From Axinella damicornis (lineage: Eukaryota; Porifera; Demospongiae; Axinellida; Axinellidae): a stretch of DNA of 64,000 nt. Where the stretch lies: contig OZ007509.1 in NCBI GenBank assembly GCA_963931865.1, forward strand, positions 17,784,508 through 17,848,507, in the 5' to 3' direction. The translations under genes and the position numbers were made by a program. The notes beneath the pieces were generated by a model. That model saw only the letters and a list, made by a program, of their open reading frames with translations, ran no database searches and was not told the DNA's origin. Below, in pieces: positions 1 to 64,000 of the stretch (position 1 is its first letter; each line of letters begins with the position of its first letter).

Positions 1-48
1 TGTACTAGTATCAGTGCTCAGTTTTCAGCATTGCTTGTAGTATGCATA

Positions 49-582
49 CCGTATTTCCCCGATCAAACGCTGCAGCTACTATTTATTTCAACACACGATT
101 CACTGCAGCTAATGTTCAAGGGTGGCCACTAATCAAGGGTAGCGTTTATTAATCTCAGCGAACTCTTTCGTGAAAGTAGTTGCATTGAGAAAACCAGTTA
201 CTGGTTTGTCGAAATGATCATGTGGTACCACAAAGGGCTGAAGCAAACTCCAAGTGTCCTTGTAAGCTTTTTCTTCGCTACAAAGCGGTACTTCCGATCC
301 GTTTCCTCGCTTTCTTTCATCCAGTGACTTCAGATGTCGCTTGCCCTCCATGCCTCAGGAACTTGCACCAAACGTTCAGAGCACATAACCAACAATCTGT
401 TCTTCTCACGAATGGTCATGGTCATCTCCCTCAAGAGCTAGACAAAGCACTCATGTGCTACTCGAATACTAGCCGCGGATATGAAAAAAGGCAGTGTTTA
501 TTTCATTCAGCCCTTCTGGAGGTGCAGCTATTATTCGAGGGTGGCCACTAAATGAGGACGGTGTTTGATCGCAGAAATACAG
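49..582. mobile_element. Aged TA-flanked TIR element (CCGTATTTCC family)
   Basis: The left end CCGTATTTCCCCGATCAAAC (49) is mirrored by GTTTGATCGCAGAAATACAG ending at 582. TA stands on both sides (47-48 and 583-584). It has the same length class and internal degenerate CGAGGGYGGC-type motifs as the young copy 38474-38992. No transposase is seen, so it is non-autonomous. Confidence 0.6.
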
Positions 583-643
583 TATATACGTAGATGTGAC
601 CACAGATGGCATGTTCTGTTAGTCTCTATGGGCCTTGTTGATT

Positions 644-982
644 CTAGGGCGTAGCTAGCAATGAGGCAAGGGAGGCAGTTGCCTCCTCGCTTTTCTGGAT
701 AATGACGCGCGTGTCTGGTGAGTCTCGCACACTCCATGTACGATGTGCGTTCGATCTGATGACAGAGACAGGAGCTAGGCTGACCATGAGCCGGCGTATA
801 CTCTTAACGCTGATAGTGCTGCAAGTCTGGAACAGTCTGGGCACCGGCATATTGCTGTAGCATTTCGAGAGCAACTGTTTGCACGCACTGCGTATTAACT
901 TATGAATAATTAATTAGCTCAAAAAATTTTCGCCGTGAGAACTCCATGCCTCCTCAGTCTCCAAATCCTAGCTACGCCCCTG
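644..982. mobile_element. 5-bp-TSD TIR element (AGGGGCGTAGC family), copy 1
   Basis: TAGGGCGTAGCTAG at the left is matched by CTAGCTACGCCCCTG at the right, flanked by TGATT (639-643 and 983-987). The empty site is kept near 61655 (TTGTTGATTGGCAGGCC). The interior is the inverted equivalent of 58330-58662. It is non-autonomous. Confidence 0.7.
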
Positions 983-1282
983 TGATTGGCAGGCCAGGTG
1001 CCCGAAATGCCTGTACCCTACCATACAAAAGGAAATCTACACTTCAGGCTCATAAGATGAAGAGAAGACTTTATGCGCCAAATCACCTGTACACGATTAC
1101 ATGCCCTGACCTGTCATGATGTGCACCTACTACGTAGCTGCCTATAATTTGTATTTCAGCCATGGCAATTTTTATAGGGTACCTGTGAAAGCCGGAACGT
1201 AGGAACGCGGAACGCGCAGGGCGTCTTTATTCACTGGACGGGACTGGACTCACCCAAAAATCTGTTTTTCAGTGTAGGACAG

Positions 1283-1958
1283 AAGCTAAGCATACTTATT
1301 TATTCACTAAAGTTGCTTGCATAGCCTGCTTTCGTGTCTTTCCTCGAGTCGGTAGAGGTCAAAGGTCACGTGCATATTTAATAAGCTTCAATGAAAAGAT
1401 TAAAAGAGCACTTATAAAAAATAAATAAATAAAATAAAAATAAAAATAAATAAATAAAAAAAAGACAGGCGCCAGCCAGTAGCCCCCACCAGGGTGGATG
1501 GCCTCGTCTGACTTTCACTTTCGCAGGTCATGTCACTATGCTCTAATATATTTTTTATACTTTTTTAATAATAATTTATCTATTTACCTTTACCATATAT
1601 GCATTTGGTTGGTTGTTTTGTATCATTCAGTTTCAGCCTGCATGCAGGTGCTGTTTTGGTTGTATCACTTTTTGTTTCTGTATATTTATCATAATTATGA
1701 AAAAAAAAAAAAGAAGAAAAAAGAAAAAAGAAATAACAAAAAAAAAACTTATTTACCGCAGACATCGAACTCCAGCCTTTTGCTGAAGCATAGAAAACAG
1801 AAAATAATATTCCTCTATCATCCACGACTGACTGAAGAGCATTTTGCTGAAGCTTATTAGTATGCACGTGACCTTTGACCTCTACCGACTCGAGGGAAGA
1901 CACGAAAGCATGCAGGCTATGCAAGCAACTTTAGTGAATAAATAAGTATGCTTAGCTT
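1283..1958. mobile_element. Nested palindromic element inside the left arm
   Basis: Inverted ends AAGCTAAGCATACTTATTTA and its complement. The right arm of the host foldback (3020-3040) lacks it and reads straight from CACCCCATACTGTCC, giving an empty site inside the same element. The same nested element occurs at 3459-3793. Confidence 0.6.
1417..1748 (+). mobile_element. Short retroposon-like insertion with A-rich tail
   Basis: A segment ending in a long A-rich run (1700-1748) interrupts the nested element. CTTAT occurs on both sides, and the sister copy near 3585-3592 is uninterrupted. The long frame at 1498-1860 is a by-product of low-complexity A/T sequence, not a gene. The family is not recognised. 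Confidence 0.4.
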
Positions 1959-2039
1959 CTGTCCTATGGGGTGCCGTTTGTGTCAAAACTACATTGTGAG
2001 TCGATGGATGGTTAATACGTTGACGTACAGCTTGCAGGG

Positions 2040-2270
2040 CGACGAATCTATAAGCACTGAGGCGACGAATCTTTCTGAGGCGACGACTCTGTGAAGCAGC
2101 GTCAGTTCTGAGGCGACGAATCTTTCCAAGGCGACGAATCTTTCCGAGGCGACGAATCTTTCCGAGGCGACGAATCTTTCCGAGGCGACGAATCTTTCCG
2201 AGGCGACGAATCTTTCTAAGGCGACGAATCTTTCCGAGGCGACGAATCTGACTGAGGTGACGAATCTGAA
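2040..2270. repeat. 18-bp minisatellite, inverted copy
   Basis: About a dozen imperfect copies of GAGGCGACGAATCTTTCC. It mirrors the array at 2660-2950 and forms the inner arm of the foldback. Confidence 0.8.
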
Positions 2271-2659
2271 TGACTGAGGCCGGAAATGGGTGTGACTGTA
2301 CTTTCGAGCCATACCTAGTCTGTTTGTGCAGTTACATTGTTACCTGACTAATGGGCCCTCCTGGCCTTTCTATGTCATTATAATAATTTAATGGATACAG
2401 TGGCAAAGAACTTGCTTAAGAGGGACGAGAGAGTAGAGTTAGAGGTGGACATTAAGCATTATAAATTTGTCTTGTGCTACATGTACATGAATTGTATCGT
2501 TGAATGTAATTTTGTCATGATTTTCATTATGTCTCTCACAGGAGTTGGAGGAAGCTGTTTGTTGCATGCGCGATACGATTCACACCCACTTTCTTAATAA
2601 TTTTTGTTAATATTTTTTTATTATTTACTATTCATCGTCTCCGTCAGTCAGTAGTGAGT

Positions 2660-2950
2660 CATGCAGATTCGTCACCTCGGAAAGATTCGTCGCCTTGGAA
2701 AGATTCGTCGCCTCGGAAAGATTCGTCGCCTCGGAAAGATTCGTCGCCTCGGAAAGATTCGTCGCCTCGGAAAGATTCGTCGCCTTGGAAAGATTCGTCG
2801 CCTCAGAACTGACGCTGCTTCACAGAGTCGTCGCCTCAGCCGCCTCAGTTCATATTCGTCGCCTCAGAACTGACGCTGCTTCACAGAGTCGTCGCCTCAG
2901 AAAGATTCGTCGCCTCAGAACTGACGCTGCTTATAGATTCGTCGCCCTGC
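2660..2950. repeat. 18-bp minisatellite, direct copy
   Basis: Imperfect copies of GGAAAGATTCGTCGCCTC, the complement of the array at 2040-2270. Open frames here (repeating ERFVAS or RRLGKI) are products of the repeat. Confidence 0.8.
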
Positions 2951-3282
2951 AAGCTGTACGTCAACGTATTAACCATCCATCGACTCACAATGCAGTTTTG
3001 ACACAAACGGCACCCCATACTGTCCTACACTGAAAAACAGATTTTTGGGTGAGTCCAGTCCCGTCCAGTGAATAAAGACGCCCTGCGCGTACGGTGCAAG
3101 TGATGATAGCGCGCGGCCCGCATTTTACTTCCGTTCCGCGTTCCGTTCCGCGTTCCGTTCCGCGTTCCTACGTTCCGGCTTTCACAGGTACCCATTTTTA
3201 TAGTAGCGTTTTTTATGTAGGCTACATCAAACCACTGGTTTTAATAATTGTGAACTTTTGATATCTGATAATCGGTACCAAG

Positions 3283-3964
3283 GGGTACCTGTGAAAGCAG
3301 GAACGCGGAACGCGGAACGGAACGCAGAACGGAAGTAAAATGCGGGCCGCGCGCTATCATCACCGTACGTACGCGCAGGGCGTCTTTATTCATTGGACTG
3401 ATGGACTAGACTGGACTCACCCAAAAATCTGTAAGATGCCTTTTTCAGTGTAGGACAGAGCTAAGCATACTTATTTATTCACTAAAGTTGCTTGCATAGC
3501 CTGCTTTCGTGTCTTCCCTCGAGTCGGTAGAGGTCAAAGGTCACGTGCATATTTAATAAGCTTCAATGAAAAGATTAGAAGAGCATTTATTTACCGCAGA
3601 CATCGAACTCTAGCCTTTTGCTGAAGTATAGAAAACAGAAAATGATATTCCTCTATCATCCACGACTGACTGAAGCGTATTTTGCTGAAGCTCATTAAAT
3701 ATGCACGTGACCTTTGACCTCTACCGACTCGAGGGAAGACACGAAAGCAGGCTATGCAAGCAACTTTAGTGAATAAATAAGTATGCTTAGCTTCTGTCCT
3801 ACACTGAAGAAGGCATCTTACAGATTTTGGGTGAGTCCAGTCCAGTCCACAAGTCCAATGAATAAAGACGCCCTGCGCGTACGGTGATGATAGCGCGCGG
3901 CCCGCATTTTACTTCCGTTCCGCGTTCGGTTCCGCGTTCCGCGTTCCGGCTTTCACAGGTACCC
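3283..3964. mobile_element. Second GGGTACCTG foldback element
   Basis: Same termini as 1177-3193 (GGGTACCTGTGAAAGC) but short, with the nested palindrome at 3459-3793 forming most of the inside. Subterminal GGAACGCGGAAC direct repeats are visible on both arms. No matching target duplication was found. Confidence 0.65.
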
Positions 3965-5462
3965 GTGCCCATAACGGGAAGGAGCGTCCAACTCGCGTAA
4001 CCATCATGCTCGGAATAGCGCACTCACACTCCTTATACGGATGCGTTTGCGGTCTGTGTACGTGTACGGCTGCTCGTGAGTAGGTGGGCAGGTGTTCTGT
4101 GCGCTAGCGTGGATGATTGCTGCAGTTAGTTTTTCACACGTCTGCGAGAGCGGCGCGCACTAAATAGAATACCAGCCTGAAGCACTATACTAACACATGG
4201 AGGCAGCCTCACACAAGCTACTAACAATTTTATACCACAGAATAAAATCAGAAACATACCTGACAAGTTCATGACAACCACAGCTCACCAGTACCACTCT
4301 CGTAGAATGCGGATACGTATAGTTTAGACGGACAGCTGCTTTGTATCCAGAGCAGGACGCTCGAGTACAAGCAAGAATCACCTTCAAGGACACATTTTAG
4401 GCTACACTTGGCTCTGTACTGCCACTATGTTCAGCGGTTAGACAAAAACTATACGTACCCGCAAAGTACAGTTGCTGGACATCCTGGATCTCTCTTTTGG
4501 ATTGGTGTCCTTCCGTCAGTCAAACTGGGCTGTGGTTCAAATAACTTTCGCCCGAACAACAATAGCTTTAGCCAGAGACTTCGCCCACAAAACGTACAAC
4601 GACGCCTTGGCACGCACTGGCTGCCTCTACACTTTCCACGATGTCTAATTGACTTCCGCAAAAGGTCAATAGGTTCACGAAAATTGACAGTACAGCTGGA
4701 AAACAATACTCGCGCATAGCACGCTAATTGAATTAATACGCAACTAGCCCGCGACCTTAACAAAGTAGGTGCGTGTTGTAGCCCTTCTGTATAAGGCTTT
4801 TTTGTGCTACTGCTAATCCAAGAAAGATGGGACCCTAACAAGTACGGTAGTTTGACGCTCCTTCGCGCTGCTTCGCGGCGCTCATAAGCTCCTGTCGGTA
4901 GGCATCATTAAAAATGACGCCGATGTGAACGTTTTTCTGATACGCATTTGTGGTGCAGCTTAACCACAATTCGGAAGGCTTCTTCGAGAATTGGGAAGTG
5001 TCTTCGAAGGCTTCTTCCGAAGAGCGTTGGTTTTGTATTTATGTAAACGTTCGAGAAACAGTGCAAATTTACTTAATTATGGATCTTCCGATCTTCATTT
5101 AGGAGTTGCATTTGTTGCGTAAATCTGATGCCGTGATGGAAAATGGTTCTGTAACACACGTCATTTTCAAAGATGGGTACCGTAACTGCTGTAATCAGTT
5201 ATATAACTATTCATCAAGTTAGCGCAAAGAAAACAGGTATAATATTGACATGTTCTGCTATCATGAATCTACAGACCTGCACCATATGGGTTAAATGAGC
5301 CAGGAATTGCCAACACAATTGAGAAGGGTGTAGTGACTCTGCCTCCACAATACATATATTATGTCCAGATCAATTCTGGACATAATATATTTTCATTATC
5401 ACTTAGTCTAAACTTGCAAGTAGTTACGCAACAGACAGAGATATGCCAATAAGAATACTTAC
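3965..5462. other. Unassigned DNA, gene C intron side
   Basis: I see no FN3 or PARP signal and no repeat shared with the rest of the window. Short opposed frames at 4190-4841 match nothing I know. A perfect inverted repeat (AATATATTATGTCCAGA...) lies at 5352-5391, just 3' of the last visible exon. Confidence 0.4.
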
Positions 5463-5768
5463 CAAAGTAGCTTGAAACTGCCTTCCATTGCCCAAAACAG
5501 TCACCACACTGTGCCCTCACTCCAAACCTGGAGGTGGTTAGTGGTATGAGACCGGAATCTTTATCGAGTACTAAGCTGGTGGTGGAGCAGTATATTTCAA
5601 CGTTGTCTCCTCCCTTTGGCTCGAAACGAACGTGGTACTGGGTGACGTCTCGCCAGGAATGTTGAGTTCCAGCCCCAACATTTGATGGTGGGTCCCAGGT
5701 GAGGGTTACAGATGGGACATTTGGGTTTAGAATAGCTGCCAGATTCCCAACTTGATCAGGAACCAGAG
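5463..5768 (-). CDS. Gene C FN3 exon 13
   Basis: 306-nt phase-1 FN3 exon: LVPDQVGNLAAILN, VTLTWDPPSNVGAGTQ, YHVRFEPKGGDN, IPLTTSRFGVRAQCGDC. The donor is GTAAGT and the acceptor CTACAG. Twin of 46176 and 62359. It is the last exon visible in gene C. The remaining 5.4 kb to the window edge contains only repeats and unassigned DNA. Confidence 0.85.
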
Positions 5769-8700
5769 CTGTAGGGGGCATACACGTATGAGAGCATAGT
5801 TAACAATTTCTGCTATACATAATCCTCAATCCCAACAGTAAGTTACTGCTATACATTTGAAACTTGCCTAGTGATAAACAGGTATCCATTGTTAAAACCA
5901 TAATGCACTCTGTAGCAGCCAAATGAGCCTGGAGAATACCAATAAGCCTAATATTAGGCGTTAATACTTGTACATGCTCTTCCGCTTCTTTTCACTAACT
6001 GTTGGTATGTTAATTGAACTACTGGCAAATGGAATTAAGATGTGACCATCATCGTGATTAATTCCAGAATTCCTTCAACTAAAAGCAGTGTTGTTAGGTA
6101 CGTACATCCCACGTACATGCATACACTTACCTGCAAAATGTAAGTTTGATACACTTCTGCACTCTTGACTTTCATTGTTACCACTGTATGCCGTCACTTG
6201 GAGAGAGGACAAAGTCCCAGAAGATTCCGGCACTCCTGTGATGACAGTCTCAGAAGTACAACCATTCACAACCTTCATACCATAGCTGACCCTTTCATTG
6301 TCCAAGAAATGGATCTGATACTTAGTCACAGATCCTGGATATGCAGCATTGGCTGGTGGGTCCCACTTCAGCGTCACAGAAGGTTTGTGTGTGTTCACAG
6401 CTGATTTTAAGTTTTGAATTGGGCCAGGAGTGAGAGCTGTATATATGAAGAGATACAATGCAGTACTATCCAATTTGCAGTACAGATTGTTACCGAATGG
6501 TATAGTGAGACCCCACCTCAAAATCAGTGAGATTGGCACAAAATGAGTGAGACCCTGTGAACGCTCAACTCATGACACAATAAATACCCTCGACATTCAC
6601 AGGTCAAATAAATTTGACCTGTGAATGTCAGCTAGGGTCAAGGCATAAAATGAGTGAAATTCCAAAGTATATAGGGGCGTGTCCACATAGTTTGATTAAC
6701 TAGAAGTCAAAGGGCATACTAAAAAGTATTAGTTATTGTTATAGTTAATTAAAACAACACTAGAATGAACTCATACATACCAATGTATTCAGAAACTTTC
6801 CTCCATTCTCCTTTATTGTGATCAGCATTCCGTGCCCTGACTTGAAAGTCGTACGTTGTCAGTGGATTGAGGCCATTCTCCCTCGTAAGGAGAACACTAG
6901 TAGCTTGAGAATCCACAGTCATCTTATGGTAGTCTTTCCTCCGCCGACTTCCAGCCGGTCTGAAGCGAATGTTATACGATGTCACATCTTCTGCAGCTTT
7001 GACATTACTTGGTTTGTCCCAGGTCAGGGTCAGAGAAGGTCGGTTAGTGTCCGAGGTTAACCTCAGGTTCTGAACTTGCCCTGGAACCAGTGCTGCAGGA
7101 GAGAGTGGGAATCACTGAAGACACAAGTGACTTTGGATTAAATGCATATGAACCAGTGTATTTGTGCATGTCAAGCATATAAGGACCATTTCTTTCTCAA
7201 GACAGATAAGGCACAGATCAGCTACAAAGACAATCATGAATTATTGGGGCGAGCGTGAGCGAGCCCCAGTTTGCTGCAAATTTTATATATATTTATATAT
7301 ATATCGAGGGGCAACCGCACTCCTGGTAGCCGTTGCAACTCCGCGGTTGCCTCGCCGTAGCGCAGGCTAATTATTGCAATTCGTTCCAATTAACGCACAT
7401 GCCACGTGGCAACCACGCTCAGTCGATCGCGAGCAATGGCGACCAAAACGAAGACAAGACATTATTACAGCACTCACAACTTAGCCAGCACGGTGAGTTT
7501 CGGCATGTAAGCGTCAGTGAACGACAGCGATCACGGCTGTGTGGTCAGAATCTTCGTGTGCCTTTCCTAAGAACGGTACTGCCACCGGAAGTCGAAGAGA
7601 GCGCTCGAGCAATGGCGGCCAACGGCGAGACAAAAGCGTTCATATCTCTACCACCAAGGTGAGTTTCAGCACAATTATTTTGATTTTGTGTCACTGCATC
7701 ATAGCGATCATGGCGGTGTAGTTAGAATCTTTGTAGGCCATTCAGAAGTAGTCAAACGTTTATTACATTATTTACATTATTTACATTACGAGGGGCAACC
7801 GCACTCCTGGTAGCCGCGGTTAAACGATAGCACAAGCTAAGTGTGACAGTTCGTTCCAATTATCACACAACCCATGAGTACCATGATAGCTATATATAGG
7901 GAAGATCAGATATTGCTCTCAAGTACCCATTCATAGCCGCCCGGTTGCGACTCGCCGTAGCGCTAGTTTCCAATTAACGCACATGCCACGTGGCAACCAC
8001 GCTCAGTCGATCGCGAGCAATGGCGACCAAAAGGAAGACAAGACATTATTACAGCACTCACAACTTAGCCAGCACGGTGAGTATCGGCATGTAAGCGTCA
8101 GTGAAGGACAGCGATCACGGCTGTGTGGTCAGAATCTTCGTGCGCCTTTCCTAAGAACGGTACTGCAACGGAAGTCGAAGAGAGCGCTCGAGCAATGGCG
8201 GCCAACGGCGAGACAAAAGCGTTCATATCTCTACAACCAAGGTGAGTTTCAGCACAAATATTTTGATTTTGTGTCACTGCAGCATAGCGATCACGGCGGT
8301 GTAGTTAGAATCTTTGTAGGCCATTCGGAAGTAGTCAAACGTTTATTAGATTATTTAGATTAGTTTAGAATACGAGAAGCAACCGCACTCCTGGTAGCAG
8401 CCGATGCAACCGGTTGCAACTCGCTGGTAGCGCACGGCCGTGTGGTCTGAATCTTCGTGTGCCTTTCCTAAAAACGCCCCAGGCTCATATCTCCACCACC
8501 AAGGTGAATTTCAACACCAACTTTTACATTCAGGTCAGTGCATGATAGTGATCATGGCGGTGTAGTCAGAATTTCTGTAGGCCAAGCCTAAGTACTCAAA
8601 CATTATTTAATATGTTTATTTCTGCTTTGTTGACGAGGGGCAACCGCACTCCTGGTAGCCGCGTTGCAACCGGTTGCGACTCGACGGTAGCGCAAGCTAG

Positions 8701-11700
8701 GTATTGCAACTCATTCCAATTAACGCACATGCCACGCGACGTCAACGTCGATCGATTGAGCTGAGTCAGCAATGGCGGCCCAAGGCGAAGACAAGAAACT
8801 GTTACAGCGCTCACAACTTCGCCAGCACGGTGAGTTTTGGCATGTAAGCGTCAGTGAACGACAGCGATCACGGCCGTGTGGTCAGAATCTTCGTGTGCCT
8901 TTCCTAAGAACGGTACTGCCACCGGAAGTCGAAGAGAGCGCTCGAGCAATGGTGGCCAACGGCGAGACAAAAGCGTTCATATCTCTACCACCAAGGTGAG
9001 TTTCAGCACAATTATTTTGATTTTGTGTCACTGCATCATAGCGATCACGACGGTGTAGTCAGAATCTTTGTAGGCCATTCGGAAATAGTCAAACGTTTAT
9101 TATTTAGATTAATTAATTAGATTAATTAGATTAATTACGAGGGGCAACCGCACTCCTGGTAGCAGCGATGCAACCGGTTGCAACTCGCTGGGTGGTCATA
9201 GTCTTTGTGGCAATGAAACTTTGAAAGTTGAAGAGAGTGCTCGAGCAATGGCGGCTGAAGGGAAGACAAAAGTACTCACAACTCAACTACCAAGATGAAT
9301 TTCAGCAACACATGTACAATTGCATGGTTGGGTCACTGCACAATAGTGATCATGAAGATTTAGTCAGAACCTTTGTAGGTCCTTCCTGCGGGCTGGGAGG
9401 TTTTTTATTTCTTTATATTTGCATTATTAGCGAGGGGCAACCGCACTCCTGGTAGCCGTTGCAACCCCGCGATTGCCTCGCCGTAGCAAAACTAATCATT
9501 GCAATTGGTTCTAATTAACGCACATGCCACGTGGCTCAGTCGATCGCGAGCAATGGCGACCAAAAGGAAGACAAGACATTATTACAGCACTCACAACTTA
9601 GCCAGCACGGTGAGTTATGGCATGCAAGCGTCAGTGAACGACAGCTATCACGGCCGTGTGGTCAGAATCTTCGTGTGCCGTTCCTAAGAATGGTACTGTC
9701 ACCGGAAGTCGAAGAGAGCGCTCGAGCAATGGCGGCCACGGCGAGACAAAAGCGCTCATATCTCCACCACCAAGGTGAGTTTCAGCACAATTATTTTGAT
9801 TTTGTGTCACTGCATGATAGCGATCACGACGGTGTAGTCAGAATCTTTGTAGGCCACTCCGAAGTAGTCGAACGTTTATTATTTAGATTATATTACATTA
9901 CGCGGCACAATTTTTCCTATACCAGGAGTGTAACGAGGGGCAACCGCACTCCTGGTAGCCGTTGCAACGCCGCGGTCGCCTCGCCGTAGCGAAGCTAATT
10001 ATTGCAATTCGTTCCAATTAACGCACATGCCACGTGGCTCAGTCGATCGCGAGCAATGGCGACCAAAAGGGAGACAAGACAGCACTCACAACTCAGCCAG
10101 CACGGTGAGTATTGGCATGTAAGCGTCAATGAACGACAGCGATCAAGGCTGTGTGGTTAGAATCTTCGTGAGCCTTTCCTAAGAACGGTACTGCCACCGG
10201 AAGTCGGAGAGAGCGCTCGAGCAATGGCGGCTACGGCGAGACAAAAGCGTTCATATCTCTACCACCAAGGTGAGTTTCAGCACAATTATTTTGATTTTAT
10301 ATCACTGCATCATAGCGATCACGACGGTGTAGTCAGAATCTCTGTATGCCATTCCGAAATAGTCAAACGTTTCAATGATTACATTATATTATATTATATT
10401 ACGCGGCACAATTTTTCCTATACCAGGAGTGTAACGAGGGGCAACCGCACTCCTGGTAGCCGCGGTTAAATGGTAGCACAAGCTAAGTGTGACAGTTCGT
10501 TCCAGTTATCACACATGACATGAGTACCATGATAGCTATATATAGGGAAGATCAGAAATCATTTAGAGTGCTCTCAAGTACCGAATAAAACCGCCGCGTT
10601 GCGCTGCAACCCCGGTTGCGACTCGCCGTAGCGCGTATTACAATTCGTTCCAATTAACGCACATGCCACGTGGCAACCACGCTCAGTCAATCTCGAGCAA
10701 TGGCGATCAAAAGGAAGACAAGACAGCACTCACAACTTAGCCAGCACGGTGAGTTTCGGCATGTAAGCGTCAGTGAACGACAGCGATCACGGTCGTGTGG
10801 TCAGAATCTTCGTGTGCCTTTCCTAAGAACGGTACTGCCACCGGAAGTCGAAGAGAGCGCTCGAGCAATGGTGGCCAACGGCGAGACAAAAGCGTTCATA
10901 TCTCCACCACCAAGGTGAGTTTCAGCACAATTATTTTGATTTTGTGTCGCTGCATCATAGCGATCACGACGGTGTAGTCAGAATCTTTGTAGGCCATTCG
11001 GAAATAGTCAAACGTTCATTAATTATTTAGATTAATTAATTACATTACGCGGCACAATTTTCTCTATACCAGGAGTGTAACGAGGGGCAACCGCACTCCT
11101 GGTAGCCGTTGCAACGCTGCGGTTGCCTCGCCGTAGCGAAGCTAAATTATTGCAATTCGTTCCAATTAACGCACATGCCACGTGGCTCAGTCGATCGCGA
11201 GCATGGCGACCAAAAGGAAGACAAGACAGCACTCACAACTTAGCCAGCACGGTGAGTTTTGGCATGTAAGTGTCAGTTAACGACAGCGATGACGGCTGTG
11301 TGGTCAGAATCTTCGTGTGCCTCTTCTAAGAACGGTACTGCCACCGGAAGTCGATGGAGCGCTCGAGCAATAGCGGCCAACGGCGAGACCAAGGCGTTCA
11401 CATCTCTACCACCAAGGTGAGTTTCAGCGCAATTATTTTGATTTTGTGTCACTACATCATAGCGATCACGACGGTGTAGTCAGAATCTTTGTAGGCCATT
11501 CCGAAGTAGTCAAACGTTTATTATATTATATTATATTACATTACGCGGCACAATTTTTCCTATACCAGGAGTGTAACATTACGCGGCACTTTATTTCCTA
11601 TACCAGGAGTGTAATTATATCGTACGTCGTGCCGTAAATCACTTCCTGCTCGTATTTTGCGTGTTCTTGCGTCATGCGTTATTTCCTAACTGAGTTCACT

Positions 11701-14700
11701 TCCTGCTCGTGCGTTGATCTCGTCCAACTGAGACGCGAACTATGAACAGTCTACCTCAACAAGGCCATAGTGGGGCGGTGAGTGGCTAAAGCATTTCATG
11801 AAGACGGGGAGAGCGCTTCAGTGAGACCAAGGGAGGTGATCCTCCTTGAACTCACAATCCCCTATAACTCGCCGGAATCCCTTTCAAATGCTAAGCCATG
11901 CAACTGCTCAGAGGATGGGAAGTTGACTACCCTGCACACGGTAACACTAACTAAACTCACTGTGACCAGTCATGACAGATCTGGCATCAGCAGAGAACGA
12001 GGAAGTCATCCTCGGTGGCAACAGAGACAGAGACCGCTCCTGGACCTACCTGCCAGACTGCTTCAACGCTGTGAAGTGCATGCACGAGTGTCATAACTTC
12101 TGGTGTGATCTGTGTCGTTAAGTTGTGTTATGCTCCCCGTCAGACTCACATTCTGATGACATGCACATGCAACTGCTCCATGCACATTCAGCACAATGTC
12201 ATGCAACTGTCCCATGCAAATTCAGCACCTGCATGTATACTCGCTCACGCTCGCCCCACAATGTCCTGCATTCCCCTAGTATGACTCTTGATTGGGGCGA
12301 GCCTGAGCGAGCCCCACATAGACGTGTAAAACGGAATCCGTGTCTGTATGTATGTATGTATCGTACGTACGTATACCGTAAATAAACGATTCTTTCGAAA
12401 GTCCCTTGCGTCATGATAATTTACACGTGCATGCTCAGCGCTCGATCGCTCATCAATGTTGCAACGTTGTTCTGAGACTCAGAGAGGCACGAATTGGTGA
12501 ACCGTGTACTCCTTGGATGGCTACAGAGACCACTCACGAATCTACCTCTTCAATGGATACCCGGCGCACAGCAACAAAAGCCCCGTTTACACCAGGCGTT
12601 TAAACCGGTTCAGGATCCGGATTAAACTAAACCGGATCCGTGTAAACGCTCTAATCCGGGTTGGAAACCGGTTTACGTAACCCACATCAGGATGTGGGTT
12701 GAACCCGGATTGAATCCGGATTAGTTTCGAAGGAGGTGCGTGTAAACAGCTGGAGCGGTTTCTAAGTGGATTATCTGCTGCACATTGAAGCTGTCAGTAT
12801 TCATGACAAGTAGTCCAGCCCCACAGCCACTGAAGCGCTAGTTGTGAGAGAAGATTCATGAGCTAAACTGGCTCAAAAGTTGCAGGTGTGGACACTTCTA
12901 ATCCAGATTCTAATCCAGTTTAAAGTAACCCGGATTAGTACGTGTAAACGGGGCTAAAGACTGCATGCGAAAGTGCGACTCAGTCTGCCGACTGATCTAG
13001 CTAGCTAGCGCTACAAGTTCACCGAACGCGACTCGCGGCTGCACTGTTGCTCACTGTGTTGAAGTCACTGACTCGTAGACCTAGCTACCTCTGGTCTTCA
13101 ATGGCTACAGTCATGAGTTACGTACATTCGAATAAGCATGTCGCCTACCGTGCGTAATCCGGCGCCGGACAGCTCTCTGTGCAGAGCTGCTTCTCCCCGA
13201 TTGCGTCCGCTTCAGCTGCTGCTCCCGAGCCCGATTGCGGCATCCGCTTCCACTGCTGCTCCCAGTTTGCCTCCGCTTCCAGCTGCTGCTCCCCGATTGC
13301 GCACGCTTCAGCTGCTGCTCGCCGCTTGCGTCCACTTCAGCTGCTTCTCCCGATCGCGTCCGCTTCGGCTGCTACTCCCCCGATTGCGTCCGCTTCAACT
13401 GCTGCTCCCCGATTGCGTCCGCTTCAACTGCTGCTCGCCCGATTGCGTCCGCTTCAACTGCTGCTCCCCGATTGCGTCCGCTTCAACTGCTGCTCGCCCG
13501 CTTCGACTGCTGCTCCCCGATTGCATACATCCGCCGCTTTCTGGATTCCACCCCATGCCCGGGTTCAATGTTCTCGAACATTCTTCGCGGAGTTCGAGGT
13601 TCAGTAAATAAATTAAAGTACGAAGGTCGCGCGTCACTATAGTCTAGTCCCGCCCCACGAACATCCCACTTCCGTCACTCACACACACACACACACACAG
13701 TTAAAATCTTAATATATTGATACAAGTAGCTGAGCTCGCTTCGCTCGCTCAGCTACTTTCCCTTCGTTCGCCTACGTGAGTAATCCGGCGCCGGACAGCT
13801 CTCTGTGCAGAACTGCTGCTCCCCGATTGCGTCGCTTCAGCTGCTGCTCCCCGATTGCATCGATCCGCTTCAAACTGCTGTTCCCCGTTTCCGTCCGCTT
13901 CAGCTGCTGCCCACCGATTGCGTCCCTTCAGCTGCTGCTCGCCACTTGCGTTCGCTTCAGCTGCTCTTCCCCGATTTCAACAGCTCCCCGATTGCGTCCG
14001 CTTCGGCTGCTGCTCCCCGATTCCGTCCGCTTCAACTGCAGCTCCCCGATTGCGTCCGCTTGTAGCTTCCCTGTTCAGGAAGATTCCAGCCCCTGCCCAA
14101 TGTTCTCGAATGTTCATCGCAGAGTTCGAGGTTCAGTACATTGAAGTACGAAGGTCGCGTGTCACTAGTCTAGTCCCGCCCCACGAACATCCCACTTCCG
14201 TCATACACACACACACACACACACACGGACGCACATTAAAATCTTAATGTATTGATGTATCGTACGTCGTGCCGTAAATCACTTCCTGGTCGTATTTTGC
14301 GTGTTCTTGCGTCATGCGTTATTTCCAACCTGAGTTAACGTTCACTTACTTCCTGCACACTCGTGCGTTGATATCATGATGGCGCGCCGGTCTAAATGAG
14401 ACGCGAACTACGAACAGTCTACCTCAACAAGGCCTTGCAAGGATGGAGACTATAGCGGGGCGGTGAGTGGCTAACAGAGACCGCTCCTGGAACTGGACCT
14501 ACCTGCCAGACTGCTTCAAGTGCACGAAATCAATGATTAGTGCGGTCAACTTTCTCTGGTGTGATCTGTGTCTGTGTCCTTAACTACTCTCCGTCAGACT
14601 CACAATCTGATGACATGCACATGCAACTGCTCCATGCACATTCAGTACCTGCATGTACTCGCTCAGGCTCGCCCCACAATGTTCTGCATTCGTCTAGTTG

Positions 14701-17700
14701 GGGCGAGCGTGAGCGAGCCCCACATAGACGAGTTTGCTGCAAATTTTCTATATATATATATATATTTATTTATACGAGGGGCAACCGCACTCCTGGTAGC
14801 CGCGGTTGCAACGCCGGCTGCGACTCGCCGTAGCGCTTATCGCAGTTAGTTCCAATTAACGCACAAGCTATTGCCACGTGGCAACCACGAACGCTAGCAA
14901 TGGCGACCAAAGGGAAGACACGAAATATAACAGCACTTACAACCTTGCCAGCACGGTGAGTTTTGGTATATAAGCGTCAGTAAACAACAGCGATTACGGC
15001 TGTGTGGTCAGAATCTTCGTGGGCCCTTCGTATGACTGTACTGGCCACCAACGTCGAAGAGAACGATCGAGCAATGGCGGCCGACGGCACGACAAAAGCG
15101 CTTGTATCTCCACCACCAAGGTGAGTTTCAGCACAATTATTGTACGGTCGTGTCACTACATGATAGCGACCACGACGGTGTAGTCAGAATCTCTGTAGAC
15201 CTTTCCTGCGTGCTGTGAGGTTTGATTATTTAATTATTTAGATTAGTTAGATTAGTTAGATTACGCGGCACAATTTTTCCCCTACCAGGAGTGTAAAATA
15301 TATATATATATCGTACGTCGTGCCGTAAATCACTTCCTGCTCGTATTTTGCGTGTTCTTGCGTCATGCGTTATTTCCAAACTGAGTTCACTTCCTGCTCG
15401 ATATCGTCCAACTGAGACGCGAACTATGAACAGTCTACCTCAACAAGGCCTTGCAAGGATGGAGACTATAGTGGGGTGGTGAGTGGCTAAAGCATTTCAT
15501 GAAGACGGGGAGAGCGCTTCAGTGAGACCAAGGGAGGTGATCCTCCTTGAACTCACAATCCCCTATAACTCGCCGGAGTCCCTTTCAAATGCTAAGCCAT
15601 GCAACTGCTCAGAGGATGGGAAGTTGACTACCCTGCACACGGCAACACTAAACTCACTGTGACCAGTCATGACAGATCTGGCATCAGCAGAGAACGAGGA
15701 AGTCATCCTCGGTGGCAACAGAGACAGAGACCGCTCCTGGACCTACCTGCCAGACTGCTTCAACGCTGTGAAGTGCATGCACGAGTGAGACAGAGACCGC
15801 TCCTGGACCTACTTGCCAGACTGCTTCAACGCTGTGAAGTGCATGCACGAGTGTCATAACTTCTGGTGTGATCTGTGTCGTTAAGTTGTGTTATGCTCCC
15901 CGTCAGACTCACATTCTGATGACATGCACATGCAACTGCTCCATGCACATTCAGCACAATGTCATGCAACTGTCCCATGCAAATTCAGCACCTGCATGTA
16001 CTCGCTCACGCTCGCCCCACAATGTCCTGCATTCCCCTAGTAGCACATAATTGGGGCGAGCCTGAGCGAGCCCCACATAGGCGTGTAAAACGGAATCCGT
16101 GTCTGTATGTCTGTATGTATCGTACGTATACCGTAAATAAACGATTCTGCAAATAACCGAAAGTCCCTTGCGTCATGATAAGTCACACGTGCTCAGCGCA
16201 TTGCAACGTAGTTAGAGACAGAGAGGCACGAATTCGTGAACCGTGTACCAGTAGCGGATCCAGAGGGGGTTCCGAGGGTTCCATGGAACCCCCCTTTCAA
16301 GGAGAACCAAAAAATGCATTTGACTCAGACCGTACACTCAAGGCAGAAAAGCAAGCTGCATGTGAAATGTAAGAGCAACTTACCTACCTTGACCGTTCGC
16401 GGGCTGAAAGCCTGAAGGCAGACATAGTCTTGAGCTAGCTAGGTTTACGCTTGCTACACAATTTTAATTTTACATCAATTATTTTTGTTTCTGTATATAC
16501 GTATAATTAGAAAATAAAGCAATAACGCAGTGTTCAATCATGCAATCGACTGTCCACGTAGCTAGCTGTAATCCGTCGACGATGAAAAGAAGGAAGCTAA
16601 CAGCCCCACACATCGATACTTACTGGTTACTTAGTCAATCTTCTTTGCGTCTGCGAACGTGTCCAGAATGCGCAGAGATGCTACGAGAGCGCTTCCTGAT
16701 CGCTAAAAAGAACACGTAAAAAAATTTTTCCGCGCTTCGCGCGGACTGATCGCCGCTTCGCGGCTCTGCGCAACGCCTTCGGCGGTGCGCTGTGTACATG
16801 CCAACCTACCTGCTGAACCCCCCTTTCAAAATTTCTAGATCCGCCACTGTGTACTCCTTGGATGGCTACAACAGGGACGGAGACCACTCACGAATCTATA
16901 CCTCTTCAATGGATACAGCGATGCGCGCTACCTGGCGCACAGCAACAAAGACTGCATGCCGGCGAAAGTGCGACTTCTGACCGATCTAGCTATAGCCCTA
17001 CAAGTTCATCGATCGCGACTCGCGGCTGCACTGTTGCTCACTGTGTTGAAGTCACTGACTCGTAGACCTAGCTACCTCTGGTCTTCAATGGCTACAGTCA
17101 TGGGAGCTACTGCATAGCGGAAGAAGACAGCAAGAGTGCTTTCATCTGCTCGTGCCGCAGTGTAGCTAGCTATACATGATCACCATGTACTGTCCATACA
17201 GTTCTTGTGCTGCAATTCTACAGCCTGAGGTTGAGTTACATTCGAATAAGTGAAATGCATGTTGCATATGCATGCACTCGCTCAGGCTCGCCCCACAATG
17301 TTATACATTCTGCTGTACCAGTAATTTTATTCTGACATTATGCTCCACTGTCCTTCACAGTTATCTTCCGTTCTCTGACTTCAAATAAACTTAGTCAGCG
17401 GTTTGAGTCCATCCTCTCTTATATATAATAATTGTGGGAATATTCATAGTCATTCACAGATAACATTATACGTATGCGATGATTTAATGATCCCTGTCTT
17501 GGTACAACCACATTACCCTACCACATTAGAATATAGATCAAGTGAAAATTATGACGTTAAATACATAATGTTGGCTTTGTAGTGTGACCAGCCTTGGTCC
17601 CCGGCCCTTGTATTGAGCTAATGCTGCAGGTGATGCAAACACTTGGAAACAGGACAAAATAATGGGTGGGTGGGTGGGTGGGTGGGTGGGTGGGTGGGTG

Positions 17701-20700
17701 GGGGGGGGGGGGGGGGGGGGACTACGTAGTATGTGCAAACAATGTGGATGTATTGCACCATGCAAAAGCCTGCCTTACATTTAGAATTGGCTGCACAGAA
17801 TGTTCCAATAATATGATGTACGTAGTATTACTGATGAAAATTAGTAAAGATGAGGTACCAACCAGAATGAGAGTTTCCCTTGAGCCGTTCAGAAATGCTG
17901 CTCCATTCTCCTTCACAGTCATCAGCACTCCGTGCTCGGACCTCAAAGTCGTATGCTTTCAGTGGGTTGAGGCCATTCTCCCTTGTAAGGAGAACACTAG
18001 TAGCTGGAGAATCCACAGTCATCTTATGGTAGCCTTGCATCAACCAATTTCTGGTTGGTCTAAAGCGAATGTCATATGCTGTCACATCTTCAGCAGTTTT
18101 GACATTAATTGGTTTGTCCCAGGTCAGGGTCAGAGAAGGTCGGTTAGTGTCCAGGGTTGACCTCAGGTTCTGAACTTTCCCTGGAACCAGAGCTGCAAGA
18201 GAGAGAGAGAGTGGGAATAATCTTTCTATATTTCATTGGGAATATATACCGTAGACCGGGAAATTTTCATTGCTAAAATATTTTCGTAGTTGCCCGCAAC
18301 CACGAAAATTTAATGCACGAAAGTTATTTACAACGGATACTTTTTACGGTCAGCCACGTGTAAACTAGTAGTAGTACTGAATTCACCTGTGCATGCTGCG
18401 CTCACGGTCCTTAAAGTTCTGCGATGCCACAGATGGACTCACCGATCTCAAAAGATCTCTGTCGCTCTCTGTTCCTTCGCGAGGTATTGCCTCAGAGAAT
18501 CGGGAGGTGCTCGATTCGACAAACGGCGGGCCGAAGCGGAAGGGAAGAAGTGCGGGCCGTACAGGAGATACAGTACAGCCCAGAAGAACACTTTGTCGGT
18601 ACGTCAGTGACAATGGCATAGCAGCAGCTCGTTCGTACATCTCCATTCTTGACAAAATGATCGTTAAATATTTTTTCATTGATGAGCTAAAACTACGAAA
18701 ATTTAACGCCACGTAAAATTAACACACAAAATATTTTTAACACGAAAATTTCCCGATCTACGGTACTGGCAGTGGGAAGAGTGCAGTACGTGGGTGGGTG
18801 TGTGTGCACAAAAAATTACCGTGCTATGTTAAATACATGCTAAAGAAGGTAGCGGAAACCACATTAGAGTTGCATGCCATGAACTCTTGCTCATAATTAC
18901 ATTGAGTGCACATGTACCAATATATTCCGACACTGAGCTCCATTCTCCTTCATGGTTCTCATTCTGTGCTCTGACTTCAAAGTCATACTTAGTTAGTGGT
19001 TTGAGTCCATCCTGTGTTGTAATCAGAATGCTTGTTGTGGGTGCCTTGACGGTCATATTGCAATAGGAATCTTCCCTCATGCATCCAGACGGTCTGAAAC
19101 GAATGATGTATGTTCCTACATCGGTAGTAGTTTGGGTGTTGTTTGGCCTGTCCCAATTCAGGGTCAGAGAAGGCCCACTTGTGTCCGGGACAGATCTCAA
19201 GTTCTGAACCACCCCTGGAACCAGAGCTGTGTAGAAAGAAGAAAATCACAGACAGCTGAACCACCAACTAACAAGGGCGGTGGAACAGGGAGGAAGGCAA
19301 TCTGAGTACCTATTCAGATGCCAAAGCTACATAGCCCATGGCAAGAGAGCAGCATTAGCCTCAGCCAAATTTCAACTCAGTCTCTCTCTCTTTTTCTCAG
19401 TGGACATGCAAACGTATTTGTGATTGACGTGTTGAGGGTGTAATATTTTACATGTAATTGTAAAGCGATCAGTTAGCAGTGCTGTTCTACCATGTTTCAA
19501 TAGTACTAACATACAGGCAATGGATCACAAAATGCCAGCATGCCGCAGTGCTGGGGGCTATATACAGCCTCCTCTATCTAGCACCCTCCTGTGGGTTCAA
19601 TTATTCTGTGGTTTTGATTTCTCTCTCTCTCAATATCATGGCAAGCTGAGCCTACTGTCTCATACAGTAAATATCAGCCAACTCCGGTCCACAGATATGC
19701 ATTGCTCAATGGTAGCTATAATGACTTCAGACGCACATCTTCTTGTACAACATGTGCCTATGAACCAACATAAGATAATGTACAGACTGCAAACTTACGG
19801 ATATATTTTGAATATCTGGTCCATTTTCCTTTACGATCTAAACTCCGTGCCCGGATTTCAAAGTCGTACTTTGTCAATGGCTTGAGGCCAGATTCCCACG
19901 TGAGAAGAATGCTTGTTGCAGGAGGTTTTACATTCTTCTTATAATAGTTTCCTTCCCATCCAGATCGAGTAGGTTTGAAACGAATGTCATAAGACACCTC
20001 TCCATCAGTAACGCTAACCATGTTCTCTGGCATGTCCCAGTTCAGGGTCAGAGTAGGAAGGTTAGTATCCAGAGTTGACCTTAGGTTCTGAACATACCCT
20101 GGAGTCAGAGCTGCAGGGGCATACACAAGGCACAGAATTCATACATGTATATACAAGGATAAGCCTCACCCCATTTACTTGCCATTTATAGAGTTTACTA
20201 TGCAATGGCTTGTAACATTTAATTGCAATAAAATACATACCACAGAATTCTGATGCTTTCACCCATTCTCCTTCACCACAATCATTTCGGGGCCTGACTT
20301 CAAAGTTGTACTTCTTCGATGAAACAAGTCTAGATTCAATGCTGGCAGTGCAGGAGTCCTTCACCGTCATCTCATGATAACGCCCACTTCCATCTGGCTT
20401 GAAACGAATCTGATACTCACTCAGTTCTTCAGCTGTTTGAATATTGACTGGTGGGTTCCAGCTCAGAGTCACACCCTCATCAACGGTTACTGACAAGTTT
20501 CTGACTGGATCCGGATGTAGAGCTGGAGATATAAAGTGCCGTCATTATGATTCACGCGTTGTCTTACAGTCAGAAACAGCTATAAGTCACTACACTGGTA
20601 GCTATGTGAACCATTAATGAGGATAAATGCACAAACCAGCTAAAAGTAATCTCTGGATCAGCTTTGCCACACTCACAGAATTGACACATTGGAGTTTGAA

Positions 20701-23700
20701 CCTCGGCTCCTCTGCTATTAGAATTACAGAAATTTATTCAAGGGCTACATTTATTCAAGTTTGGCATTAAATATAATTACTTTGGTCAGTACGATCCGTG
20801 CCGTGTACCCCAGCTCCATTCACATCACCCCTAGTTATAGCTTCCAGTCAAAGTCTGTCAATAAGCCTTTCAAAAAGGTATGGCTATACAAAAGCGCGTC
20901 GAGAAACAACAAGTCACAATGGGCAAGATTCGGGAAGTGCTGTCTTTAGCTGGAGCAAAGCTTCGATTAGCCAGCACCAAAGTGACATGCACAAACTTCT
21001 CTCCAGAGGTGGAGGATGATGAGAATGAAACAGTCTTGGACGACTGTTAAAACTATTTAGAAAACTATTATATAGCTACATGTGCAATTCTCCACGTGTA
21101 TCTAGTATGACATTGTATTTCGCTCACGTGCTTACCGCATATAGCGGCTGCGGCATTTTTTCAGGGTGGTGTTTAGTTCTCTCAACACCTACAATTGTGC
21201 AACATTTATTTGAGGACGGCATCCATTTGAGGGTGGCAGCGATTCACCACGGCTGCTGAGTTATGAACATTTCTGATTTCCCGTTGGTTGCCATCACTAG
21301 TTGTTGGCAGCATGGATAATAGAACACGGGGAACTGGATTGGAAACGCGCGCGCCGCCCTATTCTTAATGTATGGAATGTCGGCACGACCTTTGATTGAA
21401 TGCGAGTTTGTTGTCCCTCTGGTGCCGCACAGGAACTGTCCTGGGGCTTACCTCTTGTACCGTTGGATCGGCCTTCAGCAGGTGTATGCCCAAAGCAGTA
21501 AGTTTTGCTCCTGAGTTGTAGATAAAAAGCATGTTTGGGCTGCCCTAAAAAAAACGGACATATCCCTGAAATTGTGATACCCGTGTACTGTTGCACTTAC
21601 CAGTCATTACTCAGGACTGTCAGGAGTGAAAGTTGCCGCTTTGGGCATACACCAGTTAAAGACCGATCGAACCATATGAAAGGTAAGCCTCAGAACGGTT
21701 TCCGTGTGGCACCAGAGGGCAAACTTGAGCGAAACCCACATTCAATCCCGTAAACGCGCGTTTCCAATCCAGTTCCGTGCTCTATTATCCATGTTGGCAG
21801 TTGTGATGTCATGTACAGTATGTGTCAAAGGGATAGTGAGCAATGGTGGCCAACGGGAAAACGGAAGCAATAAAAAATTCAAATTAGACCAGTTAGAGGA
21901 TAAATTTGGGACGGGTGGGGATGATTACAAGGCCTAAGCTAGCCACCTACAAGAACAAAGATATAGCTTAAGCACAAGCTGGTGGATGCAATCAGAGTCA
22001 CAGTTGAAGTGCCTACGTAACTGAGTCTTGTAATTGGTCCTTTCAATAAAAAATAATAACTATGAGCACAAATAGACACTTACCAATGTATTTACACAGT
22101 TCACTCCATTTTCCTTCACGAGAAACACTCTGTGCCCGGACTTCAAAGGTGTACTTTGTCAGTGCCTTGAGGCCAGATTCCCTCGTGAGAATAATACTTG
22201 TTGCAGGAGGAACTACAGTCTTCATGCAATACTTCCCTTTCCTTCCACACAGTTGGAAACGAATGTCATAAGACTTCACAGCAACCATGTTCTTTGGTTT
22301 GTCCCATTTCAGGGTCAGAGTAGGTGTGTCAGGGTCCAGAGTTGACCTCAGGTTCTGAACTTGGCCTGGAGCCAGCGCTGCAGGATACAGTTTGGAGTGT
22401 GATGTGATATAAAGCGGCCACTCCCTTCTGAACATATAACATACAAAATTGTTTGAAGCAGTTCAAACAGGAGCGAGGTGTGCATGTACACAATCATTGT
22501 ACATCCGGATGGATACGTCTTCTGAGACCCCGGCTACCTGGTAGCTATCATAGAGTCGGTAGACTCTATATGTAGGGATACAACGGACACGCAATAGAAG
22601 CTAATACAAAAAAATCTTCCCAAATCTCTCCAAATCTCAAAAACGGGCAGCAAATAAGCCTTTATGACAACTTACTATTCGTCTTCGAGTGTTTTCCTGG
22701 CCCAGAAGACTCCCAGTATCGTGAATAACCGTTGCAAAAGTACCGCGCCAAAAAGTCGCCAAACCGCCAAAATCGGTTTTCTTCTTCTTCTTTCTTCAGA
22801 CGGGCTAGTTCAAATTTGGCTGACTCCCTCACGACTGTGTTTGCACAAAACAGCAGCATTTTACACTGAGCAGTGCATGACCCCATCGCTTTTTGGCTAC
22901 TTCGAAGTCTCACGAGGCGCTTGAAACCGCCCACTTGATAAATATGGCTTCATGTGCGACGCCATTTTCTTTATATGTGCGCATGCGTAGAGCAACTTTG
23001 AACTTTGAACTTTGAACTCAAAATTGTGTACTGTGTGCGGAGTGAATGCTATCAAGTATGCTGCTATAAAAATGAGGTAAACAAACATTAAAAATGTATG
23101 GAGATGTAGGGATAACAGAACAGCAAAAAGTATGAAAACAAGCAGGGATGATGGCATAAAACAGTTCAGTATACAACACCCTACATACTTTTCTCATTAT
23201 ACATGTATTATGTGGAAAGATATGTAAAATGGTGTTGTATACTAAACTGTTTTATGCCATCATCCCTGCTTGTTTTCATACTTTTTGCTGTTCTGTTATC
23301 CCTACATCTCCATACATTTTTAATGTTTTTTACACTTGTATATATGTTCTATAACTAAAAGTGTGTGCAAAGCAAGCTAATATGCCCCTTCTTCATGATA
23401 CCATAGGTGCTCTAATTATGCGTCCTTTCTAAATCTGCGTCAAAATTCAATGTCTCAAACCGATAATTTCCAGTACTGCTTCAAAGTTGTAGTTCTTTGA
23501 CGACAAAAACCCTCTGGGGACTAATTTCCTGCCATTGTGTAACGCAATTATAATGGCAGCTAGCTCAATAGTACATAGTACTGCACATCACTGCCTGTAA
23601 ACGTTGATGTATCAAGGCACAGTTGCGAGCCCCAGGATATGGACGCCCCGTGTGGGAGAAAAGTCGACAGTCAGACAACCGGGAACAAACACAACTGTTA

Positions 23701-26446
23701 TGCAATAGCCTTGTCTACACTCGTTTCACTTTAGTACCTAGCGAGGTGTTTTCTAATCATGCGTCGAAGTGCTTTGCCATTTGGCTGATCAAATTTCCAT
23801 TGTTGCGTTACATTTCTAGTTTTTGAGCGACGCACACTGTCATTGTCAGAGTTGTTCCACGATCGCATTGTCTGCTTGCCGTTCAAGTCCATGGTGGGAA
23901 CAATTCAAATTTTGAATATTACATAATTTCCCATGTACACCACACCTACGGGCACTCCTCTAAGCAATAGAATTGCCGAAAAAGTCAAATACAAAACTTG
24001 AAGTGTTCCCATGGCACCATGGACTCAAACGGCAAGCGGACGGTGCGATCACGGAGCAACTTTGATGATGATGGTGCCGGTCCAGTCCCGGATTTACAGG
24101 TAGTTTTGCCTGTGTGTATACAAAATAACATACCACAGATTGCTGATGCTTTCACCCATGTTCCTTCACCACTATCATTTCGGGCCCTGACTTCAAAGTT
24201 GTAGTTCTTCGATGAAACAAGTCTAGATTCAATGCTTGCAGTGCAGGAGTCCTTCACCGTCATCTCATGATAACGCCCACTTCCATCTGGCTTGAAACGA
24301 ATCTGATACTCACTCAGTTCATCTGCTGTTTGAATATTGACTGGTGGGTTCCAGCTCAGAGTCACAATCTCATCAACGGTTACTGACAAGTTTCTGACTG
24401 GATCCGGATGTAGAGCTGTGTATGATGTGAAATGCCATACAGCTCAATAAATCCTTCAAGAAAAAAATCTTGCATAATCTAACATTCACAGAACCTTCAT
24501 TCTTAGGTACGTACTAGAGGCAAAACATTTTCTCCGAAAGATTAAAAATGATTTAGGGATGGCCTGTCACATTCGGAATTATTCCACCCCTCGAAAAAGC
24601 TAAGAAACAAGGAGAAATGCCTTTAAGGTAGCATTATACCTTTACCGTTAGGGTACTTTTAACGTCAGGGCCCCGACGGTTAAATGTATCCTAACGGTAA
24701 AGGTATAATGCTACCTTAGTGCTACTCACGTGACCCTCAACGAATCAGGCGCCTCAGAATCGATCACATGACAGAGCATTAAATCGCTTAATGCACACTT
24801 TAGTGTGCATTATCTACACTTTTCAAAGATCAAAGGCTGTCTCGGGTCAGTGAGTTGCACTAAGTAGTTTAGATACCAGTTTTGCAGTGCATTACGGGCT
24901 TTAGTGCACTCGGGCCATCTATAGTTAACGGTCTTAATGCACTCGCCTTCGGCTCGTGCATTATCTCGCCCTCGACCGTTAACTAGGTTGCCCTCGTGCA
25001 CTAAAACCCGTAATGCACTGCAAAGTGGTATCTAAATATTACTTAACCAGGCTCAGTCCCATCCCATTATAAAATGTAGGGAGGGGATGGGACTGAGCCT
25101 GGTTAAAGTCATTTCTCCTTGTTTCTTAGCTTTTTCGAGGGGTGGGATAATTTCGAATGTGACAGGCCATCCCTTTAATCTTTCGGAGAAAATTTTTTGC
25201 CTCTAGTTAGTGTACTTTTTCGAGCGCATGAAATGCATAACTTCTTAGTCAAGGAACATGCAACGTCACACCACCATAAGGGTACGGGGGTACTGGATGT
25301 ATTCCCTGATGTCAGATATTAAGGTGTTGTTATTTAATCGCCAGGTTAGCCTCGTTCCTAGGCCCCGACTACAAGGCGATCACCATGTCAGATGGTCTCT
25401 CTTGATGGACGTGGAGCTTCTGCTGGGCACTGAGCAGGCATTAATGCTTCATTTAATAATTTGATGTTGTTGTTGTGATCAATGTTTATTGTTGCCTTTG
25501 TGGATGAGGGGGTGGGGCATTCACCCTTCATCAGATCAGAGAACTCGATGGCAGCCGTGTAGGTCATGCGCTTGCAATGGCTCCAAGTAATCCAAAGCTC
25601 TATATATAGCCTCACAGTTCTGCACTGTAGTTACGTCATGAAAAGAAAGCCACGCCTCCATGATGTCATAGTCACGATACATCTTGACAAGAGCAGGTTG
25701 GTAGAAATTCCTTGTAGCTGTAGGAGCCACCAGATGACGGATTCACAGGGATTCTGTTAGTGTACCAAACGCAGCCATCACAAGCAAGAGAACACAAAAA
25801 TAATGCGCTTGCATTTTGGATTGCGCATGCGCAATTGGCGAACATGTGACCAAATGGCGTCGTGCTAGAATGCCATCGGATCGTAGCTAGCTAAAACTGT
25901 TGGTCTTGCAAGTTTGCAGACAAAGTGGTCATGGCGAGTACTACGGCGATAGCGGTGTTGTCCTGTGCGTAAATTATCTCAAGAAGTGGTTTAGTTGGTA
26001 AGCTATCCTTGGGCAAAGTTTTGTATGAGAAAGAAGAAGATGATGAAATTGGAGTTTTCTCCGCGACTTGTTCATCGACTCCCGCGTGCTCTAAGGTACG
26101 TTTGTGAGTGTTTTTGTGAACTGCTAGGCACAAACATTCTGTCTGCATGCTTAGTTTGGGGATTTGTAGTTTCTTTGGCCGTTATCGTGCTGGTGCACCA
26201 GTATGGTAAAATCAAAATTTCCATTGCCATCCCTAAATAGAGAACGCTACCGCGTTCTCTGATGTTATGATTTAAGAGCAAAGTTTGCAATGTCTACGTT
26301 TTCACTAACCTTCTCTACAATTGTACTACTATTGTGTTGAATAAACACGCAAACATCAACATATATTGGCACTAAATTTGTATGCTTTCTATTTTTAATT
26401 TCCGTACCATCTACTCTTATTCTGTGCATCATTTTTACTAGAGCTC

Positions 26447-26478
<32 letters not shown>

Positions 26479-29400
26479 TAACTGGCCTGACATTTTGGTG
26501 CTTTCAAATGCTTGCTAGAGGTGAGCATTTATTCTCACAGTAAGAACTGTACATACCCACAGTATACGTACCAATGTAGTCTGATATACAGCTCCATTCT
26601 CCTTGACAATGAAAGTTACGTGCTCGGACTTCAAACGCATACTTTGTAAGTGGCTTGAGACCAGATTCCCTAGTGAGACGAATGCTTCTTGCTGGTACAT
26701 TCACAGTCATTATAGAATAATAACTGTTTCCACCACCACCTCCAGATATTTTAAAACGAATGTCGTATGCAGTTACGTCCTCAGCAGTCAAGATATTATT
26801 CGGTTGGTCCCAGTTCAGAGTGAGAGAAGCTTCACGTGGGTTCAGGGTTGACCTCAAGTTCTGAACTTTCCCAGGTTTCAGAGCTGCAAACAAATCAGAG
26901 AAGTGAAACTATCAATACCGTGACATTTTAAGCATGTGTGTGTGTTGGAAGTTTGTGGGGCGGGATGTGTGAGACCGTCATACTTACGTACTTGACCTCA
27001 ATCTCGCATTAATGTAGGACCCAGTGCATGCACTAGCTAATGCTCTTCACCAGAGATGCCATCACATAAGGCTGTCGGTGAGTCAGAGTAATCACTTACA
27101 CCGGACTCACACATGTAGTGGGGGGGGGGGGGGGGGGGGGGGTGAGTGCTCGCAAGACCACTGATTCAGAAGAGAGAACTGCCATGTGCCACGCTAATGC
27201 GAACACCACAAGGCAGGTGACAGCTTACCAGACTTCTGCACAGAGAGCTGCCCATCCCAGGACTCATGCAGAAACAACGGGGGAGTACGTAATAGCTGAA
27301 GCAAGCTAAGCTACATAATAATTATTGGGGCGGGCCTTAGCGAGCCCAACATGAATGTGGAAACACTTAAAAGATACCCACTCCCCACTTTGGTGAAAAT
27401 GTAAGGTGCACTGCCAATGGCGCTCTTTTGTGAGACTATGGTACATGGTAATCAGCAACACACGACATGCATACATACGTATGCCGCTTAAAGTGGCGGG
27501 CAAGTGATTTTGGAATTAATAATCTGTCGTCTATAATTATGGTGTAACCCACGAGTTTCTCAACGAATGGACGCCAAATGTGATATCCAAACATTTCCTG
27601 GTAGCTAAGTGCTATTTATGCACCAAGGCTGGATGCTCTGTTATGTTATGATACACTAGGTAGGATTCTCGACTTCCCATCATGTAGATAATGATGTAGG
27701 GGAATAACTTATCAAACATCTGCATGTGTCACAGAGTATAGTGTTATTACCATAGAGTGATGTTACTTCCTTCCATTCTCCTTTACAATAACCACTCTGA
27801 GCACGGACTTGAAAGTGGTAGTTCTTCAGAGGTACAAGCCCCGAGTCACGAGTGAGGACTACGCTAGTAGCGGAGTTTGCCACAGTTTTTTCCACATATT
27901 CCTCATCTCCAAATGGTTTGAAACGAATGTGATGTTCAGTAAGTTCTTCAACAACTTGAACGTTGCCTGGACGCATCCAACTCAGTGTCACAGAAGGGAT
28001 GTCTTTATTGACAGCTGTTGACAGGCTTTGAACCGGATCAGGAACCAGATCTGCACATGTGAAGAGTCATGAATACCTAGCTACTATTAAGGTACATATG
28101 GCTAATATTTATTTGCTGTTTATGTAGGACATCTACTTTAATGGTCATTGGAATGCATTATTTCTTTGATCTCCCCCTTTCCTGTCAGTTTTGGGGGAAC
28201 TGATCTCGATTTTCAGGTTTTGAAACTGCTTGACACACTCACCAAGTATTGATCAAGGGGGATTTACTGGCAAAACAGGTGTATATACTGGTTTCCTGCC
28301 GTCGAGAGGTAGCTACATCAGGAAGCCATTCAGCAGCTATATATAGTATTCCTTTGTGACGTTATCAGTGTTTAGATAAGAATAGCCACAAACTTTCCCA
28401 CTTGTGACCTTTCTTGGAATAAGGGACTTTCAGGACAAATCTGTGACATCATAGCACACCTAAATTAATGGTGTTTGTACATATGTGAGAAGCTGAAACT
28501 TATACTGAGCGCTACTCTGGTGCTAAATTTTCTAGCAGAACATAGTTATACACACTATTTGCAACTGCCAGAACATGATATTGACTAGGAATAGCTACGT
28601 ATCCGCATCATGCCTCGCGTGCGCCACATGCGTACATGTGACCTGACCACGTGCTTGAGCATGATTATAGTAAATTCGAGAGCTTGAGAGTGTGGAGCTG
28701 TGAAAAGATGTCGATTACGCTCATGATCGCTGTTCAACTCTTCATGTAGCTGCTCTAGCTCTGCAAGCCATGAAAGCCCGGTTCTGGCTATGCAAGACTA
28801 TTGTGAACTTGCAGTATAAACAGATAAACAGATGTCGACTGCGCTCAGTGTTCAACTCCATATGTAGCTGCTCGAGCTCCGCAAGCCCTAGAGGCACCGC
28901 ACTGGTACAGGTACGTACATACATACACATATCATGAGAATAGATCCACCATTTAGTGCCTCGCGCTAATGCGCTCAGCAATAACACGTTCAGATTCAGA
29001 CATCACTAATATATAACAGCCAAGGTTTAATATAAACCTACCAATATATGCTGAATATATCTTCCAATCTCCCGAAGCCTCAGCATTTTCTGCTCTCACT
29101 TCAAATCTGTGCATTTTTGAGGCCTCAAGACCAGAATTCCTTGTGAGAGAGACATAATTGGTAGCCACAACCTTCTCACAATAGTTGCTCCTTCCTTCAG
29201 TGGGTTTGAAGCGAATCCGATATTTGGTATCTCCACCAGGCATTCTCAAATTGATTGGTGGGTCCCAGGTAAGTCTGATGGAGGCCTGCTTTGGATCGAC
29301 AACCGCTTTGATGTTCTGGACTGGGCCAGGAACTGAAGCTGAACAGCCATGATGAGGCGTGTGAGTGTGTGTATGGAAGGGAGTTTTGTGCATAGCATTG

Positions 29401-30641
29401 TAGGACAATGAGTGTGCATGTGATTGAGTGTCAATTGACTCAAAATACCGTAGTCGCGCGTTATTAGGCGCAGCTCACTTATAGGTGCATATTCGCTGTT
29501 AGGCGCAGGTTCAACTCTCGCCCAGGTACTCGCTGTTAAGCACTGCAGTCTTCTTCCAGAAACTCTGCCTTTTTCGATCATACGGAGTGAAAAACAGCTA
29601 TAATTCGAATTGAAGCGCACTTCCTATTCGAGGAATGTCAATATTCGTTATTAGGCGCATCTCGCTTATAGGTGCATATTTCCTTCCTGTGGAGTTATAG
29701 GCGCATGCGCCTAATAACGTGTGACTACGGTAGCACTGAAACCATCCCGCTGTGAATTATATAATATCTGATTACAACTATATGATCCAAATGTCAACTA
29801 CAAGTACCGTGGAGTACTAATAGATCCCCTACGTGCACCCTCTGGTCTGCTTAGTGTTTAAGCCATTCCAACTTACATCTGATCTCATGCACCCATTTCA
29901 TAGGAGCCATACGGGTGGATAAGCAGACTGCCAAGCAGTAGACAGTAAGGGGCTACTTATTATTCTTGAAACTTGCATCCTGCCTTGCCAGAAGTGACAT
30001 CATGAAACTGAAAATGTCATGGCTCATTGGTTCTTAAAGGTTACTGATATTCATGCCCACCACCTGGTGTTGCATTTGGGTGACACTAGCTTCCCTCTAT
30101 CCTCTTCTCCTGCATGGAGTACATAGCAGCTTTCCAACATTGTGCTCGCAAATGCCCAGGTGGCATGATAGGAAAAGGGGCTGGCATGACTTCTGTCAGA
30201 TACAAATGCACTTCACTTATCCAGCATCTATATCCCATGATAGCAATTGATGCCAGTTATGTATATGACAGTTTTCACCTTACCAATAACGCTCTTCCAT
30301 TTTCCCACAGCATCCCCGCACCTTGCTCTCACTTCAAAATCATATGTGGTCAGCGGTGCAATCCCTGATGTGCTTGTGAGAGTGAGGGTCTTGCTAGTTC
30401 CATCCACACTTGTCCCATTAATATAACCGTCTGCATCTTTTGGCCTGAAGCGAATGTCATACGCAGTGATCTCATCTTCCCTACTCTGTTTTGTTACACC
30501 CCACCGCAGTGTAACAGATAATTCCGGGATTCTGGGCTGCAGGGATGCCTCCAGGTCACCAACTGTAATAAATAGATGAAAGCATGTAAAGCACATAAGC
30601 ATGCAGACCGTAAACCTACCATCCATGGAACAGGTAAGCAT
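5463..30641 (-). CDS. Gene C: multi-FN3 gene, thirteen FN3 exons visible, 3' end outside window
   Basis: Gene-level model: start exon 30284-30641, then FN3 exons at 29042, 27751, 26572, 24134, 22084, 20241, 19799, 18918, 17863, 6781, 6131 and 5463, all phase 1 and on the minus strand. The last three have the same order and type as the right-most exons of gene A (63795, 63000, 62359). The left 0.6-1.3 kb of the window resembles the DNA just upstream of the gene A exon at 61257. I therefore infer that gene C continues leftward through more FN3 exons to a PARP exon. All exons seen are open. One, at 17863, has lost its usual donor site. A 10.8-kb intron full of repeats separates 17863 from 7092. 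Confidence 0.6.
6131..6436 (-). CDS. Gene C FN3 exon 12
   Basis: 306-nt phase-1 FN3-like exon: ALTPGPIQNLKSAVNTHKP, VTLKWDPPANAAYPG, YQIHFLDNERVSYG, then a divergent second half (SSLQVTAYSGNNESQEC) in which the usual Y-x-F-x-VRA strand is degenerate. Twin of 63000-63305. Splice sites are normal (GTAAGT donor, ATACAG acceptor). Confidence 0.8.
6781..7092 (-). CDS. Gene C FN3 exon 11
   Basis: 312-nt phase-1 FN3 exon: LVPGQVQNLRLTSD, LTLTWDKPSNVKAAED, YNIRFRPAGSRRRKD, LNPLTTYDFQVRARNADHNKGEW. The donor is GTATGT and the acceptor CTGCAG. Same subtype as 63795 (gene A) and 17863. It lies downstream of the 10.8-kb repeat-filled intron. Confidence 0.85.
7304..11600. repeat. Higher-order dimeric tandem array
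   Basis: Units begin with CGAGGGGCAACCGCACTCC (7304, 7788, 8369 variant, 8631, 9137, 9430, 9933, 10434, 11080). A full unit holds two related half-units about 178 bp apart. Each half runs from GAGCAATGGCG through about 50 bp to a GGTGAGTTTC and then a GCGATCACG...GGTCAGAATCTT block. The unit from 8369 and the unit from 9137 are partial. A ninth-type isolated unit stands at 14774-15300. A hairpin-forming ACCAGGAGTG/CACTCCTGGT pair sits at several unit joints. Function unknown. Confidence 0.8.
11621..12290 (+). repeat. Duplicated block Y1 with retroelement-like coding remnant
   Basis: Starts CGTACGTCGTGCCGTAAATC. An open stretch at 11782-12096 includes PREVILLELTIPY, which resembles the LLELTVP strand found after reverse transcriptase in some invertebrate retroelements (weak similarity, from memory of the family). 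Block Y3 (15312-16045) is a close copy and Y2 (14261-14697) a shorter one. The block ends with CTGCATTCCCCTAG, the terminus shared by the GGGGCGAGC family. Confidence 0.45.
12579..12955. mobile_element. TIR element with AAA duplication (AGCCCCGTTTACAC family)
   Basis: AGCCCCGTTTACAC at the left and GTGTAAACGGGGCT at the right, flanked by AAA. The paralogous block at about 16948 reads CAGCAACAAAGACTGC without it. The interior carries several inverted ATCCGG/CCGGAT motifs. A 3-bp A/T duplication is typical of Harbinger-type elements. Non-autonomous. Confidence 0.75.
13139..13719. mobile_element. Minisatellite-bearing element E1, 5' truncated
   Basis: Core of about a dozen 29-bp repeats built on CCCCGATTGCGTCCGCTTCA (13165-13530), then a (CA)n run near 13678-13702 and the terminus ...AATATATTG. 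Serine/alanine-rich frames on both strands are repeat artefacts. It is directly followed, head to tail, by E2. Confidence 0.65.
13721..14254. mobile_element. Minisatellite-bearing element E2, complete
   Basis: Runs from TACAAGTAGCTGAGC with a 5' hairpin (inverted TAGCTGAGC), through the 29-bp minisatellite (13800-14075) and (CA)n (14202-14225), to ...TTAATGTATTG. The same organisation, inverted, makes up 50491-51626, which supplies the target duplication CATAT. Confidence 0.7.
14261..16045. repeat. Blocks Y2, isolated array unit, and Y3
   Basis: Y2 (14261-14697), a single dimer-array unit (14774-15300) that starts after a TTGGGGCGAGCGTGAG terminus at 14698, and Y3 (15312-16045). Within Y3 a 66-bp segment beginning GAGACAGAGACCGCTCC is duplicated in tandem (15721-15852), which keeps frame. 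This order repeats that of 7242-12290 in shortened form. Confidence 0.6.
16249..16849. mobile_element. TIR element with TGTAC duplication (CAGTRGCGGATC family)
   Basis: CAGTAGCGGATCCAGA at the left and TCTAGATCCGCCACTG at the right, with TGTAC on both sides (16244-16248 and 16850-16854). The uninterrupted site is at about 12502 (GAACCGTGTACTCCTTGG). A CAGTGGCGGATC-type end is widespread in animal genomes. The interior has no transposase. Confidence 0.8.
16850..17340. repeat. Copy of the 12500-13140 segment plus CTAG-family end
   Basis: Matches 12502-12578 and 12956-13140 without the AAA-flanked element. It then carries a GCTCAGGCTCGCCCC-containing terminus near 17280-17315, a diverged version of the ends at 12290 and 16045. 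Confidence 0.55.
17663..17720 (+). repeat. (GGTG)n and poly-G tract
   Basis: GGTG tetranucleotide repeats passing into a run of about 22 G. Capable of G-quadruplex formation. The exact length may be unreliable in assembly. Confidence 0.9.
17863..18192 (-). CDS. Gene C FN3 exon 10, shifted splice donor
   Basis: Open FN3: ALVPGKVQNLRSTLD, LTLTWDKPINVKTAED, YDIRFRPTRNW, LNPLKAYDFEVRARSADDCEGEW. Sister exons 6781 and 63795 end with an ATTG/GT junction after SEYIG. Here that position reads CTCAAG and has no GT. The next phase-1 donor is CTG/GTTGGT, 18 nt further on, giving 330 nt and six extra residues. The stronger-looking GTACCT, 4 nt beyond it, would be out of phase. Confidence 0.65.
18249..18763. 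mobile_element. TA-flanked TIR element (CCGTAGACCGGGAAATTTTC family)
   Basis: Left end CCGTAGACCGGGAAATTTTC, right end the inverse with one change, TA on both sides. It lies in the intron between gene C FN3 exons 9 and 10. Internal frames on both strands match nothing known. Confidence 0.75.
18918..19226 (-). CDS. Gene C FN3 exon 9
   Basis: 309-nt phase-1 FN3 exon: ALVPGVVQNLRSVPD, LTLNWDRPNNTQTTTD, YIIRFRPSGCMRED, LKPLTKYDFEVRAQNENHEGEW. The donor is GTACAT and the acceptor CACAG. Open throughout. Confidence 0.85.
19799..20110 (-). CDS. Gene C FN3 exon 8
   Basis: 312-nt phase-1 FN3 exon: ALTPGYVQNLRSTLD, LTLNWDMPENMVSV, YDIRFKPTRSGWEGN, LKPLTKYDFEIRARSLDRKG. The donor is GTAAGT and the acceptor CTGCAG. 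Only 130 bp of intron separate it from exon 7, the shortest FN3-FN3 intron in the window. Confidence 0.85.
20241..20522 (-). CDS. Gene C FN3 exon 7
   Basis: 282-nt phase-1 FN3 exon of the SVTVDE subtype (VTLSWNPPVNIQTAEE, YQIRFKPDGSGR, KKYNFEVRPRNDCGEGEW). Duplicate of 24134-24415. The two copies sit on either side of the 22084 exon, indicating that a block was duplicated rather than a single exon. Confidence 0.85.
20724..21260. mobile_element. Degenerate CCGTATTTCC-family element with a 43-codon ORF
   Basis: Internal sequence from 20880 to 21050 aligns with 38640-38870 (shared CACAATGGGCAAGATTCGG core), and degraded GAGGGYGGC motifs flank it. The ends are too worn to place exactly. An ATG at 20919 opens 43 codons (MGKIREVLSL to ETVLDDC). 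The young copy shares the start but is closed by a stop after 17 codons. Confidence 0.45.
22084..22377 (-). CDS. Gene C FN3 exon 6
   Basis: 294-nt phase-1 FN3 exon: ALAPGQVQNLRSTLD, LTLKWDKPKNMVAVK, YDIRFQLCGRKGK, LKALTKYTFEVRAQS. The donor is GTAAGT and the acceptor CTGCAG. Most similar to 19799-20110. Confidence 0.85.
22590..22975. repeat. Interspersed repeat, GSCTAQC-type copy
   Basis: A segment also found, in varying lengths, at 34370-34620, 35740-35880, 40860-41270, 54290-54540 and 55470-55560. It is read as ATGGGGTCATGCACTGCTC on the minus strand here. It is preceded by AGAGTCGGTAGACTCTATAT (22552), a mark shared with 40815. No function assigned. Confidence 0.5.
23084..23327. repeat. 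244-bp near-perfect palindrome
   Basis: Arms of about 110 bp (AACATTAAAAATGTATGG outward, GTTGTATACT inward) around a short A/T centre. Half copies occur near 35588-35660, and a copy split by another element lies at 45300-46080. It could extrude a cruciform. Probably a foldback mobile element. Confidence 0.75.
23340..24133. other. Gene C intron 5 remainder, unassigned
   Basis: No exon-like signal. A short piece near 23475-23525 (TTCAAAGTTGTAGTTCTTTGACGA) echoes the minus-strand NYNFEV end of the neighbouring FN3 subtype. It may be a worn FN3 fragment, but it is not a usable exon. Confidence 0.35.
24134..24415 (-). CDS. Gene C FN3 exon 5
   Basis: 282-nt phase-1 FN3 exon: ALHPDPVRNLSVTVDE, VTLSWNPPVNIQTADE, YQIRFKPDGSGRYHEM, SSKNYNFEVRARND. 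It is a close duplicate of 20241-20522, with only a few residues different. The shorter A-strand region and the SRLVSSK turn define this subtype. Confidence 0.85.
24514..25206. mobile_element. Composite foldback with nested palindromes
   Basis: Outer inverted ends CTAGAGGCAAAACATTTTCT and its near-complement. The outer arms continue through a shared segment including CCCTCGAAAAAGCTAAG. Inside are a palindrome at 24648-24718 (GGTAGCATTATACC arms), a GCAGTGCATTACGGG pair at about 24882 and 25000, and a CCCATCCC/GGGATGGG pair at 25050-25100. The GCAGTGCATTACGGG pair recurs at 36577-36636 and, mutated, at 57716-57770. Confidence 0.7.
25207..26571. other. Gene C intron 4, unassigned, with one hydrophobic frame
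   Basis: The plus-strand frame 25995-26240 (81 codons) ends in a plausible single membrane helix (NILSACLVWGFVVSLAVIVLV) and a basic tail. A hairpin (AGAACGC/GCGTTCT) lies at 26222-26241, overlapping the stop. No homology is recognised, the upstream region has stops, and no promoter or splice support is clear. A (GA)n tract is at 26448-26478. Confidence 0.25.
26572..26883 (-). CDS. Gene C FN3 exon 4
   Basis: 312-nt phase-1 FN3 exon: ALKPGKVQNLRSTLN, LTLNWDQPNNILTAED, YDIRFKISGGGGGN, LKPLTKYAFEVRARN. The donor is GTACGT and the acceptor TTGCAG. A glycine run replaces the usual charged loop after the IRF strand. Confidence 0.85.
26884..27750. other. Gene C intron 3: poly-G and one GGGGCGAGC-type end
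   Basis: A run of 23 G at 27120-27142 and a TTGGGGCGGGCCTTAGCGAG terminus at 27324. Otherwise nothing recognisable. Confidence 0.4.
27751..28050 (-). CDS. Gene C FN3 exon 3
   Basis: 300-nt phase-1 FN3 exon: DLVPDPVQSLSTAVNKD, VTLSWMRPGNVQ, HHIRFKPFGDE, VPLKNYHFQVRAQSGYCKGEW. The donor is GTAATA and the acceptor GTGCAG. It has no close copy elsewhere in the window. Confidence 0.85.
29042..29338 (-). CDS. Gene C FN3 exon 2
   Basis: 297-nt phase-1 FN3 exon, open: ASVPGPVQNIKAVVD, IRLTWDPPINLRMPGG, YRIRFKPTEG, HRFEVRAENAEASGDW. The acceptor is TTCAG and the donor GTAGGT. It is the intact parent type of the frameshifted gene B copy at 47777. The YVSLTRNSGL segment replaces the usual TSVLLTRESGL. 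Confidence 0.85.
29448..29730. mobile_element. TA-flanked TIR element (CCGTAGTCGCGCGTTATT family), copy 1
   Basis: 283 bp with ends CCGTAGTCGCGCGTTATTAG and the inverse, flanked by TA. The paralogous place at 48160-48175 reads CTCAAAATAGCACTGAAACC with no insertion. Internal TTAGGCGCAT motifs occur in both directions. Confidence 0.9.
30284..30641 (-). CDS. Gene C start exon: leader plus FN3 domain 1
   Basis: ATG at 30641 with an in-frame TGA directly upstream, then MDGRFTV and a hydrophobic run rich in Cys, Met and Phe, passing straight into FN3 (VGDLEASLQPRIPE, VTLRWGV, YDIRFRPKD, LTTYDFEVRARCGD). The FN3 part is 30284-30562 (279 nt). A 57-bp in-frame intron alternative (30563-30619) exists, as in gene B. 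The leader differs from gene B at only a few sites, mostly keeping hydrophobic character. A signal peptide would place the protein in the secretory pathway, which is unusual for a PARP domain. Confidence 0.55.
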
Positions 30642-30965
30642 TCACCTAGGAGCTTGCTGGCGCAACTATGAAAATGTACCGGGGACTACAGACTCGGGAA
30701 TGGACTCGAGACTCGATAATAAACTTTTGGGGATAAAACCATGGTCTTCGTTTCTTTGAGGCACAAATTATCAGCATTTCATATGCTGTTCAGCACAAGA
30801 CATTATCATATACCTGTACGTAAGTTGCAGAGTTAGAACACATTGCCAACCATGTTGTACAAACCCTATTCACAGGCCAGAAGCTATTCATTTTGCAGTC
30901 AGGCCATACTACTATAGTGGGGTGTATCAAAGCCTCAGTGGTGTGGGCCAGTACACCAGGATTGC

Positions 30966-31078
30966 TGGTGGTGGTGGTGGTGGTGGTGGTGGTGGTGGTG
31001 GTGGTGGTGGTGGTGGTGGTGGTGGTGGTGGTGGTGGTGGTGGTGGTGAGGTGGGGGGGGGGGGGGGGGGGGGGGGGG
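30966..31078 (+). repeat. (GGT)n followed by poly-G
   Basis: About 27 GGT triplets and then a run of G to 31078. Long Val, Gly, Pro or His frames here are artefacts. The paralogous site near 50035-50047 has only GTGGGGAGAGGGGGG, so the tract expanded after the duplication or collapsed in the other copy. Confidence 0.9.
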
Positions 31079-32204
31079 ATGAAGCAGTAGAACCATTCCA
31101 TACAGCATAGAGTACTGCTTGCAGCATGGGTGTCTGGACCATTTCGGGATCATCAATTTTGACACAGAATGGCACAAATTTAGAGCGCTTATAGGTACTA
31201 TATACAACATTTTGATTGTGTGTTTATCAGTGAGCTCATGTTATCACTGGGCCCTTATCACACATCACATCCTGCTGTGCACTGCACTGGGGAAACACCT
31301 GGGAAGTCCCATGTGCAAGGGTTGTACTACATTTCAGGTGGCCAAATAAGGCTGCATGCAGATACAATTATCCTAGCACTACAAAGTTACATCACACCAT
31401 TTCTAGATTGCTGCATGTGCACAGTACACTCTCTGGATTCATCTGCTACCTGAATCGGCGTGTGTACCCATATAAATTAATATTTATTAGCATGTAATTA
31501 TTACAATCTTACTTCCCATCCCTCATATAACAAGTGCTTCTCTGCACAAGAGGAATTGTAGCTATGAGCCGACAGGAGGTAGAGGCAATGAAACAAGAAA
31601 TGTAGGAATGGGATGGGGTAATGCATAGCATTCCAACTGCTTCCTCAAGATCTAGAGGTGCATGGAGTATGACAGCTGAGATCAGCAAAAGGACTTTAGT
31701 GCTTTCTAAACTATCTATGGTATGCAGCTAGCTAACTCCCCACTATAATAGCACTGCCATTGTCTTTCTTTTTTTTTGCAGGAACCTCAGGAACCACACG
31801 GACCATGGGAATGGTTGCCATCACTGCTATATAACAGAATTTGTGATGATATCATCGTGGATCCCTGTATAAACGCGCAACAATCTTGAGTACATGCACA
31901 TCAGTGTATAGCTACTCGGCAAAAACTACGTCTTGCATCATAGCTAGATTTATAGAGTATGCTTGCATAACAATTTTGCTCACCTTCAGGTCGCCCTAAA
32001 AATTGCCCCATATCGACGCAACCGTCACGATATGTTGGTAGGCACCTACTAGTAGATACTTCAGCCTGAGCGAGACATCGTTCGTGAGTTCCGCAGGTGG
32101 AAATGGAAAATGGCGGGGCCCTTTTCGATTCTGCGGTCAGTAATTAACGGTGTGGGCGTTAAAAGGGGGTGGGGCTGCCATCCTCCGTACAGCTCCGATT
32201 ACTA

Positions 32205-32386
32205 AAGGTAAAGGTTTTTACCTCCTGGTCCTTTCAGCCAATGGCTGATCTCCCAAGGGGTGTAGGGGTAAACAAAGCACTTCAGCACTTCACCAGTGAA
32301 GCAACCGGTGGGATTCGAACCAGGGACTTTTGGTCCACAGTCAAATGCTTTAACCATGCACTAGTCTTGGCCACAAGTCACTCACT
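32205..32386 (-). mobile_element. tRNA-derived SINE
   Basis: On the minus strand it has an A-box-like TAGTGCATGG, and a perfect B box GGTTCGAATCC 53 bases after its start. The paralogous site at 52245-52265 passes straight from CCGATTACTA to CCATGACCTAATG, so this is an insertion. It cannot fold as a normal tRNA gene in the anticodon region. Confidence 0.7.
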
Positions 32387-32999
32387 CATGACCTAATGAC
32401 GATCGTTGCAACTCCCTCCCTCCCTCCTTCCTCAACTGCATGTGGGTATGGCAGCTTGCAATTGTATACTGATCAGCATATTCGTGGCAACTTTGCTGAC
32501 AGCAAGCAAGTACAACAGCTAGCTAACTAAACTAGTGTGGCCGGGTATTTTCTCAGTAAGGATCATCGATCACGATGACATCACAATTTAACCTAGTGTG
32601 GGCATTACTTGATTGGTAAGGCATATAAGTGCCATGAATGTGGAAGTTGCCAGGCCATTTCTCCTCCTATAAAGGGCCTAGCTTGGAACAGGGCTGGGTT
32701 GGATTGGGAATGGGAATGTCATTATGAAATGAGGCTGGGTTGGAATGGGGACTAGGCTGGGTTGGATGGTAAGTGGGAATGTTAACAACAATGCATCACT
32801 GATCTTTAACTCCTAAATGATCCTTCCCAACAGACGAGCCTCATGAGGGACCGGAGAGTTGAACGTAACTGAGGTATATAGCATTCAACACAAAGACATA
32901 TATACATATTTTGAGGGTGACAGATATAAGGAAACAGGCTGCAGCTGTACACTAAAATCAAGAGTTCATAAAGTTATGAACTCTTACTAAAATGGAACA

Positions 33000-33425
33000 C
33001 TATTATAGGGTGCATGGCGGTACACAACCAAGGGAAAGTCAAACCAGAAACACAATTAGACTGAAGTAGCATTACTCAAATTCTTGGTCGACATCACTGT
33101 ATATCGGTATGTATTCATTTGCATAGCAACACAGAGACATATTTGCATGAGGGGACAGGTAAGGATATATAGCACTAAAAGGGAGCAATAACATGGGGTG
33201 GTGGTACACAACCAAAGGAAATCAAACCAGAAAACAATTGGCATTACACTGATCGATGTAGTATTAATCAAATTCTTGGTCGACGTCACTGTACATAACC
33301 TATATCAGCGTGCATTCATACGCATAGATACAAAGCAACACAGAGACGTATTTACAGGGTAATTTGGGGGAACAATAACATAGTGTGGTGGTACACAACC
33401 AAGGGGAAGTCAAACCGGAAAACAA
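33000..33425. repeat. Imperfect ~190-bp tandem repeats downstream of PARP exon
   Basis: GTGGTACACAACCAA...GTCAAACC recurs near 33010, 33197 and 33389 with related sequence between. The gene A side has the same at about 52740-53195. Being 3' of the stop codon in both genes, it may be part of the 3' UTR. Confidence 0.55.
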
Positions 33426-33527
33426 AGACGTATAACTATAACAATCAAAAAGGTGATTCTTGGGCACTGTATATAATGGCACACAAACATGACATTGTGT
33501 GTATACAGAACAACACAAAAGCAAAAC

Positions 33528-34144
33528 TTAGTTTTGGCAAAAGAGTATGTAACGTGGGTGAATGGCTCGGTGATCAAAGATGACAAGTTCATCATAGTTC
33601 AGTTCACCCTGGCTTCCCGCATAGAATGAATGGTATCCGGGTGGAGGGTAAGAGAGGCCACGGAATTGAATGGTGTATTTGTTTCCAGGAGCAATGTCAC
33701 ATAAAAGAACTGAGCTGTAACGAGTATTCCTTTCTCCGACCACTGCACCAAATCTATTGCCGATTGCGTAGTCATGGGACTTGGAGGAATTAGGAGCAAA
33801 ATAGAAGCCCTCGCCAAATTTTTGAACTGATCTCCTGCTGATCCTTTGAGGATCAAACCCTTTCCTTGCAATTCCACAAGCACCACAGTTTGTATTTTCA
33901 CACAGCTCTGCTGAATTTGCGAGGTCACAGCAAAGCCATGTGCCGTGGTAATGTTGTTCAACACCTTGTAAGGACCTCGGCAAAGTGTGGCGATAACTTT
34001 CAAACCTCTTTGATATCACTGGGTTGATAATCTTGGCAATGGAGATGATGGAAGGACATCGGCCTTTACGTCTAGCCCAATCTCTGCGGAACTTCTCACA
34101 AAGATTGGTATACTCTTGTGATCGGGAGTCCAGCTTCACAACAC
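33528..34144 (-). CDS. Gene B terminal exon: PARP catalytic domain
   Basis: Paralogue of the 53293-53909 exon with exactly the same length (617 nt), no indel and no premature stop. By my count about 22 of 204 residues differ. His66, Tyr114 and Glu185 are kept, as are the Cys cluster and the SSKSHDYA segment. The acceptor is CTCAG before GTGTTGTGAAG, phase 1. The exon is intact although three FN3 exons upstream in the same gene are broken. This suggests either recent decay or continued selection on the enzyme part. Confidence 0.85.
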
Positions 34145-35242
34145 CTGAGAGTAATAACCTATGTAAATAACCTATGTCAGCATGTATTCATAAGCATAGA
34201 TACAGAGCAGCACAGAGACTTATTCCACTTAGTACAATATACACAATCATGAAGGTACACCCAAATTTAGGTAGTTAGTGCTGACTTGAACTCCTGTTGA
34301 AAGAATATCTGTTTGTGTTCACTCCCTGACAAACAGTATTGTGTTTGGAGTTGTTCTGTGTGTGGGTGTTGCAAATGAAACCATAGTTGTTGAGTGGGTG
34401 GTTTCAAGCGCTTCATGAGACTTTGAAAAAGCGATGGGTTCGTGCACTGCTCAGTGTGAAATGCTGCTGTTTTGTGCAAAAACGTTTGTGATGGAGTTCT
34501 CGAATCAAACTATAGATAGCCCATCTGAAAAAATGAACCAATTTTGGCAGTTTGGCGATTTTCTCGTGTGGTACTTGCAATGTGGTGCAATACCCGATCT
34601 TTTGTGTACGACAAATGTCACCAACCGATCAGACCCTATGCAGAGGACTCAGGAACAAGGATCTTCCACATCATAACCGTGTCTATGAGGTGCTCTTGCC
34701 TATCAGAAAAGCATAAATTTTATACTATATATCACACACTTGTAGATATGTACGTACCAAAAGGTGTATGTGTAAACTTGCTCCATTCTCCTGTGTAGCA
34801 ATTATTTCGTGCCCTAACTTGAATGTCGTAAATTGTCAGTGGCTGGAATCCTGATGCCTCTGTAAGCTGTATGCTTGTTGCGGGTGCATTCACACAGTAG
34901 CAACTTCCACACGTGCTTCCAGACGGTCTGATTGTAATCTCATATGACATTGTGGTCACTTTTCCGTATGCTCTGTAGTTAGCTACTTGGAGGGTCCCAG
35001 TTTACGATCATACTGGAGTGTGTGTTCAGGGTTGACCTCAGGTTCTGAACTGGCCCTGGGACTGGAGCTGCAGGAGAGGGGGCGAACAAATACACTTTAG
35101 CATCACTTCGCTGACTTTCAAGGCATCAGCTGGGGTCACACTACACTCCAAAACAGCCAGGGCTGTTCATGAACAGGTTTCTGCATGGTACTGTTCATGT
35201 AGCTGCAGGCTACCTGCTAACTGAATGTTATTGCAAGCGTGT

Positions 35243-35273
<31 letters not shown>

Positions 35274-38200
35274 GGGGGGGGGAGCGTGAGCGTGGGTGGG
35301 GGGAGTGTATGTGGAGTGTGGGTGGGTGGGAGAGCGTCGGTGGGGGAGCGTGGGTGACGAAGTGTGGGTGGGGTGAGTGTGGGTGGGGAGAGCGTGGGTG
35401 GGGGAATGTGGGTAGGGGAGTGTGGGTGGGGGGAGCGTGGGCAGGGGAGTATACGAGGTCTTCAGTACTGATCTGTTGGCTTGGCCGGCTGCATGAGTTA
35501 GGTAGGCACAATGTAATTCTAAAACGCAATCCGGCAGACCGGCCCCGACACACTACATATATATATAACGTGAGAAGGTAAGTACGTAGAGGGTTGTATA
35601 CTGAACTCTTTTATGCTATCATCCATACCCTTGTTATCCCTACATCTCCATACATTTTGAATGCTCTTGTTTATGCTTAGCAGCAGGTGCATGCTTGAAC
35701 TGGAGTTAAGTTTGCCGCAGTGGAAGTCTGACCTTTATACCAAATGAAGCCATAGTTGTTGAGTGGGTAGTTGCCTTGTGAGACTTCGAAGTAGCAAAAA
35801 AGCGGTGCACTGTTCAGTGTAAAATGCAACTGCTTTGTGCGAAAGCCGTCATATGAGAGAGTCGTGCCATTTTGGCCATTTGTCAACTTTTATATTATGT
35901 GTCTATCCCTACATATAGAGAGTATACTGACTCTATGATGATCCCTGTCTCGGTACAACCACATACGTACCTACAAACGTTGACACGGCCCTCCACACTC
36001 GGCCTACATCATCACCACTGTAGGCTCTCACATTGCAAGTGAATCTAGTCAGTGGTCTGAGCCCTGACTCTCTTGTGATGACAGTGGTAGTGGTAGAACC
36101 ATTCACAAACGTTTCACCAAACTTTACACCAGCCCAGAAACGGATTTCATATTTAGTGACATCTCCTGCATCTGTAGCATTGGCCGGTGGGTCCCAGTTC
36201 AGTGTCACAGAAGGATTGTGTGTGTCCACATGTGCTGTCAGATTTTGGACTGGGTCTGGAGCAAGAGCTGTAGCAAAATAAATAAAAACCTATGCATTTG
36301 CATACACATAGAAAAACATACAAGAAATAATACATACCTAAACCACTTCATACAAACTTTATATAACCATGGATTCGTCTTCCATCCACCCAACGTATAC
36401 TATAGTAGTTTCCCAAGCACACCAGACATAGTCACCTTATGCCTGTATTACACCAACCACCTAGCTACACATACTAGCATCACCAATTAAGCACTATTTT
36501 TCTCTGAGGAATCATCTCCTCATGATGCACCTATAGCATATTAATTGCTCCTCAGTTCATGGGTACACAACCAGTTTGCAGTGCATTACGGGGTTTAGTG
36601 CCTGAGTGCACTAAACCCCGTAATGCACTGCAAACTTAGCCTCGTCCCCAGGCTCTCCCATGCATGAACAAAACTTGAGAGAAAGGGGGAGAGCCTGGGA
36701 TATTTTGTCACATGAGAAATGTCATGTTTAATAATTGCGTGTGGGCAATCAAAACTGCAAGTCATGCATGAATATACTATAATTCTATACCAGTGTGTGT
36801 AGTTCTTGTTTGAGACTGTTGTATAGCTGACAGCGCTATCACGTCGCCCCATACTCCGCGGCCGCATTATTCCTGCTCAAAGATTCCGGAGAGACACCAA
36901 GACGCCGTTCCATGGCCTCGCCAAGAAGTGGCCGAATTGAATGCCAAAACGACCCGTTTGTACGAATCATTCTCGCCACAGACTGCCAAAGCATGGCTAC
37001 CGTCGATCTCCACGCAGCTAACGGTCAAGCGCTGAATGAGCCGGCTTCGTGCAACATATTTGCGGTCAGTGCACCCACATTCAATTTAGTTCGCTCTACC
37101 CTTCTCTCTATCCCGACGTCATGATAAATTATCCCAGGCCCTCTCCCCCTTTTTCCGTACTGTAAGCGGCGAAAAGCTGGGAATGAGGCTAATTAACTGC
37201 AAACTGGTATCTAAACTACTTACTGACCTGAAAGCTGTTGGTCTTCGAAACTGTGTGTTATTATCACTTAAGTGTGCATTAAGTGACTTACTGCTCAGTC
37301 ATGTGATCGATTCTGAGGTGTCTGATTCGTTGAGGGTCATGTGAGTAGGTCTAAGGTGTGTTTATCAAAATAATGAACTGGTAAGTAACTCAGCCATCTG
37401 ACATGGAAACATAATATTATTATGCAGATTGTACAAGCCCACTGATAAATTAGACATAGCGGCATAATTGAAGCTGTGCAATGCTTGATAGTCCTTTCAT
37501 AACTAAGAAATTGAAGGCACTACCTGATCCCGGGATCTAAAATGTCCTCCTATGCAAACTATAATGCGCAAAAACAGCTTTCGGCCTCTCTGCTGAACGG
37601 AAGAACTTATGCAACCTAAAAGGGCCCAAACCACTGGCCATGCAGCTAAAATATGATGCTCATATCTCAGCCTTTGCTTTACGTTGATTACTGCAGGTGA
37701 TGTAAATGCCGAGAGAACAACCTAAGAACAACGGCGACTAAAATACCAATTAAGTTTTTACCATACATGAGAGCACAATTATCAGTTGAGGAAGGAATTT
37801 GTCTGTACTAGGACATTGCAGGGCAAGCATCTGGAAGCTGAATGCATTATTTCAGCCACCATGCAAAGAGAGAATGAAGTCTGCATCAGTCCAGACAGAT
37901 TGTCATGTCGGTACAACTAATCTGGTCTCGTTATTTTGCTTTGTGTTCTGCACATTAATTTGAGCTTAAGCTTGGTTTCAGATAAGGTAATAATTGTGTG
38001 TACCATCCAACGATGGAAAATTACCGTAGTCGCGCGTTATTAGGCGCATCTCACTTATAGGCGCATATTCACTGTTAGGCGCATGCAGTTTCAACTCTCG
38101 TCCCAGGTAAGCGCTGCAGTCTTCTTCCAGAAACTCTGCCATTTTCGATCCTTCAGAGTGGAAAACAGCTATATTCGAATTAAAGTGCGCTTCCTATTTG

Positions 38201-41200
38201 AGGAATGTCATTATTGTTATTAGGCGCATCTCGCTTATAGGCGCATATTTCCTTCGTGTGGAGTTATAGGCGCATGCGCCTAATAACGCGCGACTACGGT
38301 ATGCTGAAATAGATATGTAGATTCAAGCTATACATTTACATGTTAGACGCATGTCACTGCTCTCTTCAAAAGCATTCATAGTACACATATTTAGACAAAA
38401 CACATGGTGTGCAAGTTAACCAAGTCTGCATACCTATAAACCTTGATACAGTTCTCGACTCTTGGCTTGCATACCGTATTTCCGCGAATAGACGCCGCGG
38501 CGTTTATTTATTTCGTTGGTCAGTTTGGTGCGGCCACTATTCGAGGGCGGCGTTTATTCGAGGGCGGCGTTTATTACTTTCGGCAGTATGACAGCGCCAC
38601 GTACACAGCTAGCTCCCCGTTGAATTGCGTCAACAAGCAGGTGAGAAAGTCGAATTTTCGGTCGAGAGACACACAAAGCAACAACTCACATGGGCAAGAT
38701 TCGGCAAGTGCCGTCCGCGATCCGCGGCTGGAACACTGAGCGACTTTGATTAGCCGTCGCTTTGCGTCAAAGCGATACACACGGGACGAGGACGACGGTG
38801 AAGATGCCTTCGCGGGAGGAATATGGAGGGGGATGACGACGAGCTCGAGGACTTGGACTGTCTTCCACGCATGCTAACCCGTCGCGGCGTTTATTCGAGG
38901 GCGGCGTTTATTTCACTCAGCGCCTCCAATTGTGCGGCGGTTATTCGAGGGCGGCGTCTATTCGAGGGCGGCGTCTATTCGCGGAAATACGGTAATCACC
39001 GCGGCTGTAGGCCCTCACATTGAAAGTGAATGTAGTCAGTGGTCTGAGCCCCGACCTTCTTGTGATCTCAGTGGTGGTGATGGAACCTCTCACAACCTTT
39101 TTCTGGCAGTGACCCGTTTCCTTGTCACAGAAATAAATCTGATATTTAGTGATACCTCCCACATCTGCAGCATTAGCGGGTGGGACCCACTTCAGTGTCA
39201 CAGAAGGCTTGTGTGTGTCCACATGTGCTGTTAGATTTTGGACTGGGTCTGGAGTGAGAGCTGTATATAGATCAAGTGCACATGCATGAATATCAATAGT
39301 GCACTGTGTGTTTGTATAATTATTAATGTGTGCTTTTCAAGGAGATAACAATAATTAAAGGGGGATGCTTAGTCTCATATGATATCCCAAGTTAATCCAC
39401 CTTTGATTTTACGTTGATTACTGCAGGTGATATAAACGCCAAGAGAACAACCTAAGAACAACGGCGACTAAAATAACATGTATGCATGGGCAATGAAGTT
39501 TTTGCCATAGGTGAGCATGAGAGCACAATTTTCAGTTGAGGAAGGAATTTGTCTGCACTAGGACATTGCAGGGCAAGCATCTGGAAGCTGAATGCATTTC
39601 AGCCACCATGCATAGAGAGAATGAAGTCGCTGCTGAGTGTCAGCAAGGTCACAATAGGTGCAGAAGGTTTGTACACTAACTGTTGGCATCAGTCTAGCTG
39701 CACAGATTGTCATGTCGGTGTATAATATTCTTCCTGGTCTCGTTATTACCCCGCGCGCACATGCGTTAAGCAATCGGATTTGTCTGTCAGTCAGTCAGTC
39801 AGTCAGTCGTCTGTCAGTCAGTTGTCTGTCTGTCAGGCGAAAAAAATTGAAATCTCCCCACATAGACCCCCCCCCCCCCCCCCCCCCCCCCCCATAAACC
39901 ATCGAAATGGGGTCAAACAATTAATAGCAAAAACATTGCTCTATGTGTACCTGACTGAAGTCAAGGCGCTCCGTTTCGCTGTATTTCGTCTATTTCCTAC
40001 TTTTCATAACTCATAACATTGGCTATACCTCTTCGTGACCTCAGAGTCCCATCAAAAACAGGACACGCAGTGCATTTGGAAACTTCATGCACAGTATACA
40101 CGATAGCTGCATGCCCTGTTCGATACGCATAGGCAGAGATGTCACGTCGATTGTAGCTGCACTGCATGCATCCTGGCCTGTAGACGTTCAGCGCGGGGTA
40201 TGTGTTCAATGAACACCTCTAGTTTTGCTTTGTGTTCTGCACATTAATTTGAGCTTAAGCTTTGTTTCAGATAAGGTCATAATCGTGTGTACCGTCCAAT
40301 GATGGAAAATCAGTATGCTGAAATAGATATGTAGATTCAAGCTATACATTTACATGTTAGACGCATGTCACTGCTCTCTTCAAAAGCATCCATAGTACAC
40401 ATATTTAAACGAAACACATGGTGTGCAAGTTAACCAAGTCTGCATACCTATAAACATTGATACAGTTCTCGACTCTTGGCTTGCACAATCACCACGGCTG
40501 TAGGCCCTCACTTTGAAAGTGAATGTAGTCAGTGGTCTGAGCCCCGACTCTCTTGTAATCTCAGTGGTGGTGACGGAACCTCTCACAACCTTTTCATGGC
40601 AGCAACCCGTTTCCTTGTCACAGAAATAAATCTGATATTTAGTGATACCTCCCACATCAGCAGCATTAGCGGGTGGGACCCACTTCAGTGTCACACAAGG
40701 CTTGTGTTTGTCCACATGTGCTGTCAGATTTTGGACTGGGTCTGGAGCAAGAGCTGTATATAGATCAAGTGCACATGCATGAATATCAATACTGCACTGT
40801 GTGCTTGTATAATCACAGAGTCGGTAGACTCTGTATGTAGGGATACGACGTACACGCAATATATGCTAATACAAAAGAATCTCTCCAAATCTCAGAAACG
40901 GTACACTTATAAGCCTTTATAACCACATACCGTTCATCTTCGAGTGTTTTCATGACCAACAAGACTCCTCGCGTCGCGAAAAACCGTCGCGAAAGTACCA
41001 CACCAGGTACGCGCAAAACGGGCAAATTGTTTTTCTTTCTTCTTCTTCTTCTTCTTCTTCTTCAGACGGGCTAGCTCTACGTCGCCTCAATCTCTCATGA
41101 TGGTTTTCGCACGAAACAGCAGCATTTCACACCGAGTAGTGCACCTGGCCATCGCTTTTTCGCAACCACCAAGTTTTCACCAGGCGGCTGCAGGTGCCCA

Positions 41201-44200
41201 CTCAATAACTATGGCTTCTTTAGTCACGCCATTTTCTCGTTTGTACGCATGCGCGATCACTTAGCAACGAACGTAATTATTACTCAAGATCGCTGAATTA
41301 GAAGTGTCTTGCGCCGTTGTGTTGACGATATTAAATTTCGTACTTCATAAAACCCAGGTAAATTCTTAACTCTGGTTACTCTGCGTATAATTTATGTATG
41401 TTACTACCTACTGTGTTCTGTGAGAGGGCTGAATGCCTATCTAAAGACTTTATAAATCTTGCTACTTCTGGTATAGCTAGCTAGCTAATAATATTATGGT
41501 CTTCAGAGTTCAGACAGTGATTACTGCCTTAGTATCCGTCCAGAAAAGGGTTGACTTGGGTCTGATTCTTCAGCCAATGTGAATACCAGAGTCAATATTG
41601 TCCATATACCAAAGCAAGGGCTCCTACTACTTGTGAGGACACCGACTTCTGCTCTGTGATGGCAAATTGCATGCGCTGCTGCTAAAAAAAGACATAAACA
41701 AGTAATAAAAAACATTTGAAAATGTAACAGGATGTAGGGATACCAGAACGGCAAAAAGTAAGGAAACAAGGCAGGGATGATCGCACAAAACAGTGAAGTA
41801 TACAATCCCCCTACATATCTTTTTTCATTATACACGTATATGGAAAAAGATCTCTGTAGGGGGGTTGTATACTTCACTGTTTTGTGCGATCATCCCTGCC
41901 TTGTTTCCTTAGTTTTTGCCGTTCTGGTATCCCTACATCCTGTTACATTTTCAAATGTTTTTTATTACTTGTACTAAATGTGTGCTTGTATATACTCAAG
42001 GAGATAACAATTAAAGGGGAATGCTTAGTCTCATAATTATGATATCCCAAGTTAATCCACCTTTGCTTTTTCGTTGATGACTGCAGGTGATATAAATGCC
42101 GAGAGAACAACCTAAGAACAACGGCGACTAAATACCATGTATTGGTTTTTGCCATAGATGAGAGCACAATTATCAGTTCAGGAAGGAATTTGTCTGCACT
42201 AGGACATTGCAGGGCAAGCATCTGGAAGCTGAATGCATTATTTCAGCCACCATGCAAAGAGAGAGCGAAGTCCTGCTGAGTGTCAGCAAGGTCACAATAG
42301 GTGCAGAAGGTTTGTACACTAACTGTTGGCATCAGTCCAGCTGCACAGATTGTCATGTCGGTACAATTATATTCCTTCCTGGTCTCATTATTTTGCTTTG
42401 TGTTCTGCACATTAATTTGAGCTTAAGCTTTGTTTCAGATAAGGTAATAATCGTGTGTACCATCCAACAATGGAAAATTATGCTGAAATAGATATGTAGA
42501 TTCAAGCTATACATTTACATGTTAGACGCATGTCACTGCTCTCCTCAAAAGCATCCATATTTAGACTAGTGTGCAAGTTAACAACAAAGTCTGCATACCT
42601 ATAAACCTTGATACAGTTCTCGACTCTTGGCTTGCACAATCACCACGGCTGTAGGCCCTCACTTTGAAAGTGAATGTAGTCAGTGGTCTGAGCCCCGACC
42701 TTCTTGTGAACTCAGTGGTGGTGACGGAACCTCTCACAACCTTTTCATGGCAGCAACCCGTTTCCTTGTCACAGAAATAAATCTGATATTTAGTGATACC
42801 TCCCACATCAGCAGCATTAGCGGGTGGGACCCACTTCAGTGTCACAGAAGGCTTGTGTGTGTCCACATGTGCTGTCAGATTTTGGACTGGGTCTGGAGTG
42901 AGACCTGTAGATCAAGTGCACATGCATGAATATCAATAGTGCACTGTGTGCTTGTATAATTATTACTAAATGTGTGCTTTTCAAGGAGATAACAATTAAA
43001 GGGGGATGCTTAGTCTCATATGATATCCCAAGTTAATCCACCTTTGCTTTTACGTTGATTACTGCAGGTGATGTAAACGCTGAGAGAACAACCTAAGAAC
43101 AACGGCGACTAAAATAACATGGGCAATGAAGTTTTTGTCATAGATGGGAGCACAATTATTAGTTCAGGAAGGAATTTGTCTGCACTAGGACATTGCGGGG
43201 CAAGCATCTGGAAGCTGAATGCATTTCAGCCACCATGCATAGAGAGAATGAAGTCGCTGCTGAGTGTCAGCAAGGTCACAATAGATGCAGAAGGTTTGTA
43301 CACTAACTGTTGGCATCATGCACATATTGTCATGTCGGTGTATAATTGGAGCGAGCCTGAGCGAGCCCCACATAGTCGTGCTCTCCAGGATGTCCGTCCG
43401 TCCATCTGTCCGTCCAGTCGGTGTCTGTCCGACTTAACTTCCAGTGTTCTTTTAGCGTATGACCGTATATCCGAGTGGAAAATCGTACTGTTGTGCCGCC
43501 CGCGTGCTAGCTGAATCAACAACATGCGTACGACTCGCCTACCAAAATGCACGACAGTATACCGGGTCAAGCCTGCTATGTTTTACGCTGGTGCTACAAA
43601 CTACGTACTACAGAGGTCAGCTGGAGGGAGAGATTCTCTCGGCAACTTGGGGTACTCCTCTCAGGTACAGTGTAGCCTTGTTCACAGTCCCACGCTCAGC
43701 TTTTCGTTGCTTGCCGTACGTCGCTTGCAGTGCGGCAAGCGACGAAAAGCTGGGCGTGGGACTGGGAACGAGGCTACCACGAACTTGAAACTACAGACCG
43801 TAAATGATGAACGACAATTGGCTACATCGCAGGCCCCACCCCTGGCCCCAACTTCCCTACGATCACTCAGAGAATGATTATTGGCATGCAGTACGTCAGT
43901 TTGTCAGGCGAGCCCCACAATGCCCTGCATTCTCCTAGTATTCTTCCTGGTCTCGTTATTACCCCGAGCGCGCATGCGTTAAGCAATCGGTTTTGTCTGT
44001 CAGTCAGTCAGTCAGTCAGTCAGTTGTCTGTCAGTCAGTTGTTTGTCTGTCAGGCGAAAAAATTGAAATCTCCCCACATAGACCCCCATAAACCATCGAA
44101 ATGGAGTCAAACAATAGCAAATAGCAAAAAAAAAAAACTGCTCTATGTGTACCTGACTGAAGTCAAGGCGCTCCGTTTCGCTGTATTTCGTCTATTTCCT

Positions 44201-47200
44201 AATTTTCATAACTCATAACATTGGCTATACCTCTTCGTGACCTCAGAGTCCCATCAAAAACAGGACACACAGTACATTTGGAAACTTCATGCACAGTATA
44301 CGCGATAGCCGCCCTGTTCGATGCGCATAGGCAGAGATGTCACGTCGATTGTAGCTGCACTGCATGCATCCTGGCCTGTAGACGTTCAGCGCGGGGTATG
44401 TGTTCAATGAACACCTCTAGTTTTGCTTTGTGTTCTGCACATTAATTTGAGCTTAAGCTTTGTTTCAGATAAGGTAATAATCGTGTGTATCGTCCAATGA
44501 TGGAAAATTATGCTGAAATAGATATGTAAATTCAAGCTATACATTTACATGTTAGACGCATGTCACTGCTCTCTTCAAAAGCATCCATAGTAGACGAAAC
44601 ACATGGTGTGCAAGTTAACCAAGTCTGCATACCTATAAACCTTGATACAGTTCTCGACTCTTGGCTTGCATAATCACCACGGCTGTAGGCCCTCACATTG
44701 AAAGTGAACGTAGTCAGTGGTCTGAGCCCCGACCCTCTTGTGATCTCAGTGGTGGTGACGGAACCTCTCACAACCTTTTCATGGCAGCAACCCGTTTCCT
44801 CGTCACAGAAATAAATCTGATACTTAGTGATACCTCCCACATCAGCAGCATTAGCGGGTGGGACCCACTTCAGTGTCACGGAAGGCTTGTGTTTGTCCAC
44901 ATGTGCTGTCAGATTTTGGACTGGGTCTGGAGCAAGAGCTGTATATAGATCAAGTGCACATGCATGAATATCAATAGTGCACTGTGTGCTTGTATAATTA
45001 TTAATGTGTGCTTTTCAAGGAGATAACAATTAAAGGGGGATGCTTAGTCTCATATGATATCCCAAGTTAATCCACCTTTGCTTTTACGTTGATTACTGCA
45101 GGTGATATAAACGCTGAGAGAACAACCTAAGAACAACGGCGACTAAAATAGCATGTATGGGCAATGAAGTTTTTACCATACATATGGGAGCACAATAATC
45201 AGTTCAGGAAGGAATTTCTCTGCACTAGGACATTGCAGGGCAAGCATCTGGAAGCAATTCCCCTTACTTTATGGGTTATTCCGACCCACTCAGTGTACCA
45301 TGGAACACCCTACATATTTTCTCATTATACATGTATTACCGTATACCGGGATATTTTGGCGACCGTTTTAATTTGACGATTTGGCGATTCAGAAGCCAAT
45401 CGCCAAATTAAAAAATCGCCAATATTAATATTGGCTGGCCAGCTAGATCGACTGTCAGCGCGTGCGCGGGAAGCAAGTTCTCAATGAGATGGTAAGACCC
45501 AACGTACTACCTGCCGAGAGAGTTCTGCGGAGCAGCGCCTACTACTTCACAGACGGTGCACCGAACTAAAAGCGTAGACAGACTACAGACTGCTGAACAT
45601 GCGGTCATGGCCGACTATGTACCTGTCCTGGGTCGTGCATCACTGCCACAGCGTACGCATCGTGGGCATTGCTGACCTCCCGGATAGCTGTTCGCCGATC
45701 GTGGGCCTCCAGATGCCGCTGAAAACGTGATGGCCATGACTGTGACTGCTCTCCGTTTCGTACGTCTTCGTCCTGCTTCCGGGCCTGATCTCGTCAAGTC
45801 AGTCACGTCGTGCCCAGTCAGTCACGTCGCGCCCTCCCACGGCCACGGCGCGCATAGTGACGTCATACTTTTCCGTTGCGCCATGCGATCACCAAATTTC
45901 AAATTTTATACCGAGCCATTTCAGGCCATTTCGCCAAATTTAATGGCCGCCAAAATTTCCCGGTATACGGTATGTGGAAAGATATGTAGCTAAGATGGGG
46001 TTGTATACTGAACTGTTTTATGCCATCATCCCTGCTTGTTTTCTTACTTTTCGCTGTTCTGCTATCCCTACATCTTCATAGCTACAATCTTTACACTTGT
46101 ACATTACCACTTAGTACTAACTTGCAAGAAGTTACTCCTAACTTGTCAACAGACATGACCAATATGAATACTTACCACCAAAGTAGCTTGAAACTGCCTT
46201 CCATAGCCCAATACAGTCACCACACTGTGCCCTCACTCCAAACCTGGAGGTGGTTAGTGGTATGAGACCGGAATCTTTATCGAGTACTATGCTGGTGCCG
46301 GAGCAGCATATTTTAGCGTTGTTTCTTCCCCTTGGCTCGAAACGAACGTGGTACTGGGTGACATCTGGCCAGGAACTTTGAGTTCCAGCCCCAACATTCG
46401 ACGGTGGGTCCCAGGTCAGGGTTACAGATGGGACATCTGGGTTTAGACTAGCTGCAAGATTCCCAACTTGATCAGGAACCAGAGCTGTAGGGGGAATATA
46501 CGCAAATAAACGTTGCAAATAGGGATTTCCACGCCGGAAAATAAATGCTGCACGTCGGCAAATAAATATTATGTCAGCTTCCCAGTTTACCTATTTTTGT
46601 TATGGATGGCGTGCCATACCTGTGCCATATGCGTATATACGTGTGACCTGTCCACGAGCATGATCAGAGAGCTTGAGAGTGTGGAGCTGCATGTGAAAAG
46701 ATGTCGATTACGCACACTGTTGAACTCCATATGTAGCTGCTCTAGCTCTGCAAGCCATAGAGGCACCGCCTGGTCCAGGTACGTACGTACATACACATAT
46801 CATGAGAATAGATCCCCCATTTAGTGCCTCGCGCTAATGCGCTCGACAATAACACGTTCAGATTCAGACATCACTATAATATACTAGATGGTGACTTCCC
46901 AGTTTATAATCTATGCAACAGCTGGCTAGAAAAAGTGGATGGGGGACCTACTTTTAGGTATCTAGCTATCCATATAATAGGTAGGAAACTGTACATTACT
47001 ACTACAATTTTTGTTCGCGCGTGGGAGAGCCTGGGAACGAGGCTAACTACAGCCACTCCACACAAAAACTGACTAAACGAATAGACACAGCTGCTATATA
47101 GCCATTATCAGTATGCCTATGTTACCATGGTGAAAATGGGAGCAACAGAAGTTGTGTAGCTATTCATCTACTATCATGATCATGCATATGAATATAACTA

Positions 47201-49098
47201 CTGGAATGCAGGACATTGGAGGGCGAGCCTGAGCGAAGTGCATAATTATGTATGCGCGTGCAGGGCACGCAAGGAGCAGTTGCATTCACATGATTGTCAT
47301 CAGAATGTGACCGGGCAATGAGCACAGAAATTATGGCACTCTTGAAACATACACTCGTGCACATCACAGCAATTAACTGTGAGCGAGTCAGGTTAGCGTT
47401 TATAGCCTAGCAGCAATGTAGCTAGGCTAACCGGCCATGGCGGTACGTGTAGGTCCACGCGCTGTCTCCGTCTTTGTCAGTGTCGCCGAGGAGGAAGAAT
47501 GTTCATGATGCTCTAGCCAATGTCCACGAGTGGTCTCCGTCTTTGTTGTCGCCATCGTTCGTCGAACAGGTAGCTAGACGGTTCGTCGAGTTCGTTGAAT
47601 TTGAATATTATTGTGCATGTGCAAGTGAAATTCGCTGATTTAAAATTTACGGTAATTGCAAGATCCACCAAACATACAAACATCAAACATACACACGCAG
47701 AGCGCAATGAAGTCAGGCTAGTGTGGGGCTCGCTCAGGCTCGCCCCAATAACAGCCAAGGTTTAATATAAACCTACCAATATATGCTGTCCAATCTCCCG
47801 AAGCCTCAGCATTTCTGTTCTCACTTCAAATCTGTGCACTTTTGAGACCTCAAGACCGGAATTCCTTGTGAGAGAGACATAATTGGTAGCCACAACCGTC
47901 TCACAATAGTTGCTCCTTCCGTCAGTGGGTTTTGAATCGAATTCGATATTTAGTACCTCCACCAGGCATTCCCAAATTGATTGGTGGGTCCCAGGTAAGT
48001 GTGATGGAGGCCTGCCTTGGATCAACAACAGCTTTGATGTTCTGGACTGGACCAGGAACTGAAGCTGAACAGCCATGATGAGGCGTGTGAGTGTGTGTAT
48101 GGAGGGGAGTTGTATTGTAGGACAATAAGTGTGTATGTGACTGAGTGTCAATTGACTCAAAATAGCACTGAAACCATCCCGCTGTGAATTATATAATGTT
48201 AGCTACACATATCTGACTACGTACAGCTATATGATCCAAATGGCAACTATACAAGTACCGTGGAGTACTAATAGATCCCCTACGTGCACCCTCTGGTCTG
48301 CTTAAGCCATTCCAACTTACATCTGATCTCATGCACCCATTTCATATAGCAGCCATACTGGTAGATAAGCAGACTGCCAAGCAGTAGACTACTTATCATT
48401 CTTGAAACTTGCATCCTGCCTTGCCAGAAGTGACATCATGAAGCTGAAAATGTCATGGCTCACCTATTCTTAAAGGTTACTGATATTCATGCCCACCACC
48501 TTTGTATTGCATTTAGGTGACACTAGCTTCCCTCTAGTTTCCATTCCTCTTCTCCTGCATGGAGTAGCAGCTTTCCAACATTGTGCTCGCAAATGCTCAG
48601 GTGGAATGATAGGAAAAGGGGCTGGCATGACTTCTGTCAGATACAAAAACTTGTTGTTTACATATGCATTCACTTATACAGCATCTATATCCCATGTTAG
48701 CAATTGACGCCAGTTATGTATATGACAGTTTTCACCTTACCAATAACGCTCTTCCATTTTCCCACAGAATCCCCGCACCTTGCTCTCACTTCAAACTCAT
48801 ATGTGGTCAGCGGTGCAATCCCTGATGTGCTCGTGAGAGTGATGGTCTTGTAAGCTCCCAGTACACTTGTCTCGTTACTATAACCATCCTCATCTTTCGG
48901 CCTGAAGCGAATGTCATATGCAGTGATTTCAGATTCCCTACTCTGTTTTGTTACACCCCACCGCAGTGTAACAGACAACTCCGGGATTCTGGGCTGCAGG
49001 GATGCCACCAGGTCACTAACTGTAATAAACAGACGAAAGCATGTAAAGCATATAAGCATGCAGACCGTAAACCTACCATCCATGGAATAGATAAGCAT
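33528..49098 (-). CDS. Gene B: multi-FN3 plus C-terminal PARP gene, nine FN3 exons, several damaged
   Basis: Gene-level model covering the start exon (48741-49098), eight further FN3 exons (47777-48064, 46176-46484, 44633-44938, 42599-42904, 40448-40753, 38434-39260, 35971-36267, 34758-35067) and the terminal PARP exon (33528-34144). Every junction has GT-AG ends and phase 1, so the chain joins in frame. FN3 domains are beta-sandwich protein-binding modules. PARP domains transfer ADP-ribose from NAD+. Three FN3 exons are broken: a frameshift at 47777-48064, a transposon in 38434-39260 and a 4-nt insertion in 34758-35067. Gene B is therefore either a pseudogene or is expressed with those exons skipped. 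Gene boundaries rest on the PARP stop codon and on the candidate start exon, which has an in-frame TGA directly before its ATG. No transcript evidence is available. Confidence 0.6.
34758..35067 (-). pseudogene. Gene B FN3 exon 9, 4-nt insertion with stop
   Basis: Aligned with the intact 54682-54975 exon, the + strand reads GTTAGCTACTTGG where the sister has ATTACTTGG. Four extra bases near 34981-34985 put TAA in frame just after WDPPS. Two other differences are 6-nt, frame-neutral insertions. Total length is 310, so the exon is no longer divisible by three. The splice sites look normal. If included, translation would stop before the PARP domain. Confidence 0.75.
35239..35460. repeat. (GT)n, poly-G and GGGTGGGG-rich tract
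   Basis: A GT run, about 24 G, and then degenerate GTGGGTGGGG units to 35440. The gene A counterpart is 55131-55186. Proline-rich minus-strand frames are artefacts. Confidence 0.85.
35971..36267 (-). CDS. Gene B FN3 exon 8
   Basis: 297-nt phase-1 FN3 exon: ALAPDPVQNLTAHVD, VTLNWDPPANATDAG, YEIRFWAGVKFGE, LRPLTRFTCNVRAYSGDDV. The donor is GTACGT and the acceptor CTACAG. Paralogue of 55707-56012, with nine bases fewer in the loop after the YEIRF strand. Confidence 0.85.
36575..37190. mobile_element. GCAGTGCATTACGGG foldback interrupted by an AGCCTCGT-ended element
   Basis: A short palindrome (36577-36636) is followed by a segment opening AGCCTCGTCCCCAGGCTC (36638) and closing GGGAATGAGGCT near 37190, with ACTGCAAACT on both sides as a possible duplication. 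AGCCTCGTTCCCAG-type ends also occur at 25348, 43664-43779 and 47029. A plus frame at 36912-37124 (70 codons) is not recognised. Confidence 0.5.
38024..38299. mobile_element. TA-flanked TIR element (CCGTAGTCGCGCGTTATT family), copy 2
   Basis: 276 bp, same ends as 29448-29730, TA on both sides. Sister modules at 42470-42490 and 44505-44520 read GGAAAATTATGCTGAAATAG without it. Confidence 0.9.
38434..39260 (-). pseudogene. Gene B FN3 exon 7, split by a transposon
   Basis: The 5' two thirds (38995-39260) are a normal duplicated-subtype FN3. After AYSRGD the frame runs into a 519-bp element at 38474-38992. The remaining exon end (38434-38473) with its GTATGC donor lies on the far side. Removing the element and one TA gives 827 - 521 = 306 nt, exactly the sister exon length, and restores the junction GCATAATCACC seen at 44669. 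The exon as it stands encodes an aberrant tail. It must be skipped or the gene is broken. Confidence 0.85.
38474..38992. mobile_element. TA-flanked TIR element inserted in an FN3 exon
   Basis: 519 bp. Ends CCGTATTTCCGCGAATAG and the inverse, TA at 38472-38473 and 38993-38994. Subterminal GCGGCGTTTATTCGAGGG repeats stand in several copies at both ends, typical of transposase-binding regions. The interior is related to 20880-21050. It is the youngest-looking member of its family here. Confidence 0.95.
39746..40222 (+). mobile_element. Helitron-like element, copy 1
   Basis: Starts TTACCCCGCGCGCACATG after an A and ends in a GTGTTCA/TGAACAC hairpin followed by CTCTAG before a T. The sister modules at 37920 and 42385 are unoccupied (CTCGTTATTTTGCTTTG type). 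It has a GTCAGTCAGTCAGT microsatellite near the start and poly-C at 39868-39893. Hairpin plus CTAG/T insertion fits a Helitron 3' end. The 5' end is TT rather than the canonical TC. Confidence 0.6.
40448..40753 (-). CDS. Gene B FN3 exon 6 (AHVDKHKPCV subtype)
   Basis: 306-nt phase-1 FN3 exon, open throughout. It differs from its sisters by a Cys in place of Ser before VTLKW. The donor is GTATGC and the acceptor ATACAG. It sits in a duplicated module whose intron carries a Helitron-like insertion at 39746-40222. Confidence 0.85.
40815..41280. repeat. Copy of the GSCTAQC-type interspersed repeat
   Basis: Opens AGAGTCGGTAGACTCTGTAT and runs to GTACGCATGCGCGATCAC. Contains (CTT)n at 41036-41065. 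Longest copy of the family seen at 22590. Confidence 0.5.
41700..41970. repeat. 271-bp near-perfect palindrome
   Basis: Arms start AAGTAATAAAAAACATTTGA and run inward past GGATGTAGGGATACCAGAAC to a short centre near 41835. Same family as 23084-23327 but with independently changed arms that still pair with each other. Confidence 0.8.
42599..42904 (-). CDS. Gene B FN3 exon 5 (AHVDTHKPSV subtype)
   Basis: 306-nt phase-1 FN3 exon of the duplicated subtype. The acceptor is CTACAG before GTCTCACTCC, so the usual first Ala codon becomes Gly. The reading frame is fully open, with the WVPPANAADV and LRPLTTFTFKVRAYS hallmarks. Confidence 0.85.
43336..43938 (+). mobile_element. GGGGCGAGC-family element with clean A/T insertion
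   Basis: From TTGGAGCGAGCCTGAGCGAG to GCATTCTCCTAG. The empty site is at 39718 (GTATAATATTCTTCC), so the insertion lies between A and T with no duplication and the 3' end is CTAG, as in Helitrons. It contains a further inverted repeat at 43664-43779 (GTAGCCTTGTTCACAG and complement). Confidence 0.6.
43959..44420 (+). mobile_element. Helitron-like element, copy 2
   Basis: Same ends and hairpin as 39746-40222, at the same place in the neighbouring module. The insertion therefore predates the duplication of those two modules. Confidence 0.6.
44633..44938 (-). CDS. Gene B FN3 exon 4 (AHVDKHKPSV subtype)
   Basis: 306-nt phase-1 exon encoding FN3 with the VTLKWVPPANAADVGG, YQIYFCDEETGCC and LRPLTTFTFNVRAYSRGD signatures. 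It is nearly the same as 42599, 40448, 38434 and 61257, and its flanking intron sequence is duplicated with it, so it is one of a set of recently multiplied exon-intron modules. Confidence 0.85.
45339..45970. mobile_element. TA-flanked TIR element (CCGTATACCGGGATATTTTG family) nested in a palindrome
   Basis: 632 bp. Left CCGTATACCGGGATATTTTG, right CCAAAATTTCCCGGTATACG G-type inverse, TA on both sides. The uninterrupted target CATGTATTATGTGGAAAG is present at 23203, inside the palindrome family. Confidence 0.9.
46176..46484 (-). CDS. Gene B FN3 exon 3
   Basis: Open FN3 domain (ALVPDQVGNLAAS, VTLTWDPPSNVGAG, YHVRFEP, LTTSRFGVRAQCGDC). It belongs to the same subtype as 5463-5768 and 62359-62655. 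The 3' edge carries two overlapping in-frame donors, GTGGTAAG, so the exon is 309 or 306 nt depending on which GT is used, adding or dropping one glycine. Phase 1 at both ends. Confidence 0.8.
47209..47750 (-). mobile_element. GGGGCGAGC-family element, inverted copy
   Basis: On the minus strand it starts TTGGGGCGAGCCTGAGCGAG at about 47750 and ends near CTGCATTCCAGTAG. It lies next to the FN3 exon at 47777 and is absent from the left duplicate (29015-29030). Confidence 0.5.
47777..48064 (-). pseudogene. Gene B FN3 exon 2, frameshifted
   Basis: Paralogue of the intact exon 29042-29338. The first half reads ASVPGPVQNI...YRIRFK. Then one extra T in the run near 47930-47933 shifts the frame into a stop (KTH then TGA). 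A compensating single-base loss near 47812 returns the original frame, and about nine bases are missing near the donor. Splice sites (acceptor at 48065, GTAGGT donor at 47776) and an overall length divisible by three (288 nt) are kept, so skipping this exon would be neutral for frame. Confidence 0.75.
48741..49098 (-). CDS. Gene B start exon: leader plus FN3 domain 1
   Basis: The ATG at 49098 has an in-frame TGA immediately 5'. The reading frame gives a short polar start, a hydrophobic stretch (FTVCMLICFTCFRLFITV) and then an FN3 domain with the VTLRW tryptophan, AYDIRF and LTTYEFEVRARC signatures. The FN3 part is 48741-49019 (279 nt) and ends at a GTAAGG donor. An alternative reading removes 49020-49076 as a 57-bp intron (GTAGGT...TTACAG). 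That also keeps frame and would delete the hydrophobic segment. Closest paralogue: 30284-30641. Confidence 0.55.
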
Positions 49099-49190
49099 TC
49101 ACCTAGGAGCTTGCTGGCGCAACTATGAAAAAGTACCGGGACTACAGACTCGGGAATGGACTCAGGACTCGATAATAAACTTTCGGGGAT

Positions 49191-50040
49191 ATATATTTTT
49201 GGTCAGTGGGAGAAATTCGGTCTAAGAGAAAACCGAGACTTGTGCACATGCAGTGACGTATGTAGCCCCATGCCTACCGAGTCGATTGGTGAAAACAAGT
49301 ACTTTGTGACCTTTATCGATGATTTCTCCAGGTGTTGTGCAGTCTATCTTCTCAGGAGCAAGTCTGAAATTCCAGACAAAGTTTGAGGCCCGAGTTTCCA
49401 ATGACTGTGGTGAACGAATCGGTACACTACGGAGTGATAACGGTGGTGAATACCTGTCCAAGGAATTCCGGAGCTACCTGAAGTCCAGAGGGATCATAGC
49501 TACACCACGAGCTGACCGTGCCTTACTCACCTCAGCAAAATGGTTTCACAGAGAGGATGAACAGAACCCTCCTGGAGACAGCTCGATCAATGATGGCTCA
49601 CACTGGTTTATCATAGAAGTACTGAGGCTGTAGAGACTGCTTCCTATATCAGGAATCATACTCCAACATCCACTCTCGATGGATACAAAACCCCACTTGA
49701 AACTTGGAGTGGAAGAAAGCCTGACGTATCCAACAAGAAGGTATTTGGATGCATCGCATACGCTCACGTGCCAGACACACACCGGCAGAAGCTGGACCAG
49801 AAAGCTGTGAAGCTTCGATTCGTGGGATACTCGGTCCAGTCAAAGGGTACACGGAACCATATGGGACTAGTGAAGCCTCCCCACACATGATAAGTAAGTG
49901 GGAGTGTTGAAGTACATTACATGTAGCTACATGAGTAGTTATCACATGAACTTGTTACTATTCTTAGTCCTTGACCTGACCTTTATTGTAAAGGTCATTA
50001 AGTCATTGAGGCTAGTGTTTTATCCAACATGGTGAGGTGG
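49191..50040 (+). mobile_element. Ty1/copia retrotransposon remnant (integrase region and LTR edge)
   Basis: Broken plus-strand frames show the copia integrase core: SDVCSPM and FIDDFSR, then RSDNGGEY, then TERMNRTL, giving the three expected acidic positions, and later KVFGCIAYAHVP and LRFVGY. Frameshifts separate the pieces. After about 49885 comes a purine-rich AAGTAAGTGGGAG and TGTTGAAGTACATT, which looks like the polypurine tract and LTR start. The left duplicate near 30730 lacks all of it. Confidence 0.75.
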
Positions 50041-50490
50041 GGAGAGGGGGGTGAAACAGTAGAACCATTCCATACAGCATAGAACTGAATGAGTACTGCT
50101 TGCAGCATGGGTGTCTGGACCGCAGTTTCGGAATCATCAATTTTGATGCAGGATTAGAGTGGCGCAAATTTAGAGCGCTTATACGGTACAACATTTTGAC
50201 TGTTATCACAGGGCAGTAATTGCCCTTGCTTACCACATTACATCCTGTTGTGCACTGCATTGGGGAACCACCTGGGAAGTCCCATGTGCAAGGGCCGTAC
50301 TACATTGTCAATAGTGGCCAAAATAAGGCTGCGTGCAGATACAATTATCCTAGCACTACAAAGTTACATCACACCATTTCTAGATTGCTGCACGTTACAC
50401 ACTGGATTCATCCGCTACCTGAATCAGCATGTGCACCCATCATCGTACTATAATTATAAGTTTTACAATCTTACTTCCCATCCCTCATAT

Positions 50491-51626
50491 CAATACATAA
50501 AGATTTTAACGTGTGTCTGTCCGAGTTACGGAAGTGGGGATGTTCGTGGGCCCGGGGCGGGATTAGACTATAGTGACGCGCGACCTTTGTACTTTAACCC
50601 TTTAAGCCCCATTGACGTCTATAGACGTCATTTAGACCCTATGCACTTGTAGGGCTTCTCGTCAGTCCAAAAAATCGTCCAAAAAAGCTTCAGAGGGCCC
50701 AGGGACGACTTTGAGGGCCGAACCCCCAAAATTTGGTCAGATTTCGGCGCGCCCTCCCCACTAAACGAAAGGCAGGGGGGTTTCGAAAGGGGGGACGAGG
50801 GCCCCCCCTTCGCCTGTCGTGGGCGTTTTTTTGATTTTAATGAGATTCATTGACCCGAGAATTTTTGATTCTAATGATATTCATAGACCCCACCCAGGGC
50901 CTCAAGAAAACATACAAATTGGTGGTGTCAGGTGTGCCATCAGTCTGATCTGGCCCAAGTTTAGGGAAATGCTGGGCGAAAATCCGGCTGACATCCACCT
51001 TTGACCTCTGATTGCTGGGCTTGTAGGGGGTCATGAATATCATTAACGGTATTGCCAGAGGGGTCTCTCCATGCGTGCGGGCCCCACCAAGTTTGGCCGC
51101 CGAGGAGCGAATGCTGTGGGAGAGGAGTACCTACGAAAGTGGTGTGCGCTGAATGCATGAAAATGTGTTGTCTTGGTGGGAAGAATTCGGTGGTTAAAGG
51201 GTTAATTTATTTACTGAACCTCAAACTCCGCGAAGAATGTTCGAGTACATTGGGCCTGGGCATGGGCTGGAATCCAGCAAGCGGATGTATGCAATCGGGG
51301 AGCAGCAGTCGAAGCGGACGAAATCGGGCGAGCAGCAGTTGAAGCGGACGCAATCGGGGAGCAGCAGTTGAAGCGGACGCAATCGGGCGAGCAGCAGTTG
51401 AGCAATCGGGGAGCAGCAGTTGAAGCGGACGCATTCGGGGAGTAGCAGCCGAGTGATCGGGAGCAGCTGAAGCGGACGCAAGCGGCAAGCGGCAAGCAGC
51501 AGCTGAAGCGGACGCAATCGGGGAAAAGCAGCTCTGCACAGAGTGTCCGGCGCCGAATTACGCACGGTTGGCGAACAAGGGAGAAGTACTGTAGCTGAGC
51601 GAGCGAAGCGAGCTCAGCTACTTGTA
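50491..51626 (-). mobile_element. Minisatellite-bearing element E3, with a nested TTAA element
   Basis: Flanked by CATAT (50486-50490 and 51627-51631). The left duplicate reads CCCTCATATAACAAGTGC near 31508 without it. Without the nested 50598-51201 element it is about the size of E2. Minisatellite at 51293-51545. Terminal hairpin (TAGCTGAGC arms) at 51592-51620. Confidence 0.8.
50598..51201. mobile_element. TTAA-flanked piggyBac-like element, copy 1
   Basis: Ends CCCTTTAAGCCCC and GGTGGTTAAAGGG, TTAA on both sides. The E1 element shows the empty site (TTTAATTTATTTACTG on the complement, near 13600). The plus frame at 51052 on ends in CCGRGVPTKVVCAECMKMCC, which resembles the Cys-rich tail of piggyBac transposases. 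No catalytic core. Confidence 0.75.
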
Positions 51627-53292
51627 CATATAACAAGTGCTTCTGCACAAGAGGACTTGTAGCTATGAGCCGACAGGAGGTAGAGGCGATGAACCAGAAG
51701 TTTAGGAATGGGATGGGGTAATGCATAGCATTCCCACTGGCATGGTACGACAGCTGAGATCAGTAAAAGGACTTTATTTGCTTTCTAAAACTATCTAGCT
51801 ATTATGGTACGCAGCTAACTGTGGCTGGCTCCCCAATTAATAGCATCTAGCAGTGTCTTTTTGCAGGAACCACAGGAACCACACGAACCATGGAGACGGT
51901 TGTCATCATAACAGCATTATGATATTGTGGATCCCTAACCAAACGTGCAACAATCCTGAGTACATGCATGCACATCAGTGTATAGCTAGCTAGCTAGCTA
52001 GCTACTCCGCAAAAACAACGTCTTGCATAACAATTTGCTCACCTTCAGGTCGCCCTACAAATTGTCCCATATCGACGCAACCTTGGTAGGTACCCTAGAT
52101 ACATCGTTCGTGAGTTCCGCATGCAGGTGGAAATGGAAAATGGCGGGGCCCTTTTCGTTTTTGCGGTCAGTAATTAACCTTGTGGGCGTTAAAGGGGGTG
52201 GGGCTGCCACCCTCCGTACAGCTCCGATTACTACCATGACCTAATGACCTCTCGTTGCTACTCCCTCCCTCCCCTTCCTCAACTGCTGTGCGTATGGCAA
52301 TTGCACTGATCATGCAGCATTCGTGCCCACTTTGCTGACAACAAGCAAGTAGAACAGCTAGCTAACTAAACTAGTGCGGCCGGGGCTTTTCTGGATCATC
52401 ACGGTGACATCACAGTTTAACCTAGTGCAGGCAATACTTGATTGCTAAGGCATGTAAAGTGCCATGATGTGGAAGTTGCCAGGTCATTTCTCCTACAAAG
52501 GGCCTAGCTTGGAACAGGGCTGGGTTGGATTGGGAATGGGAATGAAATGAGAACGGTAAAGTGGGCCCGGGAATGTTAACAACAATGCCTCACTGATCTT
52601 TAACTCCTAAATGATCCTTCCCTGCGGATGAGCCTCATGAGGGACTGGAGAGGTGAACGTAGTATACACCATTCAACACAAAGACAACATAATATTTTGA
52701 GGGTGACAGATATAAGGAAACAGGCTGTACACTAAAATGGAAAACTAATAGGATGGTGGTACACAACCAAGGGAAAGTCAAACCAGAAAACACAATTACA
52801 CTGAAGTAGCATTAATCTAATTCTTGGTCGATGTCACTGTATATTGGTATGTATTCATTTGCATAGCAACACAGAGCAACACAGAGATGTATATATTTGC
52901 ATGAGGGGACAGGTAAGGATATATAGCACTAAAAAGGAGCAATAACATAGGGTGGTGGTGCACAATCAAAGGAAATCAAACTAGAAAACAATTAATTTTG
53001 GCATTACACTGATCGATGTAGTATTAATCAAATTCTTGGTCGACGTCACTGTACATAACCTATATCAGCGTGTATTCATATGCATAGATACAGAGCAACA
53101 CAAAGACGTATTTACAGGGTAATTTGGGGGAACAATAACATAGGGTGGTGGTGGTACACAACCAAGGGAAAGTCAAACCAGAAAACGAAGACGTATAACT
53201 ATAACAATCAAAAAGGCGATTCTTGGGCACTGTATATAATGGAACATAAACATGACATTGTGTGTATATACGGAACAACACAAAAGCAAAAC
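51627..53292. other. Intergenic DNA downstream of gene A PARP exon
   Basis: Aligns with 31508-33527 of the left duplicate, without the SINE. It holds a (GCTA)n run (51984-52000) and about 190-bp repeats (52740-53195). No coding signal. Confidence 0.45.
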
Positions 53293-53909
53293 TTAGTTTT
53301 GGCAAAAGAATATGTAACGTGGGTGAATGGCTCGGTGATCAAAGATGACCAGTTCATCATAGTTCAGTTCTCCCCTGCTTCCCGCATAGAATGAGTGGTA
53401 TCCAGTTGGAGGGTAAGATGGGCCACGGAATTGAATGGTGTATTTGTTTCCAGGAGCAATGTCACATAAGAGAACTGAGCTGTAACAAGAATTCCTTTCT
53501 CTGACCACTGCACCAAATCTATTGTTGATTGCGTAGTCATGAGACTTGGAGGACTTAGGAGCAAAATAGAAGCCCTCTCCAAATCTTTGAAATGAACTCC
53601 TGCTGATCCTTTGAGGATCAAACCCTTTCCTTGCAATTCCACAAGCACCACAGTTCGTATTTTCACACAGCTCTGCTGAATTTGCGAGGTCACAGCAAAG
53701 CCGTGTGCCGTGGTAATGTTGTTCAACACCTTGTAAGAACCTTGGCAAAGTGTGGCGATAACTTTCAAACGTCACCGATGTCACTGGGTTGATAATCATG
53801 GCAATGGAGATGATGGAAGGGCATCGGCCTTTACCTCTAGCCCAATCTCTGTGGAACTTCTCACAAAGATTGGCATACTCTTGTGATTGGGAGTCCAGCT
53901 TCACAACAC
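53293..53909 (-). CDS. Gene A terminal exon: PARP catalytic domain
   Basis: Encodes 204 residues and a TAA stop, entered in phase 1 after a TTACAG acceptor. Numbering from the first full codon, an H-Y-E triad is visible: His66 in HYHGT, Tyr114 in GEGFYFAP and Glu185 in NYDELVIF. In PARP enzymes this triad binds NAD+ and supports ADP-ribose chain transfer. A Cys cluster between (CENTNCGACG, residues 81-90) and the LNYDELVIF...IHPRY ending match a PARP-like subfamily I associate with fungal and invertebrate proteins, rather than PARP1 itself. The length suits a bare catalytic core without the helical regulatory domain. The upstream partner in the transcript is the FN3 exon at 54682. Substrate and cellular location cannot be read from the sequence. 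Confidence 0.85.
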
Positions 53910-55145
53910 CTGTAAGAAATTTAAAAGAAGGGTAAGTAGAATACGATTTAATCCCAATCATGAAGCTATCCCAGTCTGGAGGCTTGCACATACGGACGCT
54001 CGTAGCGAGTGCTGACTCGAACTCTTGTTGAAAGAGTATCTAACTGTTTGTGTTCATGCAGTCCCTGCATCTGCATCGAAATGTAACTAGCAGTCAAGCT
54101 TGAGAGCTCAACTAGTTGGTTAAGTTCAACCTTCAGTCCCAGACCATAGACTGTGATGTTGACATGGGAATGAGGCTGTTGAGGTTAGGAATATAATACA
54201 CACCGCTCGGGCATAGCACATAGTTACGTACACAGAAAAGTGACAAACTGTGCTGTTTTTGGAGTTGGTGTGTGTGTGTGTGCATCACAAATGAAGCCAT
54301 AGTTGTTGAGTGGGCGGTTTCAAGCACCTCAAAAGACTTTGAAAAACCAATGGGTTCATGCACTGCTCAGTGTGAAATGCTGCTGTTTTGTGTGAAACCC
54401 GTCATGAGGGAGTCAGGCAATTTTGAACTACCCCATCTGAAAAAAGAAAACCGATTTTGGCAGTTATGCGATTTTCTGGTGTGGTACTTGCAATGTGGTG
54501 CACATACCCAATAATGCTTTTGTGTATTACAAATGTCACCAACTGATGAGACCCTATGCAGAGGAACAAGCTAGCTAGGATTGTCCACACCATAACTGTG
54601 CCTACTGAGGTGCTCTTGCCTATCAAGAAAAGCATAAATTATATACTATCACGCACAAAAATAATGTACATATGTACGTACCAAAAGGTTTAAATTTGCT
54701 CCATCCTCCTGTGTAGTAAATATTTCGTGCCCTAACTTGAATTTCATACATTGTCAGTGACTGGAATCCTGATGTCTCTGTAATCTGTATGCTTGTCGCA
54801 GGTGCGTTCACATAGTAGCAACTTTCAATTGTGCTTCCAGACGGTCTGATTGTAATCTCGTATGTGGTCACATCTCCGTATGCTCTGTAATTACTTGGAG
54901 GGTCCCAGTTTACGATCATACTGGAGTATGTGTTCAGGGTGGCTCTCAGGTTCTGAACTGGCCCTGGGACTAGAGCTGTAGGAGAGGGGGTGAACAAAAT
55001 ACACTTTTAGCATCACTTCGCTGACTTTCAAACTACACTCCAAAAGCAGCCAGGGCTGTTCATGAGCAGGTTCCTGAATGGTACTGTTCATGTGGCCACA
55101 GGCTACATGCTAACTGAATGCTATTGCGAGCGTGGGTGGGTGGGT

Positions 55146-55187
<42 letters not shown>

Positions 55188-58100
55188 GTGTGGGCTGGGG
55201 AGTGTGGTACCAGAACAGGATGAAATGGTTCCAGGCCAACCACACTCACACTCATGCATGGCAGTGCAACCCCGGTTGTGACTCACCATAGTGCAAGCTA
55301 TGAATTCCAATTCGTGCCACGTTGTAACCACGCTGAGTCGATCCATGTCGATCGCTAGCAATGGCAGCCAAAGGATTGTTACTGTGCTCACAACTTTGCC
55401 AGCACGGTGAGTTTCGGCATGAAAGCATCAATGAATGGCAGCGATCAACATTCGCGAGAAAGCGGTGCACCGTTCAGTGTAAAAACTACTGTTTTGTGCG
55501 AAACTCATGAGAGAGTCATGCCATTTGGCATTTGGCAACTTTCTGGTTCGTTACTTTCTTGGGACACAGGGAATATTCTTGGTCAGCGAATCAGTCGACG
55601 ATGAATTGAGATTTTTTCATACAACACGTGTCTGCTCTATCCCTGCATACAGGGAGTACCAATTGACTCTATGATGATCCCTGTCTTGGTACAACCAGAT
55701 ACGTACCTACAAATGTCGACACGGCCCTCCACTCTCGGCTTACGTCATCACCACTGCAGGCCCTCACATTGAAAGTGAATGTAGTCAGTGGTCTGAGCCC
55801 TGACTCTCTTTTGATGACAGCGGCAGTGGTAGAACCATTCACAAACATTTCACCAAACTTTACACCAGTCTCATTATCCTGGAAACAGATTCCATATTTA
55901 GTAACATCTCCTGCATATGCAGCATTGGCCGGTGGGCCCCAGTTCAGTGTCACAGAAGGCTCGTATGCATCCACAGCAGCCGTCAGATTTTGAACTGGGT
56001 CTGGAGTGAGAGCTGCAGCAAAAATGAATAACAAGTGAGTCTTTAAAAGACTTGATGTGTCTCGGCACGACTTGGTATCCGCTAGAATCATGCAGAGGAC
56101 ATGGCAGCTGTTTAACCCTTTATCCTGTACGTTAGCTATGAGACTTTCAGCTTAAGTGAGCGTCAATATCCTTGAAGATTCTGTATGAGCAAGGGGTGGG
56201 TCAGGGTGAGGTGGGAATGTTCACCCAAAGGGCGAAAGCAGTATGGTCGTGTCTGGGCTTGATGTTTAGTCTGCCAGGTGGGCCGTTTTGATTCATAGAC
56301 AACACCTTGGCCAATTCTTTCAGCACTTATCTAGCTATCTAGCTAGCTAGCTAGCTAGCTAGCTAGAGCTGAGTGAGTTAGTAATGTATGCACTTGAGTG
56401 CAGCACACTGTGTAGCTATGGATGAGTGAGTATTCATTGTCCTGAATTAGTCTTGGTAAGAGGATTCATGAGCAGCCATGCAAACCCATAATCACGTTTG
56501 ATGATCCACTTGCAGGCTATAAATACGTTTGACACCCTATTAAGCGTGTAGAGCAGCACTAGAGCGGCGCATTGCGAAAAGCAATGTATGTACCACGTAC
56601 GTACGTACGTACCACGTACGTACGTACGTACCTACGCATCCAGCACTGTGTCTCGGCACTTCGGTGCCGAGACAAAAACCTATAATGCATTTGCATACAC
56701 ATAGAAAACCATAATGTTGGCTTTCATACAAGAATGATACCAAAACCACTGCACACAAACTTTATGAAATCATCCTTGGATTCGTCTTCCATCCACCCAT
56801 CGTATACTATCGTAGTTTCCCAAGAAACCAGACATAGTCACCTTATATATGCCTGTATTACATCAACCACCTACACATATTAATGAGATTCATAGTTGGT
56901 GAGAATTCGCCCTCAAAACGGCCTAGACTTGCACTGTGTGCCAGTTTGGGATGGTTTGCCGATTTTTAATGAGATTCATTGATCCTCCATGCACATATTA
57001 ACCCTTTAACCACCGAATTCTTCCCACCAAGACAACACATTTTCATGCATTCAGCGCACACCACTTTCGTAGGTACTCCTCTCCCACAGCATACGCTCCT
57101 CAGCGGCCAAACTTGGTGGGGCCCGCACACATGGAGAGACCCCTCTGGCAATACCCTTAATGATATTCATGACCCCCCACAAGGCCAGCAATCGGAGGTC
57201 AAATGTGGATGTCAGCCGGATTTTCGCCCAGCATTTCCCTAAACTTGGGCCAGATCCGACTGATGGCACACCTTACACCACCAATTTGCATGTTTTCTTG
57301 AGGCCCTGGGTGGGGTCTATGAATATCATTAGAATCAAATATCCTGGGGCCAACGAATCTCATTAAAATCAAAAAACGCCCACGACAGTCGAAGGGGGGG
57401 CCCCCGCCCCCCCTTTCGAAACCCCCCTGCCTTTCGTTTAGTGGGGAGGCCGCGCCGAAATCTGACCAAATTTTTGGGTTCGTCCCTCACAATTGTCCCT
57501 AGGCCCTCTGAAGACTTTTTGGTCTCTTTTTGGACTGACGAGAAGCCCTATGAGTGCATAGGGTCAAAATGACGCCTATAGACGTCAATGGGGCTTAAAG
57601 GGTTAATACCATCATTCATTCCAAACACTGTTTTTCTGTGAGGAATCATCTACCTCATGATGCATATTCATGAAATCACATTAATTGCTCCTCAATTCAT
57701 GGGTACACAACCAGTTTGCAGTACATTACGGCATTTAGTGCCCATGTGCACTAAACCCTGTAATGCACATGTAACTGGTATCTAAACTATACTTAGTGCT
57801 ACTCACTGACCTGAAACCGCCATTGGTCTTTAAGAGTACTAACTGAATCTTACAATCTCCAAAACCTCAAAATCTAACTCCTTACAAAACAAGCACTGCT
57901 AATGCACATATATAACAACAAAGGTGAGGACAAGAAGGTACAAAAGAACAAAAGAAGTCATCCTGTGAACCAGGGGCTCCCACCAAAGTTGAGCAAACAC
58001 TAATTAACACTGTTTAACAGTTCCAGTCCTCCACACTTAAGCAAATAACACTTAAGTGTGCATTAAGGTAGCAAACATGGGTACAGCGATCTCCGAAACC

Positions 58101-61100
58101 AAGTTGATGGATAAATGGGCAGCATCAAAGCGTACACAAGTTTCAGCAATACTTTGCATCAAACTGCTCCCTCTGCTTGAAAATGCCCTAAAACTCAATT
58201 TTAAGGCCCTCTACGAAACTGAAAATTTGGACCCTCTCCAAGGCCCCACCCACACTCTGACCCCATCATCAATACACACACAAAACAGGCCAAAAAACTA
58301 CGTATGGATTTACCACCTGCTCTCCTCAGCAGGGGCATAGCTAGGATTTGGAGGAGGCATAGAGTTCTCGCGCAGTGACAAATTTTCGAACTAATTAATT
58401 ATTCATAAGTTAATATGCAGTGCGCGCAAACAGTTGCTTTCGAAATGCTACAGCAATATGCCGGTGCCCAGACTGTCCCAGACTTGCAGCACTATCAGCG
58501 TTAAGAGTATACGCCGGCTCATGGTCAGCCTAGCTCCTGTCTCTGTCATCAGATCGAACGCACATCGTACGCGTGGAGTGTGCGAGACTCCAGACGCGCG
58601 TCATTATCCAGAAAAGCGAGGAGGCAACTGCCTCCCTTGCCTCATTGCTAGCTACGCCCTAGCTCAGTTGCAGGCTACAGCCCAAAACTCACTGCCGCCC
58701 TCAAAAACAGAGGTTTGGCTACCCTAGGAATTTTTCCCACGTTCACCTCTCGGTTATAGAAGCTTGGCCACACATCTACTCGCTCTCACCAGCCCAGTCC
58801 AGCTACCAAACCAGCCAAATTTGCCCTAACACGAAATGGGCGGGGCCTGTAATGCCGAAAGGTCAACTCTCTAGAGTACCTTGGCCAGGGAGCTGTTGGA
58901 GGCTGTTCACTTTCCAGGCTGTTTTTCGGCCACTTCAGCAGTCCCACAAACATTCCTGCTCACTCCACCTAGCTATTCACACTCAGATAGCCCATCACTA
59001 CATTCATTAATCTCCTTTCTTTAAAAAATTTTTTTTTTTTTTACCCTGTGCGCATGCGCAGCAGGGGGTAGAGTGATCGGTTTGTCTGTCAGTCTGTTCA
59101 TAGGCCGTTCAAGCGGTTTGAGCAGTGAAAGCCTTGTTGAAGGCTTATTTCAGGATAGAAGCGTCAGAATTCAGAAATACTAGCGTCTACATAACTCACA
59201 GACTAGAGATCTACTCGAGAGGCTGAGAAAAGCTGTGTGAAATTCGTGCTTCTAATTTATACAACTTGACCACACTCTATTTCTAACATTACTGCCACAA
59301 CTTACGGTATCTCATTTTGCATGCTGACATCGCTGTAAATCGTGGCCTAGCTAGCTCATCGTGCATACTGTATGAATAATCGGTGGTAGGACTATAGCTG
59401 TCAAGTCAAAGTTGCGCACGGGGTACGTGCTCTGCTGAGCACCTCTAGTTTTTTTTTAAGTGTTCAAACAAACCTTCAAAGTACCGCACGGCCACATCAG
59501 AGTACTGATTTGAAACTTGAAAGGGCCGCTAGCCGCATCAAAGAGAGAAGCCCTCCTTGTTTATTCCAGTTACCGCCATGGGAAAACGTAAACAGATTAA
59601 TAACTCTGAATAACCGTACATGAGTGACGTCATCTCATCAATTATTCACGAGCAAAATTGCGCGATTTCGCTGATGTCATGTTTCCTACCTTAAGCAATT
59701 TAATGTTCAGTCATGTGATCGATTCTGAGGTGTCTGATTTGTTGAGGGTCATGTGAGTAGGTCTAAGGTGTGTTTATCAAATGATTTGTAAGTAACTCAG
59801 CCATCTGACATGGAAACGTATGATGTAGATTGTACCAGCCCACTGATGAATTAGACATAGTCCTTCCCGAAGAGTCTTTCATAACTAAGCAAAATGAAAT
59901 TTAAGGCACTACCTGATCCCTGAATGTCATATGTCCTCCTATGCAAACTATAATGCACAAAAACAGCTTTTGGCTTCTCTGCTAAACGGAAGAAATTGTG
60001 CAACCTAAAAGGGCCCCAACCGCTGGCCATGCAGCTAAAATGTGATGGTTTTACCACTCATATCTCAGCTTTGTTCATCCTCAATTAAGTTCCCAGCCCA
60101 CTGATGAATTAGACATAGTCCTTCCCGAAGAGTCTTTCATAACTAAGCAAAATGAAATTTAAGGCACTACCTGATCCCTGAATCTCATATGTCCTCCTAT
60201 GCAAACTATAATGCACAAAAACAGCTTTTGGCTTCTCTGCTAAACAGAAGAAATTGTGCAACCTAAAAGGGCCCCAACCACTGGCCATGCAGCTAAAATG
60301 TGATGGTTTTACTACTCGTATCAGCTTTGTTCATCCTCAATTAAGTTCCCAGCATTTTCCGTATACCTTTTTGACAGGCCAACACATGTGATCCCTGTCT
60401 TGGTACAACGTTGCACATACCTACAAACGTTGACACGGTCCTCCACTCTCGGCTGACATCATCACCGCTGCAGGCCCTCACATTGAAAGTGAATGTAGTC
60501 AGTGGTCTGAGCCCTGACTGTCTTGTGATGACAGTGGCAGTGGTAGAACCATTCTCAACCTTTACACCAGAGAAATGTGTCTCATTATCCTGGAAACAGA
60601 TTTCATATTTAGTGATATCTCCTGCATGTGCAGCATTGGCCGGTGGGTCCCAGTTCAGTGTCACAGAAGGCTCGTGGCTGTTCACATCAGGTGTTAGATT
60701 TTGAACTGGGTCTGGAGTAAGAGCTGTAGCAATATAGATCAAGTGCATATGCATGAATATCAATACTGCACTGTGTGCTTGTATATACTAAATGTGTGCT
60801 TTTAAAGGACTAGGACATTGCGGGGCAAGCATCGCATTTCACAGCCACCATGCAAAGAGAGAGTGAAGTCCTGCTGAGGGTCAGCGAGGTCACAGTAGGT
60901 GCAGAAGGTTTGTGATAGCTAATTAGTACTTTAACTCTTGGCACCAGTCTAGCTGCACAGATAGTCATGTCGGTACAACTATATATCCCATCCTGGTCTC
61001 GTTCTTTTGCTTTTGTATTCAGCATATTGAGCTTTGTTCCAGATAAGGTATATTAATCATGCGTACCATCCAATGATGGAAAGTTGATAAATATGCTGAA

Positions 61101-64000
61101 AGAGATATACATAAATTATGTAAATTCAAGCCATACATTACATGTAGACGCATGTCATTGTTCTCCTTAAAAAACATTCAATGGTACACATCAGGTGTGC
61201 AAGTTACACACACCTGCACAGCAAGGTCGCACACCTGCACAGCAAGGTCTACATACCTATAAACCTTGATACAGTTCTCGACTCTTGGCTTGCACAATCA
61301 CGGTGGCTGTAGGCCCTCACTTTGAAAGTGAATGTAGTCAGTGGTCTGAGCCCCGACCCTCTTGTGATCTCAGTGGTGGTGACGGAACCACTCACAACCT
61401 TTTTACGGCAGCAACCCGATTCCTCGTCACAGAAATAAATCTGATACTTAGTGATACCTCCCACATCAGCAGCATTAGCGGGTGGGACCCACTTCAGTGT
61501 CACAGAAGGCTTGTGTGTGTCCACATGTGCTGTCAGATTTTGGACTAGGTCTGGAGTGAAAGCTGGAGTAGGAGATATGCATCAGTATTCTGTTTCAGCG
61601 TATATAGCTGTGACCATGGATGATATGCTCTATGGACTTTAATTATAGATTGTTGATTGGCAGGCCAGCCCCCAAACATGCCTCTACTCAGTCTACTCTA
61701 CCATACAAAAGGAATCTACAAAATTCAGGCTCAAAAGCTGATGAGAACACCACACAGCATTGCTTATTCACACTGCTTCATGTCCACCTGGAGTCCGTCA
61801 TAGCTCATTACATAATTATGCACATGACCTTTGACCTGTATGAACTTGAGGAAACATGCTTCAACAGGCTATGGAGCGAGTTTAGTAAAGTAACTGAGTG
61901 AATGGTGAATAAGTAATCCAAGCTTCTGTCGAAGCATTTTATTGCCGTTTAGCCAGTTCCCCATTCCAGTCCCACATTCCAGTTCAAAATCCAGTCCCAC
62001 ATTCCAGCGGAAAATCCAGTCCAGCGATTAGAGACACCCCACAAATGAGGAGCTTTGAATAGCGAGCTGTAAATTAGTCCACTAACTCAGGCTCCAAGGC
62101 TGAGGTTGTATGAGTAGATCGATGTGCTGGAATCATAAAGGACTTAGGAAGTCAATGGCTGGTTGCCTCCATGATATCTACAGCTACCCAACCCAGACTG
62201 GGCACCAAATGGGTTTAATGAGGCAGGAGATGCGGACACAACTGAGAAGGGTTGCCTACATTACAAGACAAAGATGAACAGCAGGGACATATATTCTCAG
62301 TACCACTCAGTATTCACTTCCTTGTCCACAGACAGAGATAGCCAAGAAGAATACTTACCAATGTATCTTGAAACTGCACCACATTGTCCAATACAGTCAC
62401 CACACCGGGCCCTCACTTCAAACCTGGAGGTGGTTAGCGGTATGAGACCAGAACGTTTATCAAGTACTACGCTGGTGCCGGAGCAGCACTTGCTTCCTCC
62501 TCCTGGCTCGATACGAATGTGGTATTTGGTGACGTCTCGCCAGGAACATTGAGTTCCAGCCCCAACATTTGATGGTGGGTCCCAGGTCAGGGTTACAGAT
62601 GGGACATCTGGGTTTAGACTAGCTGCCAGATTCCCAACTCGATTTGGAACCAGAGCTGTAAGGGGATATATATGTGAGCATAGTTTACAATTTGTGATAT
62701 ATAGCTCTCCTGATGTGCATGTGAAATTCCCTTGCTACAGGTATCAATTGTTAATCACATCCACATTACTTACGTACTAGGTATGTGAATGCATGACGGT
62801 GTGGGGCAAGCTTGAGCGAGAGCAAACACACAACATGAAGCATTTTCCTGCACATTCCTTACCTATACACACTATCATCCCATCCCTCACTTCTACAATT
62901 CAGGGATGGGATGGGACTTAGGATGGGTAGTGGCAAATCCTTTTACCTTTTCAGAGAAAATTAATATTAATTTTTACTTTGTTGTATATAGACACGTACC
63001 TGCAAACTGTAAGTTTGATACACTTCTGCACTCTTGACTTTCATTTTTACCACTGCAGGCCGTCACTTCGAGAGAAGATGAAGTCTGAGAAGAAACTGGC
63101 TCTCCTGCGATGATAGTCTCAGTAGTACAACCATTCACAACCTTCATACCATAGCAGACCCTTTCACTGTCCAAGAAACGGATCTGATACTTAGTCACAG
63201 ATCCCGGATCTGCAGCATTGGCTGGTGGGTCCCACTTCAGCGTCACAGAAGGGTTGTGTGTGTTCACAGCTGATTTTAAGTTCTGAATTGGGCCTGGAGT
63301 GAGAGCTGTAGATATGAAGAGATGCAGTACCGTGCAAATATGCAGTACAGACTGTTGCCAATTTGCTATTCAGAACTTATCTAGTTGCTGTGATATGCAT
63401 TGTGAAGCTCATGCACATTCAAGTTAGAAATCCATGCATAAGAAGCCTCTATCCTCGAGTATCAACATGTAATTACAAAACATTTTTTGATTGAGAAATT
63501 TATAACACTTCAGAAACTTATAGACACCTATGTATAGGATCTACTATGTCGACTCGGAGGTTGTGCGATTTATCCTCCACGGGAAAGTTTAGCCGAGGCG
63601 AAGCCGAGGCTCAACTTTCCCAAGAGGTTATAACCGGAGGATAATTTATCCTCCGCGGTACATCAAAGGAACGCCCACGCACTGTGGTAGAAGTCAAGAA
63701 GTGCAAGGGTCTCTACTGGGATAATTGAACAGATATAACTACTCCCCGGTCTGTATCTCATCATCGGAGAAGCACTGTTGGTGAATGAACATACCAATGT
63801 ATTCAGAAAATTTGTTCCATTCTCCATCTTGACCAGCATTCCGTGCCCTGACTTCAAAGTCATATGTTGTCAGTGGATTGAGGCCCGTAAGGAGAACACT
63901 AGTAGCTGGAGAATCCACAGTCCTCTCATCATATGTGTATATATAATCTTGTATCCACCAAATTCCAGCTGGTCTAAAATGAATGTCATATGCTGTCACA
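53293..64000 (-). CDS. Gene A: FN3 plus PARP gene, 5' end outside window
   Basis: Gene-level model: a partial FN3 exon at the right edge (63795 onward), FN3 exons 63000-63305, 62359-62655, 61257-61562, 60421-60723, 55707-56012 and 54682-54975, and the terminal PARP exon 53293-53909. All visible exons are open and phase-compatible, so gene A looks like the intact reference copy of the family in this window. The 4.4-kb intron between 56012 and 60421 holds a TTAA-flanked element, a 5-bp-TSD element, a Helitron-like element and a 258-bp tandem duplication. Confidence 0.65.
54682..54975 (-). CDS. Gene A last FN3 exon, directly before PARP exon
   Basis: 294-nt phase-1 FN3 exon: ALVPGPVQNLRATLN, MIVNWDPPSNYRAYGD, YEITIRPSGSTIES, LTMYEIQVRARNIYYTGGW. 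The donor is GTACGT and the acceptor CTACAG. It splices in phase to 53909. It is the intact counterpart of the frameshifted 34758-35067. Confidence 0.85.
55707..56012 (-). CDS. Gene A FN3 exon
   Basis: 306-nt phase-1 FN3 exon: ALTPDPVQNLTAAVDAYEP, VTLNWGPPANAAYAG, YGICFQDNETGVKFG, LRPLTTFTFNVRACSGDDV. The donor is GTACGT and the acceptor CTGCAG. Paralogue of 35971-36267. Confidence 0.85.
56030..56674. other. Insertion in gene A intron ending in a TTCG-loop hairpin
   Basis: Absent from the left duplicate at 36270-36290. It includes (CTAG)n at 56330-56365 and a CGTACGTACGTAC repeat near 56590-56630. It ends with an 11-bp perfect stem (56649-56659 with 56664-56674) closed by TTCG. The 5' half of that stem sequence also occurs at 56057. 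Confidence 0.5.
57002..57602. mobile_element. TTAA-flanked piggyBac-like element, copy 2
   Basis: 601 bp, inverted relative to 50598-51201, with TTAA on both sides. The minus frame keeps the same GVPTKVVCAECMKMCC run. Both copies have lost the rest of a transposase. Confidence 0.75.
58330..58662. mobile_element. 5-bp-TSD TIR element (AGGGGCGTAGC family), copy 2
   Basis: 333 bp from CAGGGGCATAGCTAGG to CTAGCTACGCCCTAG, with CTCAG on both sides (58325-58329 and 58663-58667). The interior matches 644-982 in inverse orientation. Confidence 0.75.
59041..59448 (+). mobile_element. Helitron-like element, copy 3
   Basis: Diverged relative of 39746-40222: TTACCCTGTGCGCATGCG start, GTTTGTCTGTCAGTC, and a 3' hairpin GTGCTC/GAGCAC before CTCTAG and a T. 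The stem differs in sequence from copy 1 but still pairs. Confidence 0.55.
59836..60352. repeat. 258-bp tandem duplication
   Basis: Two nearly identical units starting CAGCCCACTGATGAATTAG at 59836 and 60094. A single diverged copy is at 37430-37690. It lies directly 3' of the FN3 exon 60421. Confidence 0.8.
60421..60723 (-). CDS. Gene A FN3 exon
   Basis: 303-nt phase-1 FN3 exon: ALTPDPVQNLTPDVNSHEP, VTLNWDPPANAAHAG, YEICFQDNETHFSG, LRPLTTFTFNVRACSGDDV. The donor is GTATGT. Close to 55707 and 35971. Confidence 0.85.
61257..61562 (-). CDS. Gene A FN3 exon (AHVDTHKPSV subtype)
   Basis: 306-nt phase-1 FN3 exon, the single gene A member of the subtype amplified in gene B. It has the VTLKWVPPANAADV and YQIYFCDEESGCC signatures, and DLVQ in place of DPVQ at the start. 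A 15-base direct repeat (ACACCTGCACAGCAA) stands twice just outside the donor. Confidence 0.85.
62359..62655 (-). CDS. Gene A FN3 exon lacking an internal Met start
   Basis: Found by translating between the splice sites. It has no ATG of its own and is easily missed by start-based ORF calling. It is 297 nt, phase 1 and fully open: LVPNRVGNLAASLN, VTLTWDPPSNVGAGTQ, YHIRIEPGGGSKCC, IPLTTSRFEVRARCGDC. The donor is GTAAGT and the acceptor TTACAG. Twin of 5463 and 46176. Confidence 0.85.
63000..63305 (-). CDS. Gene A FN3 exon (SAVNTHNPSV subtype)
   Basis: 306-nt phase-1 exon, open, twin of 6131-6436: ALTPGPIQNLKSAVN, VTLKWDPPANAADPG, YQIRFLDSERVCYG, followed by the same degenerate F/G-strand region (SSLEVTACSGKNES). 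The donor is GTACGT. Confidence 0.8.
63306..63794. other. Gene A intron at right edge
   Basis: No exon signal. A hairpin-rich stretch at 63560-63660 has GGAAAGTT/AACTTTCC arms around repeated GCCGAGGC, bordered by repeated TTTATCCTCC. Probably a small foldback element. Confidence 0.4.
63795..64000 (-). CDS. Gene A FN3 exon, cut by window edge
   Basis: Partial FN3: TAYDIHFRPAGIWW, SPATSVLLTGLNPLTTYD, FEVRARNAGQDGEW, SEYIG before a GTATGT donor. The 5' part lies beyond the window. Same subtype as 6781-7092. A six-residue YIYTYD insertion lengthens the loop after the IHF strand, and the usual REN before GLNPL is missing. Confidence 0.8.

Follow-up and report, generated by a model that had tools for sequence, protein, structure and literature searches.

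Tandem sponge genes predicted to splice arrays of FN3 exons to a C-terminal PARP domain

Do a row of FN3 exons and the PARP exon that follows it form one gene, and if so, where in the cell would its product act? This question is raised by a 64,000-nucleotide stretch of Axinella damicornis DNA (the window), which together with its flanks holds three tandem FN3(n)-PARP genes on the minus strand (Table 1). We propose, with a rough probability of 0.5 for the reading as a whole, that they belong to a lineage-expanded multi-exon family in which an array of one-exon FN3 modules is spliced to a C-terminal PARP domain, giving an intracellular sensor-effector or scaffold-effector.

We trained an HMM on 12 FN3 exons from the window and searched the window with 50 kb of flank at either end (164 kb, E ≤ 0.01). 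All 36 matches were on the minus strand, and within the 164 kb none lay beyond coordinates -3388 to 65432. Inside the window there were 31 matches, which come from 29 exons, as a frameshift breaks each of two exons in two. The original prediction had counted 30 phase-1 FN3 exons on one strand; strand and phase stand, the count does not. It had also listed two terminal PARP exons, whose H-Y-E triad and predicted phase-1 splicing were found again, but a third lies just beyond the window edge (-3941 to -4557, minus strand). We therefore count three genes, the third of which extends a little past the window edge at its 3' end. Tandem duplication and a variable FN3 number had been proposed as well, and both agree with three genes on one strand carrying 9 (gene 1), 9 (gene 2) and 16 (gene 3) FN3 exons.

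Table 1. Predicted exons of the FN3-PARP cluster in window coordinates (a slash marks an exon boundary).
Feature	Position	Strand	Evidence or remark
Gene 1 FN3 exons 1-2, outside window	65437-65129, 64815-64501	-	HMM, splice phase
Gene 1 FN3 exon 3	63795-64000, continues to 64106	-	HMM, splice phase
Gene 1 FN3 exon	63000-63305	-	HMM, splice phase; Pfam 22.6 bits, under cut-off
Gene 1 FN3 exon	62359-62655	-	HMM, splice phase; Pfam 15.9 bits, under cut-off
Gene 1 FN3 exon	61257-61562	-	HMM; second-best acceptor used, phase unchanged
Gene 1 FN3 exon	60421-60723	-	HMM, splice phase
Gene 1 FN3 exon	55707-56012	-	HMM, splice phase
Gene 1 last FN3 exon	54682-54975	-	Donor TTG/GTACGT; Pfam, splice phase
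Gene 1 terminal exon, PARP catalytic domain and stop codon	53293-53909	-	Acceptor phase, Pfam
Gene 2 predicted start exon, MGQFVGRPE	52043-52070	-	Donor G/GTGAGC; cross-gene comparison
Gene 2 first FN3 exon	48741-49019	-	Acceptor TTACAG/TTAGTGA; supposed leader just upstream, read as intron
Gene 2 FN3 exon, frameshifted	47777-48064	-	HMM
Gene 2 FN3 exon	46176-46484	-	HMM, splice phase
Gene 2 FN3 exon	44633-44938	-	HMM, splice phase
Gene 2 FN3 exon	42599-42904	-	HMM, splice phase
Gene 2 FN3 exon	40448-40753	-	HMM, splice phase
Gene 2 FN3 exon, degenerate 3' end	39000-39260	-	HMM
Gene 2 FN3 exon	35971-36267	-	HMM, splice phase
Gene 2 last FN3 exon, frameshifted	34758-35067	-	HMM
Gene 2 terminal exon, PARP catalytic domain, open frame	33528-34144	-	Pfam; 204 residues without Met
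Gene 3 predicted start exon, MGQFLGRPE	31984-32011	-	Donor G/GTGAGC; cross-gene comparison, gene 3 model
Gene 3 first FN3 exon	30284-30562	-	Acceptor TTACAG/TTGGTGA; gene 3 model
Gene 3 FN3 exon	29042-29338	-	HMM, Pfam, gene 3 model
Gene 3 FN3 exon	27751-28050	-	HMM, gene 3 model
Gene 3 FN3 exon	26572-26883	-	HMM, gene 3 model
Gene 3 FN3 exon	24134-24415	-	HMM, gene 3 model
Gene 3 FN3 exon	22084-22377	-	HMM, gene 3 model
Gene 3 FN3 exon	20241-20522	-	HMM, gene 3 model
Gene 3 FN3 exon	19799-20110	-	HMM, gene 3 model
Gene 3 FN3 exon	18918-19226	-	HMM, gene 3 model; best donor not phase 1, second best phase 1
Gene 3 FN3 exon	17863-18192	-	HMM, gene 3 model; weak donor CTG/GTTGGT
Gene 3 FN3 exon	6781-7092	-	HMM, Pfam, gene 3 model
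Gene 3 FN3 exon	6131-6436	-	HMM, gene 3 model
Gene 3 FN3 exon	5463-5768	-	HMM, gene 3 model
Gene 3 last three FN3 exons, outside window	-35 to -337, -2099 to -2392, -3090 to -3395	-	Gene 3 model
Gene 3 PARP exon, outside window	-3941 to -4557	-	Gene 3 model; phase-1 acceptor

Splice sites were ranked by a simple consensus score, considering only sites that leave the FN3 reading frame open. The top-scoring acceptor was phase 1 in each of the 32 unbroken FN3 exons and the top-scoring donor in 31 of them, and all 32 can be read as phase 1-1; in two exons the acceptor used was the second best, with unchanged phase. Since each FN3 module occupies a single phase 1-1 exon, modules could be gained or lost with the frame intact. 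The PARP exons have phase-1 acceptors at 53909 (gene 1), 34144 (gene 2) and -3941 (gene 3), and the predicted phase-1 donors and acceptors fit the earlier claim that the last FN3 exon is spliced in phase to PARP. In Pfam, which had been named as a check, the three PARP exons of the cluster scored 43.7-47.3 bits for PARP (PF00644, cut-off 26.7), and five of seven single FN3 exons submitted passed the fn3 cut-off of 25 bits (the others reached 15.9 and 22.6).

Only gene 3 looks complete, because no start exon was found for gene 1 and frameshifts interrupt gene 2. The gene 3 model comprises 18 exons and 1,822 residues with zero internal stops, and Pfam assigned to it fn3 (472.8 bits, 14 FN3 stretches) and PARP. 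We considered whether this cluster on C5 consists mainly of decaying copies, the functional genes being those at C14:2990021, C3:13181421 and C1. Such decay would account for the damage in gene 2, i.e., frameshifts in exons 48064-47777 and 35067-34758 and a degenerate FN3 exon at 39260 that lost its 3' end, and for the start exon of gene 1 not being found. But the three PARP frames are all open with H-Y-E kept, PARP dN/dS is below 1 in 3/3 pairs, and the frame of gene 3 runs uninterrupted from its start to its stop codon; we hence regard general decay as unlikely.

The FN3-PARP junction in the cluster is predicted from sequence, and FN3-array genes could in principle stand beside separate PARP genes without joint splicing. 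The genomic distribution of both domains speaks against this. A search with one FN3 exon (150 of 204 candidates scored) gave 75 matches in the 226-Mb genome, and 69 of them lay on the same strand as, and no more than 40 kb upstream of, 8 PARP exons belonging to one subfamily. Moreover, Met is absent from the PARP exons of genes 2 and 3, and both domains share one ORF in P0125, an unnamed 525-residue database sequence from another source that reads FN3-FN3-Zn motif-PARP in a single frame. On these three grounds a separate PARP gene was rejected; we consider it highly improbable. The FN3 arrays and PARP exons thus very probably form fused genes, with the junction splicing predicted.

A search with P0125 (82 of 101 candidates scored) placed FN3 matches at or near PARP loci with one exception, an exon 37 kb from the C14 gene on the opposite strand. 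The PARP subfamily has 16 exons in the genome, and upstream of 7 of them no FN3 was seen in roughly 4-5 kb; FN3 is therefore not a constant partner of this PARP. The FN3 exon of the gene at C5:16803146 scored 21.3, under the Pfam cut-off. In a further database sequence, P0124, three FN3 are joined at the junctions predicted here; exons 2-4 of gene 1 gave the best alignment, a co-linear one, and further FN3 runs in genes 1 and 3 fit too. Both P0124 and P0125 may derive from RNA or DNA. For the gene 1 model, no long relative (about 616-1960 aa) was present among 512 database candidates at E ≤ 0.001, in a database that seems to hold mostly ORFs of unspliced DNA, and no relatives were found in prokaryote and viral collections.

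The catalytic triad (H66, Y114, E185) is present in all three PARP exons of the cluster. H-Y-E was found in 17 of 18 tree rows; in the FN3-linked PARP at C5:16803146 a Q is aligned to the triad Tyr. The 72-residue PARP fragment of L035 was left out of the tree (fewer than 150 residues), and L034 gave no match with our own PARP profile although Pfam PARP matched it. Four invariant Cys (C72, C81, C86, C89) lie between the His motif and the Tyr motif. An AlphaFold2 model of the PARP exon (pLDDT 90.8) matched tankyrase 1 best in the PDB (E 1.9e-14, TM about 0.75), with tankyrases at the top of 380 chains at E ≤ 0.001, i.e., it has the ADP-ribosyltransferase fold. From triad and model, the domain is predicted to be an active transferase, and probably is one.

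FN3 is frequent in adhesion molecules, and a hydrophobic leader had been claimed for the start exons of two genes, from which secretion was proposed. In genes 2 and 3 the first FN3 is preceded by an open frame that includes Met and hydrophobic residues, as expected of a secreted or membrane-spanning FN3 receptor with its PARP domain extracellular or cytosolic and a role in allorecognition or defence. However, this frame ends at a splice acceptor common to genes 2, 3, C14 and C3, and the Met positions do not fit: in C3 an upstream stop is followed by eight codons without Met before the junction codon, and in C14 the sole Met after the last stop stands four codons before the junction codon. The "leader" is most likely the pyrimidine tract of an intron, and comparison of the four first-FN3 acceptors led us to reject it as a signal peptide. 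Further upstream, the same four genes share a conserved start exon, MGQ[FS]xxxPE/, which undercuts the proposed secretion. This pattern, written after seeing the exons, had 3 exact matches in 226 Mb versus 0 in the control; C14 and C3 were needed as comparison to detect the exon, because the similarity of genes 2 and 3 extends over much of the spacer.

No signal peptide is evident from the sequence of the predicted MGQ start exons of genes 2, 3, C14 and C3, and by Kyte-Doolittle hydropathy alone no 19-residue window exceeds 1.55 in gene 3, partial gene 1 or P0125 (maxima 0.99 for gene 3 and 1.55 for gene 1), which leaves the receptor without a transmembrane-like stretch. The N-glycosylation sequons in the FN3 part of gene 1 slightly exceed those in shuffles (15 versus 9.5, p 0.034) and would fit an extracellular protein; the FN3 part of gene 3 has no excess (15 versus 15.1) and the gene 1 PARP part has 0 versus 1.3. 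We judge a secreted or membrane-spanning receptor quite improbable.

Three kinds of Met-Gly N-terminus occur, i.e., MGQ..., a candidate MGCCCGKKSG in the C1 gene and MGICCSCC in P0125, and suggest N-acylation. Five of six Met-Gly starts match the myristoylation pattern; that of C14 (MGQSVV) does not. For gene 1, no MGQ start exon was detected by pattern in 164 kb and none of myristoylation-pattern type in 14.5 kb upstream; the pieces examined of the genes at C1:21306942 and C5:16803146 had neither. We give putative N-acylation an even chance, and of the membrane routing in the original prediction only this part persists, not a signal peptide or transmembrane helix. Given the Met-Gly start and the lack of an evident signal peptide or transmembrane helix, the protein is likely intracellular.

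In the proposed mechanism, the N-terminus would be myristoylated, in the C1/P0125 type also palmitoylated, and held on the inner face of the membrane. The array of FN3 modules would bind a protein partner or ligand; such binding, or clustering, would set the PARP domain beside substrates that it could ADP-ribosylate using NAD+. The protein may act in innate immunity or self/non-self signalling, either as a sensor-effector or as a scaffold-effector. dN/dS was 0.35-0.60 for PARP (three pairs) and 0.46-1.25 for FN3 pairs, compared as ranges only; an FN3 array evolving faster than a better-conserved catalytic exon would suit either role. A recognition-effector function is a plausible inference, and an immune or recognition role is put forward tentatively.

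FN3 arrays also occur in cytosolic giant proteins such as titin and twitchin. An ordinary scaffold enzyme, in which the array holds PARP in place at a cytoskeletal or signalling site, MGQ is merely a start and immunity is not involved, is consistent with this precedent, with the lack of an evident signal peptide and transmembrane helix, and with the Zn-like motifs that precede the same PARP in sister genes. Tandem duplication, 9 to 16 FN3 exons per gene, frameshifted copies and a dN/dS near 1 in several FN3 pairs, however, weakly hint at a rapidly changing rather than a housekeeping family. We consider such a scaffold possible, at somewhat less than even odds. Our preferred sensor- or scaffold-effector reading has a bolder form, a new animal class of lipid-anchored intracellular proteins, whose FN3 arrays change rapidly in both length and sequence and are fused to an active ADP-ribosyltransferase, and which expanded in sponges for innate recognition and response without NLR or Toll parts; this is unlikely, if conceivable.

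If active and membrane-held, these proteins would represent a new way to aim ADP-ribosylation in an early-branching animal, with frame-neutral one-exon FN3 modules as a simple route to diversify the binding part. The family also provides a clean way to ask whether sponges employ NAD+-consuming enzymes for recognition or defence.

Known PARPs combine the catalytic domain with zinc fingers, macrodomains, WWE, ankyrin repeats or other domains. An FN3 array and PARP in one gene is a combination not found in the literature searched, with no FN3-array PARP among the matches listed. Tankyrase (PARP5a/b) is the closest solved relative by sequence (E 2.4e-8) and fold and shares H-Y-E. It has ankyrin repeats and a SAM domain ahead of the PARP domain, neither of which is among the 13 Pfam families of the gene 3 model, and its zinc site lies elsewhere than between the His and Tyr motifs, where the four invariant Cys are found here. 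PARP14-like (clade 3) proteins differ in that gene 3 has no macrodomain or WWE among these families. PMC4245714 and PMC8195603 describe lineage expansions of PARP14-like and TRADD-N effectors in marine animals, among them sponges and further sessile animals, with some of the proteins ending in PARP, and the latter proposes immunity or cell-death roles for them; they carry macro, WWE, KH, RRM or Death/TRADD-N domains, and the words fibronectin and FN3 are absent from both main texts. Within sponges, Ephydatia muelleri EMCRGX_G002379 (P0105, 309 aa) belongs to the same PARP subfamily (39% identity) with the same four Cys and triad, but has another Cys-containing N-terminus without an FN3 match and sits in the other tree branch (98/97). 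Among the matches listed it is the single named protein relative given with an organism, and mitochondrial cox1, split into pieces on C120, reads with code 4; on this evidence too a sponge origin of the genome is likely. P0125 differs in having, between its FN3 and PARP domains, a Zn-like CxxPGC motif, for which a motif search of the 164-kb cluster gave no match, and resembles the present genes in its Met-Gly start and in reading FN3-FN3-PARP in one frame.

An HMM built from 12 fibronectin type III (FN3) exons of the window was run on the window plus 50 kb on each side (164 kb in total; the window spans C5:17784508-17848507 in a 226 Mb assembly of 120 contigs). It gave 36 minus-strand FN3 matches (E ≤ 0.01), 31 of them inside the window. 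The FN3 exons form three runs and a PARP exon ends each run. Pfam assigned PARP to all three of these terminal exons. For FN3 identity Pfam agreed in part, i.e., five of seven submitted cluster exons scored above the fn3 cut-off and the other two did not.

The three FN3-PARP genes of the cluster (negative coordinates lie outside the window, before position 1)
Gene	FN3 exons	PARP exon	Strand	Evidence
Gene 1	9	53909-53293	minus	HMM + Pfam
Gene 2	9	34144-33528	minus	HMM + Pfam
Gene 3	16	-3941..-4557 (outside window)	minus	HMM + Pfam

The phase-1 exon structure proposed in the original prediction was confirmed. With scoring restricted to sites keeping the FN3 frame open, the best-scoring acceptor was phase 1 in 32/32 unbroken FN3 exons and the best-scoring donor in 31/32; the in-phase join to PARP also held, with a phase-1 acceptor opening the PARP exon in all three genes. 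In the gene 3 model a start exon of 28 bases is followed by 16 FN3 exons and then by PARP, and the joined frame encodes 1,822 residues with a single stop at the end. Its 17 introns are GT-AG, one with a weak donor (17863, CTG|GTTGGT), and Pfam found 14 FN3 stretches and PARP in the product. Gene 2 is damaged, with two frameshifted FN3 exons and a third lacking its 3' end; its PARP frame is open. Methionine is absent from the PARP exons of both gene 2 and gene 3.

From their sequences, genes 1-3 look like tandem duplicates. Genes 1 and 2 share 86% DNA identity in a 1.8-kb stretch surrounding their PARP exons and 82% over the 1.0 kb upstream of that, genes 2 and 3 share 88% over 1.0 kb at their first FN3 exons, and the similarity includes introns and spacers. 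Within gene 2, FN3 exon copies at 39.0, 40.4, 42.6 and 44.6 kb are 92-94% identical and appear to have been duplicated locally. The introns also carry repeats. A 29-base GC-rich minisatellite lies in opposite orientations at window positions 13185-14061 (gene 3 intron) and 51291-51485 (gene 2's predicted first intron); sequence related to it occurs near 68.8 kb. A gene 1 intron holds a 258-base tandem duplication, 97% identical (59835-60353), and in a gene 3 intron an 18-base tandem repeat on both strands (2059-2267 and 2665-2808, ~0.4 kb apart) forms a large inverted repeat.

The fusion also appears outside the cluster. A single FN3 exon as genome-wide query gave 75 matches (150 of 204 candidates scored); 69 lay ≤40 kb upstream, on the same strand, of a same-subfamily PARP exon, and six did not. 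The 69 sit at eight PARP exons on contigs C5, C14, C3 and C1. For comparison, a Pfam FN3 search of the genome gave 1,571 first-look candidates, and all 150 scored were matches. The PARP subfamily comprises 16 exons in the genome. A ninth FN3-linked one, C5:16803146, has an FN3 exon below the Pfam cut-off, and the other seven showed no FN3 within the roughly 4-5 kb examined upstream. A 525-residue database protein (P0125) carries two FN3 stretches and PARP in one frame, all above Pfam cut-offs. Used as query, it gave 80 genome matches (82 of 101 candidates scored), and its FN3 part matched FN3 exons at or near PARP loci, except for one exon of opposite strand (C14:2953179), which lies 37 kb away from the C14 gene. 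In another database protein, P0124, three FN3 modules are joined at the predicted junction type (FIALTP, FVALTP). It aligns best, and co-linearly, with exons 2-4 of gene 1 (57% identity), and almost equally well with further runs of FN3 exons in genes 1 and 3. P0124 may be partly spliced RNA, because its end seems to enter intron-like sequence.

With the gene 3 PARP exon as query, 261 database proteins matched. Among the best 120 of these plus the three cluster exons, the catalytic residues were His in 123/123, Tyr in 122/123 and Glu in 119/123, and C72, C81, C86 and C89 were invariant in a chosen 78-row alignment. The AlphaFold2 model of the PARP exon (pLDDT 90.8, pTM 0.89) resembled tankyrase 1 most closely among PDB entries (Foldseek E 1.9e-14, TM 0.76/0.75), in agreement with the sequence search. 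An 18-row tree contained a split with 98/97 support. One side held nine FN3-linked rows, the C12:5302 gene with Cys/His Zn-like motifs (Zn-type) and the unplaced P0082, a database relative; the other held seven Zn-type and other rows, including Ephydatia. C5:16803146 has a long branch and lacks the triad Tyr. The FN3 label required two changes on this tree, with 24 of 500 shuffles equally low, which would fit a single FN3 gain and one loss. A Zn-type gene may have FN3 farther off, since the labels rest on limited genomic pieces.

Zn-type sister PARP genes on C12 and C1 (pieces L023, L024, L027 and L028) carry one or more CxLPGC...CxxxH motifs and had no FN3 within the genomic pieces examined; a motif search found no such motif in the 164-kb C5 cluster. 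On C1, an ORF starting MGNSTSTG, myristoylation-like, precedes Zn-like motifs (L027:3282, plus strand); downstream, Pfam matched PARP at C1:21306399, where our own PARP profile gave no match. Near 21.29 Mb on C1, a NADAR-domain ORF (Pfam 137.7 bits; L028:2045-3391, minus strand) adjoins an opposite-strand Zn-type PARP exon. NADAR proteins are connected with ADP-ribose metabolism, so a writer and a possible eraser are neighbors here. On C10, a PARP exon is preceded on its own strand by caspase-domain and RING/B-box ORFs (L026:1192-1596 and 3372-4349, plus strand); these may belong to one gene with it or be neighbors. Elsewhere in the assembly, mitochondrial cox1 matches on C120 are split into three pieces (24924-30292), with an ORF between two of them that looks endonuclease-like by eye. 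In addition, the long contig C4 holds a COX1-like frame (14811759-14813060; 486 residues, no internal stop), which may reflect contamination, transfer or misassembly.

The original prediction had read hydrophobic leaders at the starts of genes 2 and 3, with possible secretion or membrane routing. A comparison of acceptors at four loci contradicts the leader reading. The leaders stop exactly at TTACAG|TTAGTGA and TTACAG|TTGGTGA, and equivalent exon junctions occur on C14 (TGCAG|TTGGTGA) and C3 (TCTAG|TTGGTGA). On C3 the leader frame has a stop followed by eight codons without Met before the junction codon; on C14 a single Met follows the last stop, four codons ahead of the junction codon. We hence conclude that the leader is best read as a pyrimidine tract. 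Upstream, the four loci share one block in all five between-locus comparisons (blastn E 0.003 to 3e-5), which begins at an ATG and finishes at the donor G|GTGAG in each. The start-exon peptides are MGQFLGRPE, MGQFVGRPE, MGQSAGRPE and MGQSVVLPE. Among genes 2, 3 and C3, three codons show silent differences only; replacements affect residues 4 and 5, and additionally 6 and 7 in C14. C3 and gene 2 had two further weak matches in common; neither these nor some weak translated matches recurred at the remaining loci. The exact start-exon pattern, composed after the sequences were known, had three genomic occurrences (gene 2, gene 3 and C3) and none in the reversed control; C14 differs at one constrained base. 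For gene 1, the block was not found in 6.6 kb upstream. The predicted spliced N-terminus is MGQ....PEV with FN3 directly after, and no transmembrane-like stretch was seen. For the FN3 part of gene 1, glycosylation sequons were slightly more frequent than in shuffles; for gene 3's FN3 part they were not.

Five of six starts fit the myristoylation pattern, which is suggestive of N-acylation of the predicted proteins. As background, the start rule gave six candidates in 164 kb on both strands, five of them minus, among which the two MGQ exons should be. For the gene at C1:21392, MGCCCGKKSG is a candidate start and has a phase-1 donor; P0125 begins MGICCSCC. In both, FN3 and PARP have a Zn-like CxxPGC motif between them, so the two may be one type.

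The three PARP pairs had Nei-Gojobori dN/dS values of 0.35, 0.45 and 0.60; eight FN3 pairs, hand-picked as closest counterparts, spanned 0.46-1.25. This apparent trend would be consistent with conservation of the enzyme and with FN3 modules that are relaxed or diversifying.

The PARP survey PMC4245714 reports nine PARP types in sponges, and PARP14-like proteins with macrodomains in Amphimedon. "Fibronectin" and "FN3" are absent from its main text and from that of PMC2964712, another PARP survey, and among the open-access papers listed, the only one to come up on PARP or ADP-ribosyltransferase together with fibronectin was a sirtuin review. Existing annotation may nonetheless already include this architecture without anyone having remarked on it. 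The genes join known domains in a combination that we did not find described, and their predicted N-terminus is unusual. Beyond the architecture, its duplication, the triad and the predicted fold, we propose that the protein would be intracellular and N-acylated at its N-terminus, with the FN3 array as binding part and the PARP domain as output. Two roles compete closely. One is that of a plain scaffold; the other, an NAD+-using effector on a variable binding array, would by analogy fit the lineage-expanded effector systems that PMC8195603 describes in sessile marine animals.
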